Origin: Cellulomonas aerilata
Lineage (GTDB): Bacteria; Actinomycetota; Actinomycetes; Actinomycetales; Cellulomonadaceae
Reading direction: 5' to 3'
DNA: 64,000 nucleotides
Assembly (NCBI RefSeq): GCF_007991755.1
Contig: NZ_BJYY01000001.1
Location: 558,001-622,000 of the forward strand
In this document: piece by piece, positions 1-64,000 of the stretch
How the letters are laid out: each line of letters begins with the position of its first letter
Position numbering within the stretch: position 1 is the stretch's first letter
Notes under the pieces: generated by a model
What the model was told of the DNA's origin: nothing
The model's input: only the letters and a program-made list of their open reading frames with translations
Databases searched by the model: none
Made by a program: the position numbers and the translations under genes

Positions 1-1
1 C

Positions 2-421
2 CTCCACCGGTACGCCGGTGACGGCTGGACGCCGGCCGCGGACGCCGACCCGACGTTCCCGGACGTGCCGTCGACGAGCCCCTTCTACGCGGCCATCGAG
101 TGGATGGCGCACGAGGGGCTCACCACGGGGTACTCGGACGGGACCTTCGGGCCGACCGATCCCATCTCGCGGGAGGCGGTGGCGGCGTTCCTCTACCGCC
201 TCGCCGACGAGCCGGCCGTGGCCGGTGCGCCGCGGTTCCCGGACGTCTCGCCGACGTCCGACTTCGCCGACGCGATCGCGTGGCTCGACCGGGCGCGCAT
301 CACGACCGGCCGTCCGGACGGCACGTTCGGCCCCACCGAGTCGATCTCGCGGGAGGCGGTGGCGGCGTTCCTGTACCGGTTCGACCAGTTCATGTTCCGC
401 CCCGCGCGGGCGGCCGGCTGA
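2..421 (+). CDS. S-layer homology (SLH) domain protein, C-terminal part
   Basis: Only the last 139 codons are in the window; the reading frame is open from base 2, so the start lies upstream. Two SLH repeats are visible, each beginning FPDV and carrying the hallmark DGTFGP followed by ISREAVAAFLYR; residues before the first FPDV look like the end of a preceding repeat. SLH repeats in this family bind secondary cell-wall polymers and anchor exported proteins to the cell surface. The repeats end about eight residues before the stop, so this is a C-terminal anchor. What the N-terminal part does (enzyme, adhesin, S-layer protein) cannot be seen. The stop is followed by further TGA codons in the other two frames and then a strong hairpin. 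Confidence 0.9.
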   Translation, partial: LHRYAGDGWTPAADADPTFPDVPSTSPFYAAIEWMAHEGLTTGYSDGTFGPTDPISREAVAAFLYRLADEPAVAGAPRFPDVSPTSDFADAIAWLDRARITTGRPDGTFGPTESISREAVAAFLYRFDQFMFRPARAAG

Positions 422-443
422 CGGCCCGGTGCTGACGGCCTGA
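419..443 (+). repeat. Repeated CTGACGGCC segment over the SLH gene stop codon
   Basis: The stop TGA at 419 is followed by a second copy of CTGACGGCC (TGA at 433) and a related CTGACCGGCC (TGA at 441). The three TGAs fall in three different frames. It looks like a short local duplication of the gene's 3' end and resembles those after the genes ending at 34957, 48119, 49581 and 56255. Confidence 0.55.
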
Positions 444-455
444 CCGGCCGGCACG

Positions 456-498
456 ACGACGGCGGCCCCGGGGGATGTCCCCCCGGGGCCGCCGTCGT
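456..498. terminator. Bidirectional hairpin terminator between SLH and trkA genes
   Basis: A perfect 19-bp inverted repeat (456-474 with 480-498) with a 5-nt loop lies between the convergent SLH gene and trkA. There is no clear T tract, as is common in high-GC actinobacteria. Its position fits a terminator shared by both strands. Confidence 0.8.
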
Positions 499-584
499 GC
501 GTGGGCGTGGTCCGGTGGTCAAGCTTCGTGCGGTGGTCGACCTTGGTGCGGACCGGGCGCGGGCGGTCGCCGTGCGCGGTGCGC

Positions 585-1295
585 TCACGGGCGCGCGGCG
601 AACCTCTCCAGCAGGTCCGCGTGCCCGGACACCACGAGCAGGTCGTCCGGGGAGATCCGGGTGTCGGGCTCGGCGTAGACGAAGTCCTGGCCGGGCGACT
701 TCACGCCGACGACCGTGACGCCGTAGCGCTCGCGGATCTTCGTCTGGGCGATCGTGAAGCCCTGCGTCTCGCGCGGCGGCCGCATCTTGACGATGGTGAA
801 GCCGTCCTCGACCTCGATGTAGTCGAGCATCTTGCCCGAGACCAGGTGCGCCACCCGGGCGCCCGCGTCGGCCTCGGGCAGGACGACGTGGTGCGCCCCG
901 ATGCGCTGCAGGATGCGGGCGTGCTCGTTGGAGATCGCCTTGGCCCAGATCTGCGGGGTCCCCAGGTCCACGAGGTTGCCGGTGATCAGCACGCTTGCCT
1001 CGAGGTAGGACCCGACGCCCACGACGGCGACCGGGAAGTCGCGCGCGCCGAGCTGGTCCAGCGCCTCGGGGTTGGTGGCGTCGGCCTCGACGAGCGGGAC
1101 GCGTCCGGACCACTGGGCCACCAGCTCCGGGGAGCGCTCCACGGCCAGGACGTCCTGGCCGAGGCCGTCCAGGGTGCTGGCGATCGACGACCCGAACCGG
1201 CCGAGCCCGATCACCAGGACGCCGGAGTCCTTGCCGGACCTCGCGGTCGCGCCCGCGCTCCTGCTGCCGCGGTCGAACCGGGTGCTGTCAGCCAA
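585..1295 (-). CDS. trkA: TrkA-family potassium uptake regulatory subunit (KtrA-like)
   Basis: A 236-residue cytosolic protein with an N-terminal Rossmann (RCK-N/TrkA-N) fold: the dinucleotide motif GLGRFGSSIA is at about residue 30, and a C-terminal RCK-C domain covers roughly the last 80 residues (DTRISPDDLLVVSG near the end). In this family a ring of such subunits binds NAD(H) or ATP/ADP and gates the membrane K+ transporter. The partner, a TrkH/KtrB protein, is immediately upstream and its stop overlaps this start by 8 bp, so the two are probably translationally coupled. The start appears to be TTG at 1295 with a purine-rich GGAGAGG upstream inside trkH; no ATG is available before the Rossmann motif. 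Confidence 0.9.
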   Translation of the reverse strand: MADSTRFDRGSRSAGATARSGKDSGVLVIGLGRFGSSIASTLDGLGQDVLAVERSPELVAQWSGRVPLVEADATNPEALDQLGARDFPVAVVGVGSYLEASVLITGNLVDLGTPQIWAKAISNEHARILQRIGAHHVVLPEADAGARVAHLVSGKMLDYIEVEDGFTIVKMRPPRETQGFTIAQTKIRERYGVTVVGVKSPGQDFVYAEPDTRISPDDLLVVSGHADLLERFAARP

Positions 1296-2691
1296 TGATC
1301 GGCCTCTCCTCGGGGTAACGGATCACGCGGCGGCGGCTGCGCAGGGCGAGGGCCGCCGCGAGCGTCATCGTGCCAGTACGGCCGACGAACATCAGCGCGG
1401 CGAGGACGTACTTGCCGGCGTCCGGCAGGTCCGGCGTCAGGCCGGTGGACAGCCCGACGGTGGCGAACGCGGAGATCACCTCGAACAGGATGACGTCGAG
1501 GGTCTCCCCGGTGATCGCGAGCATCGCCAGGCTCGAGACCAGCACGATCGTCGCGCTCACCAGCGAGACGGCGATGGCGACCTGCAGCTGCTCGCGCGGG
1601 ATGCGGCGCCCGAAGGCCTCGACGTCCCGGTCGCCGCGCGCCTCGGCGACGATCGCCAGCAGCATGACCGCGAGCGTCGTCACCTTGATGCCCCCGGCGG
1701 TGGACGCGCTCCCGCCACCGACGAACATGAGCGCGTCGTTGATGAGCCAGGTGCCCTCGCGCATCGCACCGACGTCGACGGTGGAGAACCCGCCGGACCG
1801 CGGCATGACACCGGCGAACAGCGACGCGAGCAGCGTCCCGTCCCAGTCCAGCGGGGCGAACGTCCTCGGGTTCGTCCACTCGTACGCGGCGACGACCACG
1901 GACCCGAACACCACCAGCGCCAGGCTCGTGGTGAGCGTGAGCTTGGCGTGCAGGCTCCAGCGCCGCGGGGTGCGCCACAGCTGCAGGAGGTTGAGCAGCG
2001 CGGGGAACCCGAGGGACCCGACGAACACGCCGATGATGATCGGCATCAGCACCCACCAGTCCGACAGGTAGGGGTTGAGGCCCTCCTCGGTGGGGATGAA
2101 GCCGGCGTTGTTGAACGCCGAGATGGCGTAGAAGATGCCGTGCCAGATCGCCTCGCCCCAGTCCTCGCCGAGCATCCGGAACCGGGGCACGAGGATCACC
2201 GCGATGGCCAGCTCGAACGACGTGGACGTCAGGATGACGACCCGCAGGAGCGACCCGACCTCGCCGAGCCGGCCGGTCTTCGTCTCCGCGCTGACCAGCA
2301 GCCGCTGGGTCAGGCCGATGCGCCGGGAGACCGCCAGGCCGAGGATCGAGGCCAGGGTCATCACGCCCAGGCCGCCGATCTGGATGCCGATGAGGATGAG
2401 CACGTGGCCCCACGTGGACCAGTAGGTCCCGGTGTCCACCGTGACCAGTCCCGTCACGCACACCGCGGACGTCGCGGTGAACAGCGCGTCGACGAACGGC
2501 GCGCGGTGGCCGTCCGCCGTGGCGATCGGCATCGACAGCAGCGCGGTGAACACCGCGACGACCGCGGCGAAGACGCCGATGGCCAGCCGCGCCGGTGACT
2601 GCCGCGCCAGGCGGTCCAGGCCGTCGCGCCCGGGGACGCGGTCGCGCATCCGGCGCAGGTCGTTGTCGACGGCGAGGCGGGGCAGCTGCAT
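1288..2691 (-). CDS. trkH: TrkH/KtrB-family potassium transporter, membrane subunit
   Basis: A 467-residue polytopic membrane protein with the repeated TM-pore-TM architecture of the TrkH/KtrB K+ uptake family. Selectivity-filter-like glycines are visible in segments such as TSAVCVTGLVTVDTG (about residue 85), NNAGFIPTEEG (about 190), PRSGGFSTVD (about 300) and STGLTPDLPD (about 415). It forms the K+ (or Na+-coupled K+) conducting pore and works with the regulatory TrkA-like subunit encoded directly downstream with an 8-bp overlap. Length is normal for KtrB. The gene is transcribed away from acuC across a 120-bp divergent intergenic region. Confidence 0.92.
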   Translation of the reverse strand: MQLPRLAVDNDLRRMRDRVPGRDGLDRLARQSPARLAIGVFAAVVAVFTALLSMPIATADGHRAPFVDALFTATSAVCVTGLVTVDTGTYWSTWGHVLILIGIQIGGLGVMTLASILGLAVSRRIGLTQRLLVSAETKTGRLGEVGSLLRVVILTSTSFELAIAVILVPRFRMLGEDWGEAIWHGIFYAISAFNNAGFIPTEEGLNPYLSDWWVLMPIIIGVFVGSLGFPALLNLLQLWRTPRRWSLHAKLTLTTSLALVVFGSVVVAAYEWTNPRTFAPLDWDGTLLASLFAGVMPRSGGFSTVDVGAMREGTWLINDALMFVGGGSASTAGGIKVTTLAVMLLAIVAEARGDRDVEAFGRRIPREQLQVAIAVSLVSATIVLVSSLAMLAITGETLDVILFEVISAFATVGLSTGLTPDLPDAGKYVLAALMFVGRTGTMTLAAALALRSRRRVIRYPEERPIIG

Positions 2692-2811
2692 CGCATCTCA
2701 CCGCCATCCACCTGCGCCGACCGACATGACCGGGCAACTCTGGCACGCCGCCGCGGTCCGGGCGCACCGGTCGGTGTGCTGCCCGGCGTGCCGCACGGCT
2801 ACCGTGACCGC

Positions 2812-3993
2812 ATGGCCGACTCCGTGCGCGTGGTGTGGTGCCCCGCGCTGCTGGGATACAGCTTCGGACCGGGCCACCCCATGTCCCCGCTGCGCCTGGA
2901 CGTGACCATCGCGCTCGCCCGGGCGCTCGGGGTCCTGCAGCGCGAGGGCGTGCGCATGGTCGACGTCGAGCCGGCGTCCGAGGAGGAGCTGCTCACGGTC
3001 CACGACGCGGGCTACCTGGCCGCGGTCCGGGCCGCGTCGAGCGAGGGCCGGCACGACCTCAGCCGCGGGCTGGGCACCGAGGACGACCCCGTGTTCGCCG
3101 GCATGCACGACGCCGCCGCGCGGATCGTCACCGGCAGCCTCGCCGGGGCCCGTGCCGTGTGGGCGGGGGAGACCGCGCACGCGGTCAACATCGCCGGCGG
3201 CATGCACCACGCGATGCCCGGGTCAGCGGCCGGGTTCTGTGTGTACAACGACGCCGCGGTCGCGATCCGCGGGCTGCTCGACGACGGCGCCGAGCGCGTC
3301 GCGTACGTCGACGTGGACGCCCACCACGGCGACGGCGTGGAGCGGGTGTTCTGGGACGACCCCCGCGTGCTGACGATCTCGGTGCACGAGAGCGGGCGCA
3401 CGCTGTTCCCCGGCACGGGCCACCCGTCCGACGTCGGCGGTGCCGGCGCCGAGGGCACCGTGGTGAACGTCGCGCTGCCGGCCGGCACCGGGGACGCCGG
3501 CTGGCTGCGCGCCGTCGATGCCGTCGTCGAGCCCGTGGTGCGCGCCTTCGGGCCCGACGTCCTGGTCAGCCAGCACGGCTGCGACGCGCACCGCCGCGAC
3601 CCGCTCGCGCACCTGGCGGTCAGCGTCGACGGCCAGCGGCACGTGGCCGAGCGCCTGCACGTGCTTGCCCACGACGTGTCGGACGGTCGCTGGCTCGCGC
3701 TCGGGGGCGGCGGGTACGACCTGTTCGACGTCGTGCCGCGCGTGTGGGCGCACCTCATCGCCATCGCCGCGCACGCCGACATCGACCCGGCGACGCCGAT
3801 CCCGGACGGCTGGCAGCGGACGGTGGAGACCCTGTCCGGCGTCCCGGCGCCGACCACGATGACCGACGGCGCGGACCTCTCCTACCGGCCCTGGTCCCGG
3901 GGCTACAACCCGGACGACGACCTGGACCGCGCGGTCCGTGCGACCCGGCAGGCCGTCTTCCCGTACCACGGCCTGGACCCGCTGAACGACTGA
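2812..3993 (+). CDS. acuC: Acetoin utilization protein AcuC-like, class I histone-deacetylase family
   Basis: A 393-residue zinc-dependent deacetylase of the arginase/deacetylase fold. Hallmarks are visible in order: the HHAMPG active-site histidine pair (about residue 140), DVDAHHGDGV with the metal-binding Asp and His (about 175), and LALGGGGYD near residue 300. AcuC proteins deacetylate acetylated lysines, classically acetyl-CoA synthetase in Bacillus; the target here is not known. I chose ATG 2812 because the family begins just before VRVVWCPALLGY; a GTG at 2776 in the same frame would add 12 poorly conserved residues. The gene is monocistronic, divergent from trkH and followed by a hairpin at 4069-4087. 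Confidence 0.88.
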   Translation: MADSVRVVWCPALLGYSFGPGHPMSPLRLDVTIALARALGVLQREGVRMVDVEPASEEELLTVHDAGYLAAVRAASSEGRHDLSRGLGTEDDPVFAGMHDAAARIVTGSLAGARAVWAGETAHAVNIAGGMHHAMPGSAAGFCVYNDAAVAIRGLLDDGAERVAYVDVDAHHGDGVERVFWDDPRVLTISVHESGRTLFPGTGHPSDVGGAGAEGTVVNVALPAGTGDAGWLRAVDAVVEPVVRAFGPDVLVSQHGCDAHRRDPLAHLAVSVDGQRHVAERLHVLAHDVSDGRWLALGGGGYDLFDVVPRVWAHLIAIAAHADIDPATPIPDGWQRTVETLSGVPAPTTMTDGADLSYRPWSRGYNPDDDLDRAVRATRQAVFPYHGLDPLND

Positions 3994-4068
3994 GCGGCGC
4001 AAGTGACGGGGGCCGTCACCCGCGCCGTTCCCTGCCGTCCCCGGCCGGCTCCGTGCCGTCACCTGGCC

Positions 4069-4087
4069 GGCCCACGCCCCGTGGGCC
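4069..4087 (+). terminator. Rho-independent-like hairpin after acuC
   Basis: A perfect 8-bp stem (4069-4076 with 4080-4087) with a 3-nt loop, followed by a pyrimidine-rich stretch containing CTCTTTCCC. It lies about 75 bp after the acuC stop. Confidence 0.55.
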
Positions 4088-4114
4088 TCCTCTTTCCCAC
4101 CAGCCCCACCTGCC

Positions 4115-4151
4115 CTAGGGTGATCGACGCGTCCCGCCGTCGGTGGGACGC
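4115..4151 (+). promoter_or_regulatory. Possible promoter and leader inverted repeat before the HTH gene
   Basis: TAGGGT at 4115-4120 resembles an actinobacterial -10 element. Just downstream is a perfect 7-bp inverted repeat, GCGTCCC (4129-4135) and GGGACGC (4145-4151), separated by 9 nt. It could be an operator or a leader hairpin for the small HTH gene starting at 4199. No convincing -35 was found. Confidence 0.3.
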
Positions 4152-4198
4152 CTGCCGTCGGCGTGAGCGCCGGCACGTCCCGGAGGACCCAGCGCCCC

Positions 4199-4405
4199 AT
4201 GTCCAGCGACCAGCCCCGCGTGCGGTTCCTCACCGTGGCCGAGGTCGCCGAGATCATGCGCGTCTCCAAGATGACCGTGTACCGGCTGGTGCACTCCGGT
4301 GAGATGCCGGCCGTGCGCGTCGGCCGCTCGTTCCGGGTGCCGAAGGACGCGCTCGACCACTACCTGGCGACGGCCTACATCGAGGGTGACCGGCTCTCGT
4401 CCTGA
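4199..4405 (+). CDS. Small helix-turn-helix protein, excisionase/MerR-like (Rv0500A type)
   Basis: A 68-residue DNA-binding protein consisting almost entirely of an excisionase-type winged HTH: FLTVAEVAEIMRVSKMTVYR forms the helix-turn-helix and GRSFRVPKDALDHYL the wing and following helix. The ATG at 4199 gives the expected short N-terminus. The same pair, this HTH gene followed by the tiny bS22/AURKAIP1-like gene, is well known in actinobacteria (Rv0500A-Rv0500B in Mycobacterium tuberculosis). Despite the family name there is no integrase nearby, so it is a chromosomal regulator rather than a phage excisionase. Its target is unknown; a role in regulating its neighbour is only an inference. 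Confidence 0.88.
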   Translation: MSSDQPRVRFLTVAEVAEIMRVSKMTVYRLVHSGEMPAVRVGRSFRVPKDALDHYLATAYIEGDRLSS

Positions 4406-4535
4406 GCGGGGGCGCCCGGGCTGCGTCGCAGGGACGGGCTGCGAGCGGGTAGGGTGTCACCGGACTTCCGTGCGTGGACGACATGACCGCGCCGCGTGTC
4501 GAACCGACCAGCACACCCGAGATTGTGAGGATGCC

Positions 4536-4634
4536 ATGGGCTCCGTCATCAAGAAGCGCCGCAAGCGCATGGCCAAGAAGAAGCACCGCAAGCTGCTTCG
4601 CAAGACGCGCCACCAGCGCCGCAACAAGAAGTAG
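4536..4634 (+). CDS. Small ribosomal protein bS22 / AURKAIP1-COX24 domain protein
   Basis: A 32-residue, extremely basic protein (MGSVIKKRRKRMAKKKHRK, then LLRKTRHQRRNKK). It matches the tiny actinobacterial AURKAIP1/COX24-like protein, identified in mycobacterial ribosome structures as the extra small-subunit protein bS22 (Rv0500B type). About 17 of 32 residues are Lys or Arg, as expected for an rRNA-bound peptide. The ATG at 4536 is preceded by a GTGAGGAT purine-rich site. A 130-bp gap separates it from the HTH gene, so it may have its own promoter. A strong hairpin 6 bp after the stop ends the unit. Confidence 0.92.
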   Translation: MGSVIKKRRKRMAKKKHRKLLRKTRHQRRNKK

Positions 4635-4640
4635 GACTCC

Positions 4641-4664
4641 GGGCCCGGCAGACATGCCGGGCCC
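4641..4664. terminator. Hairpin terminator after bS22
   Basis: A perfect 10-bp stem (GGGCCCGGCA at 4641-4650 with its complement at 4655-4664) and a GACA tetraloop, 6 bp after the bS22 stop. The convergent HAD phosphatase gene ends at 4769, so it may serve both strands. The next ~70 bp repeat CCGGGCCCGTGGTG-like motifs. Confidence 0.8.
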
Positions 4665-4768
4665 GTGGTGTGTCCGGGCCCCACTCCGGGCCCGTGGTGC
4701 CCGCCCGTGGTGCATCCGGGCGGAGCGCTGCCGGTGGCTGCCGGCAGGGCGTGCCGGGCCTGCCGCGG

Positions 4769-5569
4769 TCAGCCGCGCACGGCCCGGCGGGCCGAGCGCA
4801 GCACGAGGCCCACCGCCCACGCCGCCCCGGCCCACCTCGCGCCGCGCAGGCCGTGACGCGTGGCCGCGTGACGCCGGCCGCGGAACTCCCGGATCGGCCA
4901 GCCCTCCGCCTTCGCGTGCCGGCGCAGCCGCGCGTCGGGGTTGATCGCGCACGGGTTGCCCACCGCGGACAGGATCGGCACGTCGTTCGTGGAGTCCCCG
5001 TAGGCGAAGGACGCCGCCAGGTCGATGCCGTCCCGCTCCGCGAGGGCCAGGACGGCGCCGGCCTTGGCCTGCCCGTGCAGCAGGTCGCCCACGAGCCGGC
5101 CGGTGTAGAACCCGTCCTGGTGCTCCGCGACGGTGCCCACGCACCCGGTGGCGCCCAGCCGGCGCGCGATCAGGTCGCCGATCTCGACCGGGGTGGCCGT
5201 CACCAGCCAGACCTGGTGCCCGGAGGCCAGGTGCCGGTCCAGCAGCGCCCGCGTGCCGGGGAAGATCCGCAGCTCCAGGACCTGGTCGTAGACCTCCTCG
5301 CCGATGGCGACGACCTCGGCGACCGAGTGACCGGTCATGATCCCCAGCGCGGACGACCGGATCTCGTCGATCTGGTCCTTGTTCTCGCCGAACAGCTGGT
5401 AGCGGGCGTTCATCGCGCCGGCCCACACGAGGTCGCGCAGGCTGAAGAACCCGCGCCGGTGCAGCCCGGCGGCCAGGTGGAACGCGCTGGCCCCGCGGAT
5501 GATCGTGTTGTCGACGTCGAAGAAGGCGGCCACGGCCGGCGTCGTCGCGGCGGGCGTGGGCTCGGGCAC
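4769..5569 (-). CDS. HAD-IB family phosphatase (SerB1-like)
   Basis: A 266-residue HAD-superfamily hydrolase. Motif I is FFDVDNTII (about residue 15, nucleophile Asp followed by the general-acid Asp), motif II VTATP (about 120) and motif III/IV YGDSTNDVPIL (about 195). Insertions between motifs I and II fit the C1-cap HAD-IB group that includes phosphoserine phosphatases. In M. tuberculosis a similar protein, SerB1, lies in the same genomic neighbourhood as the HTH/bS22 pair, but the substrate is not certain from sequence. The start is GTG 5569; upstream the frame stays open far into rex without coding character. The C-terminal ~50 residues are basic and Ala-rich, possibly membrane-associating. 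Confidence 0.85.
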   Translation of the reverse strand: MPEPTPAATTPAVAAFFDVDNTIIRGASAFHLAAGLHRRGFFSLRDLVWAGAMNARYQLFGENKDQIDEIRSSALGIMTGHSVAEVVAIGEEVYDQVLELRIFPGTRALLDRHLASGHQVWLVTATPVEIGDLIARRLGATGCVGTVAEHQDGFYTGRLVGDLLHGQAKAGAVLALAERDGIDLAASFAYGDSTNDVPILSAVGNPCAINPDARLRRHAKAEGWPIREFRGRRHAATRHGLRGARWAGAAWAVGLVLRSARRAVRG

Positions 5570-5604
5570 GCGATCACTGTAACGAGCGGCCCTAGGCTTG
5601 CCCG

Positions 5605-5883
5605 ATGACGACCAGCGCCCCCCGGGTGGTGCTCTACGGCCGTGCCGGCTGCCACCTGTGCGACACCGCCCGCGAGGTGGTCCGGGAGGTCGCCGCCGAC
5701 GCGGGGGAGACCTGGACCGAGGTCGACGTGGACGCCGCGGCCGCGCACGACGGCGGCGCGCTGCAGCGCGAGTACGGCGAGCAGGTGCCGGTGGTGACGG
5801 TCGACGGCGTGCCGCGGGGCTTCTGGCGGATCGACGCCGGTCGCCTGCGCAAGGCCCTCGCCGCCCCGCGTCCGAGCCCCTAG
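5605..5883 (+). CDS. Glutaredoxin-like thioredoxin-fold protein
   Basis: A 92-residue thioredoxin-fold protein with the redox motif CHLC at about residues 16-19 after a beta strand (VVLYGRAG), and the cis-proline segment VPVVTVDG near residue 62. This DUF836/glutaredoxin-like family is common in actinobacteria, where a homologue lies next to the same HAD phosphatase (Rv0508 region). It probably acts in cytosolic thiol-disulfide exchange with an unknown partner. It is divergent from the HAD gene (35 bp apart) and 40 bp upstream of rex, so it may be co-transcribed with rex, fitting a redox theme. Confidence 0.85.
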   Translation: MTTSAPRVVLYGRAGCHLCDTAREVVREVAADAGETWTEVDVDAAAAHDGGALQREYGEQVPVVTVDGVPRGFWRIDAGRLRKALAAPRPSP

Positions 5884-5923
5884 CCTGGCTGCGGCGGCGA
5901 GGCAGCCGCGCGAGGGAGCCGCC

Positions 5924-6628
5924 GTGAGCGCCGTCAGCACACCCCGCCCGGGCGAGGCCGGTCCGACCGCGCGCCCGGCGCGCCCGGCCCGCGCCCGCGA
6001 GGTGCCGCCCGCCACCGTCGCGCGGCTGCCCGTGTACCTGCGTGCGCTGCACGTGCTCGCCCAGCAGGGCGTGGTCCTGACGTCGTCGCGGTCCCTGGCG
6101 GTGCTGGCCGGGGTCGGCCCGGCCCAGCTGCGCAAGGACCTGTCGCACCTGGGGTCGCACGGGACCAACGGCGTGGGCTACGACGTCGCGCACCTGAGCC
6201 GGCAGATCGCCGTCGCGCTCGGGCTGACCAGCCAGCGGCGCGTGGTGATCATCGGGATCGGGCACCTGGGGCACGCGCTGGCCAACTACACCGGGTTCTC
6301 CGGGCGCGACTTCGTCGTCGCCGGGCTCGTGGACGCCGACCCCCGGGTGGTGGGCACGACCGTGGCGGGCCTGCCCGTCCGTCCGGCTCAGGAGCTCGAG
6401 GCGGTCGTCGCCGAGACCGGGGCCACCATCGCGGTCATCGCCACGCCCGCGGACGTCGCCCAGGAGGTCTGCGACCGGGCCGTCGCGGCGGGCGTCACCG
6501 GCGTGCTGTGCTTCGCGGCGCGGGCGCTGCGCGTGCCGGCCGACGTCGACCTGCGCACGGTCGACCTGGGCTCGGAGCTGCAGATCCTCGCCTACCACGA
6601 CCGCCGCAAGAGCGAGCGCCTGGGCTGA
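5924..6628 (+). CDS. rex: Redox-sensing transcriptional repressor Rex
   Basis: A 234-residue Rex repressor. The N-terminal winged helix spans about residues 25-95 (VARLPVYLRAL, then LGSHGTNGVGYDV). A Rossmann domain with GIGHLGHALANY at about 107 binds NADH/NAD+; a C-terminal swapped helix ends the protein. Rex represses respiratory genes (cyd, nuo and similar) and leaves DNA when NADH is high. The GTG start at 5924 follows a GAGGGAG site. No Rex-type operator is visible before rex itself, but a good one lies before the reductase-nuo operon of this window (56378-56395). The first ~25 residues are a Pro/Ala/Arg-rich extension. Confidence 0.95.
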   Translation: MSAVSTPRPGEAGPTARPARPARAREVPPATVARLPVYLRALHVLAQQGVVLTSSRSLAVLAGVGPAQLRKDLSHLGSHGTNGVGYDVAHLSRQIAVALGLTSQRRVVIIGIGHLGHALANYTGFSGRDFVVAGLVDADPRVVGTTVAGLPVRPAQELEAVVAETGATIAVIATPADVAQEVCDRAVAAGVTGVLCFAARALRVPADVDLRTVDLGSELQILAYHDRRKSERLG

Positions 6629-6643
6629 GGCCCCACGCGCCGA

Positions 6644-6672
6644 GGGGCGGGGAGCGCTCGGCTCCCCGCCCC
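6644..6672. terminator. Bidirectional hairpin terminator between rex and yceI
   Basis: A perfect 12-bp stem (6644-6655 with 6661-6672) and 5-nt loop GCTCG, between the convergent ends of rex (6628) and the YceI gene (6714). Confidence 0.8.
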
Positions 6673-6713
6673 CGGGCGGTCGTGCGGGTGCTGCTCGGTG
6701 CCGTCGAGAGGGC

Positions 6714-7271
6714 TCAGGCCTGCTTGATGGCCGAGATCTCGAGGGAGACCTTGACGTCGTCGCTGACCAGGAAGCCACCGGTCTCCAGCGCGGCGTTCCA
6801 GGTGAGGCCGAAGTCCTTGCGGGAGATCTTGGTGGTGGCGGAGAACCCGGCGCGGGCGTTGCCGAACGGGTCGGTCGCGGTGCCGTTGAACTCCAGGGCC
6901 AGCTCGACGGTCTTCGTGACGCCGTGGATGGTGAGGTCGCCGGTGAGGACGTACTCGCCGCCCTGGGCGACGACGGACGTGGACGTGAACGTCCAGGTCG
7001 GGAACGCCTCGGTGTCGAAGAAGTCGCCGCTGCGCAGGTGGCCGTCGCGGTTCGCGTCACGGGTGTCGATCGTGGCCGGGTCCAGCACGGCGGTGACGGA
7101 CGACGTCGTCAGGTCGTCGCCGACGACGATGGTGCCCTCGGTGATGGCCACGGAGCCACGGACCTTGGCGATGCCGGCGTGACGGGTGGTGAAGCCGGCC
7201 TCGCTGTGCGACGCGTCGATGACCCAGGTGCCGGTGAGCGACTCGGTCGGCAGGGCGGTGATGGTGCTCAT
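6714..7271 (-). CDS. YceI-family lipid-binding protein
   Basis: A 185-residue YceI-domain protein without a signal peptide. Family features include TGTWVIDASHSEAGFTTRH near the N-terminus (about residues 11-30), SVTAVLDPATIDT in the middle, and LTGDLTIHGVTKTVEL and FGLTWNAALETGG later. YceI proteins form a lipocalin-like barrel that binds isoprenoid lipids or quinones; many actinobacterial copies are cytosolic. The ATG at 7271 follows GGAGGAACC. The gene is divergent from a marR gene, and the shared 138-bp region has two inverted repeats, so MarR-type repression is likely. Induction conditions cannot be read from sequence. Confidence 0.9.
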   Translation of the reverse strand: MSTITALPTESLTGTWVIDASHSEAGFTTRHAGIAKVRGSVAITEGTIVVGDDLTTSSVTAVLDPATIDTRDANRDGHLRSGDFFDTEAFPTWTFTSTSVVAQGGEYVLTGDLTIHGVTKTVELALEFNGTATDPFGNARAGFSATTKISRKDFGLTWNAALETGGFLVSDDVKVSLEISAIKQA

Positions 7272-7298
7272 GGTTCCTCCGGGGGACGTGGTGGGGGA

Positions 7299-7340
7299 TC
7301 GTTGAATCTGCAACGACCCGATAGTTGACATTTCTACTAT
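7299..7340. promoter_or_regulatory. Paired inverted repeats, probable MarR operators between yceI and marR
   Basis: Two symmetrical sites lie in the divergent region: TCGTTG-N6-CAACGA at 7299-7316 and ATAGT-N10-ACTAT at 7321-7340, the latter enclosing TTGACA. The symmetry and AT-richness in very GC-rich DNA fit operators for the adjacent MarR protein. A third short palindrome, CTTG-N5-CAAG, follows. Confidence 0.5.
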
Positions 7341-7409
7341 GCTTGCTCGACAAGCGCAAGGGTCGGTCCAGAAGAGGGTCCCGGGTGGGACGGAGGGAGG
7401 TCGCACGAC

Positions 7410-7880
7410 ATGTCGACGTCGGTGAGCGAGGTCCACTGGCTGACGGCGGAGCAGCAGGAGCACTGGCGCGCGTTCCTCGTGGGCACCGCGCGGCTGAACG
7501 AGGCGCTGGGGCGCCAGCTCGAGCGTGACAGCGACCTGTCGCTGAGCGAGTACGAGGTGCTGGTGCGGCTGTCCGAGGCCGAGGGCCGCACGCTGCGCAT
7601 GTCGCTGCTCGCCGACGGGCTGGCGCACTCGCGCAGCCGCATCACGCACACCGTCCGGCGGCTGGAGGCGGCCGGGCTGGTGCGCCGGGAGGCGTGCGCC
7701 GCCGACGGCCGCGGGGTGAACTGCACCATGACCGACGCGGGCTACGCACGGCTGGAGTCCGCGGCCCCCGGGCACGTCACGGCCGTGCGCACGCACCTCG
7801 TCGACGTGCTGACCGACGACCAGCTCCGCGCCCTCGGCGAGGCGATGTCGGCCGTGCGCGACGCGCTCACCCCGGCCTGA
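7410..7880 (+). CDS. MarR-family transcriptional regulator
   Basis: A 156-residue winged-helix regulator with the MarR layout: a dimerisation helix (WRAFLVGTARLNEALGRQL), LSLSEYEVLVRLSEA leading into the HTH (about residues 50-80), recognition-helix region SRSRITHTVRRLEAAGLV, and the wing RREACAADGRGVN. The ATG at 7410 is preceded by GGAGGGAGGTCG. It is divergent from yceI; MarR-YceI pairs recur in actinobacteria and the regulator probably controls both genes through the inverted repeats between them. The ligand is unknown. There is no obvious redox pair of cysteines in the ligand pocket (Cys residues are near the wing). Confidence 0.92.
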   Translation: MSTSVSEVHWLTAEQQEHWRAFLVGTARLNEALGRQLERDSDLSLSEYEVLVRLSEAEGRTLRMSLLADGLAHSRSRITHTVRRLEAAGLVRREACAADGRGVNCTMTDAGYARLESAAPGHVTAVRTHLVDVLTDDQLRALGEAMSAVRDALTPA

Positions 7881-7947
7881 CGGATCTCACACCCCGCGGA
7901 CGTCCCCGGGCGGTCCAGCACCCGGGCGCGTTTGCGAGACTGTTCCC

Positions 7948-8592
7948 ATGGTCGCGACCACGATCCACCTGCTGCGCCACGGCGAGGTCCACAACCCCGC
8001 CGGCGTCCTGTACGGGCGGCTGCCCGGCTACCACCTGTCCAAGCGCGGGGTCGCCATGGCGGAGCGGGTCGCCCAGCACCTGGCCGGCGAGCACGCCGAC
8101 GTCGTGGCCGTGCTCGCCTCGCCGATGGAGCGCGCGCAGGAGACCGCCGCCCCGATCGCCCGAGCGTTCGACCTGCCGATCCGGACCGACGAGCGGCTGC
8201 TGGAGGCGGAGAACAGGTTCCAGGGCCTGACCGTCGGCGTCGGCAACGGCTCGCTGCGCAACCCGCGGCACTGGCCGCTGCTGGTCAACCCGCTGCGGCC
8301 GTCCTGGGGCGAGCCCTACACCGCGCAGGTGGCCCGCATGCTGGCCGTCGTCGACACCGCCCGCGAGGCCGCGCGCGGTCACGAGGCGGTCCTGGTCAGC
8401 CACCAGCTGCCGGTGTGGGTGACGCGCCTGGCGCTGACCGGGCGGCGGCTGTGGCACGACCCGCGCCGGCGCGAGTGCACGCTGGCGTCGCTGACCTCCC
8501 TGCGCTTCGAGGACGACCGGCTGGTCGGCCTGCACTACACCGAGCCGGCGGCCGACCTGCTGCCCGGGGCGACCCAGGTCCCGGGCGCATGA
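7948..8592 (+). CDS. Histidine phosphatase (phosphoglycerate-mutase-like)
   Basis: A 214-residue histidine-phosphatase-superfamily protein with the RHG motif (LLRHGEV, about residues 7-13), the SPMERAQET motif, and the second catalytic His in SHQLPVWV (about residue 150). The substrate is undetermined in this group. It is the first gene of the cytochrome c maturation operon and overlaps the TlpA-like gene by 4 bp (ATGA). A phosphoglycerate-mutase-like gene sits in the same position ahead of the TlpA-CcdA-ResB-CcsA genes in mycobacteria (Rv0525-Rv0529), so the order is conserved, although its role in cytochrome assembly is not established. Confidence 0.88.
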   Translation: MVATTIHLLRHGEVHNPAGVLYGRLPGYHLSKRGVAMAERVAQHLAGEHADVVAVLASPMERAQETAAPIARAFDLPIRTDERLLEAENRFQGLTVGVGNGSLRNPRHWPLLVNPLRPSWGEPYTAQVARMLAVVDTAREAARGHEAVLVSHQLPVWVTRLALTGRRLWHDPRRRECTLASLTSLRFEDDRLVGLHYTEPAADLLPGATQVPGA

Positions 8593-9224
8593 GCCGGACC
8601 GGCAGCCGGCGGCGGGCCGGTGCGCGCACCCTCCCTGCCGCCGTCCCCCTCGCCCTGGCCCTCGCGCTGACGCTCGGGGCCTGCACCGCCGAGCCCGCCG
8701 CCGACGGCCGGACGGACACCGGCGCCGAGGCGGGGTACGTCTCGGGGGACGGCAGCACCCGCACCTGGGCCCCGGAGGACCGCGGTGACGCCGTCGTCGT
8801 CGCCGGCACCGACTTCTCCGGGGCACCCGTCTCCGTGGCCGACTGGCGCGGCGACGTCGTCGTCCTGAACACCTGGTACGCGGCCTGCCCGCCGTGCCGG
8901 GCCGAGGCGCCGGACCTGGTCGCGCTCGCGACCGACTACGCCGACCGGGGCGTGCACCTGCTCGGCATCAACGGGACCGACGACGCCGGTGCGGCGCAGG
9001 CCTTCGAGCGCACGTTCAGCGTGCCGTACCCGTCCCTCGCGGACACCGACGGCACCGCGATCGCCTCGCTGCAGGGCGAGGTGCCGCTGCAGGCCGTCCC
9101 CACGACGGTCGTGCTGGACCGCGAGGGCCGCGTCGCCGGGCGCGTGCTCGGCCTGGCCGACGGCTCCACGCTGCGTGCGATGGTGGACGACCTGCTCGCC
9201 GAGCCGGCACCGGCCGGCGTGTGA
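8589..9224 (+). CDS. TlpA/ResA-like membrane-anchored thioredoxin lipoprotein
   Basis: A 211-residue exported thiol-disulfide oxidoreductase. It has an N-terminal signal with lipobox LTLGAC (Cys about residue 30), then a thioredoxin/AhpC-TSA fold with active site WYAACPPCRAEAP at about 95-105 and cis-Pro region AVPTTVV near 170. It would reduce the apocytochrome c CXXCH cysteines (ResA/CcmG role), receiving electrons through the CcdA protein encoded next. It overlaps the upstream phosphatase gene (ATGA) and ccdA (TGATG), implying coupled translation. Confidence 0.9.
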   Translation: MSRTGSRRRAGARTLPAAVPLALALALTLGACTAEPAADGRTDTGAEAGYVSGDGSTRTWAPEDRGDAVVVAGTDFSGAPVSVADWRGDVVVLNTWYAACPPCRAEAPDLVALATDYADRGVHLLGINGTDDAGAAQAFERTFSVPYPSLADTDGTAIASLQGEVPLQAVPTTVVLDREGRVAGRVLGLADGSTLRAMVDDLLAEPAPAGV

Positions 9225-10030
9225 TGCTCGCCGGGTCCGCCGCGGACGTCGGCTCCCAGTTCGCGACCACCGCGTTCTCGGGGTCGATGCTGCTGGCCGT
9301 CCCGGTCGCCCTGCTCGCCGGGCTGGTGTCGTTCGCGTCGCCGTGCGTGCTGCCGCTGGTGCCCGGCTACCTGGGCTACCTCGGCGGGATGAGCGGCGCC
9401 TCGGTCGGCCAGAGCGGGCTGGGCCGGGACGGCTCCGCGCGCGCGACCGCCAGCCGCAGCCGCCTGCTCGCCGGGGTCGCCCTGTTCGTCGCCGGGTTCA
9501 CCCTCGTCTTCGTCGCCGTCGGCACGCTCGCCGGGTCGCTCGGCGCCCTGCTGGGACGCTGGGAGGACCCGCTGACGCGCGTCCTGGGCGTCGTCGTGGT
9601 GCTCATGGGACTGGCGTTCCTCGGGTTCGTGCCGTTCCTGCAGCAGGAGCGGCGCCTGCACGTCAGCCCCGCCGCGGGGCTGTGGGGCGCGCCGGTCCTC
9701 GGCGTGGTGTTCGGGCTCGGCTGGGCGCCGTGCATCGGCCCGACGCTCGCCGCCGTGCTCGCGCTGTCGCTCGAGGACGGGTCGGCCGCGCGCGGGGCGA
9801 CCCTGTCGGTCGCGTACTGCCTCGGGCTCGGGCTGCCGTTCCTCGCGATCGCGCTCGGCATGCAGCGCAGCTCGGCCGCGCTGACCTTTTTGCGGCGGCA
9901 CCGTCCGGCCATCACCCGGCTCGGCGGCGGACTCCTCATCCTCATCGGGCTCGCCCTGGTCACCGGCCTGTGGGGCGCCTGGACGCAGTCCCTGCAGGGC
10001 CTCGTCGCCGGCTTCCGGCCGGTGGTCTGA
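9224..10030 (+). CDS. ccdA: Cytochrome c biogenesis protein CcdA
   Basis: A 268-residue six-helix membrane protein of the CcdA/DsbD-beta family that carries electrons from cytosolic thioredoxin to exported TlpA/ResA. The two essential cysteines are visible in helix 1 (SFASPCVLPLVPGYL, about residue 41) and helix 4 (GLGWAPCIGPTLAA, about 170), each in the typical Pro-Cys or Cys-x-x-Pro setting. Its ATG overlaps the TlpA stop and its stop overlaps the ResB ATG, so it sits centrally in the System II cytochrome c operon. Confidence 0.95.
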   Translation: MLAGSAADVGSQFATTAFSGSMLLAVPVALLAGLVSFASPCVLPLVPGYLGYLGGMSGASVGQSGLGRDGSARATASRSRLLAGVALFVAGFTLVFVAVGTLAGSLGALLGRWEDPLTRVLGVVVVLMGLAFLGFVPFLQQERRLHVSPAAGLWGAPVLGVVFGLGWAPCIGPTLAAVLALSLEDGSAARGATLSVAYCLGLGLPFLAIALGMQRSSAALTFLRRHRPAITRLGGGLLILIGLALVTGLWGAWTQSLQGLVAGFRPVV

Positions 10031-11832
10031 TGGCGACCTACCGGCCCGAGGGCATCGACGACGCGTTCGTCGGCCCGGGCGACGCGGACGGCGGCTCCGG
10101 CGGACCCGGGAGCCCGGACACGTCCGGCACCCCCCGCGACCCAGGCAGCCCCGACACCCCCGGAGGCCCCGGCGACGGCGTCGTCCTGCCGCGGCTCGGC
10201 GTCCTCGGGTGGCTGCGATGGACCTGGCGGCAGCTGACCAGCATGCGGGTCGCGCTGCTGCTGCTCATGCTGCTCGCGGTGGCCGCCGTCCCCGGGTCGG
10301 TGCTCCCGCAGCGCCCGCAGGACCCCGCCCGGGTCGCCGAGTACCTCGCCGACAACCCCACGCTGGGGGAGTGGCTGGACCGCCTCGGCGCGTTCGACGT
10401 CTACGCGTCGGTCTGGTTCTCGGCGATCTACCTGCTGCTGTTCGTCTCGCTCGTCGGCTGCATCGTCCCCCGCACGTCGGTGCACCTGCGGGGCCTGCGG
10501 GCGCGTCCGCCGCGCACGCCGCGGCGGTTCGACCGCTTCCCGGCCCAGGCCGCGCTGGAGACGACGTCGTCCCCGGAGCGGGTCGCCCAGGTGGCGACCG
10601 ACGCGCTGCGCGGCCGGTGGCGCCGGCTGCCGCGGTTCCGCGTCGACGTGTGCCCCGAGGCCGCGGGCACGACCGTCGCCGCCGAGCGCGGCTACCTGCG
10701 CGAGAGCGGCAACCTCGTCTTCCACCTGGCGCTGCTCGGGCTGCTGGTGTCGGTCGGCACCGGCCAGTTCCTGCACTACCGCGGCCAGGCGATCGTCCTG
10801 CAGGGCCGCGGCTTCGCGAACGCCGTCGTCGGCTACGACACCTTCGAGAGCGGCACCGGCTTCGACCCGGCCTCGCTGGAGCCGTTCTCGCTGACCCTGG
10901 ACGGGTTCACGGCGGAGTTCGACCCCCAGACGCTGGCGTCGCGCTACTTCCGGGCCGACGTCACCGTCCGGGAGGCGGACGGGTCGCAGCGGGCCGACTC
11001 CATCCGGGTCAACCACCCGCTCACCGCGGGCGGGGCGAAGGTCTACCTGCAGGGCAACGGGTACGCACCGGAGGTGACCGTCCGGGACGCCGCGGGCGAG
11101 GTCGCGTTCGCCGGCCCCGTGCCGTTCCTGCCGCAGGACGAGGTCTACACGTCCCGCGGCGTGATCAAGGTGCCGGACGTGTCCACCGGCCCGCAGATCG
11201 GGATGGTCGGCTTCCTGCTGCCGACCGCGCTGGAGTCCGCACCCGGGCTGTGGCGGTCGGTGCACCCGCTGCCCGGTGACCCGCTGCTCGTCCTGTCGGT
11301 GTGGTCCGGCGACCTGGGGCTCGACGACGGCGTGCCGCAGAACGTCTACCAGCTCGACGAGGCGGGGCTGGAGCAGGCGGTGGACGCCGACGGCGGCACG
11401 GTCACCCTGTACGTCCGGCCCGGCGAGACGGTGACCCTGCCGGACGGCCTGGGCTCGCTCACCTACGACTCGACCCTGCGCTTCGTCGCCCTCGACCTGC
11501 GCCACGACCCGACGCTCCCGTTCGTCCTGGTGTTCTCGCTGCTCGCGCTGGGCGGGCTGGCGCTGTCGCTGTTCACGCCGCGCCGGCGGGTCTGGCTGCG
11601 GGCGGTCCCGGGGCCGGACGGTCGCACGCACGTCACCGGCGCCGCCCTGGCCCGCGGGGACGACGTCGGCCTGCAGCGCGAGCTGGACGCCGTCATGGCC
11701 GCCGTGGCGCAGGACGGGGCGGCGGTGGACCGCTCCGACGGGCTGGCGTCCCCCGGCACGGGCGGGGACAGTTCGACGCAGGGACCTGACCACACGCAGC
11801 ACGCGGCGACGCGACCACGAGGAGCACGATGA
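10030..11832 (+). CDS. resB: Cytochrome c biogenesis protein ResB (Ccs1)
   Basis: A 600-residue ResB/Ccs1 protein. A disordered Gly/Pro/Asp-rich N-terminus of about 60 residues is followed by transmembrane segments (VALLLLMLLAVAAVPGSVLP; SAIYLLLFVSLVGCIVPR), a third near LVFHLALLGLLVSVG, a large extracytoplasmic domain, and a last TM (FVLVFSLLALGGLALSLF) before a cytosolic tail. With CcsA/CcsB it forms the System II heme-transport and ligation complex attaching heme to apocytochrome c outside the membrane. The ATG at 10030 overlaps the ccdA stop, and the stop overlaps the next gene by 4 bp. The low-complexity N-terminus is longer than usual. Confidence 0.93.
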   Translation: MATYRPEGIDDAFVGPGDADGGSGGPGSPDTSGTPRDPGSPDTPGGPGDGVVLPRLGVLGWLRWTWRQLTSMRVALLLLMLLAVAAVPGSVLPQRPQDPARVAEYLADNPTLGEWLDRLGAFDVYASVWFSAIYLLLFVSLVGCIVPRTSVHLRGLRARPPRTPRRFDRFPAQAALETTSSPERVAQVATDALRGRWRRLPRFRVDVCPEAAGTTVAAERGYLRESGNLVFHLALLGLLVSVGTGQFLHYRGQAIVLQGRGFANAVVGYDTFESGTGFDPASLEPFSLTLDGFTAEFDPQTLASRYFRADVTVREADGSQRADSIRVNHPLTAGGAKVYLQGNGYAPEVTVRDAAGEVAFAGPVPFLPQDEVYTSRGVIKVPDVSTGPQIGMVGFLLPTALESAPGLWRSVHPLPGDPLLVLSVWSGDLGLDDGVPQNVYQLDEAGLEQAVDADGGTVTLYVRPGETVTLPDGLGSLTYDSTLRFVALDLRHDPTLPFVLVFSLLALGGLALSLFTPRRRVWLRAVPGPDGRTHVTGAALARGDDVGLQRELDAVMAAVAQDGAAVDRSDGLASPGTGGDSSTQGPDHTQHAATRPRGAR

Positions 11833-12869
11833 CCCCCGCCGAGCTCGGTGACCTGAGCACCAACCTGGTGTGGGCGGCGGCGACGGTGTACACCGTCGCG
11901 CTGGTCGCCTACACCCTCGACCTCGCGGCGCTCGCCGAGCGCGTCCCGCGCACGCGCCGGGCCGTGGCCGCACGTCCGGCCGCCCGGCCCGGCGTCGCCG
12001 GCGGCACGCTCGTCGCCGACCGGGCGCCCACCGGCACGGTCGGCACGGTCGGCACGGGCGGCACGGTCGGCACCGCAGGGGCCGGCGAGGCACGGCGCCG
12101 GTCGCGCGCCCGCGGCATCGCCCGGTCCACGACGGCGCTCGGGCTCGTGCTCCACGTCCTGGCGGTCGTGCTGCGCGGCCTGGCGGCGCAGCGGACGCCG
12201 TGGGCGAACATGTACGAGTTCACGCTGGTCGGCACGCTGGTCGCCGTGGTCGTGCTGGCCGTCGTGCTGCGCGGGCGGGACCTGCCGTTCCTCGGCGTGC
12301 TGGTGTCCGGCTTCACGGTCCTGGCCCTCGCCCTGGGGCTGCTCGTCTTCTACATCCGCGCGGACGGTGTCCAGCCGGCGCTGGACAGCTACTGGCTCGT
12401 CATCCACGTGGGCGTCGCGATCACCTCCACCGGGGTGTTCATGGTCGCGGCCGCGGCGAGCGTCCTGCAGCTCCTGCGCGACTCGCGCGACCACGGGTCG
12501 GCGGCGCTGGCGGGCAACCGGTGGCGCTGGCTCGAGGCCGTGCCGCGGCCGACCGAGCTGGAGGCGCTGTCGTTCCGGCTCAACGCCGTCGGCTTCGTCC
12601 TGTGGACGTTCACGCTGATCGCCGGCGCCATCTGGGCCGAGCACGCGTGGGGCCGGTACTGGGGCTGGGACCCCAAGGAGGTCTGGACCTTCGTGATCTG
12701 GACCGTCTACGCGGCGTACCTGCACGCGCGCACGACGCGCGGCTGGGGCGGTCGCCGCGCGGCCTGGTTCGTCGTCGTGGGCTTCGCGTGCGTGATCGCG
12801 AACTTCACGCTGGTGAACCTGTTCTTCTCGGGCCTGCACTCGTACTCGGGGCTGTCGACCGGCTCCTGA
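11829..12869 (+). CDS. ccsB: Cytochrome c synthase membrane subunit CcsB (CcsA family)
   Basis: A 346-residue polytopic protein of the CcsA/CcmC heme-handling family. The tryptophan-rich heme-binding motif is present as WGRYWGWDPKEVW (about residue 275), with conserved histidines before and after it (for example VIHVGVAITS). It pairs with ResB to deliver heme to the extracytoplasmic side and ligate it to CXXCH motifs. The gene overlaps resB by 4 bp and ends the operon; the next gene converges. Between TM1 and TM2 there is a variable cytosolic loop containing five 9-bp in-frame DNA repeats (GTV units). Confidence 0.93.
   Translation: MTPAELGDLSTNLVWAAATVYTVALVAYTLDLAALAERVPRTRRAVAARPAARPGVAGGTLVADRAPTGTVGTVGTGGTVGTAGAGEARRRSRARGIARSTTALGLVLHVLAVVLRGLAAQRTPWANMYEFTLVGTLVAVVVLAVVLRGRDLPFLGVLVSGFTVLALALGLLVFYIRADGVQPALDSYWLVIHVGVAITSTGVFMVAAAASVLQLLRDSRDHGSAALAGNRWRWLEAVPRPTELEALSFRLNAVGFVLWTFTLIAGAIWAEHAWGRYWGWDPKEVWTFVIWTVYAAYLHARTTRGWGGRRAAWFVVVGFACVIANFTLVNLFFSGLHSYSGLSTGS
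12033..12077 (+). repeat. 9-bp tandem repeat inside ccsB
   Basis: Five in-frame copies of GGCACGGTC and close variants, encoding GTVGTVGTGGTVGTA. They lie in a poorly conserved loop of CcsB, so copy number could vary without harming function. Confidence 0.85.
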
Positions 12870-12878
12870 GCGCGAGCC

Positions 12879-13310
12879 CTACGGGCTGGTGCGGGGGCCG
12901 GGCGCGTCGTGCCCGTTGCCGGACGCGTCGCCGTCGGCCGCGTCGGGGTGCGCGCCGCCGGGGCCACCGGGCTGGCCGCCCTGCGCGCGGCGCTGCTGCT
13001 GCTCCAGGCGCCAGAGGAACTCCGGGTCGTCGTCGGGCGCGACCGGGCCGCTCGGGCGGCGCGGCCCCCGGGTGGGCGGCGTGGGGCCGATGCCGCCCCC
13101 GCCGCCGCCCGCACCACCGTCCGGACGGCGGGACCTGGCGGTCCGGCTCGCCACCAGCCACCCGATGGAGCCCACCACCGGCAGCACGACGATGAGCAGG
13201 ATCCACAGCGGCGCGGGCACGCCCGAGCGCTCGTCGCGGTCGCTCTTGATCACGTCGATGATCGTGTAGACCACCAGTCCCACCAGGACCAGGAACAGCA
13301 GGTTCCGCAT
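12879..13310 (-). CDS. PLD nuclease N-terminal-domain membrane protein
   Basis: A 143-residue small membrane protein. Two hydrophobic segments (LLFLVLVGLVVYTIIDVI, residues 4-21; LWILLIVVLPVVGSIGWLV, about 35-53) form the PLDc_N domain, a two-helix unit found at the N-terminus of cardiolipin-synthase-type enzymes and alone in many actinobacteria. No phospholipase HKD motif is present, so it is not itself a nuclease or synthase. The remaining ~90 residues are Gly/Pro-rich and disordered with a short helix (PEFLWRLEQQQRRAQ). It converges on ccsB (10-bp gap) and is divergent from the DUF4229 gene. Function unknown. Confidence 0.85.
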   Translation of the reverse strand: MRNLLFLVLVGLVVYTIIDVIKSDRDERSGVPAPLWILLIVVLPVVGSIGWLVASRTARSRRPDGGAGGGGGGIGPTPPTRGPRRPSGPVAPDDDPEFLWRLEQQQRRAQGGQPGGPGGAHPDAADGDASGNGHDAPGPRTSP

Positions 13311-13360
13311 GCCTCCAGACTATGTCCGGGGCGGCGGCGTGACGGGCCTACGCTGAACGG

Positions 13361-13690
13361 ATGCCGTTGGTGACCTACTCCGCGCTCCGCCTGGGGCTGC
13401 TGGCCGCGTGCTTCGCGCTCGGGTACTGGGCCGGGCTGCGCACGTGGCTGCTGCTCCTCGTGGCGACGTTCTCGGCGTGGGGCCTTTCGTACGTGCTGCT
13501 GGCGCGGCAGCGGGAGGCGGCCGCCGTCCACCTGGCCGAGCGCGCCGCCCGGCGCGCCGGCGGCGGGCGCCGGTTCCCGGCCGCGGCGGAGTCCGACGCC
13601 GCGCACGAGGACGCCCTGGACGACGCCGCCCGGTCCGGTGCCGCAGCGCCGCCCGTCCCGGACGACGAGCCGGGCCGCGACCGGCCCTAG
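13361..13690 (+). CDS. DUF4229 small membrane protein
   Basis: A 109-residue protein with two adjacent transmembrane helices in the first ~50 residues (LRLGLLAACFALGYWAGL; TWLLLLVATFSAWGLSYVLL) followed by a charged, Ala-rich cytosolic tail. This matches DUF4229, a family of unknown function that in actinobacteria tends to sit near cytochrome c maturation and menaquinone genes, as here. Its TAG stop shares the palindrome CTAG with the stop of the convergent glycoside hydrolase gene, so the two genes overlap at their ends by 4 bp. Confidence 0.82.
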   Translation: MPLVTYSALRLGLLAACFALGYWAGLRTWLLLLVATFSAWGLSYVLLARQREAAAVHLAERAARRAGGGRRFPAAAESDAAHEDALDDAARSGAAAPPVPDDEPGRDRP

Positions 13691-15801
13691 CCGGGCCGGC
13701 GGACGTCGTCCGGCACGACCAGCCGCAGGACCTGCACCCCGTAGGCCGCCAGCTCCACCGTGGTCACCTCGGGGCCCCCGTCCAGCGGCGCCAGCGTCCC
13801 CCGGGCGAGCACCGGCCGGACGCGGGCCTCGGCGTCGGTCATGTTGACCAGCCACACGAGCGTGTGCCCGTCCTCGTGCACCAGCTCGCCGACGACGACG
13901 TCCGGGGAGTCCACCCGGACCGCCGGCTGGGCGCCGGCCTCCGCCGCGAGCGCCGCGTACAGGCGCCAGGTCGCGTCGGGGTTCACGGCCGGCAGCAGGG
14001 ACGCCATGTGCTCCAGCGGGTAGGTGCACAGCACCGCCTGCCCGTCCCCGAGCCGGTGCCGCAGCAGTGCGGGGCGTCCCCGGCCGTCCCGGGCGACGAC
14101 CTCGGCGCCGACCGGCTCGACCGGCAGGTAGGCCCGGGAGTCCTCGGTGCCCGCGGTGCGGAACCGCAGGGTCTCCCCGGCCGGGATCCCGCCGAACGGG
14201 GTCTCGAAGCGGAGCTCCACGACGTCGTCCTCGATCGCGTCGACCAGGCCGTACCGGGTCAGCTTCCGGACCCCGAACAGCTCGTGCATCGTCGGCCACC
14301 AGGGCCCGCGCTGGTTCGGGTGCGTGCCGGTGAAGTACGAGCAGTAGACGGTGGCCCCGCCCCGGGCGAGCCTGCCCAGCTGCACCCACGTCGGGGAGGT
14401 GAGGTGCTTGACGGACGGGACGAGGTAGAGCGCGGCGTCGTCGGGCAGGCCCGGTCCCTCGGCGGCCGGGTCGAGCTGGCCGGCCTCGAGCTCCACCCGG
14501 CCGTCGCGCGGGACGACGGCGCGCCCGTACTGCACCCCGCCGCGGGCGACGCCGTCGGCCAGGTCGCGCGCGGTGCCTGGCTGCCACAGGACGGCGTCGG
14601 CCTCCCGCACGAGGACGACCGGCAGGTCCGCGTGGCGCGCCGAGACGTACGCCTGCCGCAGCGTGGCGGCGATGGTGGGGCCGTCGGACGGGTCGGTGAA
14701 CGGGTACTGGTTGTCCAGCCAGCTCGACACGACCAGGGCGATCGACGAGTCCGGGCGCGAGCACCGGGCGACGTCGACCCGCTCGAGCAGCGCGGCGAAG
14801 TCCCGCATCTCGCGGGCCTGCGGCTTGGGGACGCCCGCGGCGTCGACCAGGCCGAAGTGCTGCTCGAACGGCCGGTGGGTGTAGGGCGCCTGCCGGTACA
14901 GGTGGTCGAGGTCGGTGTTGTTCCACGCCAGCCACCCGGTCGCCCCGGCGAGCAGCGTGTGGTGCAGCAGCTGGCGGTAGTAGTGGGCGCCGTTCTCGTC
15001 GCTCGTGTAGTCCGAGGTGACCCCGAACTCCTCCATGACGACGGGCTTGCCCGAGCGGTGCAGCAGCTCGCAGACGAAGGCGGCGCCCAGCAGCTGACGG
15101 GACTGGTCGGTCTCCATCCGGTACACGTGCGGCCCGAGGAAGTCGACGAGCGGGGCGAGGTCGCGGACGCGGAAGCCGTTGTCCCGGCCGGTGACCTCCA
15201 CGCCCCACGCGCCCTCGCCGATGCTCACCGGCTGCGTCCCGCCGCCGGCACGCACGGCGTCGAGGAGGATCTGCGACCAGCTGCTCACCTCGTCGGGGTC
15301 CAGGACGTCGTCGCCGCGGGAGCGCCAGTCGGCGTAGATGGGGATCTCGTTGGTCAGCAGCCAGCCGGCCACGGCCGGGTGGTCGTGCAGCCGGGCGGTG
15401 AGCTCGCGCACGTACCAGGCCTGGCGGGCGACGAACCACACGTCCCGGAACAGGTGCCGCCCGCCGCGCCACGCCGGGTCCCAGTTCTGGCCCGACATGT
15501 GCCCGACGAGGAACGTCGGGATGCTGCTCATCCCCAGTGCGCTGTGCCGGTCGAGGAAGTCCCGGAAGCGGTCGACGAGCCCCTCGTCGATGGTGTCCGG
15601 GGTGGGGTGGAAGTCCGGCCAGTAGAAGAAGGAGCGCGTCACCGTCATGCCGTGGGCGCGCATGGTCTCGAGCTCGGACTGCACGACGTCGCCGTCGTAG
15701 GACCGCCACATGAGCGGGCCGCCGGTGCGGGACCAGAAGTTGACCCCGACCCAGTGCTGCGGCCGGCCGTGGTGGACGACGGCCGGGGACGGGCGCTTCA
15801 C
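13687..15801 (-). CDS. Intracellular glycoside hydrolase, cellulase/GH5-like (clan A)
   Basis: A 704-residue protein with an N-terminal (beta/alpha)8 clan-A hydrolase domain: the acid/base is in LLTNEIPI (Asn151-Glu152) and the nucleophile in VVMEEFG (Glu257/258). About 300 residues follow, with beta-galactosidase-like trimerisation and Greek-key character (DSIALVV.., LPDDAALYLVPS, LVWLVNMTD). There is no signal peptide, so it acts on imported sugars or glycosides. The GTG start at 15801 overlaps the stop of a crotonase gene (GTGA), making it the last gene of the catabolic minus-strand operon served by a CUT1 importer. Exact specificity (mannoside, glucoside, other) cannot be read from sequence. 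Confidence 0.8.
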   Translation of the reverse strand: MKRPSPAVVHHGRPQHWVGVNFWSRTGGPLMWRSYDGDVVQSELETMRAHGMTVTRSFFYWPDFHPTPDTIDEGLVDRFRDFLDRHSALGMSSIPTFLVGHMSGQNWDPAWRGGRHLFRDVWFVARQAWYVRELTARLHDHPAVAGWLLTNEIPIYADWRSRGDDVLDPDEVSSWSQILLDAVRAGGGTQPVSIGEGAWGVEVTGRDNGFRVRDLAPLVDFLGPHVYRMETDQSRQLLGAAFVCELLHRSGKPVVMEEFGVTSDYTSDENGAHYYRQLLHHTLLAGATGWLAWNNTDLDHLYRQAPYTHRPFEQHFGLVDAAGVPKPQAREMRDFAALLERVDVARCSRPDSSIALVVSSWLDNQYPFTDPSDGPTIAATLRQAYVSARHADLPVVLVREADAVLWQPGTARDLADGVARGGVQYGRAVVPRDGRVELEAGQLDPAAEGPGLPDDAALYLVPSVKHLTSPTWVQLGRLARGGATVYCSYFTGTHPNQRGPWWPTMHELFGVRKLTRYGLVDAIEDDVVELRFETPFGGIPAGETLRFRTAGTEDSRAYLPVEPVGAEVVARDGRGRPALLRHRLGDGQAVLCTYPLEHMASLLPAVNPDATWRLYAALAAEAGAQPAVRVDSPDVVVGELVHEDGHTLVWLVNMTDAEARVRPVLARGTLAPLDGGPEVTTVELAAYGVQVLRLVVPDDVRRPG

Positions 15802-16601
15802 GGTCCGGACGCCCCGGCGGCCCACGCGGGGCGGCGGCGCTCGCGGAAGGCCCGCACCCCCTCGTGGAAGTCCGCGCTGCCGTACACCTCGGTGTAGACG
15901 TCGTCCGAGCGCACCGCCGCGGCCAGGTCGTCCAGGCGCCGGCCGAAGGTCTTGGCCGCGGCGACGGACAGCGGCGCGCACACCACGACGCGCTCCACCA
16001 GCTCCGCCAGGACCGCGTCCAGCCTCTCGGCGGGCGCGACGGTCCGCACCAGCCCGGCGGCGAGCGCCTCGTCCGCGGTGGCCAGCCGCCCGGTCAGCAG
16101 CAGCTCGGTCGCCAGGGCGCGTCCCAGCGCGGCGCGCATCCGGGCGGTCGTCGCCGGTGACACGCAGTTGCCGAGCGTGCGGGCGACCGGCGCCCCGAAG
16201 ACCGCGGCCGGGGTCGCGTAGACGAGGTCGCAGCAGGCCACGATCGCCAGACCGCCCCCGACCGCCGGTCCGTCGACGAGCGCCACGACGGGCACCGGCA
16301 GCGCCCGCACCGCGTCCAGCACGGCGGTGATCTCGGCCTCGTAGGCGACGCCGTCCGCCCCGTCGGCGATGACCTCGAGGTCCGCGACGTCCGTCCCCGC
16401 CGCGAAGGCCCCGCCCGCCCCGCGGACGGCGACGACGCGGACCGTCGGGTCGGCGGCCAGGTCGAGGCAGTGCCGCCGCAGGTCGGCGTACATGGCCGAC
16501 GTCAGGGCGTTGCGCCGGCCTGGGTTGTCGAACGTGATGGTGGCCAGCGGTCCGGAGCGCACCAGCTCGGTGCGCCCCGGCCCGCTGTCGCCCTGCGTCA
16601 C
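15798..16601 (-). CDS. Crotonase-fold protein (enoyl-CoA hydratase/isomerase family)
   Basis: A 267-residue crotonase-superfamily protein: NPGRRNALTSAMY near residue 28, the oxyanion segment FAAGTDVADL (about 70) and GPAVGGGLAIVACCD (about 110). The residues equivalent to both catalytic glutamates of classical enoyl-CoA hydratase appear replaced (GGGLAI instead of GGGCEL; FGAPVARTLGN instead of GQPE). A different CoA-ester reaction than simple hydration is therefore likely. It is paralogous to the protein encoded at 21744-22538, sharing AGTD and PVARTLGNCV. It lies 28 bp after an RraA-like gene and is coupled to the hydrolase gene by a GTGA overlap. Confidence 0.85.
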   Translation of the reverse strand: MTQGDSGPGRTELVRSGPLATITFDNPGRRNALTSAMYADLRRHCLDLAADPTVRVVAVRGAGGAFAAGTDVADLEVIADGADGVAYEAEITAVLDAVRALPVPVVALVDGPAVGGGLAIVACCDLVYATPAAVFGAPVARTLGNCVSPATTARMRAALGRALATELLLTGRLATADEALAAGLVRTVAPAERLDAVLAELVERVVVCAPLSVAAAKTFGRRLDDLAAAVRSDDVYTEVYGSADFHEGVRAFRERRRPAWAAGASGP

Positions 16602-16629
16602 GCGGGCACCCGCGTGCAGTGCGGTCCGG

Positions 16630-17373
16630 TCACCGGACGCTCTCGTCGAGCTCCCAGCCCAGCGTCTGGTACATCCGCCGGCGGCCCGCCTTGTCGTTCT
16701 CGTTCTCCTGCCGGGCGTACTGCGCCACCTGCTCGGCCACCTCGAACGGCACGGCGATGACGCCGTCGCCGTCCCCGAGCACGATGTCGCCGTGCTTGAT
16801 CTGGACCCCGCCGACGCTCACCGGGATCTTGGCGGCCTCGTACTCCACCCGGCCCTGGGTCATGGCCTGGTTGCGGTACTGCGCGAAGATCGGCACGCCC
16901 TGCGCCCGGCACTCGTCGCGGTCCCGGCAGCCGCCGGAGGTGACGACCGCCGCGGCGCCCTTGATGTGCCAGTCGAGGGAGTTGTAGGACCCGATCTCCC
17001 CGACGCCGCAGTCCGGGGACTCGAGCACGACGATGTCGCCGGGCTCCAGCTCGGCGTCCCACGGGGAGTGCATGACCTCGCCGTACCAGTACTCGCGGGC
17101 CCACTTGGTGTAGTCCTCGCCGACGATCTGCGGGACCTGCTTCTGGCTGACCCGCGAGCGCACGGTGAACGCCGCCCCGCAGAACTTCATGCCCTCGGCG
17201 ATGGACTGAATGTCGCGGTGCACGCTGCCCTTGTTGGGCATGCCGATCCAGTCCAGCCCGTCGCGGACGTCCGACACCCGCAGCCCCTGGAACAGGGCCA
17301 CCAGCTCCTGCTTGGTCTTGGTGGTCCCCGTGGCGGGGCTCGTGCTCGTGCCGTTGTCGCTCGTCGTGGTCAT
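16630..17373 (-). CDS. RraA-like aldolase family protein (copy 1)
   Basis: A 247-residue member of the RraA/HMG-aldolase family, with a short disordered N-terminus. The conserved segment VVTSGGCRDRDECRAQG contains the Arg-Asp-x-x-Glu signature of 4-hydroxy-4-methyl-2-oxoglutarate/oxaloacetate-type divalent-metal aldolases, rather than RNase E-inhibitor RraA. These enzymes cleave 2-oxo-4-hydroxy acids to pyruvate or glyoxylate-type products. The ATG at 17373 follows GGAGACAGACG. It lies within the catabolic operon 86 bp after the aldehyde dehydrogenase gene; the gap has repeats. A second, diverged copy is at 28103-28867. Substrate unknown. Confidence 0.82.
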   Translation of the reverse strand: MTTTSDNGTSTSPATGTTKTKQELVALFQGLRVSDVRDGLDWIGMPNKGSVHRDIQSIAEGMKFCGAAFTVRSRVSQKQVPQIVGEDYTKWAREYWYGEVMHSPWDAELEPGDIVVLESPDCGVGEIGSYNSLDWHIKGAAAVVTSGGCRDRDECRAQGVPIFAQYRNQAMTQGRVEYEAAKIPVSVGGVQIKHGDIVLGDGDGVIAVPFEVAEQVAQYARQENENDKAGRRRMYQTLGWELDESVR

Positions 17374-17394
17374 GCTCGTCTGTCTCCTTCGACG

Positions 17395-17437
17395 TGGGTC
17401 GTGCGTGGTCGTCGTGCGTGGTGGTCGTCGTGCGTGA
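17395..17437. repeat. Short direct repeats between RraA-like and aldehyde dehydrogenase genes
   Basis: Three consecutive copies of a GTCGTGCGTG-containing unit of 12-16 bp fill the 86-bp gap. They look like replication-slippage expansion. No hairpin strong enough to call a terminator was seen. Confidence 0.6.
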
Positions 17438-17459
17438 CGTGCCGTGCTCGGTGCGCCGC

Positions 17460-18896
17460 CTACCAGCTCGCGGCGACGTACTTGGTCTCCGTGTACTCCA
17501 GCAACCCCTCCCCACTTCCCTCCCGGCCCAGCCCGCTCTCCTTGACGCCGCCGAACGGCGCGGCAGGGTCGGAGACGAGCCCGCGGTTCACCGCGACCAT
17601 CCCGGCCTCCAGCCGGTCGGCCACCCGCAGCGCCCGGCCGAGGTCGGCCGAGTAGACGTAGGACACGAGCCCGTACTCGGTGGCGTTCGCGGCCGCGATC
17701 GCCTCCTCGTCGCTGTCGACGACGACGACCGGCGCGACCGGGCCGAAGACCTCCTCGCGCAGGACGGCGGCGTCGGCGGGCACGTCGACGAGGACGGTCG
17801 GCGGGTAGAAGCACCCGTCACCGGCCCGGCCGCCGACGAGCGCGCGGGCCCCGCGCGCCACGGCGTCGTCGACCAGGCGGACGACCTTGTCCACGCTCGG
17901 GCGGTCCACGAGCGGGCCGCACTCGGTCCCGGGCTGCTTGCCGTCCCCCACCCGGATCGCGCCCATGCGGGCGGCGAGGCCGGCCGTGAACCGCTCGTGC
18001 ACGGACCGGTGGACGTAGAACCGGTTCGCCGCGGTGCACGCCTGACCGCCGTTGCGCATCTTGGCGACCATCGCCCCGTCGAGGGCGGCGTCGACGTCGG
18101 CGTCGGCCAGGACGAGGAACGGCGCGTTCCCGCCGAGCTCCAGCGCGCAGCGCAGCACCCGGTCGGCGGCCGTGCGCTGCAAGATCTTGCCGACCTCGGT
18201 GGATCCGGTGAACGACAGCATGCGCACCGCGGGGTGGTGCAGCATCGCGTCCACGACGGGGCCGGGGTCGGTGGTGGTCACCACGTTGACCACGCCCGCC
18301 GGGACGCCGGCCTCGGTGAGCAGGTCGGCCACGGCCAGCGCGGTCAGCGGGGTCTCGGCGGCGGGCTTGAGGACCGTGGTGCACCCGGCGGCCAGCGCGG
18401 GCGCGATCTTGCGGGTCGCCATGGCCGCCGGGAAGTTCCACGGCGTGATCAGCACCGCGACGCCGATCGGCTCGTGCCGCACGAGGATCTGGTTCGCCCC
18501 GCTCGGGGCGGTGGACAGGCGCCCGGGGATCCGCACCGCCTCCTCGGCGTACCACCGGAAGAACTCCGCGGCGTAGGCGACCTCGGACCGCGCGTCGGGG
18601 AGCGCCTTGCCGTTCTCGGTCGAGATGAGCAGCGCCAGCTCCTCGGCCCGGTCGGTCATCAGCTGCCACGCGCGACGCAGCACCTCCGCCCGCTGCCGCG
18701 GCGGTGTCGCGGCCCAGCCGGCGGCCGCGGCGACGGCGGCCTCCACCGCGTCGAGCGCGTCGTCCGGTCCGGCGTCGGTCACCGAGGCGACCACCGCGCC
18801 GGTGGCCGGGTCCTGGACGTCGAAGGTGGCGCCGGACGCCGCGGGGCGCCAGGCGCCGCCCACCAGCAGGCCGGTCGGTCCGGTCGTGGTCGTCAT
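17460..18896 (-). CDS. NAD(P)-dependent aldehyde dehydrogenase, succinate-semialdehyde-type
   Basis: A 478-residue aldehyde dehydrogenase with standard motifs: ITPWNFP (about residue 150), cofactor segment LSFTGSTEVGK (about 227), ELGGNAPF with Glu253, and GGQACTAANRF with catalytic Cys287. The overall pattern is closest to succinate/glutarate semialdehyde dehydrogenases, but related enzymes oxidise alpha-ketoglutarate semialdehyde or glycolaldehyde in sugar-acid pathways. Its start is one base after the stop of the Fe-alcohol dehydrogenase gene, so the two probably oxidise an alcohol to an acid in sequence. The ATG at 18896 gives the usual family length; upstream frame has no coding character. 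Confidence 0.9.
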   Translation of the reverse strand: MTTTTGPTGLLVGGAWRPAASGATFDVQDPATGAVVASVTDAGPDDALDAVEAAVAAAAGWAATPPRQRAEVLRRAWQLMTDRAEELALLISTENGKALPDARSEVAYAAEFFRWYAEEAVRIPGRLSTAPSGANQILVRHEPIGVAVLITPWNFPAAMATRKIAPALAAGCTTVLKPAAETPLTALAVADLLTEAGVPAGVVNVVTTTDPGPVVDAMLHHPAVRMLSFTGSTEVGKILQRTAADRVLRCALELGGNAPFLVLADADVDAALDGAMVAKMRNGGQACTAANRFYVHRSVHERFTAGLAARMGAIRVGDGKQPGTECGPLVDRPSVDKVVRLVDDAVARGARALVGGRAGDGCFYPPTVLVDVPADAAVLREEVFGPVAPVVVVDSDEEAIAAANATEYGLVSYVYSADLGRALRVADRLEAGMVAVNRGLVSDPAAPFGGVKESGLGREGSGEGLLEYTETKYVAASW

Positions 18897-18897
18897 G

Positions 18898-20295
18898 TCA
18901 GGCCACCCCTCTGCTCGGGCTCGGGCGCGCACCGGTCGGCACGGCGTCGTCGTGCGCTGCGTCGTCGTGCTGCTCGACCGGTCCGGCCGGGGACAGGTCC
19001 CCGCGGTGGGCGGCACGCAGGATGCTCAGCGCGGCCGCCTCGTCCAGCGGTCGCGGGTTGTTCTCGACGAGGCGTCGGGCGCTCATCGCCTCGTGCGCGG
19101 CCCACGCGAGCCGGTCCTCCGGCATCCCGAGCGCGTCCAGCGTCCGCGGGATGCCGACGGACGCGAGCAGGTCGGCGACCGCGGTGACGGCGGCATGCGC
19201 GCGCGTCGTGTCGTCGCTGCCGTCGCCGTCGTCCCTGCCCTCCCGGGCGGCGGCCGGCGTGCCCCCGGGCACCCCGGAGCTCAGCGCCCGGCCGACCTCC
19301 GCCAGCTCGGCGGTGCGGGCGGGGAGGTTGAAGGCCATGACGTACGGGATGAGCGTCCCCACGCCGATGCCGTGCGGGGTGTGGGTCAGTCCGCCGACGG
19401 GGTACTGCAGGGCGTGCGCGGCCGCGGTGCCCGCCGTCCCGAACGCGAGGCCGCCGGCGAGCGCGGCCAGCATCATGCCCGAGCGGGCGGCGAGGTCGTC
19501 GGGGTGCGAGCACGCCCGGGCGAGGTGGGCCGCGGCCTGGCGGATCCCCAGCAGCGCGAACGCGTCGGTCAGCTCGCCCTTGCCCACGAACACGCGGTCG
19601 GTGGACAGGTCGGGCGTCGGGGGGCGCCGGACGGCGGTGTACGCCTCGAGGCAGTGCACGAGGGCGTCCGCCCCGGCCGCCGCGCTGACCCCCGGCGGGC
19701 ACGACACGGTCAGCTCGGGGTCGCAGACGGCGGCCGCCGGGATGAGGTGCGGGCTGGAGATCCCGATCTTCATCGTGCGCTCGGGGTCGGCCAGCACCGC
19801 GACCGGCGTCACCTCCGACCCGGTGCCCGCGGTGGTGGGGACCGCGACGACGGGGACCACCGGACCGGGGACGCGGTTCTCGCCGTAGTAGTCCTGGGGG
19901 CGGCCGCCGTGCGCGAGGCACAGCGCGACGACCTTGGCCAGGTCGAGGCAGCTGCCGCCGCCGAACCCGACGACGACGTCGGCGGCGTGCGCACGGGCCT
20001 GCCGGGTCGCCTCCTCGACCTGGTCGACGGGCACCTCGGGCAGGGCCTGGTCGAAGACGTCCACCTCGACCCCCGCCGCGCGCAGGCCGTCCACGAGGTC
20101 GCGCAGGGCGGGGTCGGCGCCCAGCCGCGGGTCGGTGACGACGGTCGCCCTCGTGCCGTGGCGCAGCACGGCGCGGGGGACCGCGGCCCGCTGCCCGACG
20201 CCGAGGAGGATCTCCCGGGGGGCGCGCAGCAGCCCGAACAGGGGCAGGGGCGGCAGGGCCCCGGCCGCAGGTGGGGTGCGCTCAGGCTCGGTCAC
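18898..20295 (-). CDS. Iron-containing (group III) alcohol dehydrogenase
   Basis: A 465-residue Fe-ADH family enzyme. An NAD-binding GFGGGSCLD loop lies at about residue 110, then PTTAGTGSEVTPVAV near 155. Metal ligands are seen in GADALVHCLEAY (Asp and His, about 210) and GGLTHTPHGIGVG (His-x-x-His, about 305). It interconverts an alcohol and aldehyde or ketone with NAD(H). It has about 60 extra residues, mostly a charged insert around EGRDDGDGSDD and a His/Asp-rich C-terminal tail. Its first 14 bp overlap the gamma-carbonic-anhydrase-like gene, and the aldehyde dehydrogenase follows immediately. Confidence 0.9.
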   Translation of the reverse strand: MTEPERTPPAAGALPPLPLFGLLRAPREILLGVGQRAAVPRAVLRHGTRATVVTDPRLGADPALRDLVDGLRAAGVEVDVFDQALPEVPVDQVEEATRQARAHAADVVVGFGGGSCLDLAKVVALCLAHGGRPQDYYGENRVPGPVVPVVAVPTTAGTGSEVTPVAVLADPERTMKIGISSPHLIPAAAVCDPELTVSCPPGVSAAAGADALVHCLEAYTAVRRPPTPDLSTDRVFVGKGELTDAFALLGIRQAAAHLARACSHPDDLAARSGMMLAALAGGLAFGTAGTAAAHALQYPVGGLTHTPHGIGVGTLIPYVMAFNLPARTAELAEVGRALSSGVPGGTPAAAREGRDDGDGSDDTTRAHAAVTAVADLLASVGIPRTLDALGMPEDRLAWAAHEAMSARRLVENNPRPLDEAAALSILRAAHRGDLSPAGPVEQHDDAAHDDAVPTGARPSPSRGVA

Positions 20296-20857
20296 GGTCG
20301 TCTCCGGAGGTCGGCAGGGCCTGCGCGCTGCGGTGCACGGCGGTCAGGTCGAGGTAGGTGAGCGCGTTCACGCGCAGCCGCTCGAGCTCGTCGTCGGACA
20401 GCGGGCGGCGCACGACGGCGGGCACCCCGGCGACCAGCGACCGCGGGGGGATCTCCATGCCCTCCCGGACGACGGCGCCGGCGGCCACCAGGCTCTCGGC
20501 GCCCACCCGCGAGCCCGTGAGCAGGACGGCGCCCATCCCGACCAGGCTGCCGTCGCCCACGGTGCAGCCGTGCAGCACCGCCCGGTGCCCGACCGACACG
20601 TCGGCGCCGACGACGACGCCCCCGTGCTCGTCCGCGTGCGCGATCGTGCCGTCCTGCAGGTTGGACCGGTCGCCGACCTCGATCCGCGCGCCGTCGGCGC
20701 GCAGGACGCAGCCGTACCAGACGCTCGCCCGGCTGCCCAGGCGCACGTCGCCGACGAGGACCGCGCCCGGGGCGACCCAGGCGTCGGCGGCGACGACCGG
20801 GACTCGCTCGCCGATCCGCAGCACGACGGCCGGGGTGACGCCTGCGCCGTCGGTCAT
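20282..20857 (-). CDS. Gamma-carbonic-anhydrase-like hexapeptide-repeat protein
   Basis: A 191-residue left-handed beta-helix protein of the gamma-CA/YrdA/PaaY group: hexapeptide turns such as VLVGDVRLGSRASVWYGCVLR, and metal-binding histidines in GTIAHADEHGG and VSVGHRAVLHGCTVGDG (about residues 82 and 105). Members act as zinc or iron carbonic anhydrases or as CoA-thioesterases (PaaY in phenylacetate catabolism). In this CoA-enzyme-rich cluster a thioesterase-like role is plausible but unproven. The ATG overlaps the amidohydrolase stop (ATGA), and it overlaps the next gene by 14 bp. Confidence 0.85.
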   Translation of the reverse strand: MTDGAGVTPAVVLRIGERVPVVAADAWVAPGAVLVGDVRLGSRASVWYGCVLRADGARIEVGDRSNLQDGTIAHADEHGGVVVGADVSVGHRAVLHGCTVGDGSLVGMGAVLLTGSRVGAESLVAAGAVVREGMEIPPRSLVAGVPAVVRRPLSDDELERLRVNALTYLDLTAVHRSAQALPTSGDDRDRA

Positions 20858-21747
20858 GCCGGCGCCCCGGGGTGGGCCGCAGCCCGCGCCGTCAGGCCGT
20901 ACCAGCGGTCGGCCGTCCCGCCCTCGACCAGCGCGAGGTCGTCGTCGGACGCCCCCGCCTCGGCCAGCGCCCCGCGCAGGTCGGACCACGCCTGGCCGTA
21001 CGTCGCCCGCAGCAGCACGACCGGCCAGTTGCTGGCCAGCATCAGCCGGTCCGGGCCGAAAGACTCCAGCGCGTGCGCGACGTAGGGACGCAGGGCCTGC
21101 GGCTGCCAGGACGGCCACGCCGTGAGCGCGTCGATGCCGACGGACACCTTCAGCGCGACGCCCGGGCAGGCCGCGAGCCGGCTGACCAGGTCCGCCCACG
21201 GCTGCCGGCCGCCGGTGTCCAGCGGCGGCCGCGCGAGGTGGTCGACGACGACCCGCAGCTCGGGCACCGCCTGGGCCAGCCGCACCACGGCCTCCACCTG
21301 CTCGGCGGTCACCGGGACCACGTCCCAGGCCATGTCGCGGGACGCGACCTCGCGGAACAGCGCGAGCGACGCGGGGCTGGACAGCCACTCCATCGGGTCC
21401 CGCGCCACGAGGCAGCGCACCCCGCACCACGTGGCGTCGCCGGCGCGGTCGAGCTCGCGCCGGGCGGCGTCCGCGTCCTGCATCGGCAGCCATCCCACGA
21501 CCCCGGCCACCGTGGGGGTCGCGGCCGCGTAGGCGGCGAGCCGGTCGTTCTCCTGCGCGCTGTCGACCGACTGCATGAGCACGGTGGCGTCCACGCCGGC
21601 GGCCGCCAGCTCCGGCGCGAGGTCGTCGGGCCCGTAGTCGCGGTCGATGGACGCGTGCGCGGACGTGCGCCAGGACTGCTCCTCGGCCGCGACCTCCCAG
21701 AAGTGCTGGTGCGCGTCCACGGTCCGGTGTCGGCCGCTCTCGGTCAT
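20854..21747 (-). CDS. Amidohydrolase-superfamily lactonase-like protein (COG3618 type)
   Basis: A 297-residue TIM-barrel amidohydrolase resembling L-fucono-/L-rhamnono-lactonases and 2-pyrone-4,6-dicarboxylate hydrolase. VDAHQHFWE holds the N-terminal HxH (about residues 10-16), CLVARDP and VVDHLARPPL are in the middle, and LMLASNWPVVLL is near the C-terminus. Many relatives have Asp in the last motif (SDWP) where this one has Asn. It probably opens a sugar- or aromatic-derived lactone. Its gene overlaps both neighbours by ATGA, lying between the second crotonase and the gamma-CA-like gene in the catabolic operon. Confidence 0.82.
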   Translation of the reverse strand: MTESGRHRTVDAHQHFWEVAAEEQSWRTSAHASIDRDYGPDDLAPELAAAGVDATVLMQSVDSAQENDRLAAYAAATPTVAGVVGWLPMQDADAARRELDRAGDATWCGVRCLVARDPMEWLSSPASLALFREVASRDMAWDVVPVTAEQVEAVVRLAQAVPELRVVVDHLARPPLDTGGRQPWADLVSRLAACPGVALKVSVGIDALTAWPSWQPQALRPYVAHALESFGPDRLMLASNWPVVLLRATYGQAWSDLRGALAEAGASDDDLALVEGGTADRWYGLTARAAAHPGAPA

Positions 21748-22538
21748 CGTCCCCTCCAGGTGGGTGCTCGGTGCTCGAGGAACGCCGCCACGCCCTCGCG
21801 GAAGTCGGCGCTGCCGTAGCAGCGCTCGAGCAGGTCGTCGGCCTGCACGGCCAGGGCGGCCGCGTGCAGCCGCCGGTCCATCTCCTTCATCGCCGCGACG
21901 CTCAGCGGCGCGTTGCCGGCGAGCCGGGACACGAGGTCGGCGACGGTCTCCTCCAGCGCGTCCGGCGCGACCACGGCGTGCACGAACCCGCTCTCGCGCG
22001 CCTCCTCGGCGCCGAGCAGGCGCGCGGTGAGCAGCAGGGTCATCGCCCGGGACACCCCGAGCCGGTGCTGCAGCCGGGCCACCACCGCGGCCGGGACGCA
22101 GTTGCCCAGCGTCCGGGCCACCGGGACGCCGAACCGGGCGTCCGGCGTCGCGACCAGGACGTCGCAGGTGGCGGCGACCGCGAGCCCGGCGCCGACGGCT
22201 GGACCGGACACCACCCCGACCACGGGCACCCGCAGCGCCAGGAGCGCGGAGAGCACCCGGGCGACCCGGTGCTCGTAGGCGACTCCCTGCGCCCCGTCGG
22301 TGAAGTCGCGGAACCCGCGGATGTCCGTCCCCGCCGCGAACGCGGGACCGTCACCGCGGATCACCACCACGCGCAGCGTGGGATCGGCGTCGACGCGCTC
22401 GCACATCGCGAGGAGCTGGTCGTACATGGCCCAGGTGATCGCGTTGCGCCGGGCCGGGTTGGACAGCACGGCGTGCAGCACGTCCCCTGCGCGGTGCACC
22501 CGGACGCCGGGCTCCGCACCGTCCGCGTCGTCGGTCAT
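21744..22538 (-). CDS. Crotonase-fold protein, second copy
   Basis: A 264-residue crotonase-superfamily protein, paralogous to the one at 15798-16601. NPARRNAITWAMYDQ is near residue 28, FAAGTDIRGF at about 67, GPAVGAGLAVAATCD at about 105, and FGVPVARTLGNCVPA thereafter. As in its paralogue, the two glutamates of enoyl-CoA hydratase seem absent (GAGLAV; VPVA), so its reaction on a CoA thioester may be unusual. ATGA overlaps couple it to the CaiB-type CoA-transferase before it and the amidohydrolase after it, suggesting it acts directly on the acyl-CoA that the transferase makes. Confidence 0.86.
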   Translation of the reverse strand: MTDDADGAEPGVRVHRAGDVLHAVLSNPARRNAITWAMYDQLLAMCERVDADPTLRVVVIRGDGPAFAAGTDIRGFRDFTDGAQGVAYEHRVARVLSALLALRVPVVGVVSGPAVGAGLAVAATCDVLVATPDARFGVPVARTLGNCVPAAVVARLQHRLGVSRAMTLLLTARLLGAEEARESGFVHAVVAPDALEETVADLVSRLAGNAPLSVAAMKEMDRRLHAAALAVQADDLLERCYGSADFREGVAAFLEHRAPTWRGR

Positions 22539-23737
22539 CGCTCGGTGCTCGCCTCGAGGTCGGCCGGCTCGCGGCCCAGCACCTCGGCGTTGTGCTCGCC
22601 GAGCAGGGGCGGCGGGCGGCGGATCGTGGGCGGTGTCGCGCTGAGCCGCAGCGGCGAGGCCAGCACCCGCACGCGCCCCTCCACCGGGTGCTCCATCTCC
22701 GCGACCATGCCGCGCGCCTTCACGTGCGGGTCGTCCTCGAGCACCTGCCGGTAGTCCTGTATCGGACCGGCCGGGACACCGGCAGCCAGCAGGACGTCGA
22801 CCCACACGGCGGTGGGGCGCTGCGTGGTGCGCTCCTCCAGCGCCGCGACGAGCTCGGGGAGGTTCTGCATCCGGCCGACGTTGGTGGCGAAGCGCGGGTC
22901 GGTGACCAGCCCGTCCACCTCCAGCGCGGTGCACAGCCGCTGCCACAGGCGCTGGTTGTTCGCGCCCACCGTGACGTACCCGTCGCTCGTGGCCAGCGCC
23001 TGGTAAGGAGCCGACATGCGGTTCGCCGACCCGGTCTTCTGCGGGGTGCGACCGGTCTGCCACAGCTCGGTCGACTCCCACACGGCGAGCGCGAGGGCCG
23101 AGTCGAACAGCGACGCCTCGACGCTCTGCCCGCGCCCGGTGCTGCGGGCGCTGATCCACGCGGCGAGGATGCCGATCGCGCAGAACAGCCCCGACCCGAG
23201 GTCCGCGACCGGGATGCCGGACTTGACCGGCCGGCCGCCGGGCTCCCCGGTGATGCTCATGACGCCGCTCATCGCCTGCGCGATGAGGTCGTAGCCCGGC
23301 CGGGCGGCGTACGGGCCCGTGAGCCCGAACCCGGAGATGCTGGCGTAGACGATCGCCGGGTTGATCTCGGCCAGCGTCGCGTAGTCCACGCCGAGCCGTG
23401 CCGCGACGCCGGGCCGCCAGTTCTCGACCACGACGTCGGCGGTGCGCACCAGGCGCAGGAACGCCTCCAGGCCCTCCGCCGACTTCAGGTCCAGGGCGAC
23501 GCTGCGCTTGTTCCGGTTCAGCGCCATGAACGCCAGGCTGTCCTCGCCGATCCCGGAGAGCCCCCAGGACCGCCGCGTCTGGTCCCCCGAGTCCGGGTTC
23601 TCCACCTTGATCACGTCCGCGCCGAGGTCGGCCAGCACCATCGTGCAGTAGGGCCCGGCCATGACCTGCGTCAGGTCGAGGACCACCATCCCCGCCAGGG
23701 CGCCGTCGCCGGCCCCGGGTCCGTTGTCCTGATCCAC
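22535..23737 (-). CDS. CaiB/BaiF (class III) CoA-transferase
   Basis: A 400-residue family III CoA-transferase: GMVVLDLTQVMAGPYCTM at the N-terminus, DLGADVIKVENP (about residue 38), the catalytic Asp in RPGYDLIAQAMSG (about 148), and EASLFDSALALAVWE (about 205). It moves CoA from an acyl-CoA donor to a carboxylic acid, giving the CoA ester probably used by the coupled crotonase. The ATG at 23737 is 83 bp below a strong hairpin that ends the transporter transcript, so this may be the first gene of a separate sub-operon of nine genes, or be transcribed by read-through. Confidence 0.92.
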   Translation of the reverse strand: MDQDNGPGAGDGALAGMVVLDLTQVMAGPYCTMVLADLGADVIKVENPDSGDQTRRSWGLSGIGEDSLAFMALNRNKRSVALDLKSAEGLEAFLRLVRTADVVVENWRPGVAARLGVDYATLAEINPAIVYASISGFGLTGPYAARPGYDLIAQAMSGVMSITGEPGGRPVKSGIPVADLGSGLFCAIGILAAWISARSTGRGQSVEASLFDSALALAVWESTELWQTGRTPQKTGSANRMSAPYQALATSDGYVTVGANNQRLWQRLCTALEVDGLVTDPRFATNVGRMQNLPELVAALEERTTQRPTAVWVDVLLAAGVPAGPIQDYRQVLEDDPHVKARGMVAEMEHPVEGRVRVLASPLRLSATPPTIRRPPPLLGEHNAEVLGREPADLEASTER

Positions 23738-23772
23738 TCGTGCCTCTCCTCGACTCGGTCGGTGCCGCCGGT

Positions 23773-23806
23773 GGTGGTCCGGCGCGCCGGAGCGCGCCGG
23801 ACCACC
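23773..23806 (-). terminator. Hairpin between sugar-binding-protein gene and CoA-transferase gene
   Basis: A perfect 15-bp stem (23773-23787 with 23792-23806) and CGGA tetraloop lies 15 bp after the binding-protein stop. It would end or attenuate the transporter transcript, or protect its 3' end so that the binding-protein mRNA stays abundant. Confidence 0.8.
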
Positions 23807-23820
23807 GGGTCAGCGCTGCG

Positions 23821-25200
23821 TCACTGCGCCCCGAAGGCCGCGTTGACCTCGGCGATGAAGGCGGCCGCCGCGTCCTCGGGGCTGGTCCCGCCGAGCGAGA
23901 CCGTCTCGTAGGCACGGTTGAACGCCGTCTCGAAGTTGGCCTGGTACCCCGCGGGGTAGCTGACCGTCGGCGGCTTGGCCTCGATGACCTGCTGGTACAG
24001 CTCGAGCTCGTGCTTCTTCAGCGCGGGCAGCTCGGGGTTGTCCAGCTGCTGCTGCAGGTGCCGGGTGTTCGTCACCCCGCCGTTGTTCGACGCGAACAGC
24101 GCGGCCGCCTCGTCGTTGTTGGCCCAGAAGTCGATGAAGGCCGCCGCGGTGGGGACGTTGTCGCAGTTCGCCGAGATGGCCCAGCCCGAGGTGAACAGCA
24201 CGTTCCCGGAGCCGCCCTCGCCGGACGGCATCGCCACGGTGGTCAGCTCCTGACCCGGCGCCAGGCCCGACAGGGTCGCCTGCCCGGGCGTCAGGGCGTT
24301 GCCCGGGACGCTGTCGAGCATGACCTTGCCCTGGGCGACGTAGCGCTGCTCGGTCTGCGGCGGCTCCTCCGCGCGCTGCTGCGCGGTGCTGGTGGCGCCG
24401 GCGTTGCGCAGGTCCTCCCAGAACGTCCAGAACTCGGCGAGGGTCTCCTCGGAGAACGCGATCTGGTCGTCCTCGAACATCTCCTCCCCGCGGGCCTGGG
24501 TCCACGCGATGAAGTAGTTCGGCAGCCCGCCGCCGAGGTTCGCGGCGGCGATGCCCTCGGGCAGCGACCCCTGGGCCTCGGTGATGTACTCCCCGAAGTC
24601 CTCCCAGGTGTAGCCCTCCTCGGGGAGCCCGACGCCGGCCTGCTCGGCGAGCGTCGCGTTGATCTCGACGGCGTCGTAGGCGGCGCCGTAGGGGATGAAG
24701 TAGAGCCCCCCGTCGGGGCCGCGGCCGGTGTCGATGACCTCCTCGGGGATGTCGGGCACCGTGATCGCCCCGGACTCGATGAGCGGGTCCAGGTCCATGA
24801 GCGCGCCCTGGGTGGCGTACGAGGCCAGCTGGCGACCCTGCATCTGCGGCACGCAGGGGAGGTTGCCGCTGGAGCCCTGGACGTTGAGCCGCTCGAAGTA
24901 CGCGGCGAAGTCGGCGGACTCGGGCTCGACCGTGACGCCCGGGTTCTCGGCCACGAACAGGTCCGAGACGCCGTTGGTGAGGTCGACACGCGGCCCCGAG
25001 CCCCAGTAGGCGATCCGGAGCGTGCCCTCGACGTCGCCGAGGCCGGCCTCGGCGCCGGAGGCCTCGGGCGCGGCCGACTCCTGCGTCGTCTCACCGACGC
25101 GGGTGCCGCCGGAGCAGGCGGTCAGGACGAGCGTGAACGTCGCCGCGCCGGCGACGAGGCCGAGCGCGCGCCGCCGCGGACGGGTGTGTGGAGACATCAT
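23821..25200 (-). CDS. Sugar ABC transporter substrate-binding lipoprotein (CUT1-like)
   Basis: A 459-residue extracellular solute-binding protein family 1. It has a Sec lipoprotein signal with lipobox LVLTAC (Cys about residue 28), a Ser/Glu-rich linker, then the mature domain starting LRIAYWGSGPR. Typical features include a hinge region around YFIPYGAAYDAVEINATLAEQAG and TSGWAISANCD. It would capture an oligosaccharide or glycoside and deliver it to the two permeases encoded upstream in the same operon (94-bp gap). No ATPase gene is present; CUT1 systems in actinobacteria often share an MsiK-type ATPase encoded elsewhere. The ligand is not predictable. Confidence 0.92.
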   Translation of the reverse strand: MMSPHTRPRRRALGLVAGAATFTLVLTACSGGTRVGETTQESAAPEASGAEAGLGDVEGTLRIAYWGSGPRVDLTNGVSDLFVAENPGVTVEPESADFAAYFERLNVQGSSGNLPCVPQMQGRQLASYATQGALMDLDPLIESGAITVPDIPEEVIDTGRGPDGGLYFIPYGAAYDAVEINATLAEQAGVGLPEEGYTWEDFGEYITEAQGSLPEGIAAANLGGGLPNYFIAWTQARGEEMFEDDQIAFSEETLAEFWTFWEDLRNAGATSTAQQRAEEPPQTEQRYVAQGKVMLDSVPGNALTPGQATLSGLAPGQELTTVAMPSGEGGSGNVLFTSGWAISANCDNVPTAAAFIDFWANNDEAAALFASNNGGVTNTRHLQQQLDNPELPALKKHELELYQQVIEAKPPTVSYPAGYQANFETAFNRAYETVSLGGTSPEDAAAAFIAEVNAAFGAQ

Positions 25201-25294
25201 CGTTTCCTCTCGAGTGGTGCACGGACGGCGGCTCGTCGAGCGGCCGGGAAGGAGGGGGTCGGGACGGTGCCGGGGCGTGACGCCGGCGTGCGGG

Positions 25295-26200
25295 TCACTT
25301 GAGCCCGCTGGTGGCGATGCCCTCGATGAGCAGCTTCTGCGCGACTAGGAAGAAGCCGACGATCGGTGCGAGCGACAGCGTCGCCATCGCGAACAGGGGA
25401 CCGAAGGCGGACTCGCCCGTGGCGTCCAGGAACCCGTTGAGCCCCTGGGTGACGGTCCACTTCGCCGGGTCGTTGAGGTACAGGAGCGGGCCGAGGAAGT
25501 CGTCCCAGGTCCGGATGAAGGTGAACAGCGCGGTGGTCCCGAGGGCCGGCAGCGACAGCGGCAGGATCACCCGGCGGAAGATGCCCACGTGGCCGCAGCC
25601 GTCCAGCCGGGCGGCGTCGTCCAGCTCACGCGGCAGCGTCCGGATGAACTGCACCATCAGGAAGATGAAGAACGCGTCGGTGGCGAGGAACTTGGGAACC
25701 GTCAGCGGCAGGATCGTGTTGATCCACGCCAGGTTGTTGAAGAGCACGTACTGCGGCACGAGCGTCACGTGGTACGGCAGCAGCAGCGTCCCGAGCATGA
25801 GCGCGAACATGACCCGCTTGAACGGGAACTCCAGCCGGGCGAAGGCGTAGGCGGCGAGCGAGCAGGAGACGACGTTGCCGATGATGCACAGCACCGAGAT
25901 CACCAGGGAGTTCACGAAGTACCGGGAGAAGTTGAGGCTGCCGTAGCTCCAACCGGTCGCGTAGTTCTCCAGCGTGAAGTTCGAGGGCCACAGGCCGAGC
26001 GTCCCGAACGCCTCGTTGCTCGGTCGCACGGACGCCCCGGCCATCCAGAGCAGGGGGTACAGGACGACGACCAGCACCAGCAGCAGGCTGAGGTGGCGCG
26101 CGAGCGAGATGACGACCCGGTTGCGCGAGGGCCGGCGCGGGAAGACGGGGCGCAGCAGCGCCGGCGTCGCGGAGGTCGGGCTGGGGGTGGCCGTGGTCAT
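25295..26200 (-). CDS. Carbohydrate ABC transporter permease (MalG-like)
   Basis: A 301-residue inner-membrane permease with six predicted helices. The EAA loop signature for ATPase contact is ELDDAARLDGCGHVGIFRRVILPL (residues about 195-218; written in two halves, ELDDAARLDGCG and the following LP). YPLLWMAGASVRPSNE in TM1 and WDDFLGPLLYL toward the end are typical of MalG-type CUT1 subunits. Its ATG overlaps the stop of the companion permease gene (ATGA). It precedes the binding-protein gene and belongs to the importer feeding the catabolic island. Confidence 0.93.
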   Translation of the reverse strand: MTTATPSPTSATPALLRPVFPRRPSRNRVVISLARHLSLLLVLVVVLYPLLWMAGASVRPSNEAFGTLGLWPSNFTLENYATGWSYGSLNFSRYFVNSLVISVLCIIGNVVSCSLAAYAFARLEFPFKRVMFALMLGTLLLPYHVTLVPQYVLFNNLAWINTILPLTVPKFLATDAFFIFLMVQFIRTLPRELDDAARLDGCGHVGIFRRVILPLSLPALGTTALFTFIRTWDDFLGPLLYLNDPAKWTVTQGLNGFLDATGESAFGPLFAMATLSLAPIVGFFLVAQKLLIEGIATSGLK

Positions 26201-27204
26201 CTCTCGTCTCCGTAGTAGACCCAGAACCGGGCGGTGGCGAACATGAAGGCGGTGAACAGACCCAGGACCACGGTGAGCGCCCACGCCATGGCCGACGCGT
26301 ACCCCATCTCCAGCTGCGTGAAGCCGCGCTGGTAGAGGTAGAGCGTGTAGAAGAGCGTCGAGTCCAGGGGTCCGCCGTTGCCGTTGCTGATCACGTACGC
26401 CGGGGTGAACGCCTGGAAGGCGTTGACGGTCGTCAGCAGGACGTTGAAGAAGATGAGCGGCGTGAGCGTCGGCAACGTGATGCTGAAGAAGCGCCGCAGG
26501 GGGCCGGCGCCGTCGACCATGGCCGCCTCGTAGAGCTCCTTGGGGACCTGCCGCAGGCCCGCGAGGAAGATGATCATCGGGGCGCCGAACGTCCAGACGC
26601 TGAGCGCGACCAGCGAGTACAGCGCGGTGTCGGGGTTGCCGATCCAGCTCTGCCCCTCGATGCCCAGCCGGGCGAGGAAGGCGTTGAAGACGCCGTCGCC
26701 GCCGAACATGGTGCGCCACAGCATCGAGATCGCGACGCTCGCGCCCACCAGGGACGGCAGGTAGAACGACGCCCGGTAGAAGGGCAGGAACCGGATGCCC
26801 TGGTTGAGCACCATCGCGACGAGCATCGAGACGATCAGGATGAGCGGGACGGCGACGGCGACGTACTCCAGCGTCACCCCGACCGACGCCTTGAACCGCG
26901 GGTCCACGAGCATCCGCTGGTAGTTGGCCAGGCCCTGCCACTCGGGCGGGGTGAGCAGGTTGTACCTCGTGAACGACAGGTACAGGGAGTAGGCCATCGG
27001 ACCGAGGGTCAGCAGGAGCATCCCGGCCAGCCACGGGGTGAGGAAGCCGTACGCCGCGAGGGCCTCGCGTCGCGCCTGCCCGCTCGCGCGACGCCCGTGC
27101 GAGGAGCCCGGGTCGGTCAGGTCGTCGACGTCGGGCAGCACCGAGGTCCGGTCACCGCGCCGACGGACGCCCGCGCCCGTCAGCCTCGAGTCCTTGGTGG
27201 TCAC
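26197..27204 (-). CDS. Carbohydrate ABC transporter permease (MalF-like)
   Basis: A 335-residue permease with a ~50-residue basic cytosolic N-terminus, then TM helices beginning YGFLTPWLAGMLLLTLGPM. The MalF-type periplasmic-side motif SFTRYNLL and the EAA loop ELYEAAMVDGAGPLRRFF (about residue 230) are present. It forms the import pore with the MalG-like partner. The GTG at 27204 overlaps the stop of the HIBADH-like gene (GTGA), so transporter and dehydrogenase are translated together. Confidence 0.93.
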   Translation of the reverse strand: MTTKDSRLTGAGVRRRGDRTSVLPDVDDLTDPGSSHGRRASGQARREALAAYGFLTPWLAGMLLLTLGPMAYSLYLSFTRYNLLTPPEWQGLANYQRMLVDPRFKASVGVTLEYVAVAVPLILIVSMLVAMVLNQGIRFLPFYRASFYLPSLVGASVAISMLWRTMFGGDGVFNAFLARLGIEGQSWIGNPDTALYSLVALSVWTFGAPMIIFLAGLRQVPKELYEAAMVDGAGPLRRFFSITLPTLTPLIFFNVLLTTVNAFQAFTPAYVISNGNGGPLDSTLFYTLYLYQRGFTQLEMGYASAMAWALTVVLGLFTAFMFATARFWVYYGDER

Positions 27205-28082
27205 GACGCACCTCCTCGGCCTGCCCGCGCCTGGGCGGCGTGGGTCTCCACCCGGTCGGCGAGGGTCTGCGCGATCAGCGCGGCGACCGGCACGCGCAGG
27301 TCCACGGCGCGCGCGGCGGCGACGACCTCGAAGAGGTCCTTGCTCCACGGCCGCTCGCGCGGCGGGGTCCCGCCCGCCTCGTACGACTCGACGAGCCGGT
27401 CGAAGAAGCCCCAGTTGCGGGTGACCCACGAGTCGCCGGTGCTCGACGCCACCGACCGCAGCACGGTGTCCTCGTCGACGCCGTGCGCGGCGGCGAGCTC
27501 CATGGCCTCCATGGCACCGGCGAGCGCGGACAGCATCATGAGCTGGTTGGCCAGCTTGGTCGCCGCCCCGGCCCCGGCCGGACCGACGAGCAGCACCTCG
27601 CTGCCCATGGCCTCCAGCAGGGGCCGCGCGGCCTCCAGGTCGTCGGCCTCGCCGCCGACCATGATGGTCAGGTCGCCCTTGTCGGCCCGCTCGGCGCCGC
27701 CGCTGACCGGGGCGTCGAGGAACGCGACGCCCTGCTCGGCCGCGACGGTGGCGAGCCGTGCTGCGGTCTCCGGCATGATCGTGCTGTGCACGACGACCGT
27801 GCGCCCGTCACCGCCGGCCGCGAGCCAGCCGTCCGGCCCCTCGAGGATCGACCCCACGGCGGCGTCGTCGGGGACGACGAGCACGAGCGTGTCGCACCCG
27901 CCGAGGTCCGCGACGGAGCCCGCGACCCGGGCGCCGTCACGCTCGAGCGCCTCGGCCTTCTCGGGCGAGGTGTCCAGCACGGTGAGCGACCATCCTGCGC
28001 GCAGGAGGGTGGCCGCCATCGGGCGGCCGATGTTGCCCAGCCCGGCGAAGCCGATGCTGCTGGTCCCAGGCGACGCTGCCAT
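27201..28082 (-). CDS. Beta-hydroxyacid dehydrogenase, HIBADH/tartronate-semialdehyde-reductase family
   Basis: A 293-residue NAD(P)-dependent dehydrogenase. The Rossmann motif GFAGLGNIGRPMA is at about residue 10; the substrate-binding DAPVSGGAERA at about 125; the catalytic Lys is in GAGAATKLANQ (about 175). The family includes 3-hydroxyisobutyrate dehydrogenase, 6-phosphogluconate-related enzymes and tartronate semialdehyde reductase. Position between an RraA-like aldolase gene and sugar permease genes suggests reduction of a small semialdehyde released by aldol cleavage; this is inference. ATG at 28082 is 20 bp after the aldolase stop. Confidence 0.88.
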   Translation of the reverse strand: MAASPGTSSIGFAGLGNIGRPMAATLLRAGWSLTVLDTSPEKAEALERDGARVAGSVADLGGCDTLVLVVPDDAAVGSILEGPDGWLAAGGDGRTVVVHSTIMPETAARLATVAAEQGVAFLDAPVSGGAERADKGDLTIMVGGEADDLEAARPLLEAMGSEVLLVGPAGAGAATKLANQLMMLSALAGAMEAMELAAAHGVDEDTVLRSVASSTGDSWVTRNWGFFDRLVESYEAGGTPPRERPWSKDLFEVVAAARAVDLRVPVAALIAQTLADRVETHAAQARAGRGGAS

Positions 28083-28102
28083 GAGATCGGTGTCCCCTCG
28101 GG

Positions 28103-28867
28103 TCAGAGGTCGGCGTAGTACGCGAGGACGGCGTCGGCGTCGATGGACGCGTCGGCGGGCTTGCCCTGGGCGGCGTAGTGCCGGCTCCGGGCACGCATGT
28201 CGGCGAGCAGGATCGCCCGGGCGTGGGTGGCCACCTCCTCGGCGACCTCCTGCGGCACGACGACGACGCCGTCGTCGTCGCTGCCCACCATGTCGCCGGG
28301 GCGGACCTGGACGCCGCCGCAGGCGATGGTCCCCTGGACCTCGACGACCTCGATGCGTCCCGGGATGATCGTGCGGCCGCGGTGCCGGGCGACCACGGGG
28401 CCGCGCTGCAGGACGACCTCGCCGGTGTCCCGGCAGTAGCCGTCGGTGATGATGCCGACCGCGCCCTTGCCGACCGCGGCCATCGTGTTCTCCGAGCCCC
28501 AGAACCCCACCTCGGGGCCGCCGCCGGACTCCATAACGATCACGTGGCCGGGCGGGAGGTCGTCGGGGAGGTTCTTGTGGCCGTACCGCTCGAACCACAG
28601 GCGGTGCGCCTCGACGATGTCCTGCGTCGAGTCGAGCTTCCACATGGGCTTGTTCGACGGGACGCACCGGATGGTCGCGGCCTGCCCCCAGAAGCGCATG
28701 CCGCTCCACAGCGGCCGCAGCTCGGGCGACATGAGCGTGAGGTTGAAGTAGCCGATCCCGTCCAGGGCGTCGGCGACGTCGGCGACCCGCAGGTGCTTGT
28801 ACAGGCTGTTCAGATCGTTGCGGTCGGCCTTGGCGACCTCGGCGATGACGTGCTCGGAGAGCGACAT
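28103..28867 (-). CDS. RraA-like aldolase family protein (copy 2)
   Basis: A 254-residue RraA-family protein, first gene of the minus-strand catabolic transcript. GIITDGYCRDTGEV (about residues 135-148) carries the Arg-Asp-x-x-Glu signature of metal-dependent HMG/CHA-type aldolases; EVQGTIACGGVQVRPGDMV and DGVVVVPQE are further family hallmarks. It is only distantly similar to copy 1 at 16630-17373, so the two may cleave different intermediates. The ATG at 28867 follows GAGAGGAACCC. The 181-bp region to the divergent gntR gene contains a TTGT-N2-ACAA operator. Confidence 0.84.
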   Translation of the reverse strand: MSLSEHVIAEVAKADRNDLNSLYKHLRVADVADALDGIGYFNLTLMSPELRPLWSGMRFWGQAATIRCVPSNKPMWKLDSTQDIVEAHRLWFERYGHKNLPDDLPPGHVIVMESGGGPEVGFWGSENTMAAVGKGAVGIITDGYCRDTGEVVLQRGPVVARHRGRTIIPGRIEVVEVQGTIACGGVQVRPGDMVGSDDDGVVVVPQEVAEEVATHARAILLADMRARSRHYAAQGKPADASIDADAVLAYYADL

Positions 28868-28955
28868 GGGTTCCTCTCGGGCGGGGCGGGCGTGCGCCGG
28901 TGGTCCGCCCCGGAGTGGAGTCCCAGGGTGTAGCCCGCCGTCGCGCTATGGCCTA

Positions 28956-28965
28956 TTGTCTACAA
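28956..28965. promoter_or_regulatory. Putative GntR/FCD operator in the divergent catabolic promoter region
   Basis: TTGTCTACAA is a TTGT-N2-ACAA inverted repeat, the form of operator recognised by many FCD-type GntR regulators. It lies in the 181-bp region between the RraA-like gene (minus) and gntR (plus), in a locally AT-rich patch. A second overlapping symmetry, GTCT-N5-AGAC, follows immediately. Confidence 0.55.
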
Positions 28966-29048
28966 CAGACGACACAAGAGGCGCAAGGGCCGGATCTGCG
29001 TCACGCTCGTCCTGGACGCCGTCGTCCCCGCGGCCCGTGGGAGGTCCC

Positions 29049-29807
29049 GTGAACACCACCGCCAAGCCCCTCGTGGGGTCCACCACGGCGCTGACGGCGC
29101 CCGTGCTCACCGCGCCCCGGGAGCCGGCCGGCCCCCGGATCGACGCGCCGAGCCTCGTGCACCTGGCCGCCGAGGAGATCCGCAAGATGATCCTGTCCGG
29201 GCGGCTGGCCCCCGGGGACCGGCTCATCGAGGAGCGGCTCACCGAGGAGCTGGGCATCAGCCGGCCGCCGCTGCGCGAGGCGCTGCGGCTGCTGCAGCAC
29301 GAGGGCCTGATCGAGACCCGGCCGCGACGCGGCTCGACGGTGACGATCCTCACCGACCAGGACGTGTTCGAGATCCTCACGCTGCGGTCCGCCCTGGAGC
29401 GCCTCGCGGTCGAGCTCGGCATCCCGGTGCGCGACCCCGCACGGCTGGCGGCGTGCCGCGACGCCCTCGAGCGCATGGAGCGGGACGCGCGTGACGAGGA
29501 CCGCGGCAGCCTCGTGGAGCACGCCTACGTGTTCCACGCGTCGATCGTCGCGCTGGCCGGGCACGGTCGGCTGGACGACTCCTACGCCGCCGTCCAGCAG
29601 CAGCTGATGCTGTGCATGGCGCGCAACCTCTACACCCGCGAGCACGAGTTCGAGACCTTGACCCAGCACGTCGACCGCCACCGGCACCTGCTCGACGTCA
29701 TCGAGGCGGGCGACCCGGACGCGGTGCTCGCCGAGCTCGCCGTCCACGGAGAACGTTCGTTCCTCAAGCGCTCGACCACGGCCGCGACGGAGGGGCCGCC
29801 CACATGA
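29049..29807 (+). CDS. GntR-family regulator, FCD subfamily
   Basis: A 252-residue regulator with an N-terminal GntR winged helix after a ~35-residue Ala/Pro/Thr leader: IRKMILSGRLAPGDRLIEER, ELGISRPPLREALRLLQHEG and the wing RPRRGSTVTIL (about residues 45-105). A C-terminal all-helical FCD domain follows with metal/ligand histidines (FHASIVALAGH; HRHLLDVIEAGD). GTG at 29049 is chosen because upstream frame is low-complexity. It overlaps the next gene by ATGA and is divergent from the catabolic operon, so it most likely senses a pathway acid and represses both units through the site at 28956. Confidence 0.9.
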   Translation: MNTTAKPLVGSTTALTAPVLTAPREPAGPRIDAPSLVHLAAEEIRKMILSGRLAPGDRLIEERLTEELGISRPPLREALRLLQHEGLIETRPRRGSTVTILTDQDVFEILTLRSALERLAVELGIPVRDPARLAACRDALERMERDARDEDRGSLVEHAYVFHASIVALAGHGRLDDSYAAVQQQLMLCMARNLYTREHEFETLTQHVDRHRHLLDVIEAGDPDAVLAELAVHGERSFLKRSTTAATEGPPT

Positions 29808-30763
29808 CACCGACCGTCCTCATCACCGACAACGACATGGGCCCGGCCGACCTCGAGCGCGCGGCCCTCGAGCCGGCCGGCTACCGGGTGGTGCACGCGG
29901 AGTGCCGGACGGAGGACGACGTCCTGGAGGCCCTGCGCTCGCACCGCCCGGTGGGGCTGCTCGTGCAGTACGCCCCGATCACCGAGCGCGTGCTGCGGGC
30001 AGCGGCCGACACGGACGTGAAGGCCCTGTTCCGGTACGGCATCGGGATGGACAACGTCGACCTCGCCGCCGCCCGGACGCTGGGGATCGAGGCCCGGAAC
30101 GTCCCGGACTACGGCTCGGCCGAGGTGGCCAACCACGCGACCACGCTCCTGCTGTCCCTCCTGCGCGGGGTCCCCGCGTGGTCCGCCGCCGCCGCCCGCG
30201 GCGAGTGGCCGGTCCGCGGCGACCTGCCCGACCCCCTGGAGGTCGGCGTGTGCACGCTCGGCCTGCTCGGCTTCGGGGCGATCGCCCGGGAGGTCGGCGT
30301 CCGCGCCCGGGCGTTCGGGATGCGGGTGCTCGCCCACGACCCCTTCGTCGCCGACGACGACGTCCGCGCGGCCGGGGCCGAGCCGGTGGCGTTCGAGGAC
30401 CTGTGGCGGGGCAGCACCGCGGTCAGCGTCCACGCGCCGCTGACCTCCGCGACCGAGGGCGTCGTCGGCGCCGATGCGCTGTCCCTCATGGCGCCCGGGT
30501 CGTTCCTCGTCAACACCGCGCGCGCGGGGCTGGTCGACCGCACCGCGCTCGAGGCGGCCCTCGCCGAGGGCCGGCTGGCCGGCGTCGGCCTGGACGTCTG
30601 GTGGCAGGAGCCGGCGGCCGCCGACGACCCCCTGCTGCGTGACCCCCGGGTCCTCGTGACCCCCCATGTCGCCTGGCTCTCGCCGGGTTCGGTGCGCCGC
30701 CTGCGCGCCTCGGCCGCCTCGCGGCTCCTCGACGTCCTCACCACCGGAGGTTCTCCCTCGTGA
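29804..30763 (+). CDS. D-isomer-specific 2-hydroxyacid dehydrogenase
   Basis: A 319-residue enzyme of the D-2-hydroxyacid dehydrogenase family. The catalytic-domain segment YGIGMDNVDLAAA is at about residue 80, the Rossmann motif LGLLGFGAIAREVG at about 150, the catalytic Arg in NTARAGLVD (about 235), Glu about 29 residues later, and His in TPHVAW (about 288). It interconverts a 2-oxo acid and a D-2-hydroxy acid with NAD(P)H. ATGA/GTGA overlaps with gntR and the FAH-family gene make a three-gene plus-strand operon. Confidence 0.9.
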   Translation: MTPTVLITDNDMGPADLERAALEPAGYRVVHAECRTEDDVLEALRSHRPVGLLVQYAPITERVLRAAADTDVKALFRYGIGMDNVDLAAARTLGIEARNVPDYGSAEVANHATTLLLSLLRGVPAWSAAAARGEWPVRGDLPDPLEVGVCTLGLLGFGAIAREVGVRARAFGMRVLAHDPFVADDDVRAAGAEPVAFEDLWRGSTAVSVHAPLTSATEGVVGADALSLMAPGSFLVNTARAGLVDRTALEAALAEGRLAGVGLDVWWQEPAAADDPLLRDPRVLVTPHVAWLSPGSVRRLRASAASRLLDVLTTGGSPS

Positions 30764-31626
30764 CCACACTCCTCGTCCAGCTCCCGGCCGCCGACGGACC
30801 GCGGTGGGTGGTGCGGCGCACCCAGGACGGCGCCACGGTCGACAGCTCGCTGCCCGTCACGCTCGCCGAGCTCCTCGCCCTGCCGCTCGCCGAGGCGCGG
30901 TCCGTCGTCGAGGGCGCGACCCACCCGGCCGGACCGGGCGACGGGACGGCCGAGGGGGTGCGCCCGCTGGCGCCCGTGGACCGTCAGGAGGTCTGGGCGG
31001 CCGGGGTGACGTACCGGCGCAGCCGCGACGGGCGGGCCGAGGAGTCCGCGCACGCGTCGATGTACGACCTGGTCTACGAGGCGGACCGCCCGGAGGTGTT
31101 CTTCAAGTCCACGCCCGAGCGGGTCGTGCCGGACGGCGAGCCGGTCGGGATCCGGGTCGACTCCGGCTGGGACGTCCCCGAGCCGGAGGTCGGGCTCGTG
31201 GTGAACAGCGGCGGGGAGCTGTTCGGGTACGTCGCCGGCAACGACATGAGCAGCCGCTCCATCGAGGGCGAGAACCCGCTCTACCTGCCGCAGGCCAAGG
31301 TCTACACCCGGTCCTGCGCGCTGGGTCCGGGGATCGTCCCGGCGTGGGAGCTCGGGGACGGGCCGCTCGGGGTGTCGGTGCGGATCGACCGGGCCGGCGA
31401 GACGGTGTTCGAGGGCACCACCGCGACCGACCAGATGAAGCGCACCTTCCCGGACCTGATGGACTGGCTGACCCGCGCCCTGGACTTCCCGGCCGGCGTC
31501 GTCCTGCTCACCGGGACCGGGCTGGTCCCGGACAGCTCCTTCACGCTCGCGGAGGGTGACGTCGTCACGGTCGACGTCGCCGGGGTCGGCACCCTCACCA
31601 ACCCGGTGGTCGTGGTCGGTCGGTGA
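30760..31626 (+). CDS. Fumarylacetoacetate-hydrolase-family protein
   Basis: A 288-residue FAH-fold enzyme. Metal-binding and active-site segments are visible: WDVPEPEVGLVVN (about residue 137, Glu ligands), GYVAGNDMSSRSIEGENPLYLPQAK (about 150-175) and TGTGLVPDSSFTLAEGDVV near the C-terminus. Related proteins split 2,4-diketo-3-deoxy sugar acids or dehydrate 2-keto-3-deoxy-pentonates in non-phosphorylative sugar pathways; others act in aromatic degradation. GTG at 30760 overlaps the preceding gene (GTGA). It ends the plus-strand arm of the catabolic island, 54 bp before the convergent menA. Confidence 0.87.
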   Translation: MTTLLVQLPAADGPRWVVRRTQDGATVDSSLPVTLAELLALPLAEARSVVEGATHPAGPGDGTAEGVRPLAPVDRQEVWAAGVTYRRSRDGRAEESAHASMYDLVYEADRPEVFFKSTPERVVPDGEPVGIRVDSGWDVPEPEVGLVVNSGGELFGYVAGNDMSSRSIEGENPLYLPQAKVYTRSCALGPGIVPAWELGDGPLGVSVRIDRAGETVFEGTTATDQMKRTFPDLMDWLTRALDFPAGVVLLTGTGLVPDSSFTLAEGDVVTVDVAGVGTLTNPVVVVGR

Positions 31627-31680
31627 CGCCCCGGGCTGGGCCTCGGTGGCCAGCTGCCTCGCCGGTCTGCTGCCCCCCGG

Positions 31681-32562
31681 TCAGCTGACGGCCAGGCCCA
31701 GCCCGAGCAGCACGCCGTAGCCGAGCTCGAGCATCCCCGTCCCGGCCAGGACCGGCACGAGCAGGGCCCCGCGGGCGCCGGCCCGGACGGTGATCGCGAG
31801 CAGCGCGGCGGGCGGGACGAGCGCGAGCACGAGCAGCGACCACGGCGCGACGAACGCGCAGCCCACGGCGAGCACGAACGGCACGGCGAGCATCGCGCCG
31901 TACACGCGCCGTGCCCGGTGCTCACCCAGGCGCACCGCGAGCGTCCGCTTGCCGACCAGGGAGTCGGTGGGCACGTCGCGCAGGTTGTTGACCATGAGCA
32001 GCGCGCACGCCAGCAGGCCCACGCCGACCGCGCCGGCGACGGCAGGGCCGGTCACCGTGTCGACGAGCACGTAGGTGGTGCCGAGGACCGCCACCAGGCC
32101 GAAGAACACGAACACGCCGACCTCGCCCAGCCCGCGGTAGCCGTACGGGCGGCGTCCACCGGTGTAGAACCACGCCGCGAGGATGGACGCGGCCCCGACG
32201 GCGAGCAGCCACAGGTGCCCCGAGAGCAGCACCACGGCCAGCCCGAGCAGGGCGGCGACACCGAACGCCACGAACGCGGCGCGCTTGACCGCGTCGGGGC
32301 GCGCGGTGCCGGACGCCGTCAGCCGCATCGGGCCCACGCGGTCGACGTCCGTGCCGCGGATGCCGTCGGAGTAGTCGTTGGCGTAGTTGACGCCCACCTG
32401 CAGCGCCGCCGCGACCCCGAACGCGAGCAGCGCGAGGAGCGTCTGGCGAGCGCCCCAGTCCGCCGCGTGCGCCGCCGCGCCGCTGCCCACGAGCACGGGG
32501 GCTGCGGCGGCGGGCAGCGTGCGAGGGCGTGCACCCGCGATCCACTCGGCGGTGGTGGGCAT
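31681..32562 (-). CDS. menA: 1,4-dihydroxy-2-naphthoate polyprenyltransferase MenA
   Basis: A 293-residue UbiA-superfamily membrane protein. The two Asp-rich prenyl-diphosphate/Mg2+ sites are NDYSDGIRGTD (about residue 62) and NNLRDVPTD (about 188). It attaches the polyprenyl chain to 1,4-dihydroxy-2-naphthoate giving demethylmenaquinone, which MenG (47421-48119) methylates. The ATG at 32562 is 23 bp after menE's stop on the same strand, so menE-menA is a likely operon. The last residues form the final TM helix (GMLELGYGVLLGLGLAV). Confidence 0.95.
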   Translation of the reverse strand: MPTTAEWIAGARPRTLPAAAAPVLVGSGAAAHAADWGARQTLLALLAFGVAAALQVGVNYANDYSDGIRGTDVDRVGPMRLTASGTARPDAVKRAAFVAFGVAALLGLAVVLLSGHLWLLAVGAASILAAWFYTGGRRPYGYRGLGEVGVFVFFGLVAVLGTTYVLVDTVTGPAVAGAVGVGLLACALLMVNNLRDVPTDSLVGKRTLAVRLGEHRARRVYGAMLAVPFVLAVGCAFVAPWSLLVLALVPPAALLAITVRAGARGALLVPVLAGTGMLELGYGVLLGLGLAVS

Positions 32563-32585
32563 GGTGGCTCCGTTCGGGCGTGCGG

Positions 32586-33806
32586 TCAGGTGCCCGCGCT
32601 CCGGCCGGGCCGTCCCAGACGTGCGGTGGCGAGGTCGGTGACCGCTCGGCGGTCGACCTTGCCGGGACCGCGCAGGGGGAGCCCCTCCACGACGACGACG
32701 TGCCGCGGCGCAGCGGGCGACCCCAGGGTACGCGCCACGTGCGCGCGGACCTCGGCCGGGTCCGGGGCCCGGCGGCCGGCGCGCGGCACGACGACGGCGA
32801 CCACGGCCTGCCCCCACTCGGCGTCCGGCACGCCGACGACGCAGGCCTCGCCGACGCCCGGCAGCTCGGCGAGCGCGCGCTCCACCGCCGCCGGTGCCAC
32901 CTTGACCCCGCCGGTCACCAGGACGTCGTCCGCCCGGCCCAGCACCGTCAGCCGCCCGCCGTCCGACCGGCCCAGGTCGGAGGTCCGCAGCCAGCGGACG
33001 CCGTCGTGGTCGAACGTGAACGCGTCCGCGTCCAGGTCGGGGCGTCCCAGGTAGCCGGTCGCGAGCACGGGACCGGCGAGCTCGACGGCGTCGTCGGCCG
33101 ACAGGCGCACGCGCACGCCGTCCAGCGGGACGCCGTCGTACACGCACCCGCCGCAGGTCTCGGACATGCCGTACGTGGTGACCACCGCCGCGCCGGCGTC
33201 GCGGGCACGGGACAGCAGCGCCGGCGGCGTCGCGGCCCCGCCGAGCAGGACGGCGTCGTAGGTCAGCAGCGCGGCGCGTCCGGCGGCGTCGTCGAGCAGG
33301 CGGTGCAGCTGGGTGGGCACCAGGGAGACGAAGCGGCGGTCGCCGGTGAGCCGGGCGGTGGCCGCGGCGAACGCGTCGGGCCGGAAGTTGCCGGGTGCCG
33401 GCACGACCGGGCGGGTCCCGGCGAGGAGCGACCGGACGACCACCTGCAGGCCGGCGACGTGCTCGGGCGGCAGCGTCAGCAGCCACTGCGCCGGGCCGCC
33501 GAGCCGGGCGTCGGTGGCCTGCGCGGACGCACGCAGCGCGCCGGCCGACAGCATGACGCCGCGCGGGGTGCCGGTGGAGCCCGAGGTCGCGACGACGACG
33601 GCGACGTCGTCCGGCACGGTGGAGGCGGCCGCGGTGGAGGGGGCCGGCGCGATGGAGGGAGCCGGCGCGGCGAAGGGGGCCGGCGCGGTCGCGCCGGCGA
33701 CCGGCAGCACCGCGGGGCCCGACCCGTCGAGCGCGGCCCGCAGTGCGGCGGTGAGCTCGTCGACGCGGTCCAGCCCCGCCGGGACGGCGCGCAGGGCTCG
33801 GGTCAC
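32586..33806 (-). CDS. menE: o-Succinylbenzoate-CoA ligase MenE
   Basis: A 406-residue adenylate-forming ligase activating o-succinylbenzoate to its CoA ester for MenB. Motifs: ATP-binding VVATSGSTGTPRGVML (about residue 70), TYGMSETCGGC (about 208), TSDLGRSDGGRL with the conserved Asp (about 275), and C-terminal Lys region LRGPGKVDRRAV (about 380). It is shorter than many ligases because the N-terminal domain is reduced, as usual for actinobacterial MenE; an Ala/Pro repeat (APAPS) sits at about residues 42-62. It is divergent from the DUF3048 gene. Confidence 0.94.
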   Translation of the reverse strand: MTRALRAVPAGLDRVDELTAALRAALDGSGPAVLPVAGATAPAPFAAPAPSIAPAPSTAAASTVPDDVAVVVATSGSTGTPRGVMLSAGALRASAQATDARLGGPAQWLLTLPPEHVAGLQVVVRSLLAGTRPVVPAPGNFRPDAFAAATARLTGDRRFVSLVPTQLHRLLDDAAGRAALLTYDAVLLGGAATPPALLSRARDAGAAVVTTYGMSETCGGCVYDGVPLDGVRVRLSADDAVELAGPVLATGYLGRPDLDADAFTFDHDGVRWLRTSDLGRSDGGRLTVLGRADDVLVTGGVKVAPAAVERALAELPGVGEACVVGVPDAEWGQAVVAVVVPRAGRRAPDPAEVRAHVARTLGSPAAPRHVVVVEGLPLRGPGKVDRRAVTDLATARLGRPGRSAGT

Positions 33807-33883
33807 CGGGTCAGGGTAGGGGCCGTCGTAGAGTGACCGCCGACCGCCGGCACCAGGGTCGGTACGAAGAGGAGCCTTTCGTC

Positions 33884-34957
33884 GTGCACACCCTCGCTCG
33901 GACGTCCGCCCCCCGCCTGCTCCTCACCGGAGCACTGGGCCTCGTCCTGGCTCTCGGCGGCTGCTCCGACGAGCCGACCGAGGCGCCGGTGCCCTCCACC
34001 CGGGCGGCCGACATCGCCGCGGACAAGGTGTCGCCGCCGCAGCCGGTCGTGCCGCCGACATGGCCCCTCACCGGGGTCGCCGCCGCCGACGTCGTCAACC
34101 GCCCGGCGCTCGCGGTCAAGATCGAGAACCCGCCCGAGGTGCGTCCGCAGACCGGCCTGGACCAGGCCGACGTCGTCTGGGAGCAGGTCGTCGAGGGCGG
34201 TGTCACGCGCTTCGTCGCGGTCTACCACTCGGTCGTCCCCGACGAGGTCGGCCCGATCCGCTCCGTCCGGCCGATGGACCCGGCGATCGCCGCGCCCCTG
34301 CACGGCGTCATGGCGTTCTCCGGCGGTCAGCCGGGCTTCGTGCGCGCGCTGGCCGACGCCGGGCTGCAGATCGTCAGCCACGACGAGGGCGACCCGGGCT
34401 TCTACCGGACGCGGGGACGCGCGGCGCCGCACAACGTGTTCGGCACCCCGGCGACGTTCCTGTCCCAGGCCGACGCCGGGCACCAGGCATCGCCCGGCGA
34501 GCAGTTCCGGATCGCGCGGCGACCCGAGCTGGCCACCGCCGCGGCGAGCGGGACCCCGGCCGGGACGGTCGCGCTGACGATGTCGCGCTCGTCGCAGCCC
34601 TCGTGGACGTGGGACGCCGCCACGGCCACGTGGCTGCGGTCGGAGTCCGGCACGCCGGCGAACGCGGCGTCCGGGGCGCGGCTCGCGGCGACGAACGTCG
34701 TCGTGCTGCGCGTCGACCTGATCGACTCCGGCACGACCGACCCGGCCGGCAGCCCCGTCCCCGAGACCAGGCTCACCGGCACGGGCGAGGCGCTCGTCGC
34801 GACCGGCGGCAGGACGGTCGCCGCGACCTGGAGCAAGGACGACCTCGCCACGCCGCTCGCGCTGGTCGGGGCGGACGGGCAGCCGGTGCAGCTCGCGCCC
34901 GGGAAGACGTGGGTCGAGCTGGTGCCGAACGGCACCGGGTCGGTCACGCTGGGCTGA
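33884..34957 (+). CDS. DUF3048-domain lipoprotein (YerB-like)
   Basis: A 357-residue exported lipoprotein. Lipobox LALGGC has Cys at about residue 26. The mature protein begins with a Thr/Pro linker and the DUF3048 N-terminal domain (VKIENPPEVRPQTGLDQADVV, split as VKIENPPEVRPQ and TGLDQADVV; PIRSVRPMDP; FSGGQPGFV), followed by the C-terminal half (AATATWLRSESG; KDDLATPL). I chose GTG 33884, preceded by GAGGAG, rather than the GTG at 33833, since it starts directly at the signal peptide. The family's role is unknown. It lies inside the menaquinone gene region between menE (divergent) and menB (convergent). Confidence 0.87.
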   Translation: MHTLARTSAPRLLLTGALGLVLALGGCSDEPTEAPVPSTRAADIAADKVSPPQPVVPPTWPLTGVAAADVVNRPALAVKIENPPEVRPQTGLDQADVVWEQVVEGGVTRFVAVYHSVVPDEVGPIRSVRPMDPAIAAPLHGVMAFSGGQPGFVRALADAGLQIVSHDEGDPGFYRTRGRAAPHNVFGTPATFLSQADAGHQASPGEQFRIARRPELATAAASGTPAGTVALTMSRSSQPSWTWDAATATWLRSESGTPANAASGARLAATNVVVLRVDLIDSGTTDPAGSPVPETRLTGTGEALVATGGRTVAATWSKDDLATPLALVGADGQPVQLAPGKTWVELVPNGTGSVTLG

Positions 34958-34984
34958 GGTCGCGGTCACGCTGGGCTGAGGTCG
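34941..34984. repeat. Perfect 22-bp tandem duplication over the DUF3048 stop codon
   Basis: Positions 34941-34962 are repeated exactly at 34963-34984. The unit includes the last codons and TGA stop (34955-34957), so a second TGA occurs at 34977 in another frame. The copy ends 5 bp before the menB stop on the other strand. Confidence 0.95.
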
Positions 34985-34988
34985 CCGG

Positions 34989-35954
34989 TCAGAACGCGTA
35001 CGGGAACCGCGACCAGTCGGGGTCGCGCCGCTCGAGGAAGGCGTCCCTGCCCTCGACCGCCTCGTCGGTCATGTACGCCAGCCGCGTCGCCTCGCCCGCG
35101 AACACCTGCTGACCGGCCAGGCCGTCGTCGGCCAGGTTGAAGGCGAACTTGAGCATGCGGATCGCCTGCGGGGACTTGGTCGCGATGATCCGGGCGTACT
35201 CCAGCGCGAGGTCCTCGAGGTCGTCGTGGTCCGCGACCTCGTTGACCGCGCCCCACCGCTCGGCGTCCTGGGCGGAGTACTCGCGCGCGAGGAAGAAGAT
35301 CTCCCGGGCACGCTTCTGCCCGATCTGCCGCGCGAGGTAGGCGGACCCGTAGCCGCCGTCGAACGACCCGACGTTGGCGTCGGTCTGCATGAACCGGGCG
35401 TGCTGGCGGGACGCGATCGACAGGTCGGCGACCACGTGCAGCGAGTGCCCACCGCCCGCTGCCCAGCCGTTGACCACCGCGACCACGACCTTGGGCATGG
35501 TCCGGATGAGGCGCTGCACCTCGAGGATGTGCAGTCGTCCGGCGCGTGCGGGGTCGATGGCGTCGGCGGTCTGCGCGTCGGTGCTGCCGGTGTACCGGTA
35601 CCCGTCCCGCCCACGGATGCGCTGGTCACCGCCGGAGCAGAACGCCCAGACGCCGTCCTTGGGGCTGGGGCCGTTGCCGGTGAGCAGGACCGTCCCGACG
35701 TCGGAGGTCATCCGCGCATGGTCCAGCGCCCGGTACAGCTCGTCCACGGTGTGCGGTCGGAAGGCGTTGCGGACCTCGGGGCGGTCGAACGCGACCCGGA
35801 CGACGGGCAGGTCCCGCTCGGACCCGTCGTCGTGCCGCTCGACCCCGCGGTGGTAGGTGAGGTCGGTCAGGTCCTCGAAGCCGGCGACCGTGCGCCAGCG
35901 CGTGGGGTCGAACCCGGCGGACACGGGGGAGGGGACGTCGCTCACGGCGGTCAC
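34989..35954 (-). CDS. menB: 1,4-dihydroxy-2-naphthoyl-CoA synthase MenB
   Basis: A 321-residue crotonase-fold synthase that cyclises o-succinylbenzoyl-CoA. MenB-specific segments are present: CSGGDQRIRGRDGY (about residue 105), NGWAAGGGHSLHVVADL (about 165) and FMQTDANVGSFDGGYGSAYLAR (about 187, with the conserved Asp and the Ser/Tyr region), ending with the family-typical PDWSRFPYAF. Length is normal for actinobacterial MenB. It converges on the DUF3048 gene and is divergent from menC across 61 bp, so menB and menC-menD may share a promoter region. Confidence 0.97.
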   Translation of the reverse strand: MTAVSDVPSPVSAGFDPTRWRTVAGFEDLTDLTYHRGVERHDDGSERDLPVVRVAFDRPEVRNAFRPHTVDELYRALDHARMTSDVGTVLLTGNGPSPKDGVWAFCSGGDQRIRGRDGYRYTGSTDAQTADAIDPARAGRLHILEVQRLIRTMPKVVVAVVNGWAAGGGHSLHVVADLSIASRQHARFMQTDANVGSFDGGYGSAYLARQIGQKRAREIFFLAREYSAQDAERWGAVNEVADHDDLEDLALEYARIIATKSPQAIRMLKFAFNLADDGLAGQQVFAGEATRLAYMTDEAVEGRDAFLERRDPDWSRFPYAF

Positions 35955-36015
35955 CCTAATCGCGCTGCCGCGTGCGGGCGGCGGGGGTGTCGGTGCCGCG
36001 ACCTAGCCTGGGCGG

Positions 36016-37053
36016 GTGCCCGCGACGCCCGACCCGGATCCTGTGCCCCTCGACCGCGTGCCCCTCGTGCCCGAGCCCCTCGTGCCCGTGCCCCGCCCTC
36101 CCGCCGCGGACCGGTTCGTCTACGCGATCCCCATGCGCACGCGGTTCCGTGGCCTCACCGTCCGCGAGGGCGTGCTGGTGCGGGGCCCGGCCGGGTGGGG
36201 GGAGTTCAGCCCGTTCTGGGACTACGACGACGAGGAGTCGTCCTCGTGGTGGCGGGCAGCCGTCGAGGCGGCCTCCGACGGCTTCCCCGCCCCGGTCCGT
36301 GACCGCATCCCGGTCAACGTCACCGTTCCCGCCGTCGACGCCGAGACGGCGCACCGGATCGTCCTGGGGTCCGGCGGCTGCCGCACCGCCAAGGTCAAGG
36401 TCGCCGAGCCCGGTCAGGACGTCGGCGCGGAGATCGCCCGGCTGGAGGCCGTCCGCGACGCCCTCGGTCCGGGCGGGGCGATCCGGGTGGACGCCAACGC
36501 CGCCTGGGACGTGCCGACCGCCGTCCAGCGGCTGCGGGTCCTGGACCGCGCGGCGGGCGGGCTGGAGTACGCCGAGCAGCCCGTCGCGTCGGTCGCCGAC
36601 CTCGCCGCGGTGCGGCGCACCGTGTCGGTCCCGATCGCCGCCGACGAGTCGATCCGCCGCGCCGCCGACCCGCTGGCCGTCGCGCGTGCCGAGGCCGCCG
36701 ACGTCGTCGTGCTCAAGGTCCAGCCGCTCGGCGGGGTCCGGGCCTGCCTCCACCTCGCGGAGCGGGTCGGGCTGCCGGTCGTCGTGTCGTCCGCGCTGGA
36801 GACCTCGGTGGGCCTGGCCGCGGGGATCGCGCTCGCGGCGGCGCTGCCCGAGCTCCCGTACGCGTGCGGCCTCGCGACCGCGCAGCTCCTCACCGCGGAC
36901 GTCGTCGACGTGTCGCTGCTGCCGCAGGACGGCGCGATCACGGTCGCCCGGCCCGCTCCCGGCCTCGGCACGCTGGACGCGGTGCGGGCGCCCGACGACG
37001 TCGCGGAGCGCTGGCTGGACCGGCTCGCGCGGGTCGAGGCGCTCGTCCGGTGA
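36016..37053 (+). CDS. menC: o-Succinylbenzoate synthase MenC
   Basis: A 345-residue enolase-superfamily enzyme dehydrating SHCHC to o-succinylbenzoate. Catalytic and metal residues are seen in TAKVKVAEPG (Lys-x-Lys, about 122), RVDANAAWD (Asp, about 158), EYAEQPV (Glu, about 185), AADESIRR (Asp, about 210) and LKVQPLGG (Lys, about 235). The GTG at 36016 gives an unusual Pro/Val/Leu-rich repeat at the N-terminus (VPLVPEPLVPVP) before FVYAIPMRTRFRG; a later start at ATG 36133 is possible. menD follows 28 bp downstream. Confidence 0.93.
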   Translation: MPATPDPDPVPLDRVPLVPEPLVPVPRPPAADRFVYAIPMRTRFRGLTVREGVLVRGPAGWGEFSPFWDYDDEESSSWWRAAVEAASDGFPAPVRDRIPVNVTVPAVDAETAHRIVLGSGGCRTAKVKVAEPGQDVGAEIARLEAVRDALGPGGAIRVDANAAWDVPTAVQRLRVLDRAAGGLEYAEQPVASVADLAAVRRTVSVPIAADESIRRAADPLAVARAEAADVVVLKVQPLGGVRACLHLAERVGLPVVVSSALETSVGLAAGIALAAALPELPYACGLATAQLLTADVVDVSLLPQDGAITVARPAPGLGTLDAVRAPDDVAERWLDRLARVEALVR

Positions 37054-37081
37054 GCCCCGCACCGGCAACTACGGTGGTCGC

Positions 37082-38989
37082 ATGAGCACGCCCCCGGCCC
37101 CCGCGACGACGGCGGCCCGGGTGCTCGTGCAGACCCTCGCCCGCCTCGGCGTGCGCGACGTCGTCCTGTCGCCGGGATCCCGGTCGGCCCCGCTCGCGTA
37201 CGCGCTCGCGGCCGCGGCGCTCCCGGACGGTGACCGTCCGGCCGGTGCGCCCCCGGTGAGCCTGCACGTGCGGATCGACGAGCGCGACGCCGGGTTCCTC
37301 GCCCTCGGGCTGGCTCGCGGGACCGCCGCCGTCGAGGGCGACGGCACACCCGGACCCCGGCCGGTCGCGGTCGTGACGACGTCCGGCACCGCGGTGGCGA
37401 ACCTGCACCCGGCCGTCCTGGAGGCCCACCACTCCGGCGTCCCGATCGTCGTCCTCACCGCCGACCGCCCGCACGAGCTGCGCGGCACGGGCGCCAACCA
37501 GACGACCGACCAGGTCGGGATCTACGGGTCCGCGGTCCGCTTCGCGGTCGACGTCCCCGCCCCCGACGGCCGGACGGGGGAGTCCCGCGACCTGCGCCAG
37601 CTGGTCGGGCGAGCGGTCGCGGCGGCCCGCGGTGCCCGGTCCGGCGACCCCGGACCGGTCCACCTCAACCTGGCCTACCGCGAGCCGCTGGCACCGCACG
37701 GTGCTGGTGGCGGTGCTGGTGCCGGTGGCGGCGCGGGTGCCGGCGGGCGCGACCCGTGGCCCGAGCCGTCGTCCGACGGGCTGGTGTCCGTGGTGCCGCG
37801 CGGCGCGCTCGGCGCCGTGACCACCGCACCCGACGAGCGCGGCGGGTCCGCGCTGCTCGCCGAGGCACCGGCCGACGGTCGCCAGCCCGACGACGTGGTG
37901 CCCACCGTCGTCGTCGCCGGTGACGGCGCCGGACCGGTGGCCCGCCGGGTCGCGGAGGTCAACGGCTGGCCGCTCCTGGCCGAGCCGTCGTCCGGCGCCC
38001 ACGGCGGCCCGAACGCGATCCCGGTGTACCGGCTGCTGCTCGGCGAGGCCGGCCTGGGCGGCGCCGTCCGGCGTGCGGTCGTACTCGGTCGCCCGACGCT
38101 GTCCCGTCCGGTGCAGGCGCTGCTCGGTCGCGACGACGTCGAGGTGCTGGTCATCGCACCGCGCGGCGCGACGTGGCCGGACGCGGCGCGTCGCGCGAGC
38201 ACGGTGCTGGCCGACGTCCCGCCCCGGCTGGTCGGCGAGCGGGACGGCGTGCCGGTCACGCCGGTGTCCCGGCCGGGCGAGTGGCTCGACCGGTGGCGGG
38301 CCGCCGGGGTCGCGGCGACGGCAGCGCTCGACGCGGTGATCGACGCGGCGCCGCGAGGCCGACGCTCGCGCAGCGGTCCCCGGGTGACCGGGCCGCAGCT
38401 CGCGCGGGAGGTCGCCCGCGCCAGCCGCCCCGACGACGTGCTCCTCATGGGGTCGAGCAACCCGGTCCGCGACCTCGACCTGGTCGCGGCCTGGCCCGAC
38501 GGCGCGCCGCTCGTGCTGGCCAACCGCGGCCTGGCCGGGATCGACGGCACCGTGAGCACCGCCGTCGGTGCCGCGCTGGCGGTCCGCGCGGCCGGTCGGA
38601 GCGGCCACGTGAGGGCGCTCGTCGGTGACCTGACGTTCCTGCACGACGTCGGCGGACTCCTGCGGGGGCCGCTCGAGCCCGAGCCGGACCTGCAGCTCCT
38701 CGTCGCCAACGACGACGGCGGCTCCATCTTCGCCACCCTCGAGCACGGGGCGCCCGAGCACGCCGCGGTGTTCGAGCGGGTGTTCGGCACGCCGCACGGC
38801 GCCGACCTCGGAGCGCTGTGCGCCGGGTACGGCGTGCGCCACCAGGTCGTGCGGGACACCGACGAGCTCGCCGTCGCGCTGGCCACCCCCGGACCGGGCA
38901 TGAGCGTGGTCGAGGTGCGGGTGGACCGCTCGCGCCGCCGGGCGCTGCAGGAGCAGATCGCGGTGGCGGTCCGGGACGCTGTGCGCTGA
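37082..38989 (+). CDS. menD: SEPHCHC synthase MenD
   Basis: A 635-residue thiamine-diphosphate enzyme adding 2-oxoglutarate to isochorismate, the first committed step to menaquinone. Motifs: VVLSPGSRSAPLAYAL (about residue 30), TSGTAVANLHPAVLEA with the catalytic region (about 100), LTADRPHELRGTGANQT (about 123), VGDLTFLHDVGGLLR and NDDGGSIFATLEHG (ThDP/Mg2+ binding, about 515-550). A Gly/Ala repeat at about residues 204-222 (DNA 37699-37748) forms a flexible insert between domains. The ATG at 37082 was chosen; upstream frame belongs to shadow sequence of menC. Confidence 0.96.
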   Translation: MSTPPAPATTAARVLVQTLARLGVRDVVLSPGSRSAPLAYALAAAALPDGDRPAGAPPVSLHVRIDERDAGFLALGLARGTAAVEGDGTPGPRPVAVVTTSGTAVANLHPAVLEAHHSGVPIVVLTADRPHELRGTGANQTTDQVGIYGSAVRFAVDVPAPDGRTGESRDLRQLVGRAVAAARGARSGDPGPVHLNLAYREPLAPHGAGGGAGAGGGAGAGGRDPWPEPSSDGLVSVVPRGALGAVTTAPDERGGSALLAEAPADGRQPDDVVPTVVVAGDGAGPVARRVAEVNGWPLLAEPSSGAHGGPNAIPVYRLLLGEAGLGGAVRRAVVLGRPTLSRPVQALLGRDDVEVLVIAPRGATWPDAARRASTVLADVPPRLVGERDGVPVTPVSRPGEWLDRWRAAGVAATAALDAVIDAAPRGRRSRSGPRVTGPQLAREVARASRPDDVLLMGSSNPVRDLDLVAAWPDGAPLVLANRGLAGIDGTVSTAVGAALAVRAAGRSGHVRALVGDLTFLHDVGGLLRGPLEPEPDLQLLVANDDGGSIFATLEHGAPEHAAVFERVFGTPHGADLGALCAGYGVRHQVVRDTDELAVALATPGPGMSVVEVRVDRSRRRALQEQIAVAVRDAVR

Positions 38990-39077
38990 GCTGGCCGGTC
39001 TCACAGACAACTCCCAGCGGCTCTGGAGGGTCGCCCCAGGTCACCGTCCTCTCATGGTCCTCGAGAAGGAGGCCACC

Positions 39078-40781
39078 ATGACCGAGCACGACCAGCACGA
39101 CGAGACCCCCCGGGCAGCAGAAGGTGCAGGCGCCCCGACGACGCCGCAGAGCGCCGACCAGCCCACGGAGCGGATCACCACCGGTCCGCACGTCGAGGAC
39201 GCCGTCGCGCCCGCCCACCCGGACCGGCCGACGCAGCCGCTCCCGTTCACGCCGCCCGCGGGGGACGACACGGCGCCGCAGCCGCAGCACCACGCCGCGC
39301 CGCACGCCGAGCACCCCGGGTTCCGCAGCCCGGAGCACCCCACGCAGGCCCTGCCCCTCGCGGCTCCTGCCGCGCACGGGGCACCGACCCCTGCCGGGCT
39401 CGGCAGCCCCCCGCAGCAGCAGGCAGGCACCCCGACGCCCGCGTGGCTCGGCGGGACCCCGCAGCAGCCGGCCGCGAGCCCGACGCCCGACCCGCTCGCC
39501 GGGTGGGAGGAGCACCCGGCGCCGGTCGCCACCAGGACGCGTCGCGGCCGCTGGACGCCGCTCGTCGGGACGGCCGCAGCCGCGGCGCTGCTCGCCAGCG
39601 TCGCGACCGCAGGTCTGACCGGAGCGTTCGGGGCGGACGGCGCGACGTCGTCCCCCACTGCGAGCTCCGTCGCCACCATCGGTCAGACCTCGACCGACAC
39701 GGTGCCGGTGGCCGGCTCCACCGCGGACGACCCGGACTGGGAGAGGGTGGCGGCGAGCGTGGCCGCGTCCGTCGTCGCGATCCAGGTCTCCACCGCGAGC
39801 GGCGGCGGCGAGGGCTCCGGCGTCATCATCGACGACGCCGGGCACATCCTCACCAACAACCACGTCGTCAGCGGCGCCGAGAACGACACGGTCCAGGTCA
39901 CGCTGAACGACGGACGCCTGTACGAGGCCACCGTCATCGGCACCGACCCGTCCACCGACCTGGCGATCGTGCAGATCGACGACGCCCCGGACGACCTGTC
40001 CCCGGCCGCGCTCGGTGACTCCGACGGCGTCACCGTCGGCGCCCCGGTCATGGCGGTCGGCAACCCGCTCGGCCTGGCCAACACGGTGACCACGGGCATC
40101 GTCTCGGCGGTGGACCGCCCGGTGTCCGCGTCGTCGGCCGAGGCGACCAGCACGTCCGACGTCGTGGTCACCAACGCCATCCAGATCGACGCCGCGATCA
40201 ACCCCGGCAACAGCGGTGGACCGCTGTTCGACGCCCAGGGGCGGGTCGTCGGCATCACGTCGTCGATCGCGACGCTCTCCAGCGGCGGCTCGCAGACCGG
40301 CTCGATCGGCCTGGGCTTCGCCATCCCGGTCAACCTCGCCAAGAGCGTCGGGCAGCAGCTGATCGAGGACGGCACCGCGGAGCACGCCTTCCTCGGCGTC
40401 TCGCTCACCGACGGCACCGCCACCGCCGACGACGTCTCCCGACGCGGCGCGGTGGTCCAGGAGGTGACCGACGGCTCGCCGGCCGCGGCCGCCGACCTGC
40501 AGGCCGGTGACGCCATCGTCGCCATCGACGGCGATGCCGTCGGAGGTTCGGAGTCGCTGACGGCGTACGTCCGTGAGCGCACCGCCGGCGACACCGCGAA
40601 GCTCACCGTCGTGCGCGACGGCGAGTCCCTGGAGGTGACCGTCACGCTCGCCGCGCGGGAGACGGCGGTGCCGGCCGACGAGCCGAGCGGCTCGTCCGAC
40701 GACGGTTCGGACCGGGGCGTGCTGCCGGGCTTCCCGGGATCGGGCATCGACCCGTCCGACCCGTTCGGCAACCAGGGCTGA
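39078..40781 (+). CDS. HtrA/DegP-like membrane-anchored serine protease with PDZ domain
   Basis: A 567-residue protein. A ~165-residue Pro/His/Gln-rich cytosolic region with repeats (LGxxPQQxAxxPTP) precedes one TM helix (LVGTAAAAALLASVATAGLTG). Outside is a trypsin-like domain with catalytic His in ILTNNHVVSGA, Asp in STDLAIVQ, and Ser in NPGNSGGPLFD (about 377), then one PDZ domain (AFLGVSLTDG to TVRDGESLEVTV). It degrades or refolds damaged exported proteins. The ATG 39078 has a perfect AAGGAGG at 39065-39071; an in-frame GTG... start at 39054 would bypass it. A strong hairpin lies 140 bp downstream. Confidence 0.92.
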   Translation: MTEHDQHDETPRAAEGAGAPTTPQSADQPTERITTGPHVEDAVAPAHPDRPTQPLPFTPPAGDDTAPQPQHHAAPHAEHPGFRSPEHPTQALPLAAPAAHGAPTPAGLGSPPQQQAGTPTPAWLGGTPQQPAASPTPDPLAGWEEHPAPVATRTRRGRWTPLVGTAAAAALLASVATAGLTGAFGADGATSSPTASSVATIGQTSTDTVPVAGSTADDPDWERVAASVAASVVAIQVSTASGGGEGSGVIIDDAGHILTNNHVVSGAENDTVQVTLNDGRLYEATVIGTDPSTDLAIVQIDDAPDDLSPAALGDSDGVTVGAPVMAVGNPLGLANTVTTGIVSAVDRPVSASSAEATSTSDVVVTNAIQIDAAINPGNSGGPLFDAQGRVVGITSSIATLSSGGSQTGSIGLGFAIPVNLAKSVGQQLIEDGTAEHAFLGVSLTDGTATADDVSRRGAVVQEVTDGSPAAAADLQAGDAIVAIDGDAVGGSESLTAYVRERTAGDTAKLTVVRDGESLEVTVTLAARETAVPADEPSGSSDDGSDRGVLPGFPGSGIDPSDPFGNQG

Positions 40782-40797
40782 TCGAGCGACGCCCGCC

Positions 40798-40840
40798 GAC
40801 CGGGCCGACCGGGCCGACCGGGCCGACCGGGCCGACCGGG
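40798..40840. repeat. 9-bp tandem repeat GACCGGGCC, about 4.8 copies
   Basis: Four full copies and one partial copy of GACCGGGCC follow the htrA stop by 17 bp. It is non-coding and looks like slippage expansion; units are too short and have no spacers, so it is not a CRISPR array. Confidence 0.95.
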
Positions 40841-40920
40841 TGGACCTGGCGGGCCGCCCGCCCGGTCGGATTGCGCTTCGGTCGGTCAGGTGGTTCACGT
40901 CGCATTTGAGGGCACACGCT

Positions 40921-40959
40921 CCTCGGCGCCATCGAGGTGATCCCTCGGTGGCGTCGAGG
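40921..40959. terminator. Long hairpin terminator between htrA and HNH gene
   Basis: Arms 40921-40937 and 40943-40959 pair over 17 positions with only two G-U wobbles, around a 5-nt loop. It lies between convergent genes and probably works in both directions. Confidence 0.7.
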
Positions 40960-41093
40960 CGCATGGGAGGCGGTGTTCCCCCGAGGAGCGGCGTACTTGA
41001 TGCCACTGCTACCGGGTCGCAAGCCCCTCGGTGGTCGCCCGCCCATGGATCACCCCTGCGCGTCGGCTGCTGTCTCGCTCCGCACCGGCGTCG

Positions 41094-42545
41094 CTACGAC
41101 TCCGTCAGCTCCTGCCCTGCGTCGTCCACGAACACCCACCGCTTGCCGCGTCGATGGATCTCGATGCGTTTGCGGTGCACGACGTCATGGTGGTGCCAGC
41201 ACAGCAGGATCCCGTTCTCGACCGACGTGCTGCCGTGGTCGCGACTCCAGTGCTGGACGTGGTGTCCCTCGGAGATGGCGGGCGGCGCGTGGCATCCCGG
41301 GAATCGACAGTGCCGGTCTCGGGCGATGATGGCGGTGCGCAGCGCGCCGGTGAAGGTCCGATGTCGCCGGCCGACGTCGAGGAGCTCGGAGTCCGGTCCG
41401 AACACGTAGCGGTTGATCTCGCTGTCGCACGCCAGCCTGTCCAGGAGCGCGCGTGGGACAGGCGTGCCGTCCTGGAACTCCGGCCCCGAGCTGGTACCGA
41501 GGCCGATCAGCATGTCGGCCGTCAGCCGCGGTGCGGAGCGCTGCTGCGGCACCCCGGGCCGGGAGGCGGGACGTTCGGCCCTGAGCGTCGTGTCGCGAAC
41601 CGCCCGCCAATCCTTGGTCGACCCGACCTCCGGGCTCGCCGGCGTCGCCCGAGCAGCTCCCGCAGCGAGGGCGCACATGGTCTCGTAGGGCACGAGCACC
41701 CCGATGTGAGGGCGCACAGCCCGTCCCGTGCCCGTCAGCCCGTGGTCGAGGACCACCCGAGCCAGGTCACCGAGGGCCTGCGCACGGCGCTGGCCCGTGG
41801 TGCGGGTGTCGTCGGCGGCCGGAACCGGCGTGATCGCGCGCAGGGCAGCCCTCAGTGTTTGGCCGTGCTCGACGGTGAGGTACCCGGCCAGGTGATACCC
41901 GTCGCCGAGCCGGTCGACCTGGACGAACTCGCGGTCCGACGCCTCGACGTACCCGCGATCGTCCGCATCGGGGTCGACGGCCGCCGACCAGTGGCGGGCG
42001 AGCAAACGGAACTGGTCGACCGGCATCCTCGCGGCGTGCTCGACGAGAAAGGCCTCGTTGCACTCGCTCTCCCGGTCGGCGAGCGCCTCGCGACGCCTCT
42101 CGGTGGTCGGAGCGAGGGCCGCCAGGATCTGTGCGTCCTCGGCCGCGACGTCCCCCGCCGTCGCGGCCTGGGCAGTCAGAGGGAGGTCCTCACGAAGGGC
42201 GCGTCCCAGCCGCACACGCGCCTGCGCGGTCCGCAGGCTCCAGCGGTACTCGGTCGCCGCCCAGCGCGAGAACGAACGCGCACCGCCGAGCGCCCACAGG
42301 CCGTCCACCTCGACCACCGGCAGCATGCGGGCGCTCAGGACCTCGAGCCGACTCGTCAGGGAAGCCAGAGCGGTCGTCACGGTCGCGGCCATCGGCCCGT
42401 CCAACGCGCCGGTTCCCAGTCCGGCCAATTCGTCTACCCCGGCGAGGATCGACTCGAGTGCGTGCGCGTATTCCGTGGGGAGGCAAGACGCATCCACCCG
42501 CCATGGTGCCTCGCGTGTCGGGGGAGGGGGCATATCGACCGCCAT
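41094..42545 (-). CDS. DUF222 / HNH endonuclease domain protein
   Basis: A 483-residue protein with an N-terminal DUF222 region (about residues 30-330; ARSFSRWAATEYRWSLRTAQARV is typical, shown as RWAATEYRWSLRTAQ) and a C-terminal HNH nuclease motif: CRFPGCHAPP, then GHHVQHWSRDHG, NGILLCWHHHDVVHR (about 400-455). Such proteins are abundant and variable in number in actinobacteria, often called HNH endonuclease or 13E12-type repeat proteins; they may be mobile-element remnants or have a DNA-processing role. The ATG 42545 has GGAGGG 9 bp upstream, better than GTG 42569. Codon usage is less GC-biased than the men genes, suggesting acquisition. Confidence 0.88.
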   Translation of the reverse strand: MAVDMPPPPTREAPWRVDASCLPTEYAHALESILAGVDELAGLGTGALDGPMAATVTTALASLTSRLEVLSARMLPVVEVDGLWALGGARSFSRWAATEYRWSLRTAQARVRLGRALREDLPLTAQAATAGDVAAEDAQILAALAPTTERRREALADRESECNEAFLVEHAARMPVDQFRLLARHWSAAVDPDADDRGYVEASDREFVQVDRLGDGYHLAGYLTVEHGQTLRAALRAITPVPAADDTRTTGQRRAQALGDLARVVLDHGLTGTGRAVRPHIGVLVPYETMCALAAGAARATPASPEVGSTKDWRAVRDTTLRAERPASRPGVPQQRSAPRLTADMLIGLGTSSGPEFQDGTPVPRALLDRLACDSEINRYVFGPDSELLDVGRRHRTFTGALRTAIIARDRHCRFPGCHAPPAISEGHHVQHWSRDHGSTSVENGILLCWHHHDVVHRKRIEIHRRGKRWVFVDDAGQELTES

Positions 42546-42826
42546 CTCGATGCTCCCTCCTGTCGCCACGGCTCGGATGCGCTCCGAAGATTCACCGGCC
42601 GCTTCGCCGTTGCTCTGGGTTCGATTCTACGAGCGGCCACTGACATGATCGAGAGATCGAGGAAGCCGTGTGGACGACGGCACGCGAAGGGCGCATGGGG
42701 GCGGGTGGCGGACGAATGGCGTCAGAGGTTGCGAAACTTGGTGAAACCGGCGGAGAAGAGCGACTCAGCGGCGAAGTCGTCCTGAGCCGGCGCCGAACCT
42801 TCAGCATTGGGTTCGCTGGCCGAGAC

Positions 42827-43714
42827 TCAGCCGGCGGATTCACTGACTAGGCGCGATCGCGCCTCGTACACCGTGAGGGGCGGGCTGGTCGACGTCGTGG
42901 TGGCCGTACCGTCGACGGGTGCCCACGTCGATGACCCAGCGACCTGGAAGGTGCCCGCCCACGTCGTCGTGAGGCTGATGGCGTGCATGCCCTCGCTGGT
43001 GTACCTGTGGGCGACCGTGTGGTCGGGCCATGGGCGACCGGGATCGCTCGTCGTGAGCTCGGGGGACCCGTCCCCGAAGGACCACGTGAACGTGTCGGGT
43101 GTCGCCCGGATCGTCACGCCAAGCCCGAGCACTGTCGTCAACAGGGTTTGCGTGTCGTCGTCGTCGGCGAACGCGATCGTGTCTGCGTTGACCAGCGTCC
43201 ACCCGGAAGGCGGCTGGACCGACAGGGTCGACGGGGTCAGCGGCAACCGCCGGAACTCCTGCGCGACCGCCGCGCCGATGTCGGCGACCGACAGGCACCC
43301 GTTGTCGACCATCTCCCACTCACCCCAGCCATCGGCAGTGAACGGATCTGGCGATCGACGGAAGAGCGGGTCCACGGAAACGCTGTCGGGTTCGCAGTCG
43401 ACGGTGATGACCAAAGCCGAACTGGCCGGGCAATCCACGCCGAGTCGGGGGAGGGTCCCGAGTTCCTTTCCGGGACTGCACAACGAAATGGGGGTGCGGC
43501 GAAACTCGGCGGAGGATGCGGAGTTGGACCTACCGGACGAGCCGCTATCTTGGTTCGACGGCGCCGCCCGCGTGCCGCCCACCAGGTATGCGTCGCGGTC
43601 GGTCTTCGCCCGCCAGTTGTCGTCTCCGGTGAGGGCGGCTGCGGGCGAAGCGAGCAGCAGCGTGGCAGCTGAAGCGGCCACAACCTTGACGGCAAGGCGC
43701 AGAGAGTTGGTCAT
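42827..43714 (-). CDS. Secreted PKD-like protein, module copy A
   Basis: A 295-residue exported protein: Sec signal peptide (VKVVAASAATLLLASPAAA, cleavage about residue 28), a variable N-terminal half with cysteines in ISLCSPG, GVDCPAS, TVDCEPD and DNGCLSV, and a C-terminal PKD/Ig-like half containing VTIRATPDTFTWSFGDGSPE and HTVAHRYTSEGMHAISLTTTW (shown in parts: FTWSFGDGSPE; HRYTSEG). The WxFGDG and HxYxxxG pattern is classic for PKD domains. Its ATG overlaps the stop of the DUF6318 lipoprotein gene (ATGA). A second copy of this pair lies directly upstream. Function unknown. Confidence 0.82.
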   Translation of the reverse strand: MTNSLRLAVKVVAASAATLLLASPAAALTGDDNWRAKTDRDAYLVGGTRAAPSNQDSGSSGRSNSASSAEFRRTPISLCSPGKELGTLPRLGVDCPASSALVITVDCEPDSVSVDPLFRRSPDPFTADGWGEWEMVDNGCLSVADIGAAVAQEFRRLPLTPSTLSVQPPSGWTLVNADTIAFADDDDTQTLLTTVLGLGVTIRATPDTFTWSFGDGSPELTTSDPGRPWPDHTVAHRYTSEGMHAISLTTTWAGTFQVAGSSTWAPVDGTATTTSTSPPLTVYEARSRLVSESAG

Positions 43715-44319
43715 TCTTGCAAGCCCCCGACCACCACGGCGAGGACTCGCCATGAGCCGGCTGAGTTGAGGGTGTCGATACGAACTGGTCCCGAGTCGCC
43801 CGCAGTCTCGTTGATCACTGTTCCCTCGGCATCAGTGTGGCGCGCCGGTGCTTGGGTGAATGACGCGTCCACCGGGAAGCCTCCGACCAGTTCGTCCTGC
43901 GGGAGAACGGTCACCTCGCTCAGCAGGATGTCGCCTCCAACGTACGTCTCGCCGTTCGCGGCGATCGCTTCGGCGTCCGCCTTGATGCGACCGCAGAAGC
44001 CGCATACGTCCGCGCTCATCTGGGTCCATGCTGCCGTGTCACCGGTCTGCATCGTGTACGAGTAGAGCGACACGAAGTACTGCGCCGCGGCGGCTGCCCC
44101 GGCTTCGTCGGCTCGCGCCAGATCGGGAGGGGGAGCGGGAGGCGAGGGGGTGGCCGGCGTTGCGGTCGGGGAGGTGGTCGGACCGGGCGAAGGGCGGGGT
44201 GCAACGGTCCCGCTTCCTGTGTCCCGGGTTTCGACCACCTCCGGTTCGCGACCGGTGCAGCCCGCAAGGGTCACAGCGCCCACGACGACGGCCACGGTGA
44301 TGCGACGACCGAGGCGCAT
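43711..44319 (-). CDS. DUF6318-family lipoprotein, module copy A
   Basis: A 202-residue lipoprotein: lipobox VTLAGC with Cys21, then a Pro/Thr/Ser linker to about residue 65, then a folded domain ADEAGAAAAAQYFVSLYSYTMQTGD with AWTQMSADVCGFCGRIK (Cys106-x-x-Cys109). The CGFC pair is also in the second copy (45309-45920). The fold could be NTF2-like, judging by length and pattern, but this is a guess. ATG 44319 follows AAGGGGTGGG. It overlaps the PKD-like gene by ATGA, so lipoprotein and secreted protein are made together and probably act together at the cell surface. Confidence 0.82.
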   Translation of the reverse strand: MRLGRRITVAVVVGAVTLAGCTGREPEVVETRDTGSGTVAPRPSPGPTTSPTATPATPSPPAPPPDLARADEAGAAAAAQYFVSLYSYTMQTGDTAAWTQMSADVCGFCGRIKADAEAIAANGETYVGGDILLSEVTVLPQDELVGGFPVDASFTQAPARHTDAEGTVINETAGDSGPVRIDTLNSAGSWRVLAVVVGGLQE

Positions 44320-44436
44320 ACCCACCCCTTCGTGACGGCTGGCGCGAAGGTACCAACCCGGTCGCTCGCCGGAACAGGTCCGAGCGCCGGCTGTGGACGG
44401 CTGCACCCGGCGGGTGTCCGGGTGCGCCCCAGCTGC

Positions 44437-45309
44437 TCAGCCTGCCGACTCGCTGACGAGTCGGGAGCGGGCTTCGTACACGGTGACGGGTGGTGCAGCC
44501 GAGGTGGTGATCGCAGTGCCGTCGACCGGTGACCACTCGGGCGACCCGCCGATCTGGAACGTGGCGGTCCAGGTGGTCGTGAGGCTGATGGTCCGCGTGC
44601 CCTCGGCGGTGTACCGGTGGGCGATCGTGTGATCCGGCCACGGACGACCGGGCTCCGTCGTCACGAGCGGCGCCGAGCCGTCGCCGAACGTCCAGGTGAA
44701 GGTCGCGGGCACGGCGCGGATCGTGACGGCGAGGCCCAGCACCGTGGTCGGCAACGTCTGCTCCGCGTCGTCCGCGAACGCCACCGTGTCGGCGTTCACG
44801 AGGGTCCAACCGGACGGCGGCTGGACGGACAGGTGGGACGGTGAGAGGGGCAGGCGTTGGAACGCCTCTGCGACCGCTGCGCTGATCTGCTCCTGCGAGA
44901 CGCAACCGGAGTCGATCATGTCCCAGTTCGTCCACCTGCCCGGCGTGCTGGGGTCTTGAGTGCGGCGGAACAGCGGGTCCAGCGCTATCTCCCCCGGCGC
45001 GCACCTCGCAGCCGAGAGGACTCGGTTGACCGGAGCTGTGCAGTCGACGACCAAGCGAAGCAGCGTTCGCAACTCGTTGTCGATGCCGCAGATCAACGCA
45101 GGGGAGCGGCGATACTCCTCAGTTCGCGGGCCAGCGTCGGGCCTGCCGTGCTCGGTAGGCGAGAACCCCTGACGGGCTCGCACCACCGCGGTGTCCTGAT
45201 CGAGGAACGTTCGGGTGATCGGCGGCTCGACCGTTGTCAGCTGCATCCCGCCGACTAGTTGCCACGTCGCCGTGGTGGCGGCCACGATTCGGGAGAAACG
45301 TCCGCGCAT
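44437..45309 (-). CDS. Secreted PKD-like protein, module copy B
   Basis: A 290-residue paralogue of copy A. The C-terminal half is nearly the same (LSVQPPSGWTLVNADT; FTWTFGDGSAP; HRYTAEG) and both end in VYEARSRLVSESAG. The N-terminal halves are much more diverged but keep the cysteine pattern (ALICGIDN, VVDCTAP, ARCAPGE, DSGCVSQ) and DPLFRRxxDP. The N-terminal signal is weak compared with copy A (RIVAATTATWQLVGG), so export is less certain. The ATG overlaps the upstream DUF6318 gene by one base (TGATG). Confidence 0.8.
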   Translation of the reverse strand: MRGRFSRIVAATTATWQLVGGMQLTTVEPPITRTFLDQDTAVVRARQGFSPTEHGRPDAGPRTEEYRRSPALICGIDNELRTLLRLVVDCTAPVNRVLSAARCAPGEIALDPLFRRTQDPSTPGRWTNWDMIDSGCVSQEQISAAVAEAFQRLPLSPSHLSVQPPSGWTLVNADTVAFADDAEQTLPTTVLGLAVTIRAVPATFTWTFGDGSAPLVTTEPGRPWPDHTIAHRYTAEGTRTISLTTTWTATFQIGGSPEWSPVDGTAITTSAAPPVTVYEARSRLVSESAG

Positions 45310-45920
45310 CAGTCGTCCTGCGCAGTCACTGCCAGGACCTTCCAGCCTCCGGACACGCGGGTGACATCGACCCCGAACGTCCCGCTGTCCGGCGGACTAG
45401 TGCTCAGCAGCTCACCTTGGGCGTTCCGGTGCTCCCCGGCTGCCTGCGTGAAGGTCGCGTCAACGGGATAGGCCTCAAGCAAGGGGTCCAACGGGTAGAC
45501 GAACGTGCTCGACACCGAGATATCCGTGCCCGTGAAGGTCTCGCCCGCCGCCGAGACGCCGAGAGCGAAGTCACGGGTGCGCGAGCAGAACCCGCAACCG
45601 GGAGAGCTCATCGCATCCCACGCGCTGACGTCACCGGTCTGCATCGTGTACGCGTAGAGCGTCAGGAAGTACGTCGCCGCTGCAGCCGCGCCCACCTCGT
45701 CCGTCCGCGCCAGGTCGGCCGGGGGCGGCGGAGGCGACGCCGGTGGTGTCGCAGTTGCCGTCGGACTGGGCGTGGGACTGGCGGACGGACTGGGGCTGAC
45801 GGTTCCGCGCCCGGACGTGGTCGGTGCCTGCGCGTCCGGCTCGCCGCCGGTGCAGCCGGCCAGAGCCAGCGCGCCCACCACGACGAGCGCGCCCGCGGCG
45901 ATGCGACGACTGAGGTGCAT
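45309..45920 (-). CDS. DUF6318-family lipoprotein, module copy B
   Basis: A 203-residue lipoprotein paralogous to copy A: lipobox LALAGC (Cys about 23), Ser/Pro/Thr linker, ADLARTDEVGAAAAATYFLTLY, YTMQTGD and GCGFCSRTRD with the conserved CGFC pair. The 5' flank (CCCACCCCT-CCGTGACGGCTGG and following) matches that of copy A, showing the promoter region was duplicated too. It is 125 bp downstream of menF on the same strand, possibly with its own promoter. Function unknown. Confidence 0.82.
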   Translation of the reverse strand: MHLSRRIAAGALVVVGALALAGCTGGEPDAQAPTTSGRGTVSPSPSASPTPSPTATATPPASPPPPPADLARTDEVGAAAAATYFLTLYAYTMQTGDVSAWDAMSSPGCGFCSRTRDFALGVSAAGETFTGTDISVSSTFVYPLDPLLEAYPVDATFTQAAGEHRNAQGELLSTSPPDSGTFGVDVTRVSGGWKVLAVTAQDD

Positions 45921-46045
45921 GCCCACCCCTCCGTGACGGCTGGCCGCGACCGTACCAACGGGCCCCGCCGCACGGACAGGAGCTCGGGCCACCTGTGGAC
46001 AGGAGTCGGGCGCGCACCGCCGGCGCCGCGCCGGACCCGAGCGCC

Positions 46046-47347
46046 TCAGTCGCTCCCCAGCGCGTACCGCATCGGCTCGAGCTTCGCCTCGGACTCCGCC
46101 AGCTCGGCGGCAGGGTCGGACGCCGCGACGATGCCGCACCCGGCGAACAGCCGTAGCCGGTGCGGATCGGCGGGGCCGAGCTCGGCCGAGCGCAGGGCGA
46201 TGCCCCACTCGCCGTCGCCGTCGGCGCCCACCCATCCGACCGGACCGGCGTAGCGGCCGCGGTCCATGCCCTCGATCTCCGTGATGAGCTCGCGGGCGGC
46301 CATGGTCGGGGTCCCGCAGACGGCGGCCGTGGGGTGCAGCGCGCCGGCGAGCGTCAGGCTCGACGGCGTGACGGCGCCGGACCCCCGCAGCACGCCGGTC
46401 ACGTCGCTGGCCAGGTGCAGGACGTTGGGCAGGTGCAGGACGAACGGCACGTCGGGCACGTTGGTGGACGAGCAGAACGGCGCCAGGGCGTCCGCCACCG
46501 ACCGGACCGCGTACTCGTGCTCCTCGAGGTCCTTCGACGAGTGCGCGAGGGTCGCCGCGCGGGCGAGGTCGGCGTCGTCGTCGCCGGTGCGGCGGATGGT
46601 GCCGGCCAGGACGCGCGAGGTGACCAGACCGCGGTCGCTGCGGACCAGCAGCTCCGGCGTCGCGCCGAGCAGGCCGTCGACGCTGAACGTCCAGCAGGTC
46701 GGGTAGGCGTCGGCGAGGCGTCCCAGCACCCACCGCGGGTCGACCGGCTCGGCGGTGCGGGCCTCGACGTCGCGCGCGAGAACCACCTTGTCGACGCGGC
46801 CGGCGCGGATGGCGCCGACCGCGCGGGCGACGACGTCGCGCCATCCGTCCGCCGGGACGGCGCCGTCGGCGTACACGACCTCACCGGGCGCGAGGACGGG
46901 CTCGCGCCCCCCGGCGACGCGGGCGAGCGTCGGGGCGGCGCCGATGGTCGCGCCGGTCTCGATCGTGGTCAGCCAGGTCGTGCCGCCGCGGCGGCCGACG
47001 ACCACGCGGGGCACCACCAGCCCGCCTGCGGTGGGCTCGGGAGCGTGCCAGTCGAAGGCGAAGGACCCGAACGCGATCGGGCCGGTGCCCGGCAGGCCGA
47101 CCTCGTCGCGCACGACGGCGTGCCGCAGCACCTGGTGCCACGCCCGCTCGGCGTCGGCGAAGCGGTCCACGCCCGAGACGGTGATGCGCAGCGCCTCGCC
47201 CCACCCGACGACCCCGTCGCCGCGGCGGACCCACGCGAGCGGCGCCGTCGCCGGGAGCAGGTCCAGCAGGTCACCGGGATGGTCGACCGCCACCGTCCGG
47301 ACCACGAGGTGCTGGGGGACGGCGTCCTGGGTCGGTTCGGCGGTCAT
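46046..47347 (-). CDS. menF: Isochorismate synthase MenF
   Basis: A 433-residue chorismate-utilising enzyme converting chorismate to isochorismate for MenD. The conserved C-terminal half shows DKVVLARDVEART (about residue 205), LLGATPELLVRS (about 245), AGTIRRTG, SSKDLEEHEYAVRSV (about 290), the active-site LHPTAAVCGTPT (about 345) and GPVGWVGADGDGEWGIALRSAEL (about 385; shown partly as GDGEWGIALRSAEL). The ATG 47347 lies 73 bp from divergent menG. Being isolated from pabB/trpE partners and inside the men region, isochorismate synthase is the best assignment. Confidence 0.93.
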   Translation of the reverse strand: MTAEPTQDAVPQHLVVRTVAVDHPGDLLDLLPATAPLAWVRRGDGVVGWGEALRITVSGVDRFADAERAWHQVLRHAVVRDEVGLPGTGPIAFGSFAFDWHAPEPTAGGLVVPRVVVGRRGGTTWLTTIETGATIGAAPTLARVAGGREPVLAPGEVVYADGAVPADGWRDVVARAVGAIRAGRVDKVVLARDVEARTAEPVDPRWVLGRLADAYPTCWTFSVDGLLGATPELLVRSDRGLVTSRVLAGTIRRTGDDDADLARAATLAHSSKDLEEHEYAVRSVADALAPFCSSTNVPDVPFVLHLPNVLHLASDVTGVLRGSGAVTPSSLTLAGALHPTAAVCGTPTMAARELITEIEGMDRGRYAGPVGWVGADGDGEWGIALRSAELGPADPHRLRLFAGCGIVAASDPAAELAESEAKLEPMRYALGSD

Positions 47348-47420
47348 CGCTCGCCAGCGTATGTCGGGCCCGACGGCGTCGTGGCGCGGAGCAGCGCCCA
47401 TGACCTGAGACGATGAGCAC

Positions 47421-48119
47421 ATGTCGCGCGCCAGCCTGGACAAGCAGCCGCACGAGGTCGCCAGCATGTTCGACGGCATCGCCGGCCGCTACGACCTGAC
47501 GAACGACGTGATGTCCCTCCGGCAGGACCGGACGTGGCGCAGCGCGACGCTCAAGGCGCTGGACGTCGGCCCCGGCGACCGCGTGCTGGACCTGGCCGCC
47601 GGCACGGGGACGTCCAGCGCGCCGCTCGCGGACCGCGGCGTGCAGGTCGTCCCGTGCGACCTCTCGTTCGGGATGCTCGAGGTGGGCAAGCGTCGCCGGC
47701 CGGACCTCGGGTTCGTCAACGGCGACGCCACCCGGCTGCCGTTCGCCGACGCGTCGTTCGACGCCGTGACCATCTCGTTCGGCCTGCGCAACGTCGTCGA
47801 CACCCACCTGGCGCTCACCGAGATGCTGCGCGTCACGCGACCCGGCGGCCGCCTGGTCGTCTGCGAGTTCTCGCACGCGACCTGGACCCCGTTCCGGACG
47901 GTCTACGAGAACTACCTCATGCGAGCCCTGCCCCGGGTGGCGCGTGCGGTCTCGAAGGAGACCGACGCGTACACCTACCTCGCGGAGTCGATCCGCGCGT
48001 GGCCGGACCAGGCCGAGCTCGGTCGGCGGCTCAGGCAGGCCGGCTGGACCGAGGTCGCGTACCGCAACCTCACCGGCGGCGTCGTCGCGCTGCACCGCGG
48101 GACGCGCCCGCCCGCCTGA
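47421..48119 (+). CDS. menG: Demethylmenaquinone methyltransferase MenG/UbiE
   Basis: A 232-residue class I SAM methyltransferase of the UbiE/MenG family, performing the last step of menaquinone synthesis. Family signatures: [20 protein letters not shown] (residues 13-32), SAM-binding [16 protein letters not shown] (about 57), [18 protein letters not shown] (about 107) and [15 protein letters not shown] (about 135), ending [15 protein letters not shown] 47421 is divergent from menF. Its 3' end is followed by three 17-bp tandem units each holding a TGA. Confidence 0.96.
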
Positions 48120-48163
48120 GCGACCCCGCCCGCTGAGCGACCCATCCCGCTGAGCGACCCCGT
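48113..48163 (+). repeat. 17-bp tandem repeat (3 copies) over the menG stop codon
   Basis: Three units of 17 bp centred on CTGAGCGACCC; TGAs at 48117 (the real stop), 48134 and 48151 lie in three different frames because 17 is not divisible by 3. Mutations separating the copies are few, suggesting recent expansion. Confidence 0.9.
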
Positions 48164-48205
48164 CCGCGGGTGGCGTGCGCCAGCCGGAGCAGGGATCGTG
48201 GATGA

Positions 48206-48703
48206 GTGCCGCACACCACCGCCGACCTCCGGGTCCTGCTCGCCGTCCAACGAGCGCTCGGGGGGCCGCGTGCACTGGCCGGCGCACGCGTCCTCGGGGC
48301 CGCCGGGGAGCACGCCGTCGCCTGGGTGACCGCGGGCGCCGTCGGCGCGCTGGTCGACCGGCCCCGCCGGCACGAGTGGCTGCGCGGCACGGGGGTCGTG
48401 GTCGTTGCGCACGGGGCGGGCATCCTCCTCAAACGCCTCACGCGCCGTGCCCGTCCGCAGCACGCGGACCTGCGCGTCGTCCCCGGGCTGGGACGGTGGG
48501 GCATGCCGTCGTCGCACGCCGCCTCGACCACCGCGGCGGCGCTCGTCTTCGGCGGCCTCCTGCGCACCCGGACGACGCTGGTGCTCCTGCCGCTGATGGG
48601 GGTCTCGCGGCTCGTCGTGGGGGCGCACTACCCGACCGACGTGCTCGCGGGCACCGTGCTGGGCGCCGTCACCGCGACCGCCGCACGGAGGTGGACCTCA
48701 TGA
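48206..48703 (+). CDS. PAP2-type phosphatase, likely decaprenylphosphoryl-5-phosphoribose phosphatase (Rv3807c-like)
   Basis: A 165-residue membrane phosphatase with the PAP2 signature: KRLTRRARP (C1, about residue 75), GMPSSHAAST (C2, about 99) and SRLVVGAHYPTDVLAG (C3, about 133). The length equals that described for mycobacterial Rv3807c, and the gene order (phosphatase then UbiA-type transferase, overlapping ATGA) is the same, so removal of the 5-phosphate from decaprenylphosphoryl-phosphoribose is the likely role. GTG 48206 is preceded by GGAGCAGGGA. A general lipid phosphatase is the alternative. Confidence 0.85.
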   Translation: MPHTTADLRVLLAVQRALGGPRALAGARVLGAAGEHAVAWVTAGAVGALVDRPRRHEWLRGTGVVVVAHGAGILLKRLTRRARPQHADLRVVPGLGRWGMPSSHAASTTAAALVFGGLLRTRTTLVLLPLMGVSRLVVGAHYPTDVLAGTVLGAVTATAARRWTS

Positions 48704-49581
48704 CGACCACCGCGATCCCGGTCGGCGGGGGGCTGGTCACCGCCCTCCGCGTCCGCCAGTGGGTCAAGAACCTGCTCGTGGTGGCACCGCTGCTCCCCGC
48801 GGCCGACATCCTCACCGCCGACGCCCTCGTCGGCGTCGGATGCGCCTTCGTCATGTTCTGCCTGCTGTCCTCCGGGGTGTACCTGGTCAACGACGTCCGC
48901 GACGTCGAGGTGGACCGCGCGCACCCGGTCAAGCGGTTCCGCCCGATCGCCAGCGGCGCGGTCGCCCCGTCGACGGCGGTCGCGCTCGCCGCCGCGCTCA
49001 TCGTCGGTGGACTCCTGCTCGCGTCCCTGCGGAGCCTGGACCTGGTGCTGGTGGGCGCGACCTACATCGTCATCCAGCTGGCGTACTGCCTGTGGCTCAA
49101 GCGCGAGCCGGTGCTCGAGCTCGGCGCGGTCGCGTCCGGGTTCCTCCTGCGCGCGCTCGCGGGTGCCATCGGCTCCGGGATACCGCCGTCGGCCTGGTTC
49201 CTCCTCGCGGCCGGGTTCGGCTCGCTGTTCGTCGCGGCGGGCAAGCGCTACGCCGAGGCCATGCGGGGCGACCGGGACGGCGCCGTCGTGCGCGAGGTGG
49301 TGCGGTCCTACAGCCTCAGCTACCTGCGCTTCGTGTGGACCGCGGCGGCGGCGCTGGTCATGGCGACCTACGCGCTGTGGGCGTTCCAGGTGCAGGTCGA
49401 CCGGGACTCGATGTGGGGGATGGTGTCCATCGTCCCGTTCGTCCTGGCGCTGCTGCGCTACGCGGTGAACGTCGACGCCGGTCACGGCGAGGAGCCGGAG
49501 GAGATCATCCTGCACGACCGGATGCTGCTGGTCCTCGGCGGTCTGTGGGCCGCCACGCTGGTGGCCGCGACCTTCTCGTGA
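48700..49581 (+). CDS. ubiA: Decaprenyl-phosphate phosphoribosyltransferase (DPPR synthase, UbiA family)
   Basis: A 293-residue polytopic UbiA-superfamily protein. The first Asp-rich motif NDVRDVEVDRAHPVKRFRPIA (about residue 65-85, shown as NDVRDVEVDR and HPVKRFRPIA) is the form seen in Rv3806c, not MenA. A second loop AGKRYAEAMRGDR is near 180. The enzyme joins phosphoribose from PRPP to decaprenyl phosphate, the first step toward decaprenylphosphoryl-arabinose. The ATG overlaps the PAP2 stop (ATGA). The stop is embedded in a repeated CTCGTGAGC element leading to the GtrA start. Confidence 0.88.
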   Translation: MTTTAIPVGGGLVTALRVRQWVKNLLVVAPLLPAADILTADALVGVGCAFVMFCLLSSGVYLVNDVRDVEVDRAHPVKRFRPIASGAVAPSTAVALAAALIVGGLLLASLRSLDLVLVGATYIVIQLAYCLWLKREPVLELGAVASGFLLRALAGAIGSGIPPSAWFLLAAGFGSLFVAAGKRYAEAMRGDRDGAVVREVVRSYSLSYLRFVWTAAAALVMATYALWAFQVQVDRDSMWGMVSIVPFVLALLRYAVNVDAGHGEEPEEIILHDRMLLVLGGLWAATLVAATFS

Positions 49582-49641
49582 GCGCCTCGTGAGCGGCCCC
49601 GTCGAGCGCCTCGTGAGCCGTGGGGCGAGCCCCTCGTGAGC
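49575..49641 (+). repeat. Repeated CTCGTGAGC stop/start junction between ubiA and gtrA
   Basis: CTCGTGAGC occurs four times (49575, 49586, 49610, 49633). The first holds the ubiA TGA stop; the last holds the GTG start of the gtrA gene. The 54-bp gap thus appears to be built from copies of a GTGA stop-start junction. Confidence 0.85.
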
Positions 49642-50064
49642 CCCGTCCGGCTCGGCGAGGCGGCGCGCTTCGGCGTCGTCGGGCTCGCCGCCTACGGCGT
49701 CGACGTGCTGCTCTTCAACGCCCTGCTGCTCGGCGCCGGGACGCCGTCGGTCCTGGCGAAGGTGGTCTCCTCGGCCGCCGCGATCGCGGTGGCGTTCGCG
49801 GGCAGCCGGTGGTGGACCTGGCGGCACCGCCGTGGGTCCCGGATCGGCCGCGAGTACGCCCTGTTCGTGCTGTTCAGCGTGCTCGCCGGGGGGATCCAGG
49901 TGGGGTGCCTGCTGGTCTCGCGCGACGTGCTCGGGCTGCGCAGCGCGGTGGCCGACAACGTGTCGGCGAACGTGGTGGGGATGGCCCTGGCGACGCTGTT
50001 CCGCTTCTGGACCTTCCGCACCTACGTCTTCCCGCCGCGCGAGCGCGCCGCCCCTGTGACCTGA
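49636..50064 (+). CDS. GtrA-family small membrane protein (Rv3789-like)
   Basis: A 142-residue protein with four predicted TM helices, starting FGVVGLAAYGVDVLLFNALL and containing FAGSRWWTWRHR after helix 2 and FRFWTFRTYVF near the end, typical of GtrA. GtrA proteins are implicated in moving or organising polyprenyl-linked sugars; Rv3789, next to dprE1/dprE2 in M. tuberculosis, was proposed to assist decaprenylphosphoryl-arabinose use. Gene context here (ubiA upstream, dprE2-dprE1 convergent downstream) matches that. The start is GTG 49636 in the last copy of a CTCGTGAGC repeat. Confidence 0.88.
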   Translation: MSPVRLGEAARFGVVGLAAYGVDVLLFNALLLGAGTPSVLAKVVSSAAAIAVAFAGSRWWTWRHRRGSRIGREYALFVLFSVLAGGIQVGCLLVSRDVLGLRSAVADNVSANVVGMALATLFRFWTFRTYVFPPRERAAPVT

Positions 50065-50068
50065 CCCC

Positions 50069-50099
50069 AGGGCGCGGGCACCAACGACGCCCCCGCCCT
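50069..50099. terminator. Probable bidirectional hairpin between gtrA and dprE2
   Basis: Arms 50069-50079 and 50089-50099 (AGGGCGCGGGC with its near-complement, one mismatch) around a 9-nt loop fill the 34-bp convergent gap; the right arm touches the dprE2 stop. Confidence 0.55.
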
Positions 50100-50851
50100 C
50101 AGATCGGCAGACGCCGGAAGATCGGCGCGGGGACGTGGCGCAACGCGCTCATGACCCAGCGCAGCGGCGGGGGGGCCCATACGGTCTCCTTGCCCGCGAC
50201 CAGCGCAGCCACCACGAGCGTCGCGACGGCGTCCGCGTCGGTCGCCAGGGGCGCGGGCTTGAGCCCCTCCGTCATCGCCGTCCGGACGAACCCGGGCCGC
50301 ACGACGAGCACCCGGACGCCGTCGGGCCGCAGGGCCTCGCGCAGCCCGGTGTAGAACGCGTCCATCCCCGACTTGCTGGCGCCGTAGACGAAGTTGGAGC
50401 GCCGGGGCCGCTCGCCCGCGACCGAGGACAGCGCCACGACGGCGCCGTGCCCCTGCGCCGCCATGCGCGCCCCGAGCAGCACGCCCACGCTCACCGCCGC
50501 CGTGGTGTTCACCGCGAACATCTCCAGCGCGGCGTCGTGGTCCTGCCACGCCCGCTCCTGGTCGCCGAGCACGCCGAACGCCACGACCGCGACGTCGACG
50601 TCACCGTCCGCGAAGGCGGCGTCCACCACGGCCGGGTGCGTGCCGGTGTCCCGCGCGTCGAAGTCCAGCGCGGTGACCGCGTGCCCCGCGGCGCCGAGCG
50701 CGGCGGCGGCGTCGTCCCGTGCGGCGGAGGGGCGGGCGGCCAGCACGACCCGGGCCGGACGCCGGGCCACCAGCGCCCGGACGGTGGCGAGCCCGATCTC
50801 GGACGTCCCGCCCAGGAGCAGGACCGACTGCGGGGTTCCGACGGCGTCCAT
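50099..50851 (-). CDS. dprE2: Decaprenylphosphoryl-2-keto-ribose reductase DprE2
   Basis: A 250-residue short-chain dehydrogenase. VLLLGGTSEIGLATV (about residue 10) binds NAD(P); the catalytic Ser is in ALSSVAGERPRRSNF and Tyr/Lys in FVYGASKSGMDAFY (about 155). From memory it resembles mycobacterial DprE2 closely throughout, including DAVGTPQSVLLLGG, GDVDVAVVAFGVLGD and the C-terminal RWVMSALRHVPAPIFRRLPI. It reduces the 2-keto intermediate made by DprE1 to decaprenylphosphoryl-D-arabinose. The start overlaps the dprE1 stop by one base (TGATG), as expected for partner subunits. Confidence 0.93.
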   Translation of the reverse strand: MDAVGTPQSVLLLGGTSEIGLATVRALVARRPARVVLAARPSAARDDAAAALGAAGHAVTALDFDARDTGTHPAVVDAAFADGDVDVAVVAFGVLGDQERAWQDHDAALEMFAVNTTAAVSVGVLLGARMAAQGHGAVVALSSVAGERPRRSNFVYGASKSGMDAFYTGLREALRPDGVRVLVVRPGFVRTAMTEGLKPAPLATDADAVATLVVAALVAGKETVWAPPPLRWVMSALRHVPAPIFRRLPI

Positions 50852-52221
50852 CACAGGCCCAGCCTCCTCGAGAGATCCGACGCGAACACGCCGTCGGGGT
50901 CGACGCTGCGGCGCACCTGCCGCCAGCGGTCCAGCATCGGGTACATGCGCGGCAGGTCGTCCGGCGCGAGGCGGGCGTCCTTGGCGAGGTACAGCCGTCC
51001 GCCCGCGCCGAGCACGAGCCCGTCGAGCCGGTCCAGCACGTCGCCCAGGCCGGGGACCACCGGCAGGTCCATGGCGAGCGTCCAGCCCGGCATGGGGAAG
51101 GACAGCGGCGCCGGGCTGCCCGGACCGAACCGCTTGAGCACCGCCAGCGACACCACGACCCCGTGCCGGTGCAGCACCTCCAGGCACCGCCGGACGACGT
51201 CGCCGGCCTCGAAGGGGACGACGAACTGGTACTGCACGAACCCGCGGCCGCCGTAGACGCGCGGCCACGACTCCAGGACGTCCAGCGGGTGGAAGAACGG
51301 CGCGATGCCCTGCACGTCGCGCGTGCGGGTCCGCGGCGCCTTGCGGAACCAGGTCTCGTTGAGGGCCAGGACGCTGGCCCGGTTGACCAGCGGGACGGGT
51401 GCGGTCAGCGGCACGGCGGGCGGCCGGCGGGGACCGAACCGCAGCGCGGAGCCCTGCGCCCGGGCCGGCAGCTGGTCGCGTCGCGCGGGCCAGCCGCGGG
51501 TCAGCACGGAGCGTCCCAGGGCACCGCCGCGGGCCAGGCAGTCCACCCAGGCCACGGAGTACGTGTAGCGGTCGTCGTCCTGCGTCATGCGGACCATGAG
51601 GTCGTCCAGGTCGGTGGCGCGCTCGGTGTCGACGACCACCGACGACGTCTCGACCGGCAGCATCCGCAGCGTCGCGCGCAGGATCACCCCGGTCAGCCCC
51701 ATCCCGCCGACCGTCGCCCAGAACAGGTCGGGGTCGCGCTCGGGGGTCAGGCGGCGCACGGTCCCGTCGGCCAGGAGCAGGTCCAGGTCGGCGACGTGGC
51801 GGGAGAAGCTGCCGCGCACGTGGTGGTCCTTGCCGTGGATGTCCGCCGCGATCGCGCCGCCCACGGTCACGTGCCGCGTCCCGGGGGTGACCGGCACGAA
51901 CAGCCCCAGCGGCAGCATGGTGCGCATGAGGTGGTCGAGCGACACCCCCGCCTCCACGGCGACCACCGCGCCCTCGACGTCCACCGACAGCACCCGCTGC
52001 AGGCCGCGCAGGCTCACCACGGTGCCGCCCGCGTTCTGCGCGGCGTCCCCGTAGCTGCGTCCCAGGCCGCGGACGACGACGCCGCGCCCGCCCCGTCCCG
52101 CGCGCCCGTCCCGGCCGGCGGCGACCGCGGCCGCGACGCCCTCGGCGTCGTCGGGCTCGACGACGCACGCGACGCTCGGCGCGGTGCCGCCCCACCCGGT
52201 CAGGGACTGCCTGGTGCTCAT
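50851..52221 (-). CDS. dprE1: Decaprenylphosphoryl-D-ribose oxidase DprE1
   Basis: A 456-residue FAD-dependent oxidase of the VAO family, five residues shorter than the mycobacterial enzyme. FAD-binding segments RGLGRSYGDAAQN and GGAIAADIHGKDHHVRGSF are at about residues 50 and 120. The C-terminal part shows FGPGSPAPLSFPMPGW, the catalytic-site Lys in YLAKDAR (Lys414, matching Lys418 of M. tuberculosis) and FASDLSRRL. The residue matching Cys387, the covalent benzothiazinone target, is Ala383. It oxidises C2 of decaprenylphosphoryl-ribose. ATG 52221 overlaps the GT87-like gene stop (ATGA). Confidence 0.94.
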   Translation of the reverse strand: MSTRQSLTGWGGTAPSVACVVEPDDAEGVAAAVAAGRDGRAGRGGRGVVVRGLGRSYGDAAQNAGGTVVSLRGLQRVLSVDVEGAVVAVEAGVSLDHLMRTMLPLGLFVPVTPGTRHVTVGGAIAADIHGKDHHVRGSFSRHVADLDLLLADGTVRRLTPERDPDLFWATVGGMGLTGVILRATLRMLPVETSSVVVDTERATDLDDLMVRMTQDDDRYTYSVAWVDCLARGGALGRSVLTRGWPARRDQLPARAQGSALRFGPRRPPAVPLTAPVPLVNRASVLALNETWFRKAPRTRTRDVQGIAPFFHPLDVLESWPRVYGGRGFVQYQFVVPFEAGDVVRRCLEVLHRHGVVVSLAVLKRFGPGSPAPLSFPMPGWTLAMDLPVVPGLGDVLDRLDGLVLGAGGRLYLAKDARLAPDDLPRMYPMLDRWRQVRRSVDPDGVFASDLSRRLGL

Positions 52222-53525
52222 GCGGTGTGCTGCTCCCTGTCGTGGCCGGCGGCGCGCGGCCGGCCGGCCGCGGTGCGCAGCGCCGCCCAGGCGCACCCCG
52301 CGAGCAGCAGCAGCCACCCCCAGGTCGGACGCAGGGCGACGACGGCGTCGACCGTCTCACCCCGCTGCAGCGACGGCCACTCGTCGGCGGTCCACAGCAC
52401 GAACACGCCGGCCCAGACCGGCCACGCCCGCGCCAGGGCGCCGGGGAGGACCACGGCGACCAGCAGCGGCAGCAGGTACAGGGAGTAGTTGGGCCAGCTG
52501 AACGACGACGCCAGCAGCCCGCCGAGCAGCAGCACCGGCATGACCTCCAGCGCCGCGAGCGGGCCACGACGTCGCCGCCGGCTGACCACGACGGCGACGG
52601 CGACCGCGAGTGCGAGCACGGCGGCCCGTGCCGCGAGGGCGACGCCGTCCGGCACGCCGAGGATCTCGGCGGCGCCCCGCAGCGACCGGTCGTACTGGTG
52701 CAGAACGGCGCGGTTGCCGTCGGCGAGCAGCGGCAGCACGTCGCCGACGAACGTCCCGGCGTCCCGGACGGTCGCGAACCCCAGGAGCGTGAGCCCCGCT
52801 GCCGACGCCACCGCCACGACCGTCGCCCGGGTCCGGCCCAGCAGGAGCGTGCCGAGCACCATCGGGGCCAGCGTGGGCTTGACGGCGCAGGCCGCACCCA
52901 GCACGAGCCCGGCCGCCACGTCGCGCCGCGTCACGAGGCAGGCGATGACGACCACCTCGCCGAGCACGAGGACGACGTCGAGGTTGCCCTGGGTGAGCAG
53001 CCCGTCCACGGGGCGGCTCACCGCCAGCAGCAGCAGGACGCCGGCCGTCACCGGGGACCGCGCCGGGACGCCGACCAGGCGCAGGAGCAGCAGCGCCGCA
53101 GCGACGAGCGCCGCGGTGCTCACCACGACCACGACCGCGACCGCGACCCGGAACGGCAGGGCGCCGAGCGGGGCCAGCACCCAGCCGGCGACCGGCGGGT
53201 AGATGAAGGCGTGCTCCGGGTCGTAGAGCGGCCCGCCCGCCAGGAGCCGGCGGCCGGCGCGCCACAGGATCTCCAGGTCGTTCGCCGGCCCGAGGGCCGC
53301 GCGCAGCGCGACCTGGACGAGGGCCAGGACGGCGAGCGGCCACAGCACCGTGGCCGCCGCCGCCCCGAGGTCGCCGGACGACGCGGTCCGCCCGGCGGGG
53401 CGTGGGGGTCGTGCCGGGGGCGCCGACCGCGTCGTCGCGCCGCCGGGGCGCGCGAGCGTGCCGACCGGACCCGCGACGGCGGCCGCGCCACCTGCCCGCG
53501 CCTCGTCCGGGGGCCACCGCGTCAT
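52218..53525 (-). CDS. GT87-like polyprenyl-phosphate-dependent glycosyltransferase (AftC-like, DUF2029)
   Basis: A 435-residue integral membrane glycosyltransferase of the GT-C/DUF2029 type. After a ~45-residue disordered N-terminus come many TM helices; the extracytoplasmic loop has NDLEILWRAGRRLLAGGPLYDP and FIYPPVAGW (shown as NDLEILWRAG; FIYPPVAGW), with Asp residues typical of GT-C active sites, then TQGNLDVVLVLGE and VKPTLAPMVLG. GT87 includes the mannosyltransferases of lipomannan and the arabinofuranosyltransferase AftC. Coupling to dprE1 (ATGA) favours an arabinofuranosyl donor, but mannose cannot be excluded. Confidence 0.8.
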   Translation of the reverse strand: MTRWPPDEARAGGAAAVAGPVGTLARPGGATTRSAPPARPPRPAGRTASSGDLGAAAATVLWPLAVLALVQVALRAALGPANDLEILWRAGRRLLAGGPLYDPEHAFIYPPVAGWVLAPLGALPFRVAVAVVVVVSTAALVAAALLLLRLVGVPARSPVTAGVLLLLAVSRPVDGLLTQGNLDVVLVLGEVVVIACLVTRRDVAAGLVLGAACAVKPTLAPMVLGTLLLGRTRATVVAVASAAGLTLLGFATVRDAGTFVGDVLPLLADGNRAVLHQYDRSLRGAAEILGVPDGVALAARAAVLALAVAVAVVVSRRRRRGPLAALEVMPVLLLGGLLASSFSWPNYSLYLLPLLVAVVLPGALARAWPVWAGVFVLWTADEWPSLQRGETVDAVVALRPTWGWLLLLAGCAWAALRTAAGRPRAAGHDREQHTA

Positions 53526-55036
53526 CGGGCCAGCACCATGAGGTGGTACCCGCAGTCCGTGCCGCCGGCCACGTGACGCAGGGTGAATGCGGCGGCGTCG
53601 GGGTGCTCGCCGATCCTGCGGTCGGTCGGGTAGACGGGGTCGAACCGCTCGGCGTCCCGGCTGGCGAGCAGCAGGACGTCCGGACGCCGCGCGTGCACGA
53701 TGTCGGCACGCTCGGAGGAGCTGAGCGGGCCGGTCCGCTGGATCAGCGGGTCGTTGAGCATGAAGCTGTCGACCGCGGGTCGCCCGCCGGCCCGTGCCGG
53801 GACGTACCCGGCGTCCGAGACGGCGAACAGCGTGTCCGACGGGGTGCTGGTCACGAGCCACCGGGCGGCGTCCTCGCGGGCGGCGACCCGGCAGCCCGTG
53901 TAGCGCTCCTGCCAGGACGCGACCTCGGGGACGGCGCCGGGCAGCACGAGCGACACCGCGCCGGCCACGACGGCGGCCAGGGTGGTGGTGACGGCGAGGG
54001 ACGTGCCCGACGGCCGGTCGGCGAGGCGGGCTCGGACGCGGGGCGCGAGCAGGGCCGCGAGCCCGACCACCGCGACCCCGGCGAGCAGCGCGACCTGCGG
54101 CCACACCGGCATGAAGAACCGGCTCCAGGAGTTGGCGCTGTCCTTCGTGCCGATCGACCCCGCGACGTGCACCAGGGCGGGGACGGCCAGCACGAGCGCG
54201 CGCCGGCGCAGCAGCAGCACCCCGACGGCGGCCAGCACGAGCACGAGCTGGGAGTGGCCGACGAACCTGGCCAGCACCCCGAAGGTCTCCCCGGTGCCGG
54301 ACTTGTAGAGCACCGAGTTCGGCAGGAGGTGCCCGTACATACCCAGGCGCACGAGCTCCAGGACGACCTGCGAGAGCACGGGCAGCCCGGCCACCAGCGC
54401 CAGGCGCCGTGCCGCCCGTCGTCGTCCGGCGCGGCGCAGCAGCCCGGGGGCCTCGGCCGCGACGGCGACGGCGAGCACCACGAGCAGCCCTTCCGGGCGC
54501 AGCCACGGCAGGACGGCGAGCACCGCGCCGGCGAGGACGGGGCGCCCTCCGTCGGGGCGGGCCACCTGCAGGACACCGGCCGTCAGCACCGCCGCCGTCG
54601 CGGTCGTCTCCAGGCCCCCGACCGCCCAGAGGGCGAACGGCGCGCTGACCGCCGTCAGCACCCCGCCCACCGCGGCGGCGCGGGCACCGACCACCGCCCG
54701 CCCGCCCACGGCGACCAGCACGAGGCAGGCCAGGCCGGAGAGCACCCCGAGCGTCCGCGCGGCTGCGAGCGCGTCCCAGCCGGCGGCCGCGGCGAGCGCC
54801 TCGAGACCGACCAGCAGGGGGTTGCTGAACCCCTCGACCCGTGGCCCGCCCGGGTTCCAGACGGGGCCCGCACCGGCCGCGAGGTTCTCCGCGTAGCGCA
54901 CCGAGATCCATGAGTCGTCCGTCACGAAATCGCGCAGCACCCAGCACGTGACCAGGTACACGACGGCCGAGAGGGCCACCACGGCGGCGACACCGCGTAC
55001 CCGTCCGGGTCCCGGACGCCCCACAGCGCGATGCAT
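53522..55036 (-). CDS. AftB-like arabinofuranosyltransferase (GT-C membrane protein)
   Basis: A 504-residue polytopic protein, first gene of the minus-strand arm. Extracytoplasmic loop 1 has VTDDSWISVRYAENLAAG and VWNPGGPRVEGFSNPL (about residues 38-75), the pattern of the AftB (Rv3805c)-type terminal arabinofuranosyltransferases. About nine TM helices and a soluble C-terminal region (DTLFAVSDAGYVPARAGG; DSFMLNDPLIQRTG) follow. I place the start at ATG 55036; an in-frame start at 55132 would add 32 residues lacking signal character. Its stop overlaps the GT87-like gene (ATGA). AftB proteins use decaprenylphosphoryl-arabinose, which the adjacent dprE genes make. Confidence 0.78.
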   Translation of the reverse strand: MHRAVGRPGPGRVRGVAAVVALSAVVYLVTCWVLRDFVTDDSWISVRYAENLAAGAGPVWNPGGPRVEGFSNPLLVGLEALAAAAGWDALAAARTLGVLSGLACLVLVAVGGRAVVGARAAAVGGVLTAVSAPFALWAVGGLETTATAAVLTAGVLQVARPDGGRPVLAGAVLAVLPWLRPEGLLVVLAVAVAAEAPGLLRRAGRRRAARRLALVAGLPVLSQVVLELVRLGMYGHLLPNSVLYKSGTGETFGVLARFVGHSQLVLVLAAVGVLLLRRRALVLAVPALVHVAGSIGTKDSANSWSRFFMPVWPQVALLAGVAVVGLAALLAPRVRARLADRPSGTSLAVTTTLAAVVAGAVSLVLPGAVPEVASWQERYTGCRVAAREDAARWLVTSTPSDTLFAVSDAGYVPARAGGRPAVDSFMLNDPLIQRTGPLSSSERADIVHARRPDVLLLASRDAERFDPVYPTDRRIGEHPDAAAFTLRHVAGGTDCGYHLMVLAR

Positions 55037-55181
55037 CTGCGACGATGGGATCAAGGACTGGTGCAAGCGGATGCTCCCTGCGGTGCCGGGGACGGGGCCG
55101 AGATCGGCCGTCCTGCTGGCCGGTGCACTCACCGGTCACCTGGGCGGTGCACCGTGCGCTGCTGCCGATGAGAGAGGTTCC

Positions 55182-56255
55182 ATGATGCGTGAAGTCGTCG
55201 ACAGACGCCCTTCCTGGCTGAGCCTGTTCGGCGTCGGCCTCGCGGTGTCGCTCGGCTTCGGCGCGCTCGCCGTGCTGGTCGCGGTGCTCGCCGGGCTGCC
55301 GCTGCGCGACCCCGACGGGTTCCTCGGCCCGAGCTACGTGCGCCTGCCGCTCATCATCCTCGCCATGATCGCGCTCGACGTCGTGCCTCGCGTCCTGCAC
55401 CGGCGTCCGGCCGGCCGGCGGCTGCGCGACGCGACCCTCGAGGTGCTCCGCGAGCGGTGGCCGGTGTCGCGGCTCGCCGTCGTGGCGGCCGGGCTCGCCA
55501 CCTTCTACGTGGCCTACGTGGCCTACCGGAACCTCAAGAGCTTCCTGCCGTTCGTGCGCCAGCACCTCTCGGACGCCACCCTGGTGCGGACCGACGCGTT
55601 CTTCGCGTTCGGGCACCAGCCCGGCAACGTCCTGCACGAGCTGCTCGGCACGGGCGTCGCCGCCGACGTCCTGTCGTGGGTCTACATCTTCTTCCTCACG
55701 TTCGTGCCGTTCTCGCTGGCCGCGGCCCTGGTGTGGTCCACCAAGCTCGCCCGCGGGGCCTGGTACGCGACCGCGCTGAGCTTCAACTGGATCATCGGGA
55801 CCGTCAGCTACTACGCCGTGCCGTCCCTCGGGCCGATCTACGTCGAGCGGTTCCGGTTCGCCGACCTGCCCTCCACGGCCGTCTCGGACCTGCAGAACGC
55901 GCTCTGGAACAACCGGCTGGAGGTGCTCGCCGGACCGCACGCGACCCAGTCCGTGCACGGCATCGCCGCGTTCGCGTCGCTGCACGTGTCGATCGTCTTC
56001 ACCGCCGCGCTGATCGCCCACCTGGTCGGGATGCCGCGGGTGGTCCGCATCGCCATGTGGGTGTTCGTCGCCCTCACGGCGCTCGCGACCGTCTACTTCG
56101 GGTGGCACTACGTGGTCGACGTGATCGCCGGATTCGGGGTCGGTGGCCTGTCGGTGTGGCTCGCCTTCGTGGCGGTGGGCCGGCGCACCGTCGCGCGCGA
56201 TGTCGTGCCGAGCGTGGAGCGCGAGCTCGCGTCCTCGCTGCCGGCGTCGCGCTGA
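55182..56255 (+). CDS. PAP2-superfamily membrane protein (Aur1/inositol-phosphotransferase-like)
   Basis: A 357-residue polytopic protein. The catalytic motifs lie in the second half: KSFLPFVRQHL, ASLHVSIVFTAALIAHL with the C2-type Ser-Leu-His (about residue 275) and YFGWHYVVDVIAGFG with the C3-type His (about 318). The arrangement resembles the PAP2 group containing Aur1-like inositol-phosphotransferases and lipid phosphatases rather than small PAP2 enzymes. ATG 55182 follows AGAGAGG; a second ATG is immediately after. It diverges from the AftB-like gene over 145 bp and may belong to the same cell-envelope locus. Substrate unknown. Confidence 0.83.
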   Translation: MMREVVDRRPSWLSLFGVGLAVSLGFGALAVLVAVLAGLPLRDPDGFLGPSYVRLPLIILAMIALDVVPRVLHRRPAGRRLRDATLEVLRERWPVSRLAVVAAGLATFYVAYVAYRNLKSFLPFVRQHLSDATLVRTDAFFAFGHQPGNVLHELLGTGVAADVLSWVYIFFLTFVPFSLAAALVWSTKLARGAWYATALSFNWIIGTVSYYAVPSLGPIYVERFRFADLPSTAVSDLQNALWNNRLEVLAGPHATQSVHGIAAFASLHVSIVFTAALIAHLVGMPRVVRIAMWVFVALTALATVYFGWHYVVDVIAGFGVGGLSVWLAFVAVGRRTVARDVVPSVERELASSLPASR

Positions 56256-56285
56256 CGTCGCGCTGACGTCGCACTGGCGTCGCAC
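56242..56285 (+). repeat. 11-bp tandem repeat (4 copies) over the PAP2 gene stop codon
   Basis: Four units of TGACGTCGCGC or close variants; the second unit starts with the real TGA stop (56253-56255) and the third gives another TGA at 56264 in a different frame. Confidence 0.9.
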
Positions 56286-56377
56286 TGCGCGGGCACGGCC
56301 GGTCGTCCGTCCGGGCGGTGAGGCATGCCTTGGCAGACAGTGCCGTAGTGCCTGACTAGAGTGGGCGTCGCTGTAGT

Positions 56378-56395
56378 TCGTGAACGTCTTCACAG
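56378..56395 (+). promoter_or_regulatory. Putative Rex operator (ROP) before the reductase-nuo operon
   Basis: TCGTGAACGTCTTCACAG matches the Rex consensus TTGTGAA-N4-TTCACAA at 12 of 14 arm positions and has a perfect inner palindrome GTGAA-N4-TTCAC. It lies 12 bp before the chosen start of the geranylgeranyl reductase gene, touching its ribosome-binding site. Upstream TTGGCA (56330) and TAGAGT (56357) could be promoter elements, although their 21-bp spacing is long. A Rex protein is encoded at 5924-6628, and nuo is an established Rex target in Streptomyces. Confidence 0.75.
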
Positions 56396-56407
56396 GTGAG
56401 GCGACTC

Positions 56408-57703
56408 GTGGCTGGTGGCTGGAACGATGACGCCGACGTCATCGTCGTGGGTGCGGGACCCGCCGGGTCCGCGGCCGCCTTCTGGTGCGCCTCCGCGGGG
56501 CTCACGGTGCTGCTGCTGGAGAAGGCGTCCTTCCCGCGCGACAAGGTCTGCGGCGACGGCCTGACCCCGCGGGCGGTCAAGGAGCTCGTCTCGATGGGCG
56601 TCCCGCTGCGCGAGGGCGACGGCTGGATCCGCAACCAGGGGCTGCGCGTCATCGGCGGCGGCCACCGGCTCGAGCTGCCCTGGCCGGAGCTGTCCAGCTA
56701 CCCGTCCTACGGGCTGGCGCGCAGCCGGATGAGCCTGGACCACGCGCTCGCGGACCACGCCCGCGCCGCCGGGGCCAAGCTGCTCGAGCGCACCCAGGTG
56801 ACCGGCCCGCTGGTCGACGAGCGCACCGGCCGGGTCGTGGGCGTCACGGCCCGCCCCGTCGACGACGCCGGCCGCCGCGCGGGCGACGCCGTCGAGTACC
56901 GCGCACCCGTCGTCATCGCCGCCGACGGCGTCTCGGCGCGCCTGGGCCTGTCGCTCGGCCTGGAGAAGCGGATGGACCGCCCGATGGGCGTCGCCGTGCG
57001 GACCTACTTCCGCACCCCGCGCCACGACGACGCGTGGATGGAGAGCCACCTGGAGCTGTGGGACGGCGCCCCGGGGCGCTCGAACCTCATGCCGGGCTAC
57101 GGCTGGATCTTCGCGCTCGGCGACGGCACCGCGAACGTCGGCCTGGGCAGCGTCTCCTCGACGCCGAACGCCACCAAGGTCGACTACAAGGACCTGTTCG
57201 CGCGGTGGATGGCGAACGCGCCCGCCGAGTGGGGGTTCACGCCCGAGAACCAGGTCGGTCCGGTGCAGGGCGCCGCGCTCCCGATGGGGTTCAACCGCAC
57301 GCCGCTGTATGGGCGCGGGCTGATGCTCGTGGGGGACTCGGGCGGCATGGTGAGCCCGTTCAACGGCGAGGGCATCGCCTACGCGCTGCAGGCCGGCCGG
57401 GTCGCCGCCGACGCGGTCGTGCAGGCCCGTTCCCGCACCACCGCCGACGGCCGCGAGCGCGCGCTGGCGACGTACGCCCGGACGATGCGCGAGGACCTCG
57501 GCGGGTTCTACACGCTGGGCCGGTACTTCGTGCGGATCATCGAGCACCCGCAGGTGATGCGGCTGTGCACCCGCTACGGGCTGCCGCGGCCGCTCGTCAT
57601 GCGGTTCACGCTGAAGCTGCTGTCCGACTGCTACGAGCCGCACGGCGGCGACATGGTGGACCGCGTGATCGCCGGGCTCACACGGGTGGTCCCGGCGGCA
57701 TGA
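56408..57703 (+). CDS. Geranylgeranyl-reductase-family flavoprotein (menaquinone reductase MenJ-like)
   Basis: A 431-residue FAD-dependent reductase. DVIVVGAGPAGSAAAF at about residue 9 binds FAD; KVCGDGLTPRAVKEL (about 48) is the family motif with conserved Cys; LMLVGDSGGMVSPFNGEGI (about 305) is the second FAD motif; LSDCYEPHGGDMVDRVI ends the protein. In mycobacteria the homologue MenJ partly saturates the menaquinone side chain. It precedes nuoA by 22 bp, a common actinobacterial order, tying quinone modification to complex I. GTG 56408 with AGGTGAGG upstream is preferred over GTG 56396. Confidence 0.92.
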   Translation: MAGGWNDDADVIVVGAGPAGSAAAFWCASAGLTVLLLEKASFPRDKVCGDGLTPRAVKELVSMGVPLREGDGWIRNQGLRVIGGGHRLELPWPELSSYPSYGLARSRMSLDHALADHARAAGAKLLERTQVTGPLVDERTGRVVGVTARPVDDAGRRAGDAVEYRAPVVIAADGVSARLGLSLGLEKRMDRPMGVAVRTYFRTPRHDDAWMESHLELWDGAPGRSNLMPGYGWIFALGDGTANVGLGSVSSTPNATKVDYKDLFARWMANAPAEWGFTPENQVGPVQGAALPMGFNRTPLYGRGLMLVGDSGGMVSPFNGEGIAYALQAGRVAADAVVQARSRTTADGRERALATYARTMREDLGGFYTLGRYFVRIIEHPQVMRLCTRYGLPRPLVMRFTLKLLSDCYEPHGGDMVDRVIAGLTRVVPAA

Positions 57704-57725
57704 GCACGACCCGAGGAGTTCGACG

Positions 57726-58085
57726 ATGAACCCGTTCCTGCCGATCCTGGTGCTGATGGCCGTGGCGGCCGTGCTCGCGCTCGGTGGCGTCGCGAGCAGC
57801 GTGCTCGTGGGCCCCAAGCGCTACAACCAGGCCAAGCTCGAGGCCTACGAGTGCGGGATCGAGCCGACCCCGCACGCCATCGGCGGCGGCCGGTTCCCGA
57901 TCAAGTACTACCTGGTGGCGATGACCTTCATCATCTTCGACATCGAGGTGGTCTTCCTCTACCCGTGGGCCGTCGCGTTCGCCGACGTCGCCCTGTACGG
58001 GCTCGTCGCCATGATGGCGTTCCTGCTGCTCATCACCGTGCCGTTCGTCTACGAGTGGCGCCGCGGCGGGTTCGAGTGGGACTGA
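57726..58085 (+). CDS. nuoA: NADH-quinone oxidoreductase subunit A
   Basis: A 119-residue membrane subunit of complex I with three TM helices. The long matrix/cytosol-side loop with the conserved YECGIEPTP (about residue 40, reactive Cys) and [20 protein letters not shown] (about 56-75) is diagnostic. It helps form the quinone-binding cavity with NuoH and NuoD. A GAGGAG-like site precedes the ATG. It lies in the operon behind the geranylgeranyl reductase gene, and 43 bp before nuoB. Confidence 0.97.
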
Positions 58086-58128
58086 GGACGGTGGGGTCGG
58101 CGATGGAGCGGACAGGGAGGGACGCCTG

Positions 58129-58680
58129 ATGGGCATCGAGGAGGCGCCGTCGGGCTTCCTGCTGACGACGGTGGAGAACCTGGCGGGCTACTTCCGCAAG
58201 GGGTCGCTGTGGCCGGTGACGTTCGGGCTGGCGTGCTGCGCGATCGAGATGATGGCGACCGGCACGCCCCGGTTCGACATCTCCCGGTTCGGGATGGAGG
58301 TCTTCCGGGCGTCCCCGCGCCAGGCCGACCTGATGATCGTGGCGGGCCGGGTCAGCCAGAAGATGGCGCCCGTCGTCCGGCAGGTCTACGACCAGATGCC
58401 CGAGCCCAAGTGGGTGCTCGCGATGGGCGTGTGCGCGTCGTCGGGCGGCATGTTCAACAACTACGCGATCGTCCAGGGCGTCGACCACATCGTCCCGGTG
58501 GACATCTACCTGCCCGGCTGCCCGCCGCGCCCGGAGATGCTCATCAACGCGATCCTGGCGCTGCACGACCAGATCCAGGCGGAGCCGCTCGGCGCCAACC
58601 GGCGCGAGGCGGCGCGCGCCGCCGAGGCGGCCGCCCTCGCGGCGACCCCCACGGCGCACCAGAAGGGGCTGCTGCGGTGA
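58129..58680 (+). CDS. nuoB: NADH-quinone oxidoreductase subunit B
   Basis: A 183-residue peripheral-arm subunit carrying the terminal [4Fe-4S] cluster N2. Ligands are the adjacent cysteines in [10 protein letters not shown] (about residue 37), the Cys in [10 protein letters not shown] (about 103) and [11 protein letters not shown] (about 133). It passes electrons to the quinone. A GGGAGGG site precedes the ATG. The C-terminal ~25 residues are an Ala-rich helix. The stop overlaps nuoC's GTG (GTGA). Confidence 0.97.
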
Positions 58681-59522
58681 GCGACCAGCCCGTGGACCCC
58701 GCCAACCCGGTGGCGGCGAAGGCCGCCCCGGCGCAGACCCCGCCCGCCGGCCGGCACGTGGACGCCTCGCCGGTGGAGCGCGACGCCGTCGTGCACGCCG
58801 GGGTGGAGGCCGCGCAGCAGGAGCACGCGCCGGCCGCGCCGGAGCGGGGCGGGCGCGGGGCGATCGAGGTCGTCGACGTCCGGCGCGGCATGTTCGGCGC
58901 CGCCGACGGCGGGGACACCTCCGGCTACGGCGGGCTCGTCCGGCAGGTGGCCCTGCCCGGCGCCAGCGAGCGGCCCTACGGCGGCTGGTTCGACGAGGCC
59001 GTCGACGTCCTCGCCGAGGTGCTCGACGAGGGCGGTCCGGGCTTCGACGCGGCGATCGAGAAGGTCGTCGTCGACCGTGGGGAGCTGACCCTCCACGTCA
59101 CCCCGGCGCACCTGCTGGGTGTGTGCCAGGTGCTGCGCGACGACCCCGACCTGCGGTTCGAGCTCAGCCTCGGGGTGTCCGGCGTGCACTACCCGCACGA
59201 GTCCGGACGCGAGCTGCACTCGGTCATGCACCTGGTCTCGGTGACGCACGGCCGTCGCCTGCGGGTCGAGGTCGCCGTCCCGGACGCCCACCCCCACGTG
59301 CCGTCCACGGTGTCGGTGTACCCGACGAACGACTGGCACGAGCGCGAGACCTGGGACTTCTTCGGGATCGTCTTCGACGGTCACCCGGCCCTGGCCCGCA
59401 TCGAGATGCCCGACGACTGGCCCGGGCACCCGCAGCGCAAGGACTACCCGCTCGGCGGCATCCCGGTGGAGTACAAGGGCGCCACCGTGCCGCCGGCGGA
59501 CCAGAGAAGGGCGTACAGCTGA
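58677..59522 (+). CDS. nuoC: NADH-quinone oxidoreductase subunit C
   Basis: A 281-residue 30-kDa-type subunit. The conserved core is in the C-terminal two-thirds: [37 protein letters not shown] and the hallmark [11 protein letters not shown] (about residue 258). About 90 N-terminal residues (Ala/Pro/Glu-rich, then [20 protein letters not shown]) are an actinobacterial extension. Start GTG 58677 overlaps nuoB's stop; the nuoD ATG overlaps its own stop. It connects NuoD to the peripheral arm. Confidence 0.96.
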
Positions 59523-60952
59523 TGGCTCCGTCCCCCACCCCCGGCCGCACGGGCGGCCGCTCCCGCACCGGCGGCACGCGCGGCGGCAGCACCCGCGCCG
59601 GCAGCACCCGCACGGGCAGCACCCGTGCCACGCCGGGACTGGTCGACGACCGCCGTCCGGCGCCCTCCTACGAGGCGGCCGGCGGCGACTGGTCGGAGAT
59701 CGCGGAGGAGGCTGCGCGCCTGGGCGAGGAGCGCATCGTCGTCAACATGGGTCCGCAGCACCCGTCCACGCACGGCGTGCTGCGGCTCATGCTCGAGATC
59801 GACGGCGAGACGGTGACCGAGGCGCGTGCGGGCATCGGCTACCTGCACACCGGCATCGAGAAGAACATGGAGTTCCGCACCTGGACGCAGGGCGTCACGT
59901 TCTGCACGCGCATGGACTACCTCGCACCGCTGTTCCAGGAGACCGCCTACTGCCTGGCGGTGGAGAAGCTGCTCGGGATCACCGACGACGTCCCCGAGCG
60001 GGCCACGGTCATCCGGGTGCTCATGATGGAGCTCAACCGGATCTCGTCCCACCTGGTGTGCCTGGCGACGGGCGGCAACGAGCTCGGCGCGACGACGATC
60101 ATGACCGTCGGCTTCACCGCGCGCGAGGAGATCCTCAGGGTCTTCGAGCTGATCACGGGCCTGCGGATGAACCACGCGTACATCCGCCCCGGCGGCGTCG
60201 CGCAGGACATCCCGCCCGGTGCGCTGGACACCGTGCGCGAGGCGCTGGTCGGGGTGCGGACCTACATGGGCCAGCTGCAGGACCTCATGCTCGCCAACCC
60301 GATCTTCCGGGCCCGCCTGGTCGGCGTCGGGCAGCTCAACCTGTCGGCGTGCATGGCGCTCGGGATCACCGGTCCGGTGCTGCGCTCGACCGGCCTGCCC
60401 TACGACGTGCGCAAGGCGTCCCCGTACTGCGGCTACGAGACGTACGACTTCGACGTGCCGACGTCGACCGACGAGGACGCGTTCTGCCGCGTCGTGCTGC
60501 GGATCGAGGAGTGCTACCAGTCCATGCGGATCGTCGAGCAGTGCCTGGACCGTCTGCAGGCGAGCGGCCCGGGACCGGTCATGGTCGCCGACAAGAAGGT
60601 CGCCTGGCCGGCGCAGCTCGCGATCGGGGCGGACGGCATGGGCAACTCGCTGGACCACATCCGCGAGATCATGGGCACCTCGATGGAGGCGCTGATCCAC
60701 CACTTCAAGCTCGTCACCGAGGGCTTCCGCGTCCCGGCCGGGCAGGTCTACCAGTCCGTCGAGGCGCCCCGGGGCGAGCTGCTCGCGCACCTGGTCTCCG
60801 ACGGCGGCACGCGGCCCTACCGGGCGCACTTCCGGGACCCGTCGTTCAACAACCTGCAGGCCGTCTCGATGATGTGCGAGGGCGGCCAGGTCGCCGACGT
60901 CGTCGTCGCGGTGGCGTCGCTGGACCCCGTCATGGGAGGGGTGGACCGCTGA
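59522..60952 (+). CDS. nuoD: NADH-quinone oxidoreductase subunit D
   Basis: A 476-residue 49-kDa-type subunit lining the quinone site. [16 protein letters not shown] (about residue 76) is the quinone-site loop with the key His; [10 protein letters not shown] and [12 protein letters not shown] follow; it ends in the Ni-Fe-hydrogenase-like [12 protein letters not shown]-type sequence. The first ~40 residues are a basic Gly/Ser/Thr/Arg tail built from 15-bp DNA repeats ([10 protein letters not shown], 59585-59629). It overlaps nuoC and nuoE by TGATG. Confidence 0.97.
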
Positions 60953-61770
60953 TGGCCGGCTACGACGAGGCGACCCTGGAGCGCCTGGGGGCGGACGCCG
61001 CTGCCATCATGGCGCGCTACCCGGACCCCCGGTCCGGACTGCTGCCGATGCTGCACCTCGTGCAGTCCCAGGACGGGTACGTCAGCCCGGCCGGCATCGC
61101 GTTCTGCGCGCGGACCCTGGGCCTGTCCAACGCCGAGGTGTCCGCGGTGGCGACCTTCTACACCCAGTACAAGCGGCACCCCAACGGCGAGTACACCGTC
61201 GGGGTGTGCACGAACACGCTGTGCGCCGTCATGGGCGGGGACGCGATCTGGGAGGAGGTGACCCACCACCTCGGGATCGGCCACGACGAGACGACGCCGG
61301 ACGGCAAGGTCACCCTCGAGCGGATCGAGTGCAACGCCGCGTGCGACTACGCGCCGGTGATGATGGTGAACTGGGAGTTCTTCGACAACCAGACCCCGCA
61401 GAGCGCCGTGTCGACGGTGTACCGGCTGATCGCGGGCGAGGAGGTCCGTCCCACCCGCGGCGCGAGCAGCGTCTGCTCGTTCAAGCAGATGTCCCGGGTG
61501 CTGGCCGGCTTCCCGGACGGCCGCGCCGACGAGGGCGTCGGCGCCGGTCCGGCGACGCTGCGGGGCACGAAGCTCGCGCGCTCGCGCGGGTGGACCGCCC
61601 CGTCCTTCGACGTGCCGGCCGACGCCGCCGCCGCGCCGGCCGACGGCGCTCCCGCCGCCGGCCAGCCGCAGTCCAGCGCCGAACGCCCCCCGACCACGCC
61701 GGCCGACACGTCGGCGGCGACCACGCAGGCCCCCGGCTCGACGCCGGCGCGCCCGGAGAAGGAGTCCTGA
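60952..61770 (+). CDS. nuoE: NADH-quinone oxidoreductase subunit E
   Basis: A 272-residue 24-kDa-type subunit with [2Fe-2S] cluster N1a: ligands in [12 protein letters not shown] (about residue 84) and [13 protein letters not shown] (about 124). The thioredoxin-like core ends near residue 165. The remaining ~105 residues are a low-complexity tail ([20 protein letters not shown], then Ala/Pro/Thr-rich), much longer than in E. coli but usual in actinobacteria. It partners NuoF in the NADH-oxidising module. Confidence 0.96.
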
Positions 61771-63122
61771 TGGCGGCACCGACCCCGCTCGCGCCCGTGC
61801 TGAGCGCCCACTGGGACGCCCGGCGCTCGTGGACGCTGGCCAGCTACGAGCAGCACGGCGGCTACGAGGGCCTGCGCCGGGCGCTCGCGCTGGACCCGTC
61901 CGAGGTGCTCACCACCGTCAAGGACTCCGGCCTGCGCGGACGCGGGGGAGCCGGCTTCCCGACCGGCATGAAGTGGAGCTTCCTGCCGGCGCCGGACGGC
62001 GGCCCCCGCTACCTCGTCGTGAACGCCGACGAGTCCGAGCCCGGGACGTGCAAGGACATCCCGACCATGCTGGCGTCCCCGCAGTCGCTCGTCGAGGGGT
62101 CGATCATCACGTCGTACGCGATCGGCTGCCGGCACGCGTTCATCTACGTCCGCGGCGAGGTCCTGCACGTGATCCGGCGCCTGCAGCGGGCGGTCGAGGA
62201 GGCCTACGCGGCCGGGTACCTCGGCGAGGACATCCTGGGCAGCGGGTACAGCCTGGACATCACCGTGCACGCCGGTGCGGGCGCCTACATCTGCGGGGAG
62301 GAGACCGCGCTGCTCGACTCGCTCGAGGGCCTGCGGGGGCAGCCGCGGCTCAAGCCGCCGTTCCCCGCCGTCGCCGGGCTGTACGCGCGGCCGACGGTCG
62401 TCAACAACGTCGAGACCATCGCCTCGGTGCCCGGCATCCTGCGCGGCGGGTCGGCCTGGTTCCGCTCCATGGGGACCGAGAAGTCCGCCGGCCACGGGCT
62501 GTTCTCGCTGTCCGGCCACGTCACCCGGCCCGGCCAGTACGAGGCGCCCCTCGGGATCACCCTGCGCCAGCTGCTGGACCTGGCCGGCGGCGTGCGGGCC
62601 GGCCACGAGCTGAAGTTCTGGACGCCGGGAGGGTCCTCCACGCCGATCTTCACCGCGGAGCACCTGGACACCCCGCTGGACTACGAGTCGGTCGGTGCGG
62701 CCGGGTCCATGCTCGGCACCCGCGCGCTGCAGATCTTCGACGAGACGACGTCGGTCGTGCGGTGCGTGACCCGGTGGACCGAGTTCTACGCGCACGAGTC
62801 CTGCGGCAAGTGCACCCCGTGCCGGGAGGGGACGTTCTGGCTCAAGCAGGTGCTCAGGCGGCTCGAGGCGGGCCAGGGCACCCCGCAGGACATCGACCTG
62901 CTGCTGGACACGTGCGACAACATCCTCGGCCGGGCGTTCTGCGCGCTCGGGGACGGGGCGACGTCGCCCATCACGTCCGCGATCAAGTACTTCCGCGAGG
63001 AGTTCGAGGCCGGCATGCACACGCCCGCGTCGGTCCTGTTCCCGCCGGAGCGGTCGTCGCTGTTCCCCTACACCCCGCGCGAGGCCGGTCGCGGGGCCCA
63101 GCTGGCGGGGGCGGCGCACTGA
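61770..63122 (+). CDS. nuoF: NADH-quinone oxidoreductase subunit F
   Basis: A 450-residue 51-kDa-type subunit with the NADH and FMN sites and cluster N3. NADH-binding [16 protein letters not shown] is at about residue 54; FMN-binding [14 protein letters not shown] at about 84 and [16 protein letters not shown] at about 170; [4Fe-4S] ligands in [13 protein letters not shown] (about 347) plus a Cys about 40 residues later ([12 protein letters not shown]). It overlaps nuoE and nuoG by one base each (TGATG). Confidence 0.97.
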
Positions 63123-64000
63123 TGACCACGACCACCACGCCGAAGACGGCGCCCGGCGAGGGCGGTGCCCTCGCGGCCAGGCCCCCGCAGGGGGACCTCG
63201 TCACGCTCACCATCGACGAGGTCGAGGTCGCCGTCCCCAAGGGCACCCTGGTCATCCGCGCCGCGGAGCAGGTCGGGATCCAGATCCCGCGGTTCTGCGA
63301 CCACCCGCTGCTCGCGCCCGTCGGCGCGTGCCGGCAGTGCCTCGTCGAGGTCTCCACGCCCGACCGGGAGGGCAACCTCAAGGCGATGCCCAAGCCGCAG
63401 GCGTCCTGCACGCTCGAGGCCACCGCGGGCATGGTCGTCCGGACCCAGCGCAGCTCCGCCGTCGCGGAGAAGGCCCAGCACGGGGTGATGGAGCTGCTGC
63501 TCATCAACCACCCGCTGGACTGCCCGGTGTGCGACAAGGGCGGGGAGTGCCCGCTGCAGAACCAGGCCATGAGCAACGGGCGCGCGACCACCCGGTTCGT
63601 CGACGTCAAGCGGACGTTCCCCAAGCCCATCGCCATCTCCACCGAGATCCTGCTGGACCGCGAGCGGTGCATCCTGTGCCAGCGCTGCACGCGCTTCTCC
63701 CGGGAGATCGCCGGCGACCCGTTCATCGACCTGCAGCAGCGCGGCGCCGCGCAGCAGATCGGCACGTTCTCCCCCGAGGTGCTCGGGTTCGCCGGGGAGC
63801 TGCCCGGGACGGTCGGCGAGGTCCCGCAGGGGACCACCGCGGACGCGTTCGCCCCAGCCGGGGACGCCCCGCGCGGCCCGGCGCTGGCGGACGAGTCGGG
63901 CCGGCCCTTCGCCTCGTACTTCTCCGGCAACACCATCCAGATCTGCCCGGTCGGCGCGCTGACCAACGCCGCCTACCGGTTCCGCGCCCGCCCGTTCGAC
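63122..64000 (+). CDS. nuoG: NADH-quinone oxidoreductase subunit G, N-terminal part
   Basis: The first 293 codons of the 75-kDa-type subunit; the gene continues past the window. Cluster ligands are in order: [2Fe-2S] N1b in [21 protein letters not shown]-type sequence (about 57-77) with a later Cys in ASCTLEA; N5 His/Cys in [18 protein letters not shown] (about 127-145); N4 in [17 protein letters not shown] (about 180) and ICPVGALT (about 278). A ~50-residue Pro/Gly/Ala insert lies between the last two, typical for actinobacteria. It belongs to the peripheral arm of complex I. Confidence 0.96.

What the first reader, a model, noticed from the sequence alone, without database searches (positions are those of the whole stretch)
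13687..31626. Eighteen-kilobase catabolic island with an unfamiliar mix of sugar-import, sugar-acid and CoA-ester enzymes
A CUT1 importer and an intracellular glycoside hydrolase sit in one overlapping operon with a CaiB CoA-transferase, two crotonases, two RraA-type aldolases, lactonase-like, gamma-CA-like, Fe-ADH, ALDH and HIBADH-like genes, plus a divergent GntR/2-hydroxyacid dehydrogenase/FAH operon. I know no described pathway with this combination. A possible logic: import a glycoside, hydrolyse it, oxidise and lactonise the sugar or aglycone, activate it with CoA, then cleave to central metabolites.
Basis: partly seen in the sequence, partly recalled or inferred. Interest (0 to 1): 0.7.

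Follow-up and report, generated by a model that had tools for sequence, protein, structure and literature searches.

The report
Acquired sugar-acid breakdown gene island
This bacterium carries, as one inserted block, 17 genes that look like a switchable import-and-breakdown route for an unknown sugar acid, in which a coenzyme-A step and an enzyme lacking the usual catalytic residues may replace a standard step.

Summary
In detail: 17 genes (14 minus strand, 3 divergent) fill 13687-31626 as named. In 3 of 4 congeners the flanking DUF4229 and UbiA genes are adjacent, so the 18 kb is an insertion. The divergent promoter has a GntR-type site, unique in the genome and repeated at the same place in related clusters. 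The FAH protein is nearest 2-keto-3-deoxy-D-arabinonate dehydratase, which points to a non-phosphorylative sugar-acid route. The island has no usual acid-sugar dehydratase; CaiB and a crotonase lacking both canonical glutamates may do that step on the CoA ester (inference). Against: the genome has such dehydratases elsewhere, and most other CaiB/crotonase pairs lack RraA, lactonase and FAH relatives. The glycoside hydrolase looks like an add-on: in four other places examined no CaiB is near it. Substrate and chemistry are untested.

The parts
13687..15801 (-). GH5-like glycoside hydrolase, 704 aa, no signal peptide evident by eye; NEIP and MEEFG motifs present; accessory module
   Evidence: Pfam Cellulase 25.8 bits against cut-off 23.5; PDB best 7bob endo-beta-mannanase 4.8e-27, then GH5_18 enzymes; motifs; no CaiB near it in four other places
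15798..16601 (-). ECH2, second crotonase of the TLGNC subfamily
16630..17373 (-). RraA2, RraA-like aldolase family
17460..18896 (-). ALDH, nearest NCBIfam SSADH subfamily (541.6 bits, cut-off 646.35)
18898..20295 (-). iron-containing alcohol dehydrogenase family
20282..20857 (-). hexapeptide protein like gamma-CA/PaaY/CaiE, all below cut-off; possible acyl-CoA thioesterase (inference)
   Evidence: AHADEHG and GHRAVLHG motifs
20854..21747 (-). Amidohydro_2 lactonase-like protein, Asn240 where 4dlf has Asp
21744..22538 (-). ECH1, crotonase of the TLGNC subfamily, next to CaiB
22535..23737 (-). CaiB type III CoA-transferase
23821..25200 (-). solute-binding lipoprotein of the ABC importer
25295..26200 (-). 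ABC permease 2
26197..27204 (-). ABC permease 1
27201..28082 (-). HIBADH/GarR-like beta-hydroxyacid dehydrogenase family
28103..28867 (-). RraA1, RraA-like aldolase family; 58% identical to Microvirga ossetica RraA
28953..28968 (.). predicted GntR operator (CTATTGTCTACAACAG); 13-base core unique in the genome
29049..29807 (+). GntR/FCD regulator
29804..30763 (+). D-2-hydroxyacid dehydrogenase, 319 aa, relatives annotated C-terminal binding protein
30760..31626 (+). FAH-family protein nearest 2-keto-3-deoxy-D-arabinonate dehydratase
13691..31680 (.). extent of the insertion between the DUF4229 gene (13361-13690) and UbiA (stop at 31681)

Best explanation
A horizontally acquired, GntR-controlled island for uptake and breakdown of a sugar acid or its lactone. 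Proposed flow: ABC import (ATPase encoded elsewhere); the amidohydrolase opens a lactone to the acid; CaiB makes the CoA ester; the glutamate-less crotonase removes water from the 2,3-dihydroxyacyl-CoA so that a 2-keto-3-deoxy acid arises (CoA freed by the hexapeptide protein or passed on by CaiB); then the FAH enzyme dehydrates a 2-keto-3-deoxypentonate to 2-oxoglutarate semialdehyde, which ALDH oxidises, and/or RraA splits the 2-keto-3-deoxy acid to pyruvate and an aldehyde for ALDH/Fe-ADH. Shown here: gene content, insertion, shared operator, conserved order of most genes, FAH kinship, absence of both canonical glutamates from ECH1 and ECH2. Inferred: substrate, order of steps, and above all the CoA-dependent dehydration (about 0.2 on its own).
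For: Empty site in 3 of 4 congeners. Operator core once in the genome, full palindrome at the same place in G200 and G121 and the same half-site in G472. Same order of most genes in G472 and G200; an overlapping set in Microvirga. FAH best solved relative is 2-keto-3-deoxy-D-arabinonate dehydratase, E 1.1e-53, sharing the PEPE, D and LPQ-K stretches; of three FAH relatives whose surroundings I viewed (329 records matched), one lies beside a YjhG/YagF D-xylonate dehydratase plus ALDH, one near mandelate-racemase-family, amidohydrolase and ALDH genes, one beside a C-terminal binding protein. The amidohydrolase is nearest L-fucono-1,5-lactonase. No IlvD/EDD or enolase-superfamily dehydratase in the island. 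Crotonase: no Glu at position 120 in 37 of 37 TLGNC sequences; Glu89 in 37 of 37 against 3 of 31 other crotonases.
Against: The genome has 2 IlvD/EDD and 5 enolase-superfamily genes over cut-off, one of the 5 being the gene at 36016-37053 of this window, any of which might supply the dehydratase. Of 20 TLGNC loci of 15 kb or more from named genomes, none has a relative of the window's RraA, amidohydrolase or FAH at the thresholds used, so CaiB and crotonase need not act on sugar acids. The second missing Glu is not special: it is absent from 69 of 72 crotonases collected and its absence in the 37 is built into the motif. No aldose 1-dehydrogenase family was found in the island. The lactonase-like protein is below cut-off and has Asn for the aligned Asp. 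ALDH, Fe-ADH, ECH2 and GH are not in the G200 cluster, and D-2HDH and FAH were not found beside GntR in G472. No structure could be predicted.
Confidence: 0.4

Rival explanations
1. An ordinary non-phosphorylative route (Dahms/Weimberg type) whose sugar dehydrogenase and dehydratase lie elsewhere in the genome; CaiB and the crotonases serve a second organic acid from the same source.
For: FAH kinship; 2 IlvD/EDD and 5 enolase-superfamily genes over cut-off in the genome; CaiB with such a crotonase occurs without relatives of RraA, lactonase or FAH in 20 of 20 loci of 15 kb or more from named genomes.
Against: CaiB and ECH1 lie in the middle of the row, joined by 4-bp overlaps to each other and to the lactonase-like gene, keep that place in G200 and G472, and are in the same cluster as RraA and an amidohydrolase in Microvirga.
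Confidence: 0.3
2. The crotonase splits the CoA ester by retro-aldol cleavage between C2 and C3, giving glycolyl-CoA and an aldehyde or glyoxylate; CaiB recycles CoA from glycolyl-CoA.
For: Of loci of 15 kb or more, TLGNC loci carry relatives of a BhcA-like aminotransferase in 7 of 20 (2 of 38 other CaiB loci), of a GlcD/YdiJ-like FAD/FeS enzyme in 8 of 20 (4 of 38), of an HbpS-like protein in 4 of 20 (0 of 38); in Caballeronia a TLGNC crotonase lies beside annotated glcDEF, glcC and tartrate dehydrogenase. HIBADH is GarR-like, below cut-off.
Against: This genome has no malate synthase match and no glyoxylate carboligase over cut-off; none of those glycolate genes is in the island; the query proteins came from TLGNC loci themselves and the loci are not independent.
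Confidence: 0.12
3. The island degrades a beta-mannoside or similar plant glycoside, the CoA enzymes handling the aglycone acid.
For: GH overlaps ECH2 by 4 bp and is nearest mannan-active GH5 enzymes in the PDB.
Against: GH relatives (8 of 394 class genomes, this one included) had no CaiB near them in the three neighbourhoods fetched and one plasmid; G200 has the cluster on C1 and its GH on C12.
Confidence: 0.1

Closest known systems
Non-phosphorylative pentose/deoxyhexose pathways (Routes I-III via 2-keto-3-deoxy acids; PMC6336799, abstract and passages read)
   Same: Lactonase, FAH-superfamily enzyme, aldolase or ALDH step, ABC importer and regulator in one cluster
   Different: No aldose 1-dehydrogenase or usual acid-sugar dehydratase in the island; CaiB, two crotonases and a hexapeptide protein instead; RraA as the only aldolase-like proteins
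caiTABCDE carnitine operon (recalled)
   Same: CaiB-type transferase + crotonase + hexapeptide protein
   Different: ABC sugar-type importer, lactonase, RraA, FAH; crotonase without the two glutamates; scores under the CaiB and CaiE cut-offs
CaiB + TLGNC crotonase + TRAP clusters of Rhodobacterales and others; function not found in my searches
   Same: Related CaiB/crotonase pair and GntR/FCD regulator
   Different: TRAP importer, class V aminotransferase and FAD/FeS oxidase instead of the ABC importer, lactonase, RraA and FAH

Membership tests
2-keto-3-deoxypentonate dehydratase (FAH superfamily, KdaD-like) | FAH-family sequence with the KdaD-type acidic and Lys residues | tested here: met
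   2q18 alignment 186 bits, PEPE / D / LPQ-K shared; that these are the active-site residues is recalled; activity not testable here
Canonical enoyl-CoA hydratase (ECH1, ECH2) | two catalytic glutamates (Glu144/Glu164, rat numbering recalled) | tested here: not met
   ECH1 and ECH2 have Ala and Val at the two columns; position 120 is never Glu in 37 TLGNC sequences; position 140 is fixed as I/V/L by the motif that chose them, and Glu there is rare in the wider set too, 3 of 72
Type III CoA-transferase (CaiB/BaiF) | CoA_transf_3 domain with the catalytic Asp | tested here: met
   449.8 bits, D150 invariant in 4 of 4; role of that Asp recalled
L-fucono-1,5-lactonase (cog3618) | over the NCBIfam cut-off; Asp as in 4dlf | tested here: not met
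   141.4 bits against 400; Asn240 in 7 of 7 aligned cluster members where 4dlf has Asp
Weimberg/Dahms pathway cluster | acid-sugar dehydratase (IlvD/EDD or enolase superfamily) in the cluster | tested here: not met
   none found in the island; such genes elsewhere in the genome
4-hydroxy-2-oxo acid aldolase (RraA/HMG/CHA aldolase) | RraA-like sequence with the RD motif; over an equivalog cut-off | tested here: inconclusive
   CRD motif kept in 4 of 4; all listed NCBIfam scores are under their cut-offs
carnitine operon proteins | CaiB/CaiE over NCBIfam cut-offs | tested here: not met
   110.7 against 413 and 118.5 against 305

The most novel reading that the evidence does not exclude
A CoA-dependent sugar-acid pathway: a type III CoA-transferase and a crotonase subfamily without the canonical glutamates (with family-invariant Glu89 and near-invariant Thr71) replace the metal-dependent acid-sugar dehydratase, feeding FAH and RraA branches.
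Probability: 0.2. Interest if true: 0.75.

Novelty: new variant of a known kind. Interest (0 to 1): 0.47.

Why it matters
If the CoA step is real, sugar-acid breakdown would have a thioester branch that none of my ten paper searches turned up, and a crotonase subfamily found in loci of several phyla would get a role. The operator and the small conserved gene set make it testable with a few proteins.

Tried and rejected
Mesaconate-, glutarate-, oxalate- and carnitine-type readings of CaiB: it is under every listed NCBIfam cut-off. Direct repeats at the island ends: only 9-10 bp GC-rich matches, so no attachment site is claimed; the one tRNA gene in the window is far from the ends. The sigma-70 scan found no site. 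Glyoxylate as end product in this host: kept only as a rival. Paper searches: 24, 44, 45 gave no paper; others gave listings without a matching pathway; 110 led to PMC6336799.

Biases and dropped rows. One search uses the 58 of 80 loci of at least 15 kb; its query proteins for the aminotransferase, FAD enzyme, HbpS and TRAP come from TLGNC loci, related species are not independent and P values are uncorrected. In one search four duplicate loci were dropped. The motif chose the 37, so I/V/L at 140, T143 and N146 are conserved by construction; position 120, E89 and T71 are not. The operator core was also seen in loci L025, L042 and L047, whose sites I did not place, and not in the Microvirga, L109 or L112 regions tested.
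Full report
What is there. The window belongs to a 4.06 Mb genome of 32 contigs. The minus-strand row runs RraA1, HIBADH-like, two ABC permeases, binding protein, CaiB, ECH1, Amidohydro_2, hexapeptide, Fe-ADH, ALDH, RraA2, ECH2, GH5-like; 7 of 13 junctions overlap. The plus-strand row is GntR/FCD, D-2-hydroxyacid dehydrogenase, FAH.

It is an insertion. In congeners G395, G396 and G397 the match to the DUF4229 gene (13361-13690) ends about 50-140 bp from the UbiA match, with the same flanking order on both sides. The fourth congener, G394, had only weak matches to the ccsB-like flank and was not placed. CaiB at E<=1e-100 was found in 3 of 99 relatives, this genome included, and in none of the four congeners; in the class sample in 16 of 394, this genome included.

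It is a unit. The intergenic region between RraA1 and GntR holds CTATTGTCTACAACAG. The core CTATTGTNNACAA occurs once in the genome, here. G200 and G121 have the full palindrome CTATTGTNNACAATAG in the region upstream of their GntR, G472 has the same half-site, and in Roseinatronobacter TATTGTNNACAA lies between the GntR and amidohydrolase genes; the Microvirga region tested showed none. G200 keeps FAH, D-2HDH, GntR, one RraA (in RraA1's place but nearer RraA2 in sequence), HIBADH, two permeases, binding protein, CaiB, ECH, amidohydrolase and hexapeptide, and then a helicase gene. G472 keeps GntR and the row down to ECH2 without ALDH, then its contig ends; no D-2HDH or FAH match lies next to its GntR. 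Microvirga ossetica has GntR, HIBADH, amidohydrolase, RraA, an ABC importer with its ATPase, CaiB and ECH; its RraA is 58%, CaiB 57% and ECH 48% identical, but its HIBADH only 33% and its amidohydrolase 25%.

What the parts suggest. FAH is nearest 2-keto-3-deoxy-D-arabinonate dehydratase. I viewed the surroundings of 3 of its 6 listed plasmid relatives (329 records matched): a D-xylonate dehydratase plus ALDH in Deinococcus, a C-terminal binding protein in Natronococcus (as here), and mandelate-racemase-family, amidohydrolase and ALDH genes in Haloarcula. The amidohydrolase is nearest L-fucono-1,5-lactonase but below cut-off and with Asn for Asp. With RraA and ALDH this resembles Routes I and II of PMC6336799 (abstract and passages read). 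What is missing from the island is the acid-sugar dehydratase, and CaiB plus crotonase occupy that place. Chemically, a CoA ester makes the C2 proton acidic and allows loss of the 3-hydroxyl; this is inference. The genome does hold 2 IlvD/EDD and 5 enolase-superfamily genes over cut-off, so an ordinary dehydratase from elsewhere is not excluded.

The crotonase. ECH1 and ECH2 share the motif P-V-A-R-T-L-G-N-C and have Ala and Val in the columns of the two glutamates of ordinary hydratases. Of the three PDB alignments shown, two have both glutamates and one (4k2n) only the first. In 37 TLGNC sequences position 120 is never Glu, Glu89 is invariant (3 of 31 in the others) and Thr71 is in 35 of 37 (0 of 31). 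Position 140 and T143/N146 are fixed by the motif, and Glu at 140 is rare in the whole set (3 of 72), so the first column and Glu89 are the telling ones. Canonical hydration is therefore unlikely for ECH1 and ECH2, though not excluded.

How far the link to sugar acids goes. Of 20 TLGNC loci of at least 15 kb from named genomes, none shows a relative of the window's RraA, amidohydrolase or FAH at the thresholds used, and 2 show HIBADH. More of them carry glycolate/glyoxylate-type genes than CaiB loci without the motif do, which supports the retro-aldol rival; but this genome has no malate synthase match and no glyoxylate carboligase over cut-off. So the sugar-acid reading rests on this island, G200, G472 and Microvirga.

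The glycoside hydrolase is probably an addition: 8 of 394 class genomes have it, this one included, and in the three neighbourhoods fetched and one Streptomyces plasmid no CaiB is near; two of these four have CUT1-type permeases next to it, and the plasmid also LacI and GH3.

Not established: substrate, direction of the dehydrogenases, which aldolase or dehydratase branch is used, and whether CaiB and ECH act on the same compound as the lactonase.

Noticed in passing
window 31681-37053 and 8989-13690: The island sits in a block with UbiA, an AMP-binding gene, DUF3048, an ECH-family gene and an enolase-superfamily gene on one side (menaquinone-like, inference) and a cytochrome c assembly gene on the other, in the same order in three congeners.
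   Followed up: partly
window 51282-51380: ARAGORN calls a 99-base tRNA-Ala(cgc), which seems long for a bacterial tRNA-Ala.
   Followed up: no
L028, L035, L048, L051, L053, L070, L125: Recurrent TRAP cluster with CaiB, a crotonase (TLGNC motif), BhcA-like aminotransferase, GlcD/YdiJ-like FAD/FeS enzyme and GntR (not every member adjacent in every locus).
   Followed up: partly
   Followed up: partly
L124:4010-10795: In Caballeronia grimmiae a TLGNC crotonase gene lies beside annotated glcDEF, glcC and tartrate dehydrogenase, without CaiB next to it.
   Followed up: no
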